Source: Bacteroidales bacterium (GTDB lineage Bacteria; Bacteroidota; Bacteroidia; Bacteroidales; UBA932). Taken from it: DNA of 32,372 bases. Positions 1 to 32,372 of the stretch are shown piece after piece. The notes beneath the pieces were generated by a model. It worked only from the letters and a program-made list of their open reading frames with translations, was not told the DNA's origin and made no database searches. The stretch lies in NCBI GenBank assembly GCA_017443465.1, contig JAFRXO010000048.1, forward strand, positions 1 through 32,372. The letters run 5' to 3'. The position numbers and the translations under genes are program-made. Position 1 is the first letter of the stretch; each line of letters opens with the position of its first letter.

Positions 1-1
1 A

Positions 2-79
2 CAGCTCTTTGGAAAACCTAACTACAATATTGTCAATGAACTTGATGGTTCTACCGAACCGACTTTGTTTGATTGTTAA
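2..79 (+). CDS. possible C-terminal tail of a protein entering from the left edge
   Basis: An open frame runs from the window edge and stops with TAA at 77-79. It reads as 25 residues ending ...NELDGSTEPTLFDC. The residue mix looks protein-like and the frame fills the space up to a small hairpin. However, 25 codons without a stop can arise by chance, and the codons are AT-richer than in the genes to the right. I cannot assign a family. Sequence left of the window would settle it. Confidence 0.22.
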   Translation, partial: QLFGKPNYNIVNELDGSTEPTLFDC

Positions 80-93
80 ACTTTATATAAACC

Positions 94-113
94 GTCCGGA
101 ACTTTTACCGGAC
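94..113 (+). terminator. weak hairpin after the left-edge reading frame
   Basis: GTCCGG at 94-99 pairs perfectly with CCGGAC at 108-113 around an 8-nt loop, 14 bases after the TAA at 79. There is no clear T tract behind it, so it is at best a weak terminator for the partial frame at the left edge. Confidence 0.25.
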
Positions 114-174
114 ACACATGGTGTCAAATGGTTATAGTATACCATAAAATTAGACAATGCACGTAGCAACGGGC

Positions 175-209
175 GAAAGAATAAAATCAGATAATATTAT
201 TATTCTTTC
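175..209. repeat. 10-bp inverted repeat straddling the regulator stop codon
   Basis: GAAAGAATAA at 175-184 is perfectly complementary to TTATTCTTTC at 200-209, with a 15-nt AT-rich loop. The right arm contains the stop codon of the minus-strand regulator. It could be a 3'-end hairpin of that mRNA, but no T run follows on the minus strand. It is long for a chance match in so small a space, though AT-rich. Confidence 0.4.
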
Positions 210-1258
210 AATGAATGATAATTATTTCCAGCCGCTTTTTTAGCATATTCTCTCGGCGTGACGCCGAAAGCAGCCTTGAAACATTTAGCAAAATAAGAGA
301 CACTTGTGAATCCAACTGCATAGCAGACCTCTGTGATGCTCACATCTGAGTTGTTCTTCAAAATACGCGCAGCCTCAGCCATCCGGCGGCTGTTCACATA
401 ATTGCCTGGTGTTGTGCCGGTTTCTTTCTTTATCTTGCGGATCAATGTGGACTGGCTCATTCCCATCTTAGAAGCGAGGAACTCATTGGAAAGATCTGCG
501 TCCAGACTGTCCCTGACAAGATCATCAAAATGCTCACGAAAACGATTGCGTTTTATATTACGAACGGCAATTATTTCGTCATTCAATTTTGCGATTTTCG
601 GTTCTGGGGTATCTATGACTGGCAATGTCAGAGCAAAACAAAGTCCCTCATCCACGCTTTCGTCCAGTACCAGGTCCCCGGAATTTAACCTGACAAGGGA
701 CCTGGCAAGTGAAAGGCCGATCCCGATGAAGCCCGAACTGTCTGTTTTAGATTCAACACGACGTTGAGGGTAAGGTTTGAAGATTTCTTCTGCACATCCA
801 GGAGGCAGCTTTACCCCGTCATTGGCTATCCGCAACAATGCTTTGCCCCCATCCACCGAAAGACCGATGTGCATATATGTCCTGGCATATTTGAGCGATT
901 TCATCATCAAGATCCCCAACAGTTTGCTGAGGGAAGAGCTGTCAGCGGAAATCCAGACTTGCTTCTCATCAGTATTTAACTCAATGCTGACTCCTTTTTC
1001 GCTGGCAAAGGAAGAAAAGAAGTTAATCTGGACCCTGACCCTGTCTACAAGATTGATCGCACAAGGCTGAAGGACATGATCCTGACTGTCTAACCACATG
1101 AAATTTATCAGATCATTAACCAGATTCTTCAGGTTAACGATCGTCCGCTCCATCGCTTTCATTTCATCAAGGACTGCTTCCCCCCTGTCGCAATGAGCCT
1201 GGGTCTTTTCGGGAGCATCCGATGTCTGCTTATGTCTGGGCTTAGACAAAAAATTCAT
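200..1258 (-). CDS. soluble HATPase-AraC fusion regulator, related to hybrid two-component systems
   Basis: 352 residues, with no signal peptide or membrane segment. Residues 25-60 resemble the second helix of a histidine-kinase dimerisation domain, but the usual SHELRTPL phospho-acceptor helix is absent. Residues 66-214 form a kinase-type HATPase_c domain, with G1 box IANDG (144-148) and G2 box GIGLSLA (179-185). The N box, normally NxxxNAxK, reads GILMMKSLKY here, so the Mg-binding Asn is missing. Residues 248-342 are a typical AraC HTH_18 domain ending GVTPREYAK. There is no receiver domain between the two parts. Bacteroidota hybrid two-component regulators carry a periplasmic sensor, kinase, receiver and AraC domain in one chain; this looks like a cut-down relative. 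It lies beside a PL8 lyase and a lipoprotein, so control of that cluster is plausible (inference). The gene is AT-richer than its neighbours. Confidence 0.82.
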   Translation of the reverse strand: MNFLSKPRHKQTSDAPEKTQAHCDRGEAVLDEMKAMERTIVNLKNLVNDLINFMWLDSQDHVLQPCAINLVDRVRVQINFFSSFASEKGVSIELNTDEKQVWISADSSSLSKLLGILMMKSLKYARTYMHIGLSVDGGKALLRIANDGVKLPPGCAEEIFKPYPQRRVESKTDSSGFIGIGLSLARSLVRLNSGDLVLDESVDEGLCFALTLPVIDTPEPKIAKLNDEIIAVRNIKRNRFREHFDDLVRDSLDADLSNEFLASKMGMSQSTLIRKIKKETGTTPGNYVNSRRMAEAARILKNNSDVSITEVCYAVGFTSVSYFAKCFKAAFGVTPREYAKKAAGNNYHSLKE

Positions 1259-1284
1259 GTCGTTACTAATTAATGCAGTCTTTG

Positions 1285-1292
1285 CAAAGGTA
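1285..1292 (-). promoter_or_regulatory. TAnnTTTG -7 promoter element for the HATPase-AraC regulator
   Basis: The minus strand reads TACCTTTG, matching the Bacteroidota -7 consensus TAnnTTTG, 27 bases upstream of the ATG at 1258. No clear TTG -33 box is visible about 20 bases further upstream. Confidence 0.6.
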
Positions 1293-1350
1293 TCGTTTCA
1301 AAAGGAATGAAATTGTAAAAAAACGCTCAAAAAAGAATAAAATAATTGCA

Positions 1351-1388
1351 ATTTTCCATCCCCTCGTAAAAACAAGGGAAGGGAAAAT
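1351..1388 (-). terminator. long hairpin, probable transcription terminator after the PL8 lyase
   Basis: Arms 1351-1366 and 1373-1388 pair over 16 positions with one mismatch and two G-U pairs (minus-strand RNA), around a 6-base loop. It starts about 48 bases after the lyase stop codon. A T-rich but interrupted stretch follows on the minus strand. It separates the lyase transcript from the regulator gene downstream. Confidence 0.65.
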
Positions 1389-1435
1389 CGTGTCATCCAA
1401 AACCAGTAAAACGGCTTTTTAATGAAAAAATATTT

Positions 1436-3172
1436 CTACATCTGGGAGATGGAAATTTCATTTCCGGCGGCGTTCCAGTCTACGGTCATGACCTTGCCGC
1501 CAACCATCACTTTCTGAAGTCCGTTCTCGTTCGACAGGACCTTTATGCTGCGTGCGGCAATCTTGGCCGACTTCGCGCCCGTCTTCCCATTCGGGAGCAC
1601 GGCATATGCATATGATGCATCCTTCGGATCCTTGCCGTGGTCGATCCATATGTCCAGGAGATCCATGCTCACCTCATCCTTGGAATAGGCGGGGTGAATC
1701 GGATACCAGGAGCCAGTGTGTTTGTAAGGTGCTATCTTGTAAGTGTTTCCATCAAGAAGGACATATGTGGTCCCCTCATGGCTCACCCACTTTTCCGATG
1801 TAGTGACCTTACCTTCGAGTCTCCTCTGGTCGATGGCGGTAAGCACGTCATAGCCGAGGCCCGGATCCAGGGAAATACCCGCGCCCAGGCATATGATTCC
1901 TTCAGGAGTGAAGAACCAGGCCTTGTGGGCATGCAGGCCGGCACGGTTGTACTCCATTGCCATGACAAGCACATCTCCAACGACTTTGCCAAATACCCTG
2001 GAAGACTTGTTGTAAGGAGCCTTCTCGTCGGGAGTGCCCCACAGGGGCTTCCCGTTGTCATAGCTGGTGACTCCCGGAACATGCTTCCAGTCCCAGCATG
2101 CCGAAACATCCTCATATTCATCTCCATCCCGGCGGGAGAGCATGGCTCCGTCCGATGCGAAATAACCCAGCATGTTCTCTGCATTGGTGTGCTCGTAGCC
2201 TATTATCCTGTCAGACTCCATGCGTACAGAGGCGTACCAGTCCTTCGTCCTGTAAATCCCATAGTCGGAATAGGGATAGTACTTGGCACCCGTGAAATCG
2301 TCTGCCGGGATTCCCAGCTTGGCCGCTGAAGTCTTGGCGCTGCGGGCCTTGGAGGTCTGGGCGCCCGGGGTAATCTGCCTGCCGCACGCCGACATATCGA
2401 ACCAATCCTTCCAGACAAACCAGCGCAGGCCTTCCCTTACATAGTTCTTGAGGATGGTTTCCTGCTCTTTGCTGAATGCCAGCGGGGTGTCCTTGAACGC
2501 GAGATAGAACTCGGAAAGTTCAGCCGCATATGACCCTCCGTAATTGCCTACCTGAAGCTGCGGGCCATGCTGATGGTAAGACCAGTCGGGCTGGATGCCT
2601 TCCTTTGTAGTCACGCATATCTCCGATGCGATACTGTCGCGGCACTGATGGACGAAGTCCTTGTCATCTTCCAGAAGCCCCCTCAGAAGCCAGTTACGGG
2701 CCGCCCATATCTTGTTCTGTCCGGTACGCCAGGCCTTTAACTGGTTCATCACGTCCACGGTGTTCTTCAGCTCATCCTCTGTAAGTTCGTCACGAAGCCA
2801 TATGCCTGTAATGCCGAATTCATATGGCACCGCGATTTCGTTGTACCACCAGTTGGGGCATATGGGCCTGGTCTTGAACCAATAGTCCAGACCCTTGCGC
2901 GCTGCGGCGAGGACCTCGGGTTTCTGGCTGTAGTGCCAGGCGGTGGCGAGCCTCATGAGCCGGCTGGGGTGCTCATTGGTCTTCCAGGCACCGCGCAGGG
3001 TGTCATGATAGTCGATGTCCGACCAGGAACCGTCGGGATTCTGGGTCGAAACATATTGTTCCACCAAATCCTTGTCAGGATCCGGGAATCTGGTCTCCAG
3101 ATATTTGTAAACGTGGTCTCCGCCTATATGCGAAGTGAGGAGGGTGACCAGGAGCAAGAGAGCCTTTATCAT
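1436..3172 (-). CDS. polysaccharide lyase family 8 (chondroitin AC / hyaluronan lyase-like)
   Basis: 578 residues from the ATG at 3172. A longer frame exists to 3277, but it would overlap the divergent gene, while MIKALLLLVTLLTS is a good signal peptide and the promoter lies just upstream. The family cleaves acidic glycosaminoglycans by beta-elimination. PL8 landmarks are present in order: NWWYNE (107-112, catalytic Asn region), the QHGPQLQVGNYG block (201-212) with the catalytic His202 and Tyr211, Arg265 in ACGRQITPG, then NAENMLGYF with the late catalytic Glu, DGDEYEDVSACWDWKHVPGVT and the C-terminal beta-sheet domain. The DWSYHQHGPQLQ block most resembles chondroitin AC lyase rather than xanthan lyase. 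It is about 100 residues shorter than classical enzymes. There is no lipobox, so a periplasmic or secreted enzyme is expected. The divergent lipoprotein at 3260 is the likely functional partner. Exact substrate is not decidable from sequence. Confidence 0.88.
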   Translation of the reverse strand: MIKALLLLVTLLTSHIGGDHVYKYLETRFPDPDKDLVEQYVSTQNPDGSWSDIDYHDTLRGAWKTNEHPSRLMRLATAWHYSQKPEVLAAARKGLDYWFKTRPICPNWWYNEIAVPYEFGITGIWLRDELTEDELKNTVDVMNQLKAWRTGQNKIWAARNWLLRGLLEDDKDFVHQCRDSIASEICVTTKEGIQPDWSYHQHGPQLQVGNYGGSYAAELSEFYLAFKDTPLAFSKEQETILKNYVREGLRWFVWKDWFDMSACGRQITPGAQTSKARSAKTSAAKLGIPADDFTGAKYYPYSDYGIYRTKDWYASVRMESDRIIGYEHTNAENMLGYFASDGAMLSRRDGDEYEDVSACWDWKHVPGVTSYDNGKPLWGTPDEKAPYNKSSRVFGKVVGDVLVMAMEYNRAGLHAHKAWFFTPEGIICLGAGISLDPGLGYDVLTAIDQRRLEGKVTTSEKWVSHEGTTYVLLDGNTYKIAPYKHTGSWYPIHPAYSKDEVSMDLLDIWIDHGKDPKDASYAYAVLPNGKTGAKSAKIAARSIKVLSNENGLQKVMVGGKVMTVDWNAAGNEISISQM

Positions 3173-3199
3173 GGTTTCATATGTTTTTAGTGTCAGTAA

Positions 3200-3207
3200 C
3201 AAAGTTA
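3200..3207 (-). promoter_or_regulatory. TAnnTTTG -7 promoter element for the PL8 lyase
   Basis: The minus strand reads TAACTTTG, 28 bases upstream of the chosen ATG at 3172. It predicts a leader of about 20 nt and rules out the longer upstream start, which would lie outside the transcript. It is back-to-back with the plus-strand element at 3230-3237. Confidence 0.62.
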
Positions 3208-3229
3208 ATGAAAAAGTGTGTAAAAAGAC

Positions 3230-3237
3230 TATCTTTG
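3230..3237 (+). promoter_or_regulatory. TAnnTTTG -7 promoter element for the DUF4838-like lipoprotein
   Basis: The plus strand reads TATCTTTG, 22 bases upstream of the ATG at 3260, giving a predicted leader of roughly 15-18 nt. It shares an 87-bp divergent region with the lyase promoter. Confidence 0.62.
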
Positions 3238-3259
3238 CACGTACTATAATCTTTGCCAT

Positions 3260-4909
3260 ATGCGTAGAATATTTCACCTGGCCATATTGGCCGCCGCTGT
3301 CGTCTCAGTGCCCTCATGCAACCGGAACGAAGCATTCCTGACCGAAGAAGACGGATTAATCCATATGAAGGGTCTCGTCCTGAGCGTAAGTGACCTCTCG
3401 ACGCTGGACTGGCCTGCACTCGCGGCCGAAAACGGCATCAATACGATAGGAACGCATATGTTCCCGGACCAGGTGGCGGAATTCAGCAAGACTGAAGAAG
3501 GCAAGGAATTCTACGAATCCTGCCGCAGGCACGGTATCGAAGTAGAGCATCAGCTTCATGCCATTACACAGCTGCTTCCCAGGGAACTGTTCGACGAGGA
3601 TTCCACAATGTTCAGGATGGATGCCAAAGGCCGCCGCACTCCCGTGGACAATTGCTGCATACAGTCCGAGAAGGCACTGGAAACCATTGCCGGAAAAGCG
3701 GTTGAATATGCCAGGATCCTCCAGCCCACGAACCACAGGTACTATTTCTGGATGGACGACGGGAAACCGGTCTGCCAGTGTCCTTATTGCTCCCAGTACT
3801 CCCCCAGCGAGCAGGCACTCATCATTGAAAACCGCATCCTGAAGGCCCTGAAGACCATTGACCCCGATGCAATGCTGGCGCATCTGGCCTATCACACCAC
3901 CATGTCAGCTCCGGTGAAAGTCAAGCCAGAAAAAGACATATTCCTGGAATTCGCCCCTATCCACCGCAGATGGGACCGTCCCCTTTCCGACACCGACGCG
4001 CTCGAAACCCGCAGCCACAACACCATAACCCACGGAGATTACCTTAAGTACCTGGAAGATAACCTGAAGGTCTTCCCCGCCGAGACGGCGGTAGTCCTGG
4101 AGTACTGGCTGGACGCGTCCCTCTTCAGCCGTTGGACAAAACCGGCGGTGCAGGTCCCGTGGAACCGCGAGGTCTTCCTCGACGACATTAACACATATGC
4201 CGGGTACGGCATACGCAACTTCACCTCATTCGCGGTGTACATGGACTCCACGTATTTCAAGGCATATCCGGACAAACGCCTCCTGAAAGAATATGGAGTA
4301 GGGCTTACCGAATACGGCAAGGTCCAGCCCAAGCCCTTTAAGATACTGACCAGGAAGCCGGCGTGGAAGAGCATCAAGCCGATAACGGGTTTCCATGCTC
4401 CCTGGGACGGTCTGGACGATGAAACCGAATTCAGGTGCGCCGCGACCAGGGACAGCCTCTTCTTCAGGTTCGACGTGAAAGACAACACTCCCTTCTGCGA
4501 GAAAACCTACAATGACGAAATGGACGTAGTCCATGAAGACCGGGTGGAAGTCTTCTTCTCCCCCGTTGAAGGGATGAAAGAAACATATTACGGAGCTGAA
4601 GTGGATTTCCTGGGACGCATCCTGGACTATTCCTGCGAATTCGACAGGCATTTCGACTACAAGTGGAATTTCTCCACCATGAAGGCGGCCCACGAAAACT
4701 ATGACGGAGGCTACAGCGTCACCATCTCCATCTCACGGAAAGAATTGGAAGACTTGGGGGTACGCCTCAAGGAAGGCTTCTTCTTCGGGGCATTCAGGGC
4801 CGATTTCAGGCCGGACCGCTCAGTCAACTGGTACGCGATGAAACTTACCCGCGACAAAGCTGCCGATTTCCACAAACCCAACGTCCTCTTCCCCGCTATA
4901 GTCAAGTAA
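3260..4909 (+). CDS. lipoprotein with DUF4838-like domain and C-terminal CBM9-like domain
   Basis: 549 residues. The signal peptide ends in a lipobox, VPSC, with Cys20, so it is probably anchored in the outer membrane. Residues 35-340 resemble DUF4838, a TIM-barrel-like family of Bacteroidota glycan loci. The diagnostic feature is the tryptophan-acid stretch followed by a cysteine cluster, WMDDGKPVCQCPYC (164-177; Cys172, 174, 177). Residues 360-549 look like a carbohydrate-binding, CBM9-like beta sandwich (APWDG..., EDRVEVFFSP, YYGAEVDFLGRI, YSVTISISRKEL). The function is not established for the family; a glycoside-active or binding role is inferred from its architecture and from the divergent PL8 lyase. 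No SusC/SusD pair is next to it in this window. The start is supported by the promoter just upstream. Confidence 0.78.
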   Translation: MRRIFHLAILAAAVVSVPSCNRNEAFLTEEDGLIHMKGLVLSVSDLSTLDWPALAAENGINTIGTHMFPDQVAEFSKTEEGKEFYESCRRHGIEVEHQLHAITQLLPRELFDEDSTMFRMDAKGRRTPVDNCCIQSEKALETIAGKAVEYARILQPTNHRYYFWMDDGKPVCQCPYCSQYSPSEQALIIENRILKALKTIDPDAMLAHLAYHTTMSAPVKVKPEKDIFLEFAPIHRRWDRPLSDTDALETRSHNTITHGDYLKYLEDNLKVFPAETAVVLEYWLDASLFSRWTKPAVQVPWNREVFLDDINTYAGYGIRNFTSFAVYMDSTYFKAYPDKRLLKEYGVGLTEYGKVQPKPFKILTRKPAWKSIKPITGFHAPWDGLDDETEFRCAATRDSLFFRFDVKDNTPFCEKTYNDEMDVVHEDRVEVFFSPVEGMKETYYGAEVDFLGRILDYSCEFDRHFDYKWNFSTMKAAHENYDGGYSVTISISRKELEDLGVRLKEGFFFGAFRADFRPDRSVNWYAMKLTRDKAADFHKPNVLFPAIVK

Positions 4910-4940
4910 CAGGGAAATCTCCCGGAATATCTCCCCGGGC

Positions 4941-7256
4941 TCAGCGTCTCCTGCCGCCCTTATTGCGACGCTGCTTGGATTCCTTGATGGCTTTGGCGAC
5001 CTTGGCCTTCCTGGCCTTCTTGTTCCCCGGTACCGGGAATTCAGGCCGGTTCAGGCCGTAGGAAGCCCATTCATCATCATGGGCATGGCTTCCATGGAGA
5101 AGTTCCTCAGGTTCAACCAGTTCGAAATCCAGGATACGCTGCTCAAGGTTAGTCCCCTTGACTTTTATCCGCACGGAATCCCCGAGGCTGTAGATGTGGC
5201 CGCTGCGCCTTCCGACCAGCCTGTAATGATCCTCATCAAACTCATAGAAATCGGATCTGATGTCTCTCAGGGCCACCATACCCTCGATCTTGGTAGGCTC
5301 GATCTCCACGTACATCCCCCAGCTGGTAATTCCCGAGACATGGCCGTCATATTCATTCCCGACCTTGTCCTCCATGAATTCCACCATCTTGTACTTGATG
5401 CTGTCCCTTTCGGCGTTGGCGGCGATCACTTCCCTCTCGGAAGCATGTTTGCACTGTTCCGAGAAGTACTCATTGTCCTGGGACTTGGCTCCCTCGAGAT
5501 ATCTGGTCAGCAAGCGGTGGACCATGTCGTCCGGATAGCGCCTGATCGGGGATGTGAAATGGGTGTAGAACCGGAACGCCAGCCCGTAATGACCTATGTT
5601 ATCCGTTGAATAGCAAGCCTTTGCCATCGACCTGAGGGCCAGCATCTCCAGAGCCCCGAATTCAGGTTTGTCCTTGGCCTCAGCGAGAAGGGAATTGAGG
5701 GATTTTGCGGCCTCCTTGCCGGTGGAAGTGTCTCCCAAAGTATAGCCGAAAGTGCCTGCGAATCCCCTCAGTCCTTCGAGCTTTTCGGTATTCGGAGTGT
5801 CATGGACACGATAGACGAATGTCTTGGCATCCTTGCGCGCCTTCCCGTCAAACTTTCCTTCCGTAGCAATGAATTCCGCGACGGAGCGATTCGCAAGCAG
5901 CATGAATTCCTCGATCAACCAGTTAGCCTCCTTGGAAATTACCTGATGGACGCCAAGAGGTTTTCCGTTTTCATCTACATCAACCTTCATCTCCGGCCTC
6001 TCGAAGCTGATCGCGCCGGCTGCAAAACGCTGTTTGCGGAGCTTCGACGCAACTGCCCAGAGATCCAGGATAGCCTGCTTTATTTCGGAGCTGCACTTGG
6101 GATCCTCATCGGCAGCGACCGAGCCGCTGTCAATTATAGCCTGGGCCTCTTCATATGCAAAACGATGGTCCGAGCATATGACAGTGCGGCCGAACCACCT
6201 GTCGGTCACTTTGCCTTCGGGTGTCATCTCGAACACCGCGCTGTAGGTCAGTTTGTCCTCATGCGGACGCAGCGAACAGAGCTTGTTGGATAGCTTTTCG
6301 GGAAGCATGGGTACAGTCCTGTCCACCAGATAGACCGAAGTTCCCCTGGCCTGGGCCTCCTTGTCCACTATGTCGCCCGGCTTCACATAATAAGTCACAT
6401 CGGCGATGTGGACTCCTACTTCATAATTCCCGTTCCCGAGTTTCTTCAGTGACAAGGCATCGTCGAAGTCTTTCGCGTCCGCGGGGTCTATGGTGAAAGT
6501 AAGCGTATTGCGGAAGTCCTTCCTGCCTTCAAGGTCCTTCGCGGTAATCTCCTCAGGAATAGCATCGGCCGCATTCTCCACTTCGGGTTCGAAGCGGTAA
6601 GGCAGGCCGTATTCCGCCAGGATGGCATGCATCTCGGTGTCATTCGCACCCGGCTCACCGAGTACGTCCACTATATACCCGTGGGGATTGGGCTCTCCCC
6701 TCTCCCAGGAATCCACCACCGCGGCCACCTTGTAGCCCCTCATTGCCGTCAGTTCGGTGCTCTTGCCGTCAACGGTCTCGAAGAGGTCCTTTACAGTGAA
6801 CGAGCCGTCCTCATGCCTTACCAGGCAACCTTTCGGATTCTGGGGCATATGTCCGAGGATCGGAGCCCCGGACTCATTCAGGATGCTTATGGAGATGTCA
6901 TATGGCATGGTCTTGCTCTGCATGAGCACCCAAGCCTGCTTTCCTCCCGCGATATGGAGGATGCCAACGAACGGGGTCTTTGAACGCTCGATTATCTCCA
7001 CTATCTCTCCTTCGCGCCTGCCGTCACGTCCGGAACGCTGGCCCACAGCCACAATCACCTTGTCCCCGTTGAGAGCCCCGCGGGTCTTAGATGCCTTCAC
7101 GAAAACATCATTGCCCTTGTCTGCAGGATCTTCCACGAATACATATCCTTCCCGGGCCATCCTCACCACACCTGTCATTTCAACGGCCTGGATCCTCTGT
7201 TGCGGGGAGCTGTGCCGGACACGTAAGCGACTGCCTCCTTTTCTTCTGTTACCCAT
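4941..7256 (-). CDS. rnr: ribonuclease R
   Basis: 771 residues from the ATG at 7256; the frame stays open to 7313, but MGNRRKGGSRLR is the natural start and the promoter lies between. RNase R is a processive 3'-5' exoribonuclease that degrades structured RNA and takes part in rRNA and trans-translation quality control. Domains in order: basic N-terminus, two cold-shock domains (about 30-200), the RNB catalytic domain with the metal-binding aspartates in IDPADAKDFDDA (256-267), the RNB signature YTHFTSPIRRYPDDMVHRLL, an S1 domain with YDGHVSGITSWGMYVEI, and a Lys/Arg-rich tail ending KQRRNKGGRRR. The length is normal for the family. It is divergent from the sugar-kinase operon and convergent with the lipoprotein gene ending at 4909. 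smpB, a trans-translation partner, lies elsewhere in the window. Confidence 0.95.
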   Translation of the reverse strand: MGNRRKGGSRLRVRHSSPQQRIQAVEMTGVVRMAREGYVFVEDPADKGNDVFVKASKTRGALNGDKVIVAVGQRSGRDGRREGEIVEIIERSKTPFVGILHIAGGKQAWVLMQSKTMPYDISISILNESGAPILGHMPQNPKGCLVRHEDGSFTVKDLFETVDGKSTELTAMRGYKVAAVVDSWERGEPNPHGYIVDVLGEPGANDTEMHAILAEYGLPYRFEPEVENAADAIPEEITAKDLEGRKDFRNTLTFTIDPADAKDFDDALSLKKLGNGNYEVGVHIADVTYYVKPGDIVDKEAQARGTSVYLVDRTVPMLPEKLSNKLCSLRPHEDKLTYSAVFEMTPEGKVTDRWFGRTVICSDHRFAYEEAQAIIDSGSVAADEDPKCSSEIKQAILDLWAVASKLRKQRFAAGAISFERPEMKVDVDENGKPLGVHQVISKEANWLIEEFMLLANRSVAEFIATEGKFDGKARKDAKTFVYRVHDTPNTEKLEGLRGFAGTFGYTLGDTSTGKEAAKSLNSLLAEAKDKPEFGALEMLALRSMAKACYSTDNIGHYGLAFRFYTHFTSPIRRYPDDMVHRLLTRYLEGAKSQDNEYFSEQCKHASEREVIAANAERDSIKYKMVEFMEDKVGNEYDGHVSGITSWGMYVEIEPTKIEGMVALRDIRSDFYEFDEDHYRLVGRRSGHIYSLGDSVRIKVKGTNLEQRILDFELVEPEELLHGSHAHDDEWASYGLNRPEFPVPGNKKARKAKVAKAIKESKQRRNKGGRRR

Positions 7257-7265
7257 AAAAATGAT

Positions 7266-7273
7266 TATATTTG
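7266..7273 (+). promoter_or_regulatory. TAnnTTTG -7 promoter element for the ROK kinase-manA operon
   Basis: The plus strand reads TATATTTG, 46 bases upstream of the ATG at 7320. It lies in the same 63-bp divergent region as the RNase R promoter, and the two converge on each other, so their transcripts would overlap at the 5' ends. Confidence 0.55.
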
Positions 7274-7291
7274 TCCAATATTTAGTTCCAA

Positions 7292-7299
7292 CAAATTTA
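7292..7299 (-). promoter_or_regulatory. rnr: TAnnTTTG -7 promoter element for rnr
   Basis: The minus strand reads TAAATTTG, 36 bases upstream of the ATG at 7256. Its position relative to 7266-7273 means the two promoters are oriented toward each other with overlapping leaders. Confidence 0.55.
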
Positions 7300-7319
7300 C
7301 TAAAAAAACACATACGTCC

Positions 7320-8435
7320 ATGGCTGATCTCAAAGAAGACAAACGAATAGTCCTGACTCTGGATGCAGGAGGCACTAACATGGTCTTCGGAGCCATAAAG
7401 GGAGGAAAATTCATAGGCGACACCACCAGGCTCCCCTCCAACGCCGACAATCTCGGGCTCTGCCTGGAAACCATGGTTAAGGGTTTCAGCATTGTCCGCG
7501 ACAGCATTAAGGCGCTGGGAGAAGGTGAACCGGCCGCAATCAGCTTTTCCTTCCCGGGGCCGGCAGACTACCCCAACGGAATCATCGGAGGCTTCCTGCC
7601 CAACTTCCCGTCATTCAGGGAAGGAGTGGCCCTCGGACCGTTCCTGAAGGAGAAATTCGGAATACCGGTCTTCATAAACAACGACGGGGACCTCTACGCA
7701 TATGGTGAGGCCATAGCCGGAGCCCTCCCCGAGATCAACGCCCGCCTCGAAGCTGCGGGGAGCGCGAAACGCTACCGCAACCTGATAGGCTACACCTTCG
7801 GGACCGGCTTCGGTGTCGGCATAGTAATGGACGGACGCCTCAACAGGGGCGATAATTCCTGCGTGGAGACCTTCTGCCTGGAGCATCCTTTCAAGGAAGG
7901 GATCATAGTAGAGGAAGGAGTTGCGGCCCGCGCCGTAAAACGCGTTTACGGAGAACTTTCCGGCAATCCTGACCACGGACTGGATCCCAAGGGGATCGGA
8001 GAGATATGCACTGGCGACAGGCCCGGAGACAAAGCCGCAGCCCTGGCAGCGTTCAATGAAATGGGTGAGGTCGCAGGACGCGCAATGGCTACGGCGGCTT
8101 CGCTGATTGACGGCCTTATAGTAATCGGCGGCGGCATCATGCACAACAGCGACTTCATTATGCCCGGGCTCCTCAAAAGCCTCCGCTCGGAACTACAGAC
8201 CCTTTCAGGAGAAACGGTCAAGCGTGTCCAGAGCGAGGTCTTCAATCTGGACGATCCGGAGGAATTCGCCGCATTCGCCAAAGGACAAGCCCGCAGCCTT
8301 AAAGTCTGGGGCACGGACAAGACCGTGGTTTACGACCCGATGAAGCGTATCGGAGTCATGCGTTCGAAGATCGGCGCCAGCGAGGCGATCTCACTCGGAG
8401 CCTATCTCTTCGCCCTGTCAGAACTCGACAAATAG
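7320..8435 (+). CDS. ROK-family sugar kinase, probably mannokinase/fructokinase/glucokinase
   Basis: 371 residues, cytoplasmic. The actin-like ATPase fold is visible: phosphate-1 motif LDAGGTN (14-20), the N-D pair of FINNDGDLYAYGEA with the catalytic Asp, phosphate-2 motif GTGFGVGIV, and adenosine motif LIVIGGGI. No DNA-binding domain precedes it, so it is a kinase rather than a ROK repressor. The usual ROK zinc motif CxCGxxGCxE is not present; only two cysteines (SCVETFC) occur in the corresponding region, so it belongs to a zinc-less subgroup or has lost the site. The phosphomannose isomerase gene starts 6 bases after its stop, which points to mannose or fructose as substrate (inference). 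Residues about 300-345 are a family-variable insertion near the C-terminus. Confidence 0.85.
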   Translation: MADLKEDKRIVLTLDAGGTNMVFGAIKGGKFIGDTTRLPSNADNLGLCLETMVKGFSIVRDSIKALGEGEPAAISFSFPGPADYPNGIIGGFLPNFPSFREGVALGPFLKEKFGIPVFINNDGDLYAYGEAIAGALPEINARLEAAGSAKRYRNLIGYTFGTGFGVGIVMDGRLNRGDNSCVETFCLEHPFKEGIIVEEGVAARAVKRVYGELSGNPDHGLDPKGIGEICTGDRPGDKAAALAAFNEMGEVAGRAMATAASLIDGLIVIGGGIMHNSDFIMPGLLKSLRSELQTLSGETVKRVQSEVFNLDDPEEFAAFAKGQARSLKVWGTDKTVVYDPMKRIGVMRSKIGASEAISLGAYLFALSELDK

Positions 8436-8441
8436 ACTGCC

Positions 8442-9422
8442 ATGGCAAAACTCTATCCCTTGAAATTCAAGCCCTTCCTCAAGACTGTAGTGTGGGGAGG
8501 CGACAAGATAGCCGCCTTCAAGGGAATCACTACGGATGACCACAGGATAGGAGAAAGCTGGGAGCTCTCCGGAGTTCCGGGGAAAGAATCCGTAGTCTCC
8601 AACGGCGTACTCGCAGGACGCGACCTGACTTCCCTCATAGAAGAATACGGGGCCGAACTCGTAGGAGAGCATGTATATGCATGCGAAGGCAATGCCTTCC
8701 CGCTCCTGGTAAAATTCATAGACGCCCGAGACGACCTTTCAATCCAGGTCCATCCGGATGATGCACTGGCCAATGAGAGGCACGGGACGAAGGGAAAGAC
8801 GGAAATGTGGTACATCGTAGATGCCGCAAAGGATGCAAGCCTCCTGGCCGGATTCACCCGCGAGATCACTGCTGAAGAATATGAGCGGCGCATCGCGGAC
8901 GGGACCATCACTGAAGTCCTTGCACGCCACGAAGTCCACCCTGGAGATGTCTTCTTCCTGCCTGCCGGCAGGGTGCATGCCATATGCTCGGGCTGTTTCC
9001 TGGCAGAAATCCAGGAGAGTTCCGACATTACCTACAGGATATTCGACTACAACCGTCCCGGACTGGACGGGAAGCCCAGGGAACTCCACACCGCCCTGGC
9101 AAAGGACGCCATAGACTTCAAGGTCTGTCCTCCCTACCGCACACAATGGACGGAAGTTCCTGACACAGAGAACGTCTTGGCGGACAGCAAATGGTTCACC
9201 ACCTCCCAGTACTGTCTCACGAAGCCGTTTTACCGCGACCTGCGGGGCATAGACTCTTTCATGGTGGTCATATGCATTGAAGGAGAGGGACTCCTTGAAA
9301 ACAATCAGGCCGAGGTGCCATTGCACCCCGGCGAGACCGTACTTGTTCCGGCCTGTTCGGCATCAGCGACCTTCAAACCATGTGGAGACCGCCTCCGCCT
9401 GCTGACCAGCTATGTAAAATAG
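8442..9422 (+). CDS. manA: mannose-6-phosphate isomerase, class I
   Basis: 326 residues, cytoplasmic. It interconverts mannose-6-phosphate and fructose-6-phosphate. The cupin zinc site is intact: Gln102 and His104 in IQVHPDD, Glu121 in TEMWYI and His179 in AGRVHAI. The family signature GESWELSG (37-44) and the substrate-binding stretch YRIFDYNRPGLDGKPRELHT (198-217) are present. The length matches the short, Bacteroidota/Firmicutes form. It is the second gene of an operon with the ROK kinase, so the pair would phosphorylate mannose and feed it into glycolysis, or supply mannose-6-phosphate for GDP-mannose. It converges with the beta-barrel gene at 9432, with only 9 bases between stops and no terminator visible. 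Confidence 0.95.
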   Translation: MAKLYPLKFKPFLKTVVWGGDKIAAFKGITTDDHRIGESWELSGVPGKESVVSNGVLAGRDLTSLIEEYGAELVGEHVYACEGNAFPLLVKFIDARDDLSIQVHPDDALANERHGTKGKTEMWYIVDAAKDASLLAGFTREITAEEYERRIADGTITEVLARHEVHPGDVFFLPAGRVHAICSGCFLAEIQESSDITYRIFDYNRPGLDGKPRELHTALAKDAIDFKVCPPYRTQWTEVPDTENVLADSKWFTTSQYCLTKPFYRDLRGIDSFMVVICIEGEGLLENNQAEVPLHPGETVLVPACSASATFKPCGDRLRLLTSYVK

Positions 9423-9431
9423 TCCTTGTTC

Positions 9432-9989
9432 CTAGAACATGAATCCGATACCCAGGAGCAGGGTGTTGCGGTGGATGTTGTCATCAACATTGCGGACGAC
9501 CTTGTGGATACCGAAGTCGTATCCCAGGCGGAGCTGAATGGCATCCACGATGGAAATGGCGGCTCCAACGCCCCACTGCATGTCGAAATTCTTGATGTTG
9601 ATTCCGTCATGCTCCCGGCTCTTGAAAGCATTGCCCATACCGAAATTCAGCCTCGGGCCGGTGAAAGCGGATAAGCTGACATCAGGGATGATATCATAGA
9701 TGGTGTACTTGATGTCGAAAGGCACGTTGATCCAGATAGCCTTTAGATCACCGTTACCGTTGCCATAAACGAAGTTGGCTCCCGGCTCGAAAGTCAGGCC
9801 CTCGAGGGTTGAGAAAGCGATGTCGTACTTGAGGCCGAACCAGATTCCGTGGAAATCGTAGTTGTCATATAATTCAGATCCCCCGAAACCGTTGTGGGCA
9901 TAGCCGACAAATGCTGTGTACTGCGCTGATGCATTCGTTCCGATGAGCATCATGACAGCCGCGATAGCGGCAACAATCAATTTTTTCAT
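9432..9989 (-). CDS. small outer-membrane beta-barrel protein
   Basis: 185 residues with a clean signal peptide (1-22, cleaved after ASA before QYTAF). The mature part has alternating hydrophobic/polar strands separated by short turns, and ends with an aromatic residue (GIGFMF), as outer-membrane barrels do. It resembles the porin-like/PorT-like 'outer membrane protein beta-barrel' families of Bacteroidota, probably eight strands. It starts 27 bases after the M3 peptidase stop with no TAnnTTTG element between, so it is probably the last gene of the nuclease-OB-fold operon. Its role there is unknown; a stabilising, channel or envelope-anchoring function is possible. Confidence 0.75.
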   Translation of the reverse strand: MKKLIVAAIAAVMMLIGTNASAQYTAFVGYAHNGFGGSELYDNYDFHGIWFGLKYDIAFSTLEGLTFEPGANFVYGNGNGDLKAIWINVPFDIKYTIYDIIPDVSLSAFTGPRLNFGMGNAFKSREHDGINIKNFDMQWGVGAAISIVDAIQLRLGYDFGIHKVVRNVDDNIHRNTLLLGIGFMF

Positions 9990-10016
9990 AATAGGTATTA
10001 ATTAGTTAATCATATG

Positions 10017-12044
10017 TCAGTCAATCAATCCGCGGCCTCTCAGCATCGCCTTGGTGTCAGGGTCGTTGCCTCCTGTAAACTGCTTGAAGAGGACCATAGG
10101 CTCTTCGCTTCCGCCTTTCTCCAGGAAGGTTCTCTTGAAGCGCAGGGCAGTTTCCGGATTGAATATCCCCTCACGCTCGAAATAGCTGAAGGCGTCCTTG
10201 TCGAGGACTTCGGTCCAGAGGTAGCCGTAATAACCGGCGCTGTAGCCTGAATTGAATATATGGTTGAAATATGTCGTGCGATAGCGCGGAATGATTTCCT
10301 TGGGAAGTCCCATTCCGGCGCAGACCTTTTCTTCAAATGAGTCGATGTCGGCGTCCTTCAGTTCGTCCGCGTTCAGCTCATGCCATTTCATGTCCAGGAT
10401 CGATGCGGCGCAGAGTTCGCCGGTGGTGAATCCCTGGTTGAATTTAAGGGAGTTGTTGATCTTGTCCACAAGTTCGGCGGGGATGATCTCTCCGGTCTTG
10501 TAGTTCTTGGCATAGCACTCGAGGATTTCCTTCTGGAAGGCCCAGTTCTCGTTGAACTGGGAGAAGGTCTCGACGAAGTCCCTGGTCACACCTGTACCGC
10601 TGACCGAAGGATAGTGGCATTTGGACAGGAAGCCATGGAGGGCATGTCCGAATTCGTGGAACATCGTCTGGACCTCATCCACTGTCAGCAATGAAGGAGT
10701 GTCATCCTTTGCAGGGGTGAAATTGCAGACATTCACTATGATAGGACGTACATCCTTGCCGGAGGGATCCACATACTGATCCCTTACATTGTTCATCCAG
10801 GCGCCGCCGCGCTTTGTAGAACGCGGGAAATAATCCGCCAGGAAAATACCGATGAGGTCACCGGACTCCTTGTCTGTCAGCTTGAATGCCCTGACTTCGG
10901 GATTATAGACCGGGACGTCATTAAGCTCCTCGAATTCGATACCGTACAGGCGGCTTGCAGCAGCGAAAACTCCCTGACGGACATTATCGCACAGGAAATA
11001 TGGACTGGTGACCGATTCGTCGAGATCATATTTCTGCTTACGGACCTTCTCTGCGTAATAGAACCAGTCCCAGGGCATGATCTTGGACCCGGCGGGGAGA
11101 AGTCCGGCAGCGATGTCAGCATCCATGAGTTTCTGCATATCCGCTACCTCCTCCTTCGCACGTGCGTTGGAAGCCTCCTGGATTTCACTGAGGAAAGCAT
11201 CTACAGTAGCGGGATCATGCGCCATCTTATTGTCCAGCTGATATTCAGCCCAATTGCTGAACCCCAGCATCCTGGCCTTCTCGGCACGCATGCGGAGGAT
11301 GTCCAGGCAGAGCTCGCGGGTGTCGTTCTCTCCGCCGTTGCGGCCACGGGAAGAATAGGCCTTGAACATGGCCTCCCTTCTCGCACGATCCTGGCACACA
11401 GTCATTTCCGCACTGTACTGGGAGACCGGCACATCGAACTGGGCCTTGAAGGCGTTATTCTCGGCAAGGAGCCTGTTCCCGAAAGTGTTGCTGGCCATGG
11501 AAAGCTTCCTGTTGATTTCCTTCAGGACAGCCTGGTCGGCCTCAGGAAGGTCGATTCCGTTACGGACAAAACTCTCATACAGCTTCTTCAGGACTATCTG
11601 CTGTTCCCTGGTCAGACCTTCGGTACCGGCTTCTTTGACAGCCTTCACCTTTGCGAAGAAGGCCTTGTCCATGAAGATGTCATCACTGTGGACTGTAAGG
11701 ATCTCGGTAGCTTCCTCGACCACCTTGTTCATTTCATCGTCGGCATCAGTCTCGGCGAGATTGAACAGCACTCCCTCAACCTTGGAAAGGAGAGCTCCGG
11801 AGTATTCATATGCTTCGACTACATTGGCGAATGTAGGGGCCTCCTTATTGGACTTTATGGCCTCGATTTCGGCCTTCTGCTCTTTGATACCCTCCTTGAT
11901 CGCAGGCATATAGTCCCCGACCTTTATCCTGTCGAACGGCGGAAGGCCATAGTTGGCATCCCACTGCTCAAAGAACGGATTGCCCTGTTTTGCACATGAA
12001 ACTACAGCCATAACAGCAACTATTCCGATAATAAGTTTTCTCAT
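10017..12044 (-). CDS. dcp: M3-family peptidyl-dipeptidase (Dcp-like), lipoprotein
   Basis: 675 residues. It cleaves dipeptides from the C-terminus of peptides. The thermolysin-type zinc site HEFGH is at 463-467 and the third ligand Glu492 lies 25 residues after the motif (TRDFVETF), as in oligopeptidase A/Dcp. Length and the GFSNWAEYQL and FNQGFTTGE stretches fit the Dcp subgroup. The N-terminus is a lipoprotein signal with VVSC and Cys17, so it acts outside the cytoplasm. AGGAG sits directly in front of the ATG. It starts 11 bases after the DUF5689 gene, so it belongs to the same operon as two secreted nucleases and a TonB-dependent receptor. That suggests the system's substrate may contain protein as well as nucleic acid (inference). 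Confidence 0.92.
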   Translation of the reverse strand: MRKLIIGIVAVMAVVSCAKQGNPFFEQWDANYGLPPFDRIKVGDYMPAIKEGIKEQKAEIEAIKSNKEAPTFANVVEAYEYSGALLSKVEGVLFNLAETDADDEMNKVVEEATEILTVHSDDIFMDKAFFAKVKAVKEAGTEGLTREQQIVLKKLYESFVRNGIDLPEADQAVLKEINRKLSMASNTFGNRLLAENNAFKAQFDVPVSQYSAEMTVCQDRARREAMFKAYSSRGRNGGENDTRELCLDILRMRAEKARMLGFSNWAEYQLDNKMAHDPATVDAFLSEIQEASNARAKEEVADMQKLMDADIAAGLLPAGSKIMPWDWFYYAEKVRKQKYDLDESVTSPYFLCDNVRQGVFAAASRLYGIEFEELNDVPVYNPEVRAFKLTDKESGDLIGIFLADYFPRSTKRGGAWMNNVRDQYVDPSGKDVRPIIVNVCNFTPAKDDTPSLLTVDEVQTMFHEFGHALHGFLSKCHYPSVSGTGVTRDFVETFSQFNENWAFQKEILECYAKNYKTGEIIPAELVDKINNSLKFNQGFTTGELCAASILDMKWHELNADELKDADIDSFEEKVCAGMGLPKEIIPRYRTTYFNHIFNSGYSAGYYGYLWTEVLDKDAFSYFEREGIFNPETALRFKRTFLEKGGSEEPMVLFKQFTGGNDPDTKAMLRGRGLID

Positions 12045-12055
12045 CTCCTGTGGGG

Positions 12056-13123
12056 TCAGTTAACTTTTATCCCGTCAATGTCGATCACAGTGAACTGGGC
12101 CGAGCCCTGGTAATTGCTCAGGATTCCGGTCACGTCAATGGACTTGTCCCCGCTCAGGACCGCGGAGTTGATCTTTTCGTCCGAGAAGCGGCAGAAACCG
12201 CTGGTACGGATCTGGACCTCCGTGCCTCCGCTCATCTTGAAATACTGGCTCACTGTGTAAGCAGCCCTCTCTATCTCGGGATAGAGGTTATCGGGATCCA
12301 TTCCGCGCATCGAACCGATGCTTCCGTACATGGAGTCACCGGAACCGATTACTGCGGTGTCCCATTCTCCCGCCTCGAGATGCTTGCTCATCAGTTCCTT
12401 GCTCATGGCCCAGGTGTCCACGCCCCACTGGCTGTCTGACAGGAAGCACCTGTTGGAAGGAGACTTCTTGTCGAGCTGGCTGTCCAGATAGAGGAGGACG
12501 AATATCTCGTTCGCGTACTTAAGTCCCTTCAGGGTGACGTACTTGCCGAGCCAGGGAGATGTCTGTCCGACCTTGAGGGCAGACTTGAGGTCATCCTCTG
12601 TCATCGCTTCAGGGGCCAGAGGAGTTTCCACCGCTCCCTTGAAGATGTGGGTGTTGATAAGATACTGGATGTCGATATACGAAGTCTCGTATTCTCCGGT
12701 AGGATCCTCGAAACCGAGCTGGAGCATTCCTTCTCCCTCATTAGACTGGCGTCCATAGTTGCCAAGGGTAAGGCCCTCACACTTGACCCAGATCCTCTGG
12801 CCGATCTTGTAATCGCCGTAAAGGGAGGACTTTCCTATCTTGACCTCGATGGCTCCGGTCTCATCCTGGATGAAGAAACTGCGGTAGATGTTTCCCGAAA
12901 GGTCGGAAGTCGTGATCAAGCCGCTGATTATAATGTCTTCGTCTATCTTCAGGGGTGCACCCTCATAAAGGGCCTTGAGGTCGGCAATGCTGGCATTGGC
13001 CTCCATCGACACTATGCTGGTGTTCCCGGGATCGTCGTATCCGAAAGTGAAGACCGGATCCCATTCATCGCATGACGCGCACGCAAGAAGTATCGCAGGA
13101 ATTATGTAAAGTAATCTCTTCAT
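12056..13123 (-). CDS. DUF5689-type OB-fold lipoprotein
   Basis: 355 residues. Signal peptide with lipobox (CASC, Cys19) followed by DEWD, acidic residues that often accompany surface export of lipoproteins in Bacteroidota. Residues 40-200 match the DUF5689 pattern: ASIADLKALYEG, IIISGLITTSDLSGNIYRSFFIQDETGAIEVKIG, YKIGQRIWVKCEGLTLGNYG. A second beta-rich half follows with QYFKMSGGTEVQIRTSGFCRFSDEKI and a final OB-like stretch, SIDVTGILSNYQGSAQFTVIDIDGI. DUF5689 is an OB-fold-like domain of unknown function, usually next to TonB-dependent receptors. Here it starts 4 bases after the receptor's stop codon, the position SusD would take behind SusC. I infer a ligand-capturing partner of that receptor. 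Confidence 0.85.
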   Translation of the reverse strand: MKRLLYIIPAILLACASCDEWDPVFTFGYDDPGNTSIVSMEANASIADLKALYEGAPLKIDEDIIISGLITTSDLSGNIYRSFFIQDETGAIEVKIGKSSLYGDYKIGQRIWVKCEGLTLGNYGRQSNEGEGMLQLGFEDPTGEYETSYIDIQYLINTHIFKGAVETPLAPEAMTEDDLKSALKVGQTSPWLGKYVTLKGLKYANEIFVLLYLDSQLDKKSPSNRCFLSDSQWGVDTWAMSKELMSKHLEAGEWDTAVIGSGDSMYGSIGSMRGMDPDNLYPEIERAAYTVSQYFKMSGGTEVQIRTSGFCRFSDEKINSAVLSGDKSIDVTGILSNYQGSAQFTVIDIDGIKVN

Positions 13124-13127
13124 CGCC

Positions 13128-16091
13128 CTAGAATCTGAAATAAAGGTTCATCATATAGTTCAATCCGGTCATATAGAAATACTTGGGATCGAACCTGTAG
13201 TACCTCTCCTTGCCGGAAGTATTGTCCACAAGGCGGGTCTGCTCATATCCTCCGGTCTTGATGGAGGTGTTGTTCAGGATGTTGCTGACGCTGAGGTTGA
13301 AACCGAGCTGGTAATTGTTCATCAGGTAGAAGCTCTTGCCCACGCTGGCATTGACCAGCCATACGGGATCGAATTTCTCCTGAGCAGCCATATCCTCGAT
13401 TTCTATAGGAGTCCACTGCTTGTCCGGACCGGTAGTAGCCATGTCCGTACGGTAGAGCGGGTTCATGTCCAGATAATTGTTGGCGAAATAGTTGACGCTG
13501 GCGTCCAGGAACCAGTAGTTCTTGTTCCAGCTCAGGCCGAGGCTCGCAGCGAACTGCGGAGACTCTGAGACATGATGCTTCTGGAAGTGGTCGACAATAT
13601 ACTGTCCCTGATCATCGGTGGCATATCCGCCGGTGTAGTCGCGCTTGAAGACCGGATGGCTCTTCCAGTAAGGGATCCTCTGGTAATCCACGATCACCTC
13701 GGAGCTGTTGTCCACAGTCTGGGTCATATATGGATTTGAGGTATAGACTGCATCCACATAGCTGAGAGCTCCCTCGAGAGACAGGTTTTCGACTATGTAA
13801 GTAGGAACCCTGAAACCGAGCTCGAAGCCTGCATGCCTCTGGTCGATTCCGCTCATGGCGAAGTTCGTGAAGGAGTTCTGCAGGTCATCGTAGAAGCTCA
13901 TCACGTCCGTCTGGTCCTCTATCTTGGTGTAGAAACCGGTCAGGCGGAAGTCAATGCCTCCGAAGGAGTACTGGTAGTTCAGGTCAGCAGAATAGATGTT
14001 CTTGTTGGTGAGCCTGGACATCAGGGTGTTGCGGGAACGGGGCGCGATGAAGGCCTGGTTGAAAAGCGGGGCCTCGCTGAGCCATGCAGCATTTCCGAAG
14101 AAACGCATCTTTCCGCCGATCAGGTACTCGATGTTGCCCTTGAATCCATATGACCAGAATTCCGGTTTCTCGGAGTCTCCATATGAGGAAATGAGCTTTC
14201 CGTCAGAGTCGTACTGGATGAGGTCGGATATGTCCGTACCGTTGATAACTGTCGCGTCGCCGTATGTTCCGGGGAAGAGGCCCTTGCGCATGAGACCTTC
14301 CCTCCAGAACTTGGTGTAGCCGAGATGTCCTCCCAGCCTGATGGCCACGTTGTCAACTGTAGAGGTGGTCATGAGCCAGCCCTCTGCATTCCGGATATGG
14401 GCATTGTAGTCATATCCGTACCTGTCCCCTTCGTAGAGGACCTGGGCATGTCCGTGCCTGAGATAATACTCGAGGTCGTTCTGGACCTTTGCCGGATTGG
14501 AGGCATAGTCGCGTTCCGCGAAGTTGTCCAAGTTGATGTAATAATCTCCTCCAAGAAGGTCGGCCAGTATCTTGTAATTGGATGTGCGGTTGATCTTGCC
14601 GTTGAATCCGCCGTTGATCTTCAGCCACTCCCAGTCCTTGGGCTTCCACTCGAAACTGGTGCCCAGATTGAGGTCCTTCTGGTCCACATGACGTTCTTCC
14701 TGGACATATTTGGACCTGTTTCCGGAGACCCCGCCATATGTCATGTAACCGTTGTGGTTGATTTCATAGAGGCGGTCCCAGTCGATGTGGGTGACGGGGG
14801 CATAGTCATTTACCCATGCTTCCCTGGCCCAGAGGTACTTCCTGTAGTTCTGCCGGTTGTAGTCCGGATTGTCCATGTAGAAGTAGCTGGGAAGGTTGCG
14901 GTAGTAATCCGGACGCGGATCCTGCGCGTCATACCAGTCGAGAGCCGTGTACCCGTTCTTTCCGAAGCGGTAGAGAAGGGTGGCGGACAGCCTGAACTGG
15001 TCTGAAGGAGTGAAATCGTATTTCAGGAAGGTGATGGGCTCGTGGGTCCTGCGGACGCGGGCGTTGCGGACCTTCCCGTCCTGCCATCCCCAGTTCGAGT
15101 TGTACATGTTCGTCCCCATCAGGTCATATACCTCCTGGGTGGAACCGTTCTGGGCTCCCCTGCTTCCGGGAGTCGCCATGAACACGAAATTCAGCTTATG
15201 GACATCGTTGAAGTTCTTCCCGATGGCTGCATAATAACCGAATGAACGATAGTAAACTCCCTTTATCCAGTCATTTCCGCCGAGACGGGCAGAAACGTTG
15301 ACGGCGAAAGACCAACCGTTGTCAAGCTCGCCGGAGGCATATGAATACATAAGCCTGAGCCTGTAGAACGCCGAGTTGGTCAGGACGCTCATCCTGTGAC
15401 CGGTACGCATGTCTCCCGCGGTTCCGGCGATGTTGGAGACACCGTTGATGTTTCCGAATCCGAACGGGGACACTTCTGCGCCCAGCGTACTTTCCCCGGC
15501 GCGGGTAGCCTCATTGAGGCCGCTCCACAGGGACCAAGGGCCATAACCGGTAATCGCGTCATTCATCTTTACACCGGCGAGATACACATCCTGGGAATCA
15601 CTGGTGTAACTGCGGGCATTGAACCTTATGGCGCTCCAGCCGTAGTTCGTAATGTCAGTGAAGACATCGTTCGAACCGAACAGGACGGTAGGATTGTCAT
15701 TGTAGCCGGAATCATCCATGTCGAACATGGAGAAGTTGGCGATGTCTTCCTCGGTCTCAGTATGGGTAGGTGCCAGCGAAATGTTGAAAAGGTTCTTTAC
15801 GTAGCCGTCATTCACGGTTACGTTGACCAGCGTTTCGGAAAAACCGTGGGCTGAGATGACCAGGTCATACATCCCGTCCGGAACCATCTCCATGAGGAAA
15901 CGTCCGTCGGCTCCGCTCTCCACGGTCTTCACTTCCCTCGAGCCGCTGCGAAGGATGAGCTTCGCCTTCTCGACGGGGGTCCTGCCTTCCCTGCTGACAA
16001 TCGTTCCCTGAACTCCGCCTGACGGCTCCTGTGCCATCATGACCAGGGAGCAGAAAACGGCCGCTAAAGCTATTGCAAGTCTTCTATGCAT
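13128..16091 (-). CDS. TonB-dependent receptor with carboxypeptidase-regulatory-like N-terminus
   Basis: 987 residues. Signal peptide 1-20 (cleaved before QEPSGG). Residues 24-112 form a CarboxypepD_reg-like beta-sandwich (GGVQGTIVSREGRTPVEKAKLIL...). Residues about 125-230 look like a divergent plug (IRFNARSYTSDSQDVYLAGVKMND). The rest is a 22-strand barrel ending in ...NLYFRF with a terminal Phe. It imports large ligands across the outer membrane with energy from TonB. The gene lies 11 bases after the EEP nuclease and 4 bases before the DUF5689 lipoprotein, so the receptor, both nucleases and the OB-fold lipoproteins are one transcription unit. Nucleic-acid fragments are the ligand I would test first; this rests on context only. 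Confidence 0.9.
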   Translation of the reverse strand: MHRRLAIALAAVFCSLVMMAQEPSGGVQGTIVSREGRTPVEKAKLILRSGSREVKTVESGADGRFLMEMVPDGMYDLVISAHGFSETLVNVTVNDGYVKNLFNISLAPTHTETEEDIANFSMFDMDDSGYNDNPTVLFGSNDVFTDITNYGWSAIRFNARSYTSDSQDVYLAGVKMNDAITGYGPWSLWSGLNEATRAGESTLGAEVSPFGFGNINGVSNIAGTAGDMRTGHRMSVLTNSAFYRLRLMYSYASGELDNGWSFAVNVSARLGGNDWIKGVYYRSFGYYAAIGKNFNDVHKLNFVFMATPGSRGAQNGSTQEVYDLMGTNMYNSNWGWQDGKVRNARVRRTHEPITFLKYDFTPSDQFRLSATLLYRFGKNGYTALDWYDAQDPRPDYYRNLPSYFYMDNPDYNRQNYRKYLWAREAWVNDYAPVTHIDWDRLYEINHNGYMTYGGVSGNRSKYVQEERHVDQKDLNLGTSFEWKPKDWEWLKINGGFNGKINRTSNYKILADLLGGDYYINLDNFAERDYASNPAKVQNDLEYYLRHGHAQVLYEGDRYGYDYNAHIRNAEGWLMTTSTVDNVAIRLGGHLGYTKFWREGLMRKGLFPGTYGDATVINGTDISDLIQYDSDGKLISSYGDSEKPEFWSYGFKGNIEYLIGGKMRFFGNAAWLSEAPLFNQAFIAPRSRNTLMSRLTNKNIYSADLNYQYSFGGIDFRLTGFYTKIEDQTDVMSFYDDLQNSFTNFAMSGIDQRHAGFELGFRVPTYIVENLSLEGALSYVDAVYTSNPYMTQTVDNSSEVIVDYQRIPYWKSHPVFKRDYTGGYATDDQGQYIVDHFQKHHVSESPQFAASLGLSWNKNYWFLDASVNYFANNYLDMNPLYRTDMATTGPDKQWTPIEIEDMAAQEKFDPVWLVNASVGKSFYLMNNYQLGFNLSVSNILNNTSIKTGGYEQTRLVDNTSGKERYYRFDPKYFYMTGLNYMMNLYFRF

Positions 16092-16102
16092 TTACAAATG
16101 TT

Positions 16103-17197
16103 TTATTTCAGGTAGATGTAAGTAGGATAATGGTCACTGTAACCATTGATGAAATTACCGCCCGAGAAAGTGCGGAAAGGAGTGCCTTTATACGGGCCGG
16201 TCTGCTGGGTCATGAAGTCCTTCTGGAAGATACGGCCGTAATAACGGTCCTTCACTATCTTCTGGATCTTGAGTCCCTTACCGTTGGTGAGGGCCTTGTT
16301 GACCATTATGATGTCGAAGATGTTCCAGGAATTCTGGTAAGCCTCTGAACCGTAACCGTTCTTCAGCATGGAAAGGAAGGGATTGAAGAAATCCTGGTCT
16401 TTCACCTCATCGATCTTCTCGCGTCCGCGGAGATACTTGGCCATGCTGGGATCGGTAGGATTGTCGTTCATGTCACCCATGACAACGATCTTGATTCCGG
16501 GGACCTCGCGTTCGAGCTCCATGGCCCTGTTCCACATTATCTCGGCTCCCCTTTCCCTCAGGGCACTGCTCTTTTCGCCCCTGCGGGAAGGCAGGTGGGC
16601 GACGAAGAATGCGAACTCCTCTCCTGCGATGGTACCCCTGACCATAAGGATGTCACGGGTACGGAAGCTCGCTTTCTCCTCCTTGCTCATAGAGAAATCT
16701 ATGTCGGAATCGAAGGTGAAGGGAAGGGACTCGCTAGACTTGTACTTGAAGTTCTTCGGGTCATAGAGGAGGGCTACGTCCACTCCGCGGGTGTCGGGGC
16801 CGTCATAATGGACTATCTGATAATTGGCCGCCGCGATCTCCGGCTGGCTGACGAGGTCCTCGAGAACATGGCGGTTCTCGATCTCGCTGACTCCGAGGAC
16901 TGTGTGCCACTGCTGGTTGTCCTGGGCCATGGCCTTGATGACAGTAGCCATGTTGTGCTGCTTCTTCTCGTATTTGGCGTCCGTCCACTTATTCGATCCG
17001 TCGGGAAGGAACTCGTAATCGTTCTTTCCCTGGTCGTGATAGGTATCGAACAGGTTTTCCAGGTTGTAGAAGCCTATGATATAGCCCTTGCCGTCGGCAC
17101 GGGGTCCGGCAGCGGCTTCAGAGCTGACATTCTTTCCGCCCGCGCAGGATGAAACCATGGAGGCGAACAGCATCGAAATGTAAACTATCTTTCTCAT
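16103..17197 (-). CDS. EEP-family extracellular nuclease (MnuA/ExeM-like), lipoprotein
   Basis: 364 residues from the ATG at 17197, which has AGGA just in front; an in-frame TTG nine bases upstream is less likely. Lipobox SSC with Cys18. It belongs to the endonuclease/exonuclease/phosphatase superfamily (DNase I fold). Catalytic elements are all visible: NLENLFD (45-51), the metal-binding Glu in VSEIENR (105-107), His201 in FVAHLPSRRG, GDMNDNP (Asp242, Asn244) and the C-terminal SDHYP Asp-His pair. NLENLFD with NDYEF and SEIENR matches the MnuA/ExeM branch, whose characterised members are extracellular nucleases. In ExeM-type proteins the nuclease is fused to an OB-fold domain; here the OB folds are encoded separately two genes upstream. 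Phosphatase activity cannot be excluded. Confidence 0.88.
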   Translation of the reverse strand: MRKIVYISMLFASMVSSCAGGKNVSSEAAAGPRADGKGYIIGFYNLENLFDTYHDQGKNDYEFLPDGSNKWTDAKYEKKQHNMATVIKAMAQDNQQWHTVLGVSEIENRHVLEDLVSQPEIAAANYQIVHYDGPDTRGVDVALLYDPKNFKYKSSESLPFTFDSDIDFSMSKEEKASFRTRDILMVRGTIAGEEFAFFVAHLPSRRGEKSSALRERGAEIMWNRAMELEREVPGIKIVVMGDMNDNPTDPSMAKYLRGREKIDEVKDQDFFNPFLSMLKNGYGSEAYQNSWNIFDIIMVNKALTNGKGLKIQKIVKDRYYGRIFQKDFMTQQTGPYKGTPFRTFSGGNFINGYSDHYPTYIYLK

Positions 17198-17217
17198 TTC
17201 CTGCAAGTATTAATTGG

Positions 17218-18426
17218 TTAGAGCCACCACCATGTTACAGTGGTTGGATCCTGCTTTTCGACATTGGCGGCGGCCGCCTCGCCTATCACCTTCACGAGAT
17301 TCGGGAAGAGGTCGAAGCCGAGCTTGTTCTCAAGGTCGTCGATTGACATCGCATATTCCTTGGTAACGGCGCCGTTGGAGTAAGCCTTGTGCTCAAGATA
17401 ATAGCCCATGGCGATGTAGCCGTTGAAGCCGATGGTAGCATCGCTCTTGTAGCGGAGCACTGCCTTGTAATAAGCCGTAGGCACGGGGATATGCTTGCCT
17501 TGGTTGTCGAGCACGTAGTATGTAGAACCCTTGCTGACGCATCCGGTCACCACATAAACCGTATCCGAAGATTCGGTCCAGTTCCTGACACGCGCTTCGA
17601 GAGAAGCCCATATGCCATCGTTGAAGCCTTCCTGGATCTGCGGGGTGAGGTTGATGACATAGTTGGCATCGCTGTTCATCGCCCTGTCAAACCTGCGGTC
17701 TGCCTGCGGGATCTGGTGACCGCGTGCGTACCAGCCGTTATTCCCGTCCCTGAAGCCGTTGATAGCGATAGGCTGCTGGGACAGTGACAGGCCCGGGAAT
17801 GTCTTGTAGTCATCCTGCCTGCCTCCGGTGTTATTCTTGTGGTAATCCTTTATATGGGCATATGCAACCCATGATGCATTGAAGTTGGCATAATCCCAGT
17901 AGAAGGAGTAGTTCCTGGTCTTCTTGCCGCCGAAAGTCATGGGGATAGTGAAGAAATCATGCCCGTCCGATGCATTGGTCGCAGGAAGCTCAAGCCAGTC
18001 GATCGTAGTGGAAGGGACGCCCTTGTAAATGTCAGAAGGCTGGACATCTCCACCTCCGCCACCGGAAGATTTACCCTTCTGGGTAATGGCAACGGCAGAT
18101 GAAAGTCCTTTGCAAGAAAGGGTGATCTCGCACGAGCGAGGGTCGTCTCCGGGGTTCTCGGCACACAAGAGATGAAGGTTCGTGATTGTCCCTGTTCCCT
18201 TGTCCTGGCTGAGGGTCACCCAGCCGCTCTGCGAACCGGAATAGCCGACATTGAGGGTCCACTCCCCGTCCGCAGTGACGGAGACGAACTGCTCATATGC
18301 TGTCGGAGGTACGCTTACCTCCCTGATCTGAAGGATAGGAGGCATTATCTCATCATCTTCCCTGCTGCAGGAAACCGCAGAGGAGAAGATGACGGCAGAC
18401 AGCGCCCAGACAAAATATTTTTTCAT
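17218..18426 (-). CDS. DNA/RNA non-specific endonuclease (NUC/Endo G family), BACON lipoprotein
   Basis: 402 residues from the ATG at 18426; another ATG at 18438 and an in-frame TTG at 18447 are possible. Lipobox AVSC (Cys20) followed by SREDDE, an acidic run like known surface-export signals of Bacteroidota lipoproteins. Residues 32-117 are a BACON-like sandwich (GEWTLNV, SGWVTLSQDKG, ITLSCKG). A Gly-rich linker is at 119-127. Residues 142-395 are the beta-beta-alpha-metal NUC domain: RGHQIPQADR (235-244) holds the general-base His237, and NLTPQIQEGFN (259-269) holds the metal-binding Asn. The residue before RGH is Ala, where many enzymes have Asp. The family cuts DNA and RNA without sequence preference. 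It lies between the OB-repeat lipoprotein (22-base gap) and the EEP nuclease (20-base gap). Confidence 0.9.
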   Translation of the reverse strand: MKKYFVWALSAVIFSSAVSCSREDDEIMPPILQIREVSVPPTAYEQFVSVTADGEWTLNVGYSGSQSGWVTLSQDKGTGTITNLHLLCAENPGDDPRSCEITLSCKGLSSAVAITQKGKSSGGGGGDVQPSDIYKGVPSTTIDWLELPATNASDGHDFFTIPMTFGGKKTRNYSFYWDYANFNASWVAYAHIKDYHKNNTGGRQDDYKTFPGLSLSQQPIAINGFRDGNNGWYARGHQIPQADRRFDRAMNSDANYVINLTPQIQEGFNDGIWASLEARVRNWTESSDTVYVVTGCVSKGSTYYVLDNQGKHIPVPTAYYKAVLRYKSDATIGFNGYIAMGYYLEHKAYSNGAVTKEYAMSIDDLENKLGFDLFPNLVKVIGEAAAANVEKQDPTTVTWWWL

Positions 18427-18448
18427 TCCTGAGAACATATCCTTCAAA

Positions 18449-20680
18449 TTACTTCTGAAGTGTTACGACAATCTTGGATGCACGTACCTGGGCGCCAGCG
18501 GAGAACACTACTTCAGAGTTGTTTCCGACCCATGTACCGTCGTTCCCGAACACGCTGTACTCTCCGGTGGAAGATTTTTCCGAAAGATTACCCGGCCCAT
18601 ATGACTCTGATTCCTTGCCCTCGCAAGTCATGACGATCTGGGCTATCTTCGCATCCGGAGCCGAAATGGTGAGGGTTGCATCCTTGTAGATGCGGTAAGC
18701 ATTGTTCCTGACGACTCCCTGGGAGATTGTTATGGTCACGCCGTCCTTGGTGACAGTCTGGACACCGGCGGTAGTCGCCGTCTGAGGAATGTCCTTGGAA
18801 GCGTCAAAAGTTACTTCAACGCCCTCGACAGGAGGAAGAGTGCAGTTTTCGATATAGGTCTCTCTCATCTCCGGGCTCTGGTAATCATTGATCCCCTTAT
18901 ACAAGCCTACGATGGTCACCTTCGAGCCCTCCTTCAGCTTCGACTTCCATGAGTCGTAGTTGGTCGGCTTGGGAACCTCCATCCCGAACGGTATAAACTG
19001 TTCGACATCCGGTTGTTCGACTTCCGGATTCATGTAGAAACCACCATCATTGCCGACAGTGACTACCACACCTGAAATCCTGTACACGGTAGTGACAGAT
19101 CCCTTGTTTACAACCTCCTCAATCGAAGAATCCACAATCTGGGGATCAGTATAACTCTCTATGGTAACTCCCTCGAGCTGATGTACCTGTCCTTTCGGAT
19201 AGAAGGAGTATTTTCCTGTCACGGTAACGGTACCGAAGGACTTTATCTTGGATGCCCATTCATCCTTGTTGAGGACATCCAAGACATATATGGTCCCGGT
19301 GTCATCCGTCAGGTCGAAGCAGAAGTACTGGGAGTCGAAATTGTGCAACATACCGGTGACACGGTAAACCTTGGATCCGTCAGCCTCCTGGATCACCTCG
19401 GCGACAGTCGCATCCACTGCCGACGCTCCTTCCTCGAAGCTCTCGATCACTGCATTGACTATCTCGTGTTTCTGTTCCTTGGCGTAGAACTGGTACCAGC
19501 CGGTAAGGGTAACGGTTCCGCCATTGCTGATCTTGTCAACCCAGTCAGTCTTGTTGGAGACACTGTAAACGTAGATCGATCCGGTTTCGTCGGTCAGGTC
19601 GAAGCTGCAGTAGTTAGCGTTGAAATTGCTGACAGTACCGGTAAGGCGATAGAGCTTGGCGGCATTGGCTTCAGCAATAACCTCACCTACAGTTGCTTCG
19701 ACAGCTTCCTGTGAAGCCTCCTCGAAGCTCTCGATGTTAGCATCTACGATCTCATGCTTCTGGTCCTTTGCGTAATAGCTGTAGCGTCCCGTCAGGGTTA
19801 CGGTACCGCCATTCTTGATCTTGTCAACCCAGTCAGCCTTGTTGGTGACACTGTAAACATAGATCGATGCACCAGAATCATCAGTCAGGTCAAAGCTGCA
19901 GAAGTTAGCGTTGAAATTGCTGACAGTACCGGTCAGGCGATAAAGCTTGGTGGCGTCAGCGGCATCGATAACTTCCTTGACAGTAGCCTCCTGGGCCTCC
20001 TGGGACGATCCGTCCTCAAAGCTCTCGATGATGGCCTTGACGACCTCATGCTGCTGCTTGCTGCTGTAGAACTCGTAGTAACCGCTCAGGACCACGGTAC
20101 CTCCGTTCTTGATCTTGTCAACCCACTCTTCCTTGTTGGCCAGGCTGTAAACGTAGATAGTACCGCTCGCATCCGTCAGGTCGAAACTGCCGTAATTCGC
20201 ATTGTAGTTGCTGACAACACCGCTCAGACGGTGCAGGTTGGCCTTGTCAGCAAGCTGGATGAAATCGGCAACGCTCATGATGGGCTCGACATATCCGCCG
20301 CCAGGTCCTACCTGGGTGATTTGCAGAGACTTGTAATCGAATCCCATGTCAAAACGAACTATAGTGTTCCTGTCATAGGAATCATTCTCGAGGACCTCAA
20401 TCACTACTTCCTGGGGATCTGGGGATGCCTTGCCGGATTCGGGGGTAATGGAGACCCAGCCGGATTCGCATGAAGCTTTCCAATCCCTGCTCGAACGGAT
20501 CATGATAGTCTGCGTCGCCGGATCCTTTTCGAGCAGCAGGGATGTAAGGTTCTCTCCGGAAACCGAAGAAAGATTCAGCTCAGGATAGCTGAAATCAGCC
20601 TCTTCGTCATTGCATCCGGTGGCCGCAAATGTAAGGCCGGCGGCAGCAATGAACAAGAACAGCAAGTTTTTGAATTTCAT
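18449..20680 (-). CDS. surface lipoprotein with BACON domain and five tandem OB-fold-like repeats
   Basis: 743 residues from the ATG at 20680 (the frame extends two codons to a TTG). Lipobox ATGC with Cys23, then NDEEADF, an acidic surface-export-like tail. Residues 32-125 form a BACON domain (RSSRDWKASCESGWVSITPESG). Five repeats of about 90 residues follow at 135-222, 232-321, 328-418, 424-511 and 518-613. The first four are close copies with the core YRLTGTVSNFNANFCSFDLT...IYVYSV.NK.DWVDKI.NGGTVTLTG.Y..Y.K.QKHEIV.A.IESFE; the fifth is diverged. The strand pattern is that of the OB fold seen in YhcR/ExeM-type nucleases and DUF5689. The C-terminal 620-743 is a jelly-roll-like domain common at the ends of Bacteroidales surface proteins. 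First gene of the nuclease operon. A nucleic-acid-binding role is inferred. Confidence 0.8.
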   Translation of the reverse strand: MKFKNLLFLFIAAAGLTFAATGCNDEEADFSYPELNLSSVSGENLTSLLLEKDPATQTIMIRSSRDWKASCESGWVSITPESGKASPDPQEVVIEVLENDSYDRNTIVRFDMGFDYKSLQITQVGPGGGYVEPIMSVADFIQLADKANLHRLSGVVSNYNANYGSFDLTDASGTIYVYSLANKEEWVDKIKNGGTVVLSGYYEFYSSKQQHEVVKAIIESFEDGSSQEAQEATVKEVIDAADATKLYRLTGTVSNFNANFCSFDLTDDSGASIYVYSVTNKADWVDKIKNGGTVTLTGRYSYYAKDQKHEIVDANIESFEEASQEAVEATVGEVIAEANAAKLYRLTGTVSNFNANYCSFDLTDETGSIYVYSVSNKTDWVDKISNGGTVTLTGWYQFYAKEQKHEIVNAVIESFEEGASAVDATVAEVIQEADGSKVYRVTGMLHNFDSQYFCFDLTDDTGTIYVLDVLNKDEWASKIKSFGTVTVTGKYSFYPKGQVHQLEGVTIESYTDPQIVDSSIEEVVNKGSVTTVYRISGVVVTVGNDGGFYMNPEVEQPDVEQFIPFGMEVPKPTNYDSWKSKLKEGSKVTIVGLYKGINDYQSPEMRETYIENCTLPPVEGVEVTFDASKDIPQTATTAGVQTVTKDGVTITISQGVVRNNAYRIYKDATLTISAPDAKIAQIVMTCEGKESESYGPGNLSEKSSTGEYSVFGNDGTWVGNNSEVVFSAGAQVRASKIVVTLQK
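18842..20278 (-). repeat. five in-frame tandem repeats encoding OB-fold-like modules
   Basis: Units, read on the minus strand, start near 20278, 19987, 19699, 19411 and 19129. Units 2 and 3 are very similar at DNA level: a 30-base stretch at 19613-19642 recurs identically at 19904-19933, 291 bases (97 codons) apart. Such homogeneity points to recent duplication or gene conversion, so the copy number may vary between strains. Confidence 0.9.
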
Positions 20681-20739
20681 ATACAAATCTGTTTTGTTAT
20701 TAATCTGGTTATATTCGTATTCGATATTATTCCAATTTA

Positions 20740-20747
20740 CAAATATA
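20740..20747 (-). promoter_or_regulatory. TAnnTTTG -7 promoter element for the nuclease-OB-fold operon
   Basis: The minus strand reads TATATTTG in an AT-rich stretch, 60 bases upstream of the ATG at 20680. The sequence upstream has no clear TTG -33 box. It implies that the seven genes from 20680 to 9432 can be transcribed independently of the receptor unit above. Confidence 0.6.
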
Positions 20748-20807
20748 ATAAGAATTAATCGTTAAACATCGAACTGCCCGAAATAATGACACCCGCTTTC
20801 TTCATGT

Positions 20808-20819
20808 AAGCATATGCTT
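20808..20819. promoter_or_regulatory. 12-bp perfect palindrome AAGCATATGCTT
   Basis: The palindrome lies 61 bases upstream of the nuclease-operon -7 element and directly beside the left arm of the structured element. It is centred on CATATG, the hexamer over-represented across the window. It could be an operator for a dimeric regulator; this is a position- and symmetry-based guess. Confidence 0.3.
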
Positions 20820-20823
20820 GCCT

Positions 20824-20947
20824 GCCGGCTGGCTGTCTCATCCGGAGCCCGTGGTCGCCCGTGACCGCGTGAACGGGAGGGGCCCGCGCCGCAAGGCGTG
20901 GGAGGGATGAGCGAAGCGAAGGCGGACGGATGAGACAGCCTGCCGGC
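20824..20947. repeat. structured element with 21-bp inverted arms (possible dispersed palindromic repeat or ncRNA)
   Basis: Left arm 20824-20844 and right arm 20927-20947 are complementary at 20 of 21 positions; the centre is 82 bases. Inside, CCCGCGCC and GGCGTGGG pair around a GCAA tetraloop at about 20883-20902, and CCCGT/ACGGG pair near 20859-20877, so the whole can fold into a branched RNA or cruciform. It is much more GC-rich than the flanking AT-rich spacer, typical of an inserted element. There is no transposase and no convincing reading frame. I do not recognise a named RNA family. Confidence 0.6.
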
Positions 20948-20971
20948 ACGCAGCCCGGAAACACGGTGCAA

Positions 20972-21005
20972 AAAAAGAGGCCGGCTCATCTGCCGACCTC
21001 TTTTT
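20972..21005 (-). terminator. intrinsic terminator after the BACON/OB-fold lipoprotein
   Basis: Arms 20972-20985 and 20992-21005 pair over 14 positions with a 6-base loop; the one C-A mismatch on the plus strand becomes a G-U pair on the minus strand, supporting minus-strand use. A run of seven T follows on the minus strand. It begins 18 bases after the stop at 21024 and ends the receptor-lipoprotein transcript. Confidence 0.88.
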
Positions 21006-21023
21006 AAGTATCAGAGTATCAGA

Positions 21024-22865
21024 TTACTTCGCGATAAAATTATCCTGCTCCCACAGGCCAAGCTGCATCGTAGTGTTGAAGATGGTCGGGATGACGATAA
21101 CGTCACCGGTACTTCCCTTCGTCAGTTTGATGGCGTTGACCTGGGTGCGGAGGGTCATGGTCTCACCGCCCTGGGCGATCTCGACATTCGTTTTTCCGGT
21201 ACCTGCGGCATCAGCGTTGATAGTAACGCCTTCCACCTTCACCAGAGTGCTGATGTACTTGTTGAAATTAGCCTTAAGTTCAGCGATGGTCACAACCTTC
21301 GGAGCGGGAGCTGTCCCGGTGCCGATGGTAGCCCCCTCGAAGGAAGTGATTTCCGGAAGGGCGCTGTACATGTAACCGGTACCTGAGAACTCACCTCCGA
21401 CAGTGTCGCCAGGCTTCAGTCCGGTTTCGCCCTTGTAGAGAAGCAGACCGCCGCTGGCATCCTGCATGAACACATTCGAACCGTTCACATATGAAACCAC
21501 GGCCGGAGTGGCCAGTTTGGCCTCATACGGACTCGGGTTGGCGCGGTCGGTGCTGGTAATCTTGGAAACTATCTCAGCCAAGGTAGTGCACTTGGTCGTT
21601 TCCTCACCGCCTCCGCCTGCAGCAGCCTTCACTGAAGTCGCGATTACGTTAAGGTAGGTGTTTTCGCCAGAAGTGTTGTTGCCATTGTAGTAGCCCTTGA
21701 CAATCACCTTCTTACCGTTTAGGTCGGAGAGCGTACCGAGGGCATCGACAGGATTGACAAGGCTTCCCTTGACGGTAGCGCCTTCAACAGTCACGTTGGT
21801 ATAGGCACCGGCTGAAAGGACGCCTTCGAATGTCACGAACTCGGGAGTCGTAGCCGTATAGGTGTCAAACGTAGCCGTAATATCCTTCGCATCAGGATAG
21901 GTAATCTTGTTTCCGGAGCCTGCGACCTTGATGTCGGTGGGCTTGGTAACCTGAGGAATGCCGTTGGAAGTGCTCTTGGTTCCGCCGAAGCTGACTTTGT
22001 CACCTACCGTAACTGCGGGAACGCCATTGTTGTAAACATAGATGGCCGCTCCTTTGGCATCGGTCGCGACAAATCCCTTGGTAGTGATAGCGGACACAAA
22101 GGCATTCTTGGTGGAGAAAGTCTCATTGTCAGCCAGGGCCAGGACCTCGGTGATGGTAACGCTTCCGTCATCGAAAGGCTCACCGGGGGTTACGGAGATC
22201 AGGGTTCCTCCCTGATCCATCTCGGGAGTTCCCTTGTAGTCCTTGATAATGCCCTTTGCGACAATCGTCCATCCAAGGCCGAGCTGGTCCTCTGAAGTAA
22301 ACGGAGCGCCCTCAAGATACTTGACACGGTAAATCTCGAACTGGGGAGAATCCTCACTTCCGTCATCAGAGATGAAGAAGGTGGCATTGCCCCATTCCAC
22401 GCTGAGTTCAAGGATGTTAGTAATGATACCCTTGACATAGACTTCGGAAACAGGGATCTTCCCTGACTTGATGATGTTATATGCCTCAGTAGCGGTATAA
22501 GGAGTGTCCTTGCTTCCGGGAACCACCAGACCGATCTGGTTGACGGTTATCCTCTGGCTGGCTTTGCCGCAAGTGACTGTAACATAGCCGACACGGGTAT
22601 CGGAATCCGCAGCGTTGATATTCAGCGTGTAGGTTCCGGCTTCACCTGATGCGGGAGAGACCGAAAGCCATGAATCGGCGGAAGAAGCTGTCCAGGAGCC
22701 GTCAACTGTGATCTTGGTGGATGCGGTTGTGACTCCGCTGGGCATGGTAACATATGACTGGGGGACATCGATTCCCTCAGGTCTGGCGATTTCCAGGGTG
22801 TCACTGCAAGAAGAAAGCAGGGCTGCCCCAGCCAGTAATGACATGAATAAATATCTGAGTTTCAT
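21024..22865 (-). CDS. surface lipoprotein with BACON domain and several OB-fold-like modules
   Basis: 613 residues. Lipobox LSSC with Cys20. Residues 30-112 are a BACON domain (VDGSWTASSADSWLSVSPASGEAG). Residues 120-227 form a DUF6359/YhcR-like OB module (YTATEAYNIIKSGKIPVSEVYVKGIITNI, FFISDDG, IVAKGIIKDYKGTPEM). Further OB-like modules are at about 236-318 (AAIYVYNN, VTVGDKVSFGG), 328-412, 424-512 (NVFMQDASGGLLLYKG, LKPGDTVGGEFSGTGYMYSALPEI) and 524-611. The gene starts 16 bases after the stop of the TonB-dependent receptor, so the two form a receptor-plus-lipoprotein pair like SusC/SusD, but with an OB-fold protein instead of a SusD. Binding of nucleic acid or another polymer is inferred from fold and neighbours. 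The repeats here are far more diverged than those of the 18449-20680 protein. Confidence 0.8.
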   Translation of the reverse strand: MKLRYLFMSLLAGAALLSSCSDTLEIARPEGIDVPQSYVTMPSGVTTASTKITVDGSWTASSADSWLSVSPASGEAGTYTLNINAADSDTRVGYVTVTCGKASQRITVNQIGLVVPGSKDTPYTATEAYNIIKSGKIPVSEVYVKGIITNILELSVEWGNATFFISDDGSEDSPQFEIYRVKYLEGAPFTSEDQLGLGWTIVAKGIIKDYKGTPEMDQGGTLISVTPGEPFDDGSVTITEVLALADNETFSTKNAFVSAITTKGFVATDAKGAAIYVYNNGVPAVTVGDKVSFGGTKSTSNGIPQVTKPTDIKVAGSGNKITYPDAKDITATFDTYTATTPEFVTFEGVLSAGAYTNVTVEGATVKGSLVNPVDALGTLSDLNGKKVIVKGYYNGNNTSGENTYLNVIATSVKAAAGGGGEETTKCTTLAEIVSKITSTDRANPSPYEAKLATPAVVSYVNGSNVFMQDASGGLLLYKGETGLKPGDTVGGEFSGTGYMYSALPEITSFEGATIGTGTAPAPKVVTIAELKANFNKYISTLVKVEGVTINADAAGTGKTNVEIAQGGETMTLRTQVNAIKLTKGSTGDVIVIPTIFNTTMQLGLWEQDNFIAK

Positions 22866-22881
22866 ACTTCTATCGCCTTAA

Positions 22882-25800
22882 TTAGTTGAACATATACCTT
22901 AAGCCGACCTGGAGGTACCAGCACTGGCCGATGGAGTGGTTGTAATCCCATGTCTTGGCCCCTGCGGGAACAGAGGTCTTGAAATAGGGAACTCCAGTGT
23001 CATCCACATGGTCCACACTGAGGATCTTTCCGCTGAGGGCGGTAATGGCAGGAGACCATGTCTTGCCGACACCCCAGCTGTCGTTGAAGAGATTGAGGAC
23101 ATTGATGAGGTCAGCGCTGAGCTGGAGAGTGTTGGTAGTGTTGCCGATCTTGATCTTGAAGTCATGCATATACTTGAAATTCAAGGTGTGGCGCATCGGA
23201 GCGAAGACTGAATAAGCCTGGGCATACTCACCCTTGTGGCTGCTCAGGTACTTGTCCTGCTCAAGGAAGGACCAGAAACGGTCAGCGTTGTCCTGGTTGA
23301 TGAAATTGATCTCGGAAGCATCCTTCGGGATGTAGATCAGGTCGTTCTTGACGCCGTCATAGTTCATGTCACCGTCGAAGAGGTAAGACCTGCCGCCGCC
23401 CTGGGAACCCTGATAGAACAGGCTGTAGTGATTGTTCGCCCTGTCGGAGTAAGACACCGAAGCTATGATCTTGTGGGGATACATATAGGCCGAATTATGC
23501 AGGCCGCCGAAGTTGGTTCCTTCCACAGTCGGTACTCCGGTGAAAGTGGAAGTCGCGTTGTTTCCCGGGAGGTCAGTCACTTCCTTGGTGACAGTACGGG
23601 TGTAGGCGGCCATGATGTTAAGACCTTCAACCGGACGGGCATTGATGGTGATGTTGCCAATGATTCCGTAGCCCTTGTTGGTGTTGGTCAGGACATATGC
23701 ATTGTGGCCGGTATAGCGGAAATCCTCAGGATACATATGACGGTCGTCTGTGCCGGTAAACCTTGCCCAGGATTCGTTGTCCTTGATGTTCCAGTCAACG
23801 ACGGTGGCCATATTGATGGCCTTGTTGTAGATAACCTCTCCAGTGACGGTAAGGGGGAATCCGACCGGAAGATTGTAGTCCACTGCGATGGAGCTCTTCC
23901 AGACCTGGGGCATCTTGAACTTGGGATCAACCCCGGCGATGTCGCCGCCGATAGTTCCCTTCTCAGGAGAAATGGTGGTGGGCCACTTCTCGGGATCGAT
24001 GGAGTGGAGCTTCTCGACAAGCGCGTCCACGTCCGTTATGATGTTGCCTGCGAACTGATCGAGTTCGCTGTCCCTGCTCTCAACGGTACCGTTTGCCTTA
24101 TAAGCAGTTGCATATGCGGCAGGACCATACTGAACCATGTTCGAGTTGGTAGGCATGTTGGTGAAGAACACCTGCGGAAGCCTTCCGAGGAAGAGACCGG
24201 TACCGCCGCGGACCTTGAGGCTGCGGTCGCCAAAGACATCCCATGTAAAGCCGATACGCGGAGAAGGAATGAGTTTCGTGGTAGGCCATTTGCCTGTGTC
24301 AACACGCCTTCCGCCGAAATCCAAGGCATAGACCGCATTGTTCCTCATGATGTCCTTGTCGTTGAAAAGGATGGTGTCGAAGCGAAGGCCGCCGGTAAGG
24401 GTGAGCCTCGGGGTGGCGCTCCATTCGTCCTGCAGGTAAAGACCGATCTGGTCGATGTTCACGCGGGCTGCAGGATTGCGTTCACCGTCATAACCGTAGG
24501 TGACGGCGACAATCTCGGGAGCGGCTTTGGCAAGGAAGTCATCCAGGCTGCGGTAGCGGTAGTAACCGGTACCTTCCCTCATGTAGGCATTGTCGGTCAT
24601 CTGATGCTCGTAGCTGGCACCGGCAGTGATCTTGTGCGCACCGAGGAAATAAGTGATGTCATCCTTGATGTTGAAAGTCTTGCTGTGGACACCGTTGTTC
24701 CAGGTGAAGAGCTCATATCCTGCTGAAATGTAAGGCTCAATGGTCTGGACAACGTTTCCTGCCTTGTCGACTGTGTAGCCGTTCATGATGTCGATGAAGG
24801 GGAACTTGGATGAGTTGGAGCCCCTCATGTCCGAGCTGTTGGTATAGGTCGAAAGGAGCTGGTTGGAGAGCCTGTCGGAAAGACGGCTGTTCAGGTCAAC
24901 TGAAACGGACCAGACATCCCTGTCAGTGGTGTAAGTGGAGTTGGCATAGGACATACCGTACTGGGACACCCTGTTGAAAGAATTGTGACGACGGTTGGCG
25001 TCCTGGGGGTCCATGGAGTTGCCGTTGGTCGGGCTCCAGCTCGCATCCTTGGTGATATTGTAACGGACTGCAAGATGATGCTTCTGGGTGATGTTCCAGT
25101 CAATCCTTGCCAGGAACTTGTTGTTGCTGTTTTCCGCCGGGAAATCAGTGTAGGAACCGGTGTCGTAACCGTACTCGTTATACAGGAAGTCCTTTACCTT
25201 CTGGAGGTCGGAAAGCTTTGCCCTGGATATGTATTTCTGGACATCCATCTTACCGTCCTCCGATCCGCGCCAGCGGTTGACAACGGTAGGCTCCTTAACC
25301 TGCTCCCAGTTCACGAAGAAGAAGAGCTTGTTCTTGATGATGGGACCGCCGAGGGTGAAACCATATGTGGTGTTCCTCTGCTTGTCGCGGGCGCCTGAAA
25401 CGGCGGTGCCGTCGATGTAGTCTCCCCTCATCTGCTCATTGCGGTGATAGACATATGCCGAGCCCTTGAAGGTGTTGGTTCCGGACTTGGTGATGGCATT
25501 GATTCCGCCGCCGATGAAGTTCGACTGACGAACGTCGAACGGGGAAACGGCCACCTGCATCTCCTCGATGGCATCGATGGAAATAGGATTTCCGCCACCG
25601 GGAAGGTTGTCATTCAGACCGAAGTTGTTGTTGAAATTGGCTCCGTCAACAGTGAAGTTCGTCATACGGCCGTCGCTTCCGGCGAGGGACATTCCGCTTC
25701 CGGCATAAGGTGACAGCTTGGCCATGTCCTGGATATCCCTGTAAGCCGAGGGCAGGACCATCATCTCTTTGTTGCTGATATTGGTCGTAGCACCTGTCTT

Positions 25801-26202
25801 CTGTACTGCGGCGAATTTGGAGGTAGGTGAAGCGACTACTACAACCTCATTGAGCTGCTCGGTGCTTGTGCGCAGTGTGGCGTCGAGATTATAGAGCTCG
25901 CCGAGCTGGAGGGTGACATCGGTGTTGCTTACTGTCTGGTAGCCGAGGCTGGATACCTCTACAGTGTAAGGACCACCGGTACGCATACCCTGGATGGTGT
26001 AACGTCCGTCGAGGTTGGTGATGACACCATACACGGTTCCGGAGGGGGTGTGGGTAGCCACGATGGCTGCACCCGGCACCGGTTCGCCGTTCTCATCGAC
26101 GACCCGTCCGCCCAGAGACGAAGTGGTCACCTGGGCATAAGAGACAATCCCCGCGAAGGCAGCAGCCATCACGAGAAAAATACGCTTGAAAGAATACATC
26201 AT
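22882..26202 (-). CDS. Oar-like TonB-dependent receptor
   Basis: 1106 residues from the first of two adjacent ATGs (26202, 26199). The frame stays open to 26388, but that would run through the promoter and into the metK leader, and MMYSFKRIFLVMAAAFAGIVSYAQ is a good signal peptide. Residues 27-115 are a carboxypeptidase-regulatory-like domain (GGRVVDENGEPVPGAAIVATHTPSG...), followed by EQLNEVVVVAS in the TonB-box region and a plug with NFTVDGANFNNNFGLNDNLPGGGNPISIDAIEEMQVAVSPFD in fragments typical of Oar-type receptors. A long barrel ends in GLRYMFN. Oar relatives move large ligands or proteins across the outer membrane. It heads the upstream unit of the OB-fold/nuclease region and pairs with the lipoprotein directly downstream. 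Confidence 0.9.
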   Translation of the reverse strand: MMYSFKRIFLVMAAAFAGIVSYAQVTTSSLGGRVVDENGEPVPGAAIVATHTPSGTVYGVITNLDGRYTIQGMRTGGPYTVEVSSLGYQTVSNTDVTLQLGELYNLDATLRTSTEQLNEVVVVASPTSKFAAVQKTGATTNISNKEMMVLPSAYRDIQDMAKLSPYAGSGMSLAGSDGRMTNFTVDGANFNNNFGLNDNLPGGGNPISIDAIEEMQVAVSPFDVRQSNFIGGGINAITKSGTNTFKGSAYVYHRNEQMRGDYIDGTAVSGARDKQRNTTYGFTLGGPIIKNKLFFFVNWEQVKEPTVVNRWRGSEDGKMDVQKYISRAKLSDLQKVKDFLYNEYGYDTGSYTDFPAENSNNKFLARIDWNITQKHHLAVRYNITKDASWSPTNGNSMDPQDANRRHNSFNRVSQYGMSYANSTYTTDRDVWSVSVDLNSRLSDRLSNQLLSTYTNSSDMRGSNSSKFPFIDIMNGYTVDKAGNVVQTIEPYISAGYELFTWNNGVHSKTFNIKDDITYFLGAHKITAGASYEHQMTDNAYMREGTGYYRYRSLDDFLAKAAPEIVAVTYGYDGERNPAARVNIDQIGLYLQDEWSATPRLTLTGGLRFDTILFNDKDIMRNNAVYALDFGGRRVDTGKWPTTKLIPSPRIGFTWDVFGDRSLKVRGGTGLFLGRLPQVFFTNMPTNSNMVQYGPAAYATAYKANGTVESRDSELDQFAGNIITDVDALVEKLHSIDPEKWPTTISPEKGTIGGDIAGVDPKFKMPQVWKSSIAVDYNLPVGFPLTVTGEVIYNKAINMATVVDWNIKDNESWARFTGTDDRHMYPEDFRYTGHNAYVLTNTNKGYGIIGNITINARPVEGLNIMAAYTRTVTKEVTDLPGNNATSTFTGVPTVEGTNFGGLHNSAYMYPHKIIASVSYSDRANNHYSLFYQGSQGGGRSYLFDGDMNYDGVKNDLIYIPKDASEINFINQDNADRFWSFLEQDKYLSSHKGEYAQAYSVFAPMRHTLNFKYMHDFKIKIGNTTNTLQLSADLINVLNLFNDSWGVGKTWSPAITALSGKILSVDHVDDTGVPYFKTSVPAGAKTWDYNHSIGQCWYLQVGLRYMFN

Positions 26203-26231
26203 TATTTGAATAGAATTTGAATTCCGAATTG

Positions 26232-26262
26232 CAAAGATAACACATTGATTTGGGATTCTCAA
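26232..26262 (-). promoter_or_regulatory. complete Bacteroidota promoter (TTG -33 and TATCTTTG -7) for the Oar-like receptor
   Basis: On the minus strand TATCTTTG occupies 26239-26232 and TTTTG ends 20 bases upstream (TTG at 26262-26260), matching the TTG-N19-21-TAnnTTTG consensus. The predicted leader is about 23 nt and supports the start at 26202. It overlaps the metK promoter on the other strand. Confidence 0.78.
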
Positions 26263-26280
26263 AACATATTCATATCTTTG
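26250..26280 (+). promoter_or_regulatory. metK: complete Bacteroidota promoter (TTG -33 and TATCTTTG -7) for metK
   Basis: TTG at 26250-26252, a 20-base spacer, and TATCTTTG at 26273-26280. Transcription should start near 26286, just before the riboswitch, giving a leader of about 127 nt. The -33 box interleaves with that of the opposite promoter, so both cannot easily be occupied at once. Confidence 0.8.
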
Positions 26281-26296
26281 CATTCCCAAAACGGAT

Positions 26297-26344
26297 GTGG
26301 ATAGATTTGACCGCTTGCAACCACTTGAAAAAATGCTAAAGAGC
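26297..26344 (+). ncRNA. SAM-II riboswitch aptamer in the metK leader
   Basis: Stem P1 is GTGG (26297-26300) with CCAC (26321-26324). The loop reads GATTTGACCG then TTGCA, and the 3' part reads TTGA, an A-rich bridge, then GCTAAA (26335-26340). These blocks match the SAM-II consensus order GAUUUAACCG...UUGCA...UGAUAAA...GCUAAA. SAM-II riboswitches bind S-adenosylmethionine and repress methionine/SAM genes, and here the element sits between the metK promoter and start codon. The P1 stem is only 4 bp. Recognition is from consensus memory, without a covariance search. Confidence 0.85.
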
Positions 26345-26359
26345 ACGCCGCATGGCGTG
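26344..26359 (+). other. perfect hairpin between the SAM-II aptamer and the metK attenuator
   Basis: CACGCC (26344-26349) pairs with GGCGTG (26354-26359) around a GCAT loop. It lies directly behind the aptamer and may stabilise its 3' end or space it from the terminator. Confidence 0.6.
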
Positions 26360-26374
26360 TAATGAATTGACCAG

Positions 26375-26410
26375 CAAGCTCCGCACATCCGTACGGGGTT
26401 TGTTTTTTTT
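26375..26410 (+). terminator. intrinsic attenuator terminator abutting the metK start codon
   Basis: CAAGCTCCG (26375-26383) pairs with CGGGGTTTG (26394-26402) over 9 bp, including two G-U pairs, around a 10-base loop, followed by eight T (26403-26410). Only three bases separate the T tract from the ATG at 26414. It is the likely off-switch of the SAM-II riboswitch. Loop bases 26384-26392 are complementary to 26291-26299, which includes the 5' strand of aptamer stem P1. Confidence 0.82.
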
Positions 26411-26413
26411 CAT

Positions 26414-27748
26414 ATGGCAACTTATCTGTTTACCTCCGAATCGGTGTCTGAAGGACATCCGGACAAGGTCTGCGACCAGATTTCCGACGCGATACTCGAC
26501 GAGTTCCTCAAAAGGGACCCCGAATCCAAAGTCGCATGCGAGACATTCGCCACTACCGGCACAGTCGTAGTGATGGGCGAAGTCCATTCCGAGGCATATG
26601 TCGACATCCAGTCCACAGTCCGGAAGACTATCGCCAGGATCGGATACAACAATTCTGGATACGGCTTTGAAGCCGAGTCCTGCGGAGTCCTCTCGGCCCT
26701 CCACGAGCAGAGCGGAGACATCCGCCAGGGAGTAGACCGCAAGGACCCCATGCACCAGGGCGCGGGCGACCAGGGAATGATGTTCGGATATGCATGCTCC
26801 GAGACTCCGGAGCATATGCCCCTTCCGCTCTTCCTCTCGCACAAGACCCTCCAGCTTCTCGCCAGCATAAGGCATGACGAGCCCGGGACCATGCCCTACC
26901 TCCGACCGGACGCAAAGACCCAGTACACAATCGAATACGACGCCAAGACCCGCAAACCGCTCCGCGTTCACACCATAGTGCTGTCCACCCAGCACGATGA
27001 ATTCACCGCACCGGTCCTGGGACATATGTCATATGCCGACGCTTGCGCCGAGTACGGTCCTGCGAGGGTAGAAGACGAGATGCGGCTCAAGATCGAAGAA
27101 GACGTGCGGACCATCCTGCTGCCGCGGCTCATCGAGTCCCTTCCCGAGGACACGGCGAAACTCTTCGACGGCGATTTCAGGCTCCTGGTGAATCCAACGG
27201 GCAAATTCGTCATAGGAGGTCCCGCAGGAGACACAGGACTGACAGGACGAAAGATAATAGTCGACACCTACGGTGGAAGGGGTGCCCACGGAGGCGGATG
27301 CTTCTCCGGAAAAGACCCTTCGAAGGTTGACCGCTCAGCGGCATATATGGCCCGTTACATAGCCAAGAACCTCGTCCATGCCGGGGTAGCACGCGAAATG
27401 CTCGTACAGGTAGCATATGCCATCGGTGTCGCGGATCCGGTTTCCATCGCAGTGGATACATATGGCACAGGCATCGTCCCCGACGAAGAAATCGCAGCCG
27501 CAATCCCGCGCCTCTTCGACCTGAGGCCCGCGGCGATCGTATCCCTTTTCGGCCTCAAGAATCCCATCTACTCCCCCACGGCTTCATATGGCCATTTCGG
27601 GCGCAAGCCATACACAGAGGCCGTCGAAATCTGGTACGGTCCGGACGGAAAGGTCCTGGAAAAACCTGAAAGAAAGCTGGTTGAGTTTTTCGGATGGGAA
27701 AAACTGGATGCCGTTGACAGGGTAAAGGCTGAATTCGGGATCAAATAG
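26414..27748 (+). CDS. metK: S-adenosylmethionine synthetase
   Basis: 444 residues, cytoplasmic. It makes SAM from methionine and ATP. Signature stretches are intact: [19 protein letters not shown] (14-32, with the catalytic His and metal-binding Asp), [12 protein letters not shown] (methionine/ATP loop), STQHDE, and [21 protein letters not shown] (P-loop-like region with the phosphate-binding lysine). The length is somewhat above the 385-400 of enterobacteria and normal for Bacteroidota. The start follows the attenuator T tract, without a Shine-Dalgarno sequence. Expression should fall when SAM is abundant, through the SAM-II element in the leader. It ends 6 bases from the convergent smpB stop. 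Confidence 0.97.
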
Positions 27749-27754
27749 CGGAGG

Positions 27755-28207
27755 CTAATCGCGCTCCATTTCGCGCCGGATGTCCCTCTCCTTGATAGTC
27801 TGGCGCTTGTCGTACTCCTTCTTGCCTCGTGCAAGGGCGACGACAAGTTTCGCATATCCGTTTTCGGCTATGAACATCCTGACAGCCACTATGGTCAGGC
27901 CCTTTTCCTTGTCGGCCTGTCTGAGGTGGCGGAGTTCCCTCTTGGTCATCAGAAGCTTACGGTCCCTGGCCGGTTCATGCTGCCCCCAGGAGCCCCAGGT
28001 GTAGAGTGCGATGTTCATTCCGCGTACCCAGAGCTGGCCGCGTCCGTCGAAATAGCAGTAGGCGTCGGCAAGGGAGGCTCTTCCGCTGCGGACTGACTTG
28101 ATCTCGGTACCGGCCAGGACGATCCCGGCCGTGTAAGTCTCAAGGAATTCGTAATCGAAAGAGGCCCTCTTGTTCTTGATCTGTATTTCGTTCTTCTTTT
28201 TGGCCAT
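27755..28207 (-). CDS. smpB: SsrA-binding protein SmpB
   Basis: 150 residues from the ATG at 28207; the frame extends upstream to 28270, but the natural start is [21 protein letters not shown]. SmpB binds tmRNA and delivers it to stalled ribosomes for trans-translation. Conserved blocks: [35 protein letters not shown] in segments, the [27 protein letters not shown](L) region and the basic C-terminal tail [21 protein letters not shown] that folds in the mRNA channel. The bacterial consensus HxPxRxRKLLLH appears here as [12 protein letters not shown]. Its promoter implies an almost leaderless mRNA. The tmRNA gene itself is not visible in the window. Confidence 0.96.
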
Positions 28208-28216
28208 AACAGGGTG

Positions 28217-28224
28217 CAAATATA
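28217..28224 (-). promoter_or_regulatory. smpB: TAnnTTTG -7 promoter element for smpB
   Basis: The minus strand reads TATATTTG. Its last base is only 9 bases from the ATG at 28207, so the predicted leader is about 3-5 nt. Confidence 0.6.
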
Positions 28225-28236
28225 GCCATATTTCAT

Positions 28237-28244
28237 TAATTTTG
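28237..28244 (+). promoter_or_regulatory. miaA: TAnnTTTG -7 promoter element for miaA
   Basis: The plus strand reads TAATTTTG. Transcription would start near 28250, about at an in-frame GTG (28253) and 57 bases before the ATG at 28307. It is back-to-back with the smpB element. Confidence 0.55.
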
Positions 28245-28306
28245 CTGTTGACGTGGTTCACATCAATCATACAGAATTGCTTCCGGACAGGCCTGGAATC
28301 CCGCCC

Positions 28307-29332
28307 ATGGCTCCTATGCCCGAGACTTCACCGGTAGATCCTGCGGCTCTGCTTGACATGGTGCGCAGCGGAGAGACCGACTTGATCTGCATACTCGGTC
28401 CGACCGCCTGCGGCAAGACCCGCTATGCCGTGGAGCTCTGCCGAAAGCTGAATTCGCTGATCGCCGGGGCAGGCATGCTGCCTGAGAGGACATTGGCACC
28501 CGAAAAGGGAGGGGACCCACTTTGTGGGGAGGATCCCCGAAGGCAGCTGTCTGCCCTGGCGGGAGCCGAGATTATCTCCGGAGACTCCAGACAGGTGTAC
28601 CGGGGAATGGACATCGGGACGGGTAAAGACCTCGGCGAATACGGCGAAATCCCTTACCACCTCATTGACATAGCCGACAGCGGAACCCGCTACACGGTCT
28701 ATGACTTCCAGAAAGATTTCGAAGCCGCCTACAAAGACATATGCTCACGTGGCGGGATACCGGTACTCTGCGGTGGGTCAGGTCTTTACGTCCAGGCTGC
28801 AACCTGCGGCTACCGCCTAACGAACGTCCCTCCCGACCCGGAATTCCGGACCGCTATGGAGGCTGAAGACCCTGATGAACTGCGCCGCAGGCTGCTGGAA
28901 ATCAGACCCGGCACCCCCGAGGGCACCCTGCAGTCCACCCGGCGCGTAATACGTGCCCTTGAGATAGCCCGTTACGAAGAACAGAACCCTGTGCGACGAA
29001 GCGACTATCTCCCGAAGAAAACCTTCTACATCGGGATCCTCGCCACACGCGAGGAACGGGTCGAAAGGATAGACCGCCGCCTCGACGAGAGACTCTCCTC
29101 GGGACTCATTGTAGAAGTCAGGGGCCTCCTTGACAGCGGGATAGCTCCCGAGGACCTGATCTACTACGGCCTCGAATACAAATATGTCACACAGTACATC
29201 CTGGGAATCCTGACATATGACCAGATGAGGATCCTGCTGGCGAACGCGATCCACCAGTTTGCGAAAAGGCAGATGACATGGCTGAGAGGGATGGAGAAAG
29301 ACGGGATTGAAATCCACTGGACCAGACCCTGA
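28307..29332 (+). CDS. miaA: tRNA dimethylallyltransferase
   Basis: 341 residues from the ATG at 28307. The start is uncertain: GTG at 28253, ATG at 28316 and ATG at 28358 share the frame, and homologues usually begin about 8 residues before the P-loop. It adds a dimethylallyl group to A37 of tRNAs reading UNN codons. The P-loop GPTACGKT is followed after an extra segment by [21 protein letters not shown] (catalytic Asp and substrate-recognition motif), then [28 protein letters not shown] and [12 protein letters not shown], with [13 protein letters not shown] at the end. Unusually, about 34 residues are inserted between the helix after the P-loop (LCRKLN) and AEIISGDS, coinciding with a palindromic DNA element. 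The frame is intact across it. Converges on trmB, 14 bases between stops. Confidence 0.93.
28462..28561 (+). mobile_element. about 100-bp palindromic element inserted in frame in miaA
   Basis: Arms 28462-28482 and 28542-28561 are inverted copies (18 of 21 positions with one gap). Each arm also contains a local GGCAG...CTGCC hairpin. The centre folds into a third hairpin: GGGGA-CCCAC (28511-28520) with GTGGG (28524-28528) and TCCCC (28534-28538), with a bulge. The element encodes the residues beginning [11 protein letters not shown] and ending RRQLSALA, just where MiaA homologues have nothing. No transposase is present; it resembles a MITE or Rickettsia-type RPE. No target-site duplication is obvious. 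Confidence 0.6.
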
Positions 29333-29346
29333 TGAAGGCAGGGAGA

Positions 29347-30159
29347 CTAGTCTATCGTCCCACCGCGCAGATTGGTAGTCCGCGGAGCTTCGGCAGCGCG
29401 CCAGTAAGCGGCATCGAAAGAAGACGGGTTCACCAGCGGGCCCTCATGCTCCAGGCGGAAGGCCAGATAGGTGATCTTGAATCCCTGCTCCAGGAACATC
29501 TTCTCGTAATGGGTCTTTACCTCGTAAAGGGCGCCTCCGCCCTCTATTCCCGGATTGGCATAAAGATCATCCGTACAGGCGATTACCTCAAGGGAATTGG
29601 CCTCGCAGACAGCTTTGGTATACTCATGGAGGAAACGGCTGTCGGTCTTAAGGCGCACCACACCGCCGCTGCGGAGGAACTTACGGTAACGCTCCAGGAA
29701 CATAGGGGATGTCAGCCGGCTGTTCTCGCTTGACATCTGGGGATCCGGGAATGTGATCCATATGTCCGAAACCTCACCGGGCGCGAAGAAGGCAGTAATG
29801 AATTCTATGCGGGTACGCAGGAAGGCTACATTCGGAAGTTGTTGTTCCTCAGCGTATTTCGCGCCTCTCCAAAGCCGCGCTCCCTTAATGTCGACACCGA
29901 TATAATTATATGACGGGTCCCTGAGCGAAAGGTCGATAGTGTACTCTCCGCGGCCGCATCCGAGTTCAAGCACGATGGGCTGGGGGGCGCCGAACATATG
30001 CTCGTTCCACCTGCCCTTTATGTCGTGGTCCTTCAATGAAAGCGGCAGTCCGCGGCCGCTGACTCCCTCCCTGCGGTCAAGTACCTGGGATGCATCCGGC
30101 TGAAGGAGACACCTGAAGGTCTCATTCTCTGCGAAGCGCTTTAATTTTCCGTGTCCCAT
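29347..30159 (-). CDS. trmB: tRNA (guanine-N7-)-methyltransferase
   Basis: 270 residues, cytoplasmic. It methylates G46 in the variable loop of tRNAs with SAM. The Rossmann SAM motif is VLELGCGRGEYTIDLS (63-78), followed by NYIGVDIKGARLWRGAKYAEEQ, the catalytic-site stretch SDIWITFPDPQ (ITFPDPW in most homologues, so the Trp is Gln here), LRSGGVVRLKTDS and the C-terminal YEVKTHYEKMFLEQG. An N-terminal extension of about 55 residues and a short C-terminal tail fit the longer Bacteroidota form. It is divergent from the pyrophosphatase gene and convergent with miaA, another tRNA modifier. Its methyl donor is made by MetK 2 kb away. Confidence 0.93.
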   Translation of the reverse strand: MGHGKLKRFAENETFRCLLQPDASQVLDRREGVSGRGLPLSLKDHDIKGRWNEHMFGAPQPIVLELGCGRGEYTIDLSLRDPSYNYIGVDIKGARLWRGAKYAEEQQLPNVAFLRTRIEFITAFFAPGEVSDIWITFPDPQMSSENSRLTSPMFLERYRKFLRSGGVVRLKTDSRFLHEYTKAVCEANSLEVIACTDDLYANPGIEGGGALYEVKTHYEKMFLEQGFKITYLAFRLEHEGPLVNPSSFDAAYWRAAEAPRTTNLRGGTID

Positions 30160-30176
30160 ATCTGAATTTTGAGTTG

Positions 30177-30184
30177 CAAAATTA
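30177..30184 (-). promoter_or_regulatory. trmB: TAnnTTTG -7 promoter element for trmB
   Basis: The minus strand reads TAATTTTG, 18 bases upstream of the ATG at 30159; predicted leader about 10-13 nt. Confidence 0.55.
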
Positions 30185-30205
30185 ATAAAAATCGGATTTT
30201 TTATT

Positions 30206-30213
30206 TAAGTTTG
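30206..30213 (+). promoter_or_regulatory. hppA: TAnnTTTG -7 promoter element for hppA
   Basis: The plus strand reads TAAGTTTG, 35 bases upstream of the ATG at 30248; predicted leader about 28 nt. It faces away from the trmB element in an 88-bp divergent region. Confidence 0.58.
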
Positions 30214-30247
30214 TAAGTATAGCTACAACAATTCAATAACTGACACC

Positions 30248-32372
30248 ATGAATACCCTATTCTACATGGTACCGCTAGCATCCCTGGTCGCCCTGTTTTT
30301 CGCCTGGCTGTTCTACTCCCAGATGAAAAAATCCGATGAGGGAACGCCCACGATGAAAGAGATAGCCAAATACGTCCGCGACGGCGCAATGGCCTATCTC
30401 AAACAGCAGTACAAGGTCGTAACGATCGTCTTCATCATCCTCGCTGTCATATTCGCCGTAATGGCATATGGCTTCAATCTCCAGAACAGCTGGGTCCCCT
30501 TCGCTTTCCTGACAGGAGGATTCTTTTCCGGACTGGCAGGATTCATCGGAATGCGCACGGCCACATTTGCTTCCGCAAGGACAGCCAATGCTGTCGGGAA
30601 GTCCCTCAACAGCGGCCTGAAGATAGCCTTCCGTTCCGGTGCGGTAATGGGTCTCACTGTAGTCGGGCTCGGCCTCCTGGACATTTCCATTTGGTGGCTA
30701 ATCCTCAATGGTTTTGTGCATGAAGCATCTGAATCCCAGAAGCTTATAGTGATTACCACCACAATGCTGACCTTCGGGATGGGAGCCTCAACCCAGGCCC
30801 TCTTCGCCAGGGTCGGCGGCGGTATCTACACCAAATGCGCAGATGTCGGAGCCGACATCGTCGGAAAGGTCGAAGCCGACATCCCGGAAGATGACCCGCG
30901 CAACCCCGCCACCATCGCTGACAACGTGGGAGACAATGTAGGTGACGTTGCCGGAATGGGAGCAGACCTCTATGAGTCCTACTGCGGATCCATCCTCGCC
31001 ACTATGGCTCTCGGCGCATCCGCATGGTTCGGGAACGTCGAAATGCAGACCAAAGCCATAATGGCCCCGATGATGATCGCATCCCTGGGCGTAGTCCTCT
31101 CCATCCTAGGCATATTTTTCGTCCGCACCAGGGACGGAGCCTCCCTGGGCGACCTGCTGAAATCCCTCAGCCGGGGCACCAACCTCTCCGCCATCCTCAT
31201 CGCGGTCTGTACATTCGGCATATTCCGCCTCCTGGGCTTCAGCAACTGGTGGCAGCTCTCCCTGAGCGTTCTGAGCGGCCTTCTCGCCGGAGTCGTAATA
31301 GGCAAAGTTACGGAATACTACACCTCCCATTCTTTCAAACCTACCCGCAAGCTCGCCGAAAGTTCACAAACCGGCCCTGCAACCGTTATCATCAGCGGAA
31401 TTGGCCTTGGAATGATTTCCACGGCCATTCCTGTCGTAACAATATGCATTGCGATCCTTCTCTCCTTCGGCTTCGCCACGGGATTCAGCTTTACGCAGGC
31501 ATCGCTCAGCCAGGGCCTTTACGGAATATCCATCGCCGCGGTCGGAATGCTCTCGACCCTGGGTATCACCCTCGCTACCGATGCATATGGTCCTATCGCC
31601 GACAACGCAGGCGGAAACGCCCAGATGTCGGAACTCGATCCACTCGTACGTGAGCGCACCGACATCCTCGATTCCCTCGGGAACACTACCGCAGCTACAG
31701 GAAAGGGCTTCGCCATCGGAAGCGCCACCCTGACCGCCCTGGCCCTCCTGGCCTCGTACATCGAAGAAATAAAAATCGGCCTGCACCGCATCGGAGACCA
31801 GGTCACTGCCGTAGGTGGGCAGCTGATCGATGCCACCAACGCCTCCATCCCCGACATAGTGTCCTTCTACGAGATCAACCTGATGAACCCGATAGTCCTT
31901 ACGGGCATATTCATCGGTGCAATGATGGCCTTCCTTTTCTGCGGAATGACGATGAACGCTGTTGGAAGGGCCGCCGAAAAGATGGTCGTAGAGGTCCGCA
32001 GGCAGTTCCGCACCATAGCCGGGATACTCGAAGGGAAAGCCAGGCCGGACTACAAGAACTGCGTTATGATCTCCACCAGGGCAGCACAGCATGAGATGAT
32101 ACTGCCCTCGATGCTCGCGATCATAGTTCCCATATTGGTCGGAGTAATCCTCGGCCCCGCCGGAGTCATCGGACTGTTGGGCGGTGCGCTTGGTGCCGGA
32201 TTCGTCCTGGCGATCTTCCTGGCCAACTCCGGAGGCGCCTGGGACAATGCCAAGAAATACGTAGAGGAAGGCAATTACGGAGGAAAGGGCTCCGAGTGCC
32301 ACAAAGCGACTGTAGTCGGCGACACTGTGGGGGATCCGTTCAAGGACACCTCAGGCCCGTCGCTGAACATCC
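30248..32372 (+). CDS. hppA: K+-dependent membrane-bound ion-translocating pyrophosphatase (cut by window end)
   Basis: 708 codons are visible from the ATG at 30248 and the frame is open at the window edge; probably only a few tens of residues are missing. An integral inner-membrane protein of about 16 helices that couples pyrophosphate hydrolysis to export of H+ and/or Na+. The pyrophosphate-binding loop GGIYTKCADVGADIVGKVEADIPEDDPRNPATIADNVGDNVGDVAGMGADL is present in full (given here in consecutive family blocks GGIYTKCADVGADIVGK, DDPRNPATIADNVGDN, VGDVAGMGADL). A second acidic motif is DAYGPIADNAGGNAQM, and the third is VGDTVGDPFKDTSGPS near the end. GNTTAATGKG (478-487) has Ala at the position where K+-independent enzymes have Lys, so it should need K+. 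Whether it pumps Na+ or H+ cannot be read safely. Confidence 0.95.
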   Translation, partial: MNTLFYMVPLASLVALFFAWLFYSQMKKSDEGTPTMKEIAKYVRDGAMAYLKQQYKVVTIVFIILAVIFAVMAYGFNLQNSWVPFAFLTGGFFSGLAGFIGMRTATFASARTANAVGKSLNSGLKIAFRSGAVMGLTVVGLGLLDISIWWLILNGFVHEASESQKLIVITTTMLTFGMGASTQALFARVGGGIYTKCADVGADIVGKVEADIPEDDPRNPATIADNVGDNVGDVAGMGADLYESYCGSILATMALGASAWFGNVEMQTKAIMAPMMIASLGVVLSILGIFFVRTRDGASLGDLLKSLSRGTNLSAILIAVCTFGIFRLLGFSNWWQLSLSVLSGLLAGVVIGKVTEYYTSHSFKPTRKLAESSQTGPATVIISGIGLGMISTAIPVVTICIAILLSFGFATGFSFTQASLSQGLYGISIAAVGMLSTLGITLATDAYGPIADNAGGNAQMSELDPLVRERTDILDSLGNTTAATGKGFAIGSATLTALALLASYIEEIKIGLHRIGDQVTAVGGQLIDATNASIPDIVSFYEINLMNPIVLTGIFIGAMMAFLFCGMTMNAVGRAAEKMVVEVRRQFRTIAGILEGKARPDYKNCVMISTRAAQHEMILPSMLAIIVPILVGVILGPAGVIGLLGGALGAGFVLAIFLANSGGAWDNAKKYVEEGNYGGKGSECHKATVVGDTVGDPFKDTSGPSLNI

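Follow-up and report, generated by a model that had tools for sequence, protein, structure and literature searches.

A receptor, DUF5689 lipoprotein, and EEP nuclease locus of a Bacteroidales genome: a probable outer-membrane DNA-import station related to a transformation gene pair of Riemerella anatipestifer

The window (i.e., the whole 32,372-nucleotide stretch analyzed) contains a minus-strand locus that probably encodes a Bacteroidota outer-membrane station for DNA import, together with a lineage-specific extension. The conserved core consists of a DUF5689 lipoprotein (P0003; 12056..13123), a dedicated TonB-dependent outer-membrane receptor (P0004; 13128..16091), and an EEP-superfamily nuclease (P0005; 16103..17206). 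A NUC nuclease (P0006) and an OB-repeat lipoprotein (P0007), encoded at 17218-20686, are a lineage-specific addition. Judged by sequence, the P0004/P0003 pair is orthologous to a pair needed for natural transformation of the duck bacterium Riemerella anatipestifer. A preliminary description had proposed that the locus captures and imports nucleic acid. Given the orthology of P0004/P0003 to the R. anatipestifer pair, the recurrent nucleases, and the predicted OB folds, this proposal is right in kind, with DNA as the probable cargo; of the systems that have been tested, the one closest to it serves competence, rather than feeding of the Sus-like kind then suggested. The receptor-DUF5689 pair of R. 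anatipestifer and its part in natural transformation are already known, as reported in PMC8459023; the nuclease of the trio, its lineage-specific extension, and the Bacteroidales form are new.

All nine minus-strand ORFs described earlier were confirmed within 9432-26202, in two units separated by 337 bases. The gaps are 27, 11, 4, 11, 11, and 1 bases in the first unit and 16 bases in the second. P0005, P0006, and P0007 each have a TTG as the listed start, and an ATG 2 to 3 codons downstream is more likely in each case; thus, some of the gaps are in reality longer by a few bases. The listed start of P0009 is 26388, while the ATG preceding its signal peptide lies at 26202, the start first assigned to it. 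The locus had no megablast match among phage records.

The receptor P0004, a predicted DNA translocon and putative orthologue of RA0C_RS04915, had no Pfam match to a barrel or plug (CarboxypepD_reg only). Its model has the fold of plugged TonB-dependent receptors of the FhuA/FecA/YncD type, as matched by Foldseek (best E value, 3.0e-26; YncD, FecA, FhuA, and OprC at ≤1e-19; 231 matches at ≤0.001), and has low confidence in parts of the plug region. The presence of two TonB-dependent receptors in the locus stands by Pfam for P0009 (PF25183) and by model fold for P0004. Two solved structures matched the receptor profile, in an N-terminal stretch only (positions 20-122). P0004 and the R. anatipestifer receptor share 31.3% identity over 907 columns. 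In a quick tree without bootstrap, both fell on a 50-row side (SH-aLRT, 100) that also held two diverged rows of the window's family (L079 and L080); the second R. anatipestifer receptor was on the opposite side, as were 21 of the 23 rows for paralogs.

P0003 (PF18942, 4.4e-40) begins 4 bases after P0004 and is a predicted DNA-capture subunit. Structure prediction, proposed earlier as a check on the OB modules, gave an AF2 model (pLDDT, 89.7) in which both halves match OB folds, so that P0003 is predicted to consist of two such folds in tandem. It aligns with the R. anatipestifer protein at 28.8% identity over 264 columns. Sequence similarity indicates that P0003 is a homologue of RA0C_RS04920 minus the C-terminal choice-of-anchor J domain, for which P0003 had no match and which is present in the R. 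anatipestifer protein and in 10 of 18 aligned proteins. Against the NCBIfam model NF052645 (M949_1556 family lipoprotein; cutoff, 475 bits), P0003 scored 54.8 and the R. anatipestifer protein 590.8. Among DUF5689 sequences that carry a lipobox-like signal, 40 of 73 had at least two acidic residues at +2 to +6, versus 10 of 75 other such ORFs. Among solved structures, the DUF5689 part (8jiy matches the C-terminal part of the profile only), the EEP nuclease, and the receptor barrel had no sequence match.

Both nuclease assignments were borne out by Pfam (P0005, PF19580, 9.1e-96; P0006, PF01223, 2e-32). P0005, the counterpart of RA0C_RS04910, is 35.5% identical to the R. anatipestifer EEP gene product over 338 columns. 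The canonical active-site positions of EEP enzymes (N, E, H, GD-ND, and DH) are invariant across 18 aligned EEP sequences, including that of the window. Its description as a lipoprotein holds for P0005 and not for EEP nucleases in general: a lipobox-like signal was detected in 2 of 64 sequences (i.e., the window's and L076), and the latter is a false match by its letters. Because the signal is peculiar to the window's EEP, a periplasmic location is more likely for these nucleases generally.

Far beyond close relatives, the neighborhood of the core is conserved. Of 20 loci chosen across the class by the receptor alone, 19 had DUF5689 directly downstream and 15 had EEP upstream. For the window's family, the corresponding adjacent genes were present in 15 and 14 of its 17 receptor loci, and in 6 of 6 each in the Riemerella-like family, for which the loci were chosen via its lipoprotein family. 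As a control, 20 paralogous receptors had neither (0/20 and 0/20). On these counts, the receptor-DUF5689-EEP association is more than chance, and the condition set earlier for refuting the proposal, a neighborhood confined to close relatives, does not hold. Medium-scoring receptors (about 1e-40 to 1e-90) were rejected as being of the R. anatipestifer type, as none of 20 had DUF5689 or EEP within two genes and R. anatipestifer itself carries one receptor of each kind. The families labeled f147 and f117 in our survey are presumably Flavobacteriaceae and Weeksellaceae.

The R. anatipestifer genome contains a single full-length core receptor (4.6e-285, against 1.8e-52 for the next match) and one DUF5689 gene (E ≤ 0.001), which adjoins it. 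The gene order there is recA, dinB, sdhB, sdhA, sdhC, comEC, two genes, EEP, receptor, and DUF5689. This order and spacing match RA0C_RS04870 (RecA), 04895 (ComEC), 04915, and 04920 in steps of five; the EEP gene, divergent from the receptor, is RS04910 by position. Markerless deletion of either RA0C_RS04915 or RA0C_RS04920 brought natural transformation below detection (Table 2 of PMC8459023; Huang et al. 2021), and tonBA and tonBB mutants of the species show reduced transformation. One sentence of that report describes homologues of the new genes as widespread in Bacteroidetes, especially Flavobacteriaceae, and another places the receptor homologue in Flavobacteriaceae only (PMC8459023). This work was overlooked when it was stated that no named system has such a set of genes.

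The extension lies directly upstream of the core. P0006 (17218..18447) is a BACON and NUC-superfamily (DNA/RNA non-specific endonuclease; Endonuclease_NS) lipoprotein that keeps the RGH and N-x-x-P-Q motifs. In the window's family, a NUC gene is found at this position in 10 of the 17 receptor loci, and 13 of 15 NUC sequences have a lipobox-like signal. P0007 (18449..20686) is a BACON and repeated OB-fold lipoprotein (PF01336, 7.8e-18, four stretches; PF13742, 6.3e-16) with a predicted role in surface capture. Its relatives occur in L064-L068 and L095, and elsewhere BACON/DUF5689-repeat lipoproteins take the same place. Repeated independent recruitment of NUC was rejected: in the tree, which left out L090 and L099 (both with NUC nearby), a single clade contains those rows of L064-L073, L105, and L095 that have NUC, and a common origin is therefore possible for them.

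We propose the following route. The OB-fold lipoproteins with acidic tails (P0003 and P0007) would hold extracellular DNA at the cell surface, where the NUC lipoprotein P0006 would cut it. P0003 may lid P0004 by analogy with SusD on SusC. P0004 would then pass DNA to the periplasm by TonB work, as suggested by the need for the homologous gene pair in R. anatipestifer, and the EEP nuclease would process it there. A ComEA-like helix-hairpin-helix (HhH) candidate and ComEC, both encoded in the genome, could carry one strand to the cytoplasm. Recombination and nucleotide feeding would have the outer-membrane step in common.

For these later steps, a 316-residue frame with two HhH stretches (G000:C3:17138-17506) was found; such motifs are also present in unrelated proteins and in each of the 39 family genomes. 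The ComEC channel domain (G000:C2:19282-20007; Pfam, 6.4e-46) lies in a 362-residue ORF in which it alone was recognized, with no DUF4131 or metallo-beta-lactamase match. A ComEC pseudogene in the genus was rejected: stops were flagged in the window genome and a congener, but ORFs of 362 and 373 residues are open, and the flagged stop arose because the profile overruns the gene end. The two ORFs have similar neighbors (by eye). ComEC frames of <500 residues occurred in 11 of 12 window-family genomes with a co-directional EEP (one of the 11, G108, has a split frame), in 0 of 6 with other core-type or diverged receptors, and in 12 of 21 without a core receptor. Compensation of the short ComEC by the operon nucleases was rejected, as the pattern is inseparable from phylogeny and looks like a clade trait, and as the ComEC of R. 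anatipestifer had no nuclease-domain match either. Co-occurrence with ComEC was likewise rejected as proof of transformation, since ComEC is near-universal (96 of 99 genomes).

We tentatively propose, at slightly less than even confidence, that Bacteroidota rely class-wide on a pilus-free, TonB-driven DNA importer, in which an OB-fold surface lipoprotein forms the lid of a dedicated plugged barrel that has a nuclease of its own. The same machine would serve both for eating DNA and for transformation, and lineages would adjust it through added nucleases and OB-repeat capture proteins. It is also possible, although we lean somewhat against it, that extracellular DNA or RNA is digested and imported for phosphate, nucleosides, and nitrogen, with transformation as a by-product or absent. 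Feeding is favored by the lipoprotein NUC, which would cleave DNA as it comes in; by the occurrence at such loci of nucleases from three superfamilies (EEP, NUC, and, in L099, Endonuclease I); by the receptor in all three genomes without a ComEC match; and by the compact form of the window's ComEC. However, the sole tested homologous pair is essential for transformation, according to PMC8459023. Moreover, no metallo-beta-lactamase match was obtained for the R. anatipestifer ComEC either, although genetics shows it to be needed; transformation is therefore not excluded by a short ComEC. In the unit and the flanking genes scanned, none of the families recognized was a nucleotidase, a nucleoside transporter, or a phosphate-uptake family. 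Nutritional scavenging shares the DNA-import step with the preferred reading, and the confidences in the two overlap.

The remaining genes had been counted as parts of one nine-gene system, a view that the mapped loci do not support. P0009 (22882..26202) is a TonB-dependent receptor with a PF25183 barrel (6.6e-51; Pfam name OMP_b-brl_4; Oar type). Its partner P0008 (21024..22865) is a BACON lipoprotein (1.4e-11). Of the three lipoproteins first described as OB-fold rich, P0003 and P0007 were upheld, while P0008 rests on a sub-cutoff DUF5689 match (1.3e-5; 21060-21323) and on phmmer kinship with lipoproteins of the DUF5689/OB-repeat kind in four other loci (7e-35 at best, to the OB-repeat one of L064). 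By these similarities, P0008 appears to be a diverged relative of the capture lipoproteins. P0002 (10017..12044) is an M3 peptidase lipoprotein (PF01432, 3.8e-123), and P0001 (9432..9989) is a small outer-membrane barrel (PF13505, 3e-6, just under the cutoff); both are co-located and not conserved partners. In one-sequence searches of 60 mapped loci (stretches of ≤20 kb), P0009 had relatives in L067 and L064 only, in each case followed directly by an OB-repeat lipoprotein; P0002 had one beside the core only in the same-genus L067, and P0001 had relatives only in two order loci, L107 and L115, where several genes separate them from the core. It is thus unlikely that P0009 and P0008 form another import or export gate of the same system, perhaps with the M3 peptidase acting on nucleoprotein, and the membership of both is uncertain. 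The tight spacing within units and the kinship of P0008 would fit such a gate, as would L067, where Oar, OB-repeat, NUC, EEP, receptor, DUF5689, and M3 genes are contiguous, and L064, where the Oar gene and its lipoprotein lie a few genes away; against it stand the rarity of these relatives and the gap between the units. Import of another ligand (for example, nucleoprotein, peptides, or glycans), with incidental nucleases and OB folds and an indirect R. anatipestifer phenotype, is improbable: genes for an M3 peptidase and a PL8 lyase are close by, OB folds can have oligosaccharides or proteins as ligands as well, and the title of the M949_1556 paper gives an antigenicity and pathogenicity phenotype, but the M3 relative recurs in just one other mapped locus, EEP is adjacent in most lineages, none of the nine proteins matched the SusD family, and each single deletion reported in PMC8459023 brought transformation below detection.

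If Bacteroidota do use such an importer, a barrel that passes DNA would be a route of gene transfer, and competence in this phylum would gain its missing outer-membrane step, possibly in Bacteroidales (e.g., Porphyromonas gingivalis) as well. To our knowledge, DNA would be a new cargo for TonB-dependent barrels. For P. gingivalis, PMC11532111 states that DNA import into the periplasm "remains unclear," that no T2SS or T4SS has been identified, and that the T4P-like pilus is not involved. With the receptor-DUF5689-EEP trio present class-wide and in Bacteroidales, the outer-membrane DNA question becomes a short list of deletions.

Several known systems resemble the locus in part. Type IV pilus/secretin machines deliver DNA through the outer membrane to ComEA/ComEC, whereas the gate proposed here is a TonB-dependent barrel; no pilus or secretin family was recognized among the window proteins scanned. 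ExeM/NucH nucleases combine the themes of OB-like and EEP domains, which are in separate genes in the window; against the family cutoff of 300 bits, P0008 reached 17.8 bits, and P0005 did not match at E ≤ 0.01. SusC/SusD and BtuB/BtuG are receptor-lipoprotein couples of Bacteroidota and likewise pair a TonB-dependent receptor with a lipoprotein in one operon. Compared with Sus, the window's lipoprotein is a predicted tandem OB protein, nucleases replace glycosidases, and the ligand would be DNA. The suggested nucleic-acid counterpart of a Sus feeding system is not directly supported, as no SusD-family match was found among the nine proteins and none exceeded the SusC/RagA cutoff (TIGR04056, 368.25 bits; P0004, no match; P0009, 62.4 bits). 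P0009, of a family other than P0004, has an Oar-like barrel, and Oar of Myxococcus is reportedly needed for secretion of the PopC protease. PMC8383284 mentions TonB-dependent secretion in Myxococcus. The closest likeness is to RS04915/RS04920 of R. anatipestifer, with a receptor of the same clade, a DUF5689 lipoprotein directly downstream, and an adjacent EEP gene. The window differs in that its EEP gene is co-directional rather than divergent, that P0003 is without the choice-of-anchor J domain, that comEC is on a separate contig instead of a few genes away, and that a NUC nuclease and an OB-repeat lipoprotein are added.

ORF calling and Pfam searches bore out the preliminary description of nine minus-strand genes at 9432 to 26202: the genes are real, their order is correct, and the families are those originally named. 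P0003 is a Pfam DUF5689 protein, and P0004, which had no Pfam barrel match, is identified by its predicted fold as a TonB-dependent receptor. Four OB stretches were recognized by Pfam in the BACON lipoprotein P0007; the BACON lipoprotein P0008 contains a DUF5689 stretch below the cut-off and matches OB-repeat and DUF5689 lipoproteins from other loci. Megablast of the locus against phage records gave no match. The window spans the entire contig. Of ten flanking ORFs scanned, one had no match and the others belonged to common families: an AraC-type regulator, PL8 lyase, DUF4838, RNase R-type, ROK, phosphomannose-isomerase-like, metK, IPP transferase, and methyltransferase. The polysaccharide lyase family 8 gene lies back to back with the DUF4838/CBM9 gene (1436 to 4909), just outside the nine genes.

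Neighborhoods were taken around relatives at three levels (the window's family, order, and class), with genes called by script and labeled from profiles of the window proteins and their relatives. DUF5689 and EEP nuclease genes were counted within two genes of the receptor, and NUC nuclease genes within three genes if co-directional. For the window's family, 17 of 20 loci were retained (L081 to L083 were excluded because their receptors scored weakly); DUF5689 was downstream of the receptor in 15 of these, EEP was upstream in 14 (11 co-directional and 3 divergent), and NUC was counted in 10. At the order level, EEP was present in 26 of 38 loci (25 divergent and 1 co-directional; two receptors were at a contig end), while the DUF5689 count (38/38) is biased because these loci were chosen from DUF5689 matches. 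The class set (20 loci drawn from 47 strong receptor rows) had DUF5689 in 19 and EEP in 15, and both genes were present in all six loci of the Riemerella-like family, which were chosen by its lipoprotein family. Among 20 paralogous receptors serving as a control, neither gene was found (0/20 for each). On the basis of these counts and the control, we conclude that DUF5689, the receptor, and EEP form a conserved core, to which the window's lineage adds NUC together with large lipoproteins that combine BACON with OB or with repeated DUF5689 domains. We also observed metK near the core locus in the window (26414 to 27748, by Pfam) and in a Riemerella-like genome (L234:2775-4142, by eye), reflecting either an old common neighborhood or coincidence.

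In L099 (8125-9600), a gene for a DUF4493 and Endonuclease I protein lay directly upstream of a core receptor and co-directional with it, which brings the nuclease superfamilies seen at these loci to three. Elsewhere, a BACON, DUF5689, and lamin-tail lipoprotein (L095:8096-9847) followed the receptor and DUF5689 and preceded NUC, and the position of P0007 was taken by giant proteins with three (L069:3532-6426) or four (L071:13931-17044) DUF5689 stretches.

Relatives of P0001, P0002, and P0009 were rare among 60 mapped loci, although their absence is weak evidence because the searches used one sequence each. The M3 peptidase P0002 had a relative only in the same-genus L067, the small barrel P0001 only in L107 and L115, distant from the core, and the Oar-type receptor P0009 only in L067 and L064 (plus L122, the remainder of the window's own contig). 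An OB-repeat lipoprotein directly followed the P0009 relative in both L067 and L064; in the latter (L064:3-4530), these two genes correspond to the P0009-P0008 couple and lie within a few genes of the core.

DUF5689 was present in 58 of 99 order genomes, and the receptor (E ≤ 1e-100) in 49, of which 46 had matches at 1e-190 or better. At E ≤ 1e-150, the receptor was detected in 71 of 80 genomes of one class family, which we infer to be Flavobacteriaceae. Four core receptor matches (G045:C48:7760-10273, G026:C16:29535-32249, G091:C13:182499-185099, and G348:C1:3462140-3464716) each contained one in-frame stop, reflecting either gene decay or an error in assembly.

Within the open-licence literature searched, DUF5689 appeared in a single paper, which screened transposon mutants of Riemerella anatipestifer for natural transformation (PMC8459023). 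The DUF5689 gene of that study, RA0C_RS04920, adjoins RA0C_RS04915 (a CarboxypepD_reg outer-membrane protein), and markerless deletion of either abolished transformation, which fell from 5.4e-5 in the wild type to below the limit of detection (mean, 4.2e-10) (PMC8459023). To compare this pair with the window's genes, we used the genome of R. anatipestifer strain CCUG25054, found with a published comEC primer. This genome had a single full-length receptor-profile match (4.6e-285; next best, 1.8e-52) and, directly downstream, its one DUF5689 gene at E ≤ 0.001. The contig order was recA, dinB, sdhB, sdhA, sdhC, comEC, two genes, EEP, receptor, and DUF5689 (comEC, EEP, the receptor domain, and DUF5689 were labeled by Pfam and the remaining genes by eye). 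With tags in steps of five, this order fits strain ATCC 11845 (04870, RecA; 04895, ComEC; 04915; 04920) and makes RA0C_RS04910 the EEP nuclease by position; for 04910, the Results of the screen give only an unchanged transcript level (PMC8459023).

Window and R. anatipestifer proteins shared 31.3% (receptor; 907 columns), 28.8% (DUF5689 lipoprotein; 264 columns), and 35.5% (EEP; 338 columns) identity. In a 72-row quick tree, the two receptors were on the same side of a branch (SH-aLRT, 100); 21 of the 23 paralog rows fell on the opposite side, together with the second R. anatipestifer receptor. The remaining two paralog rows, L079 and L080, are strongly diverged receptors from the window's own family that have neither a DUF5689 nor an EEP neighbor and form a long branch on the core side. 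The R. anatipestifer lipoprotein (L241:4340-5746) is a member of the NCBIfam M949_1556 family (590.8 bits; cut-off, 475); P0003 scored below the cut-off (54.8 bits), and the model matched each of the 18 aligned DUF5689 proteins, including P0003, at E ≤ 0.001. M949_1556 itself, which we infer to be the same gene as RA0C_RS04920, reportedly affects antigenicity and pathogenicity, according to the title of a paper.

Among sequences with a lipobox-like signal, scored by a simple pattern, at least two acidic residues at +2 to +6 were present in 40 of 73 DUF5689 and 6 of 13 NUC proteins and in 10 of 75 other ORFs of the same loci (Fisher p, 1e-7, an overstatement because the sequences are related and some lipoboxes are false). 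Acidic residues at these positions are at the heart of the surface-export signal (PMC5080379). The lipobox-like signal itself occurred in 13 of 15 NUC proteins and in 2 of 64 EEP proteins (i.e., the window's P0005 and one false match judging by letters). These counts suggest a model in which the OB lipoproteins and NUC would be outside the cell and EEP in the periplasm, with P0005 a probable exception in being lipid-anchored.

Import of DNA across the outer membrane by this locus is likely in our view, and the imported DNA may serve transformation or feeding. Transformation is favored by the tested R. anatipestifer pair, by the reported TonB dependence of transformation in that species (PMC8383284), where tonBB may act through iron, and by the ComEC and HhH proteins encoded in the window genome. 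The window organism's ComEC is a compact form in which the channel domain alone was recognized (362 to 373 residues in the window's genus; G000:C2:19282-20007 [L250:2919-4004] and L251:3728-4846), and the ComEC frame was <500 residues in 23 of 39 genomes of the window's family; the R. anatipestifer ComEC, which is needed for transformation, also had no metallo-beta-lactamase match. Feeding is favored by the nucleases at the locus and by three genomes that have the receptor and no ComEC match.

We searched the open-licence literature, excluding preprints, by title and abstract opening for DUF5689, RA0C tags, nucleic-acid import, and natural transformation in Bacteroidota, and found no description of the trio with its nuclease or of the Bacteroidales form. 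The receptor-DUF5689 pair itself is already known; the screen report notes homologs across Bacteroidetes, yet states that the receptor occurs only in Flavobacteriaceae (PMC8459023). What is new relative to the literature searched is EEP as a partner of the pair, the extension by a nuclease and OB-repeat proteins in the window's lineage, and the class-wide map of the trio.
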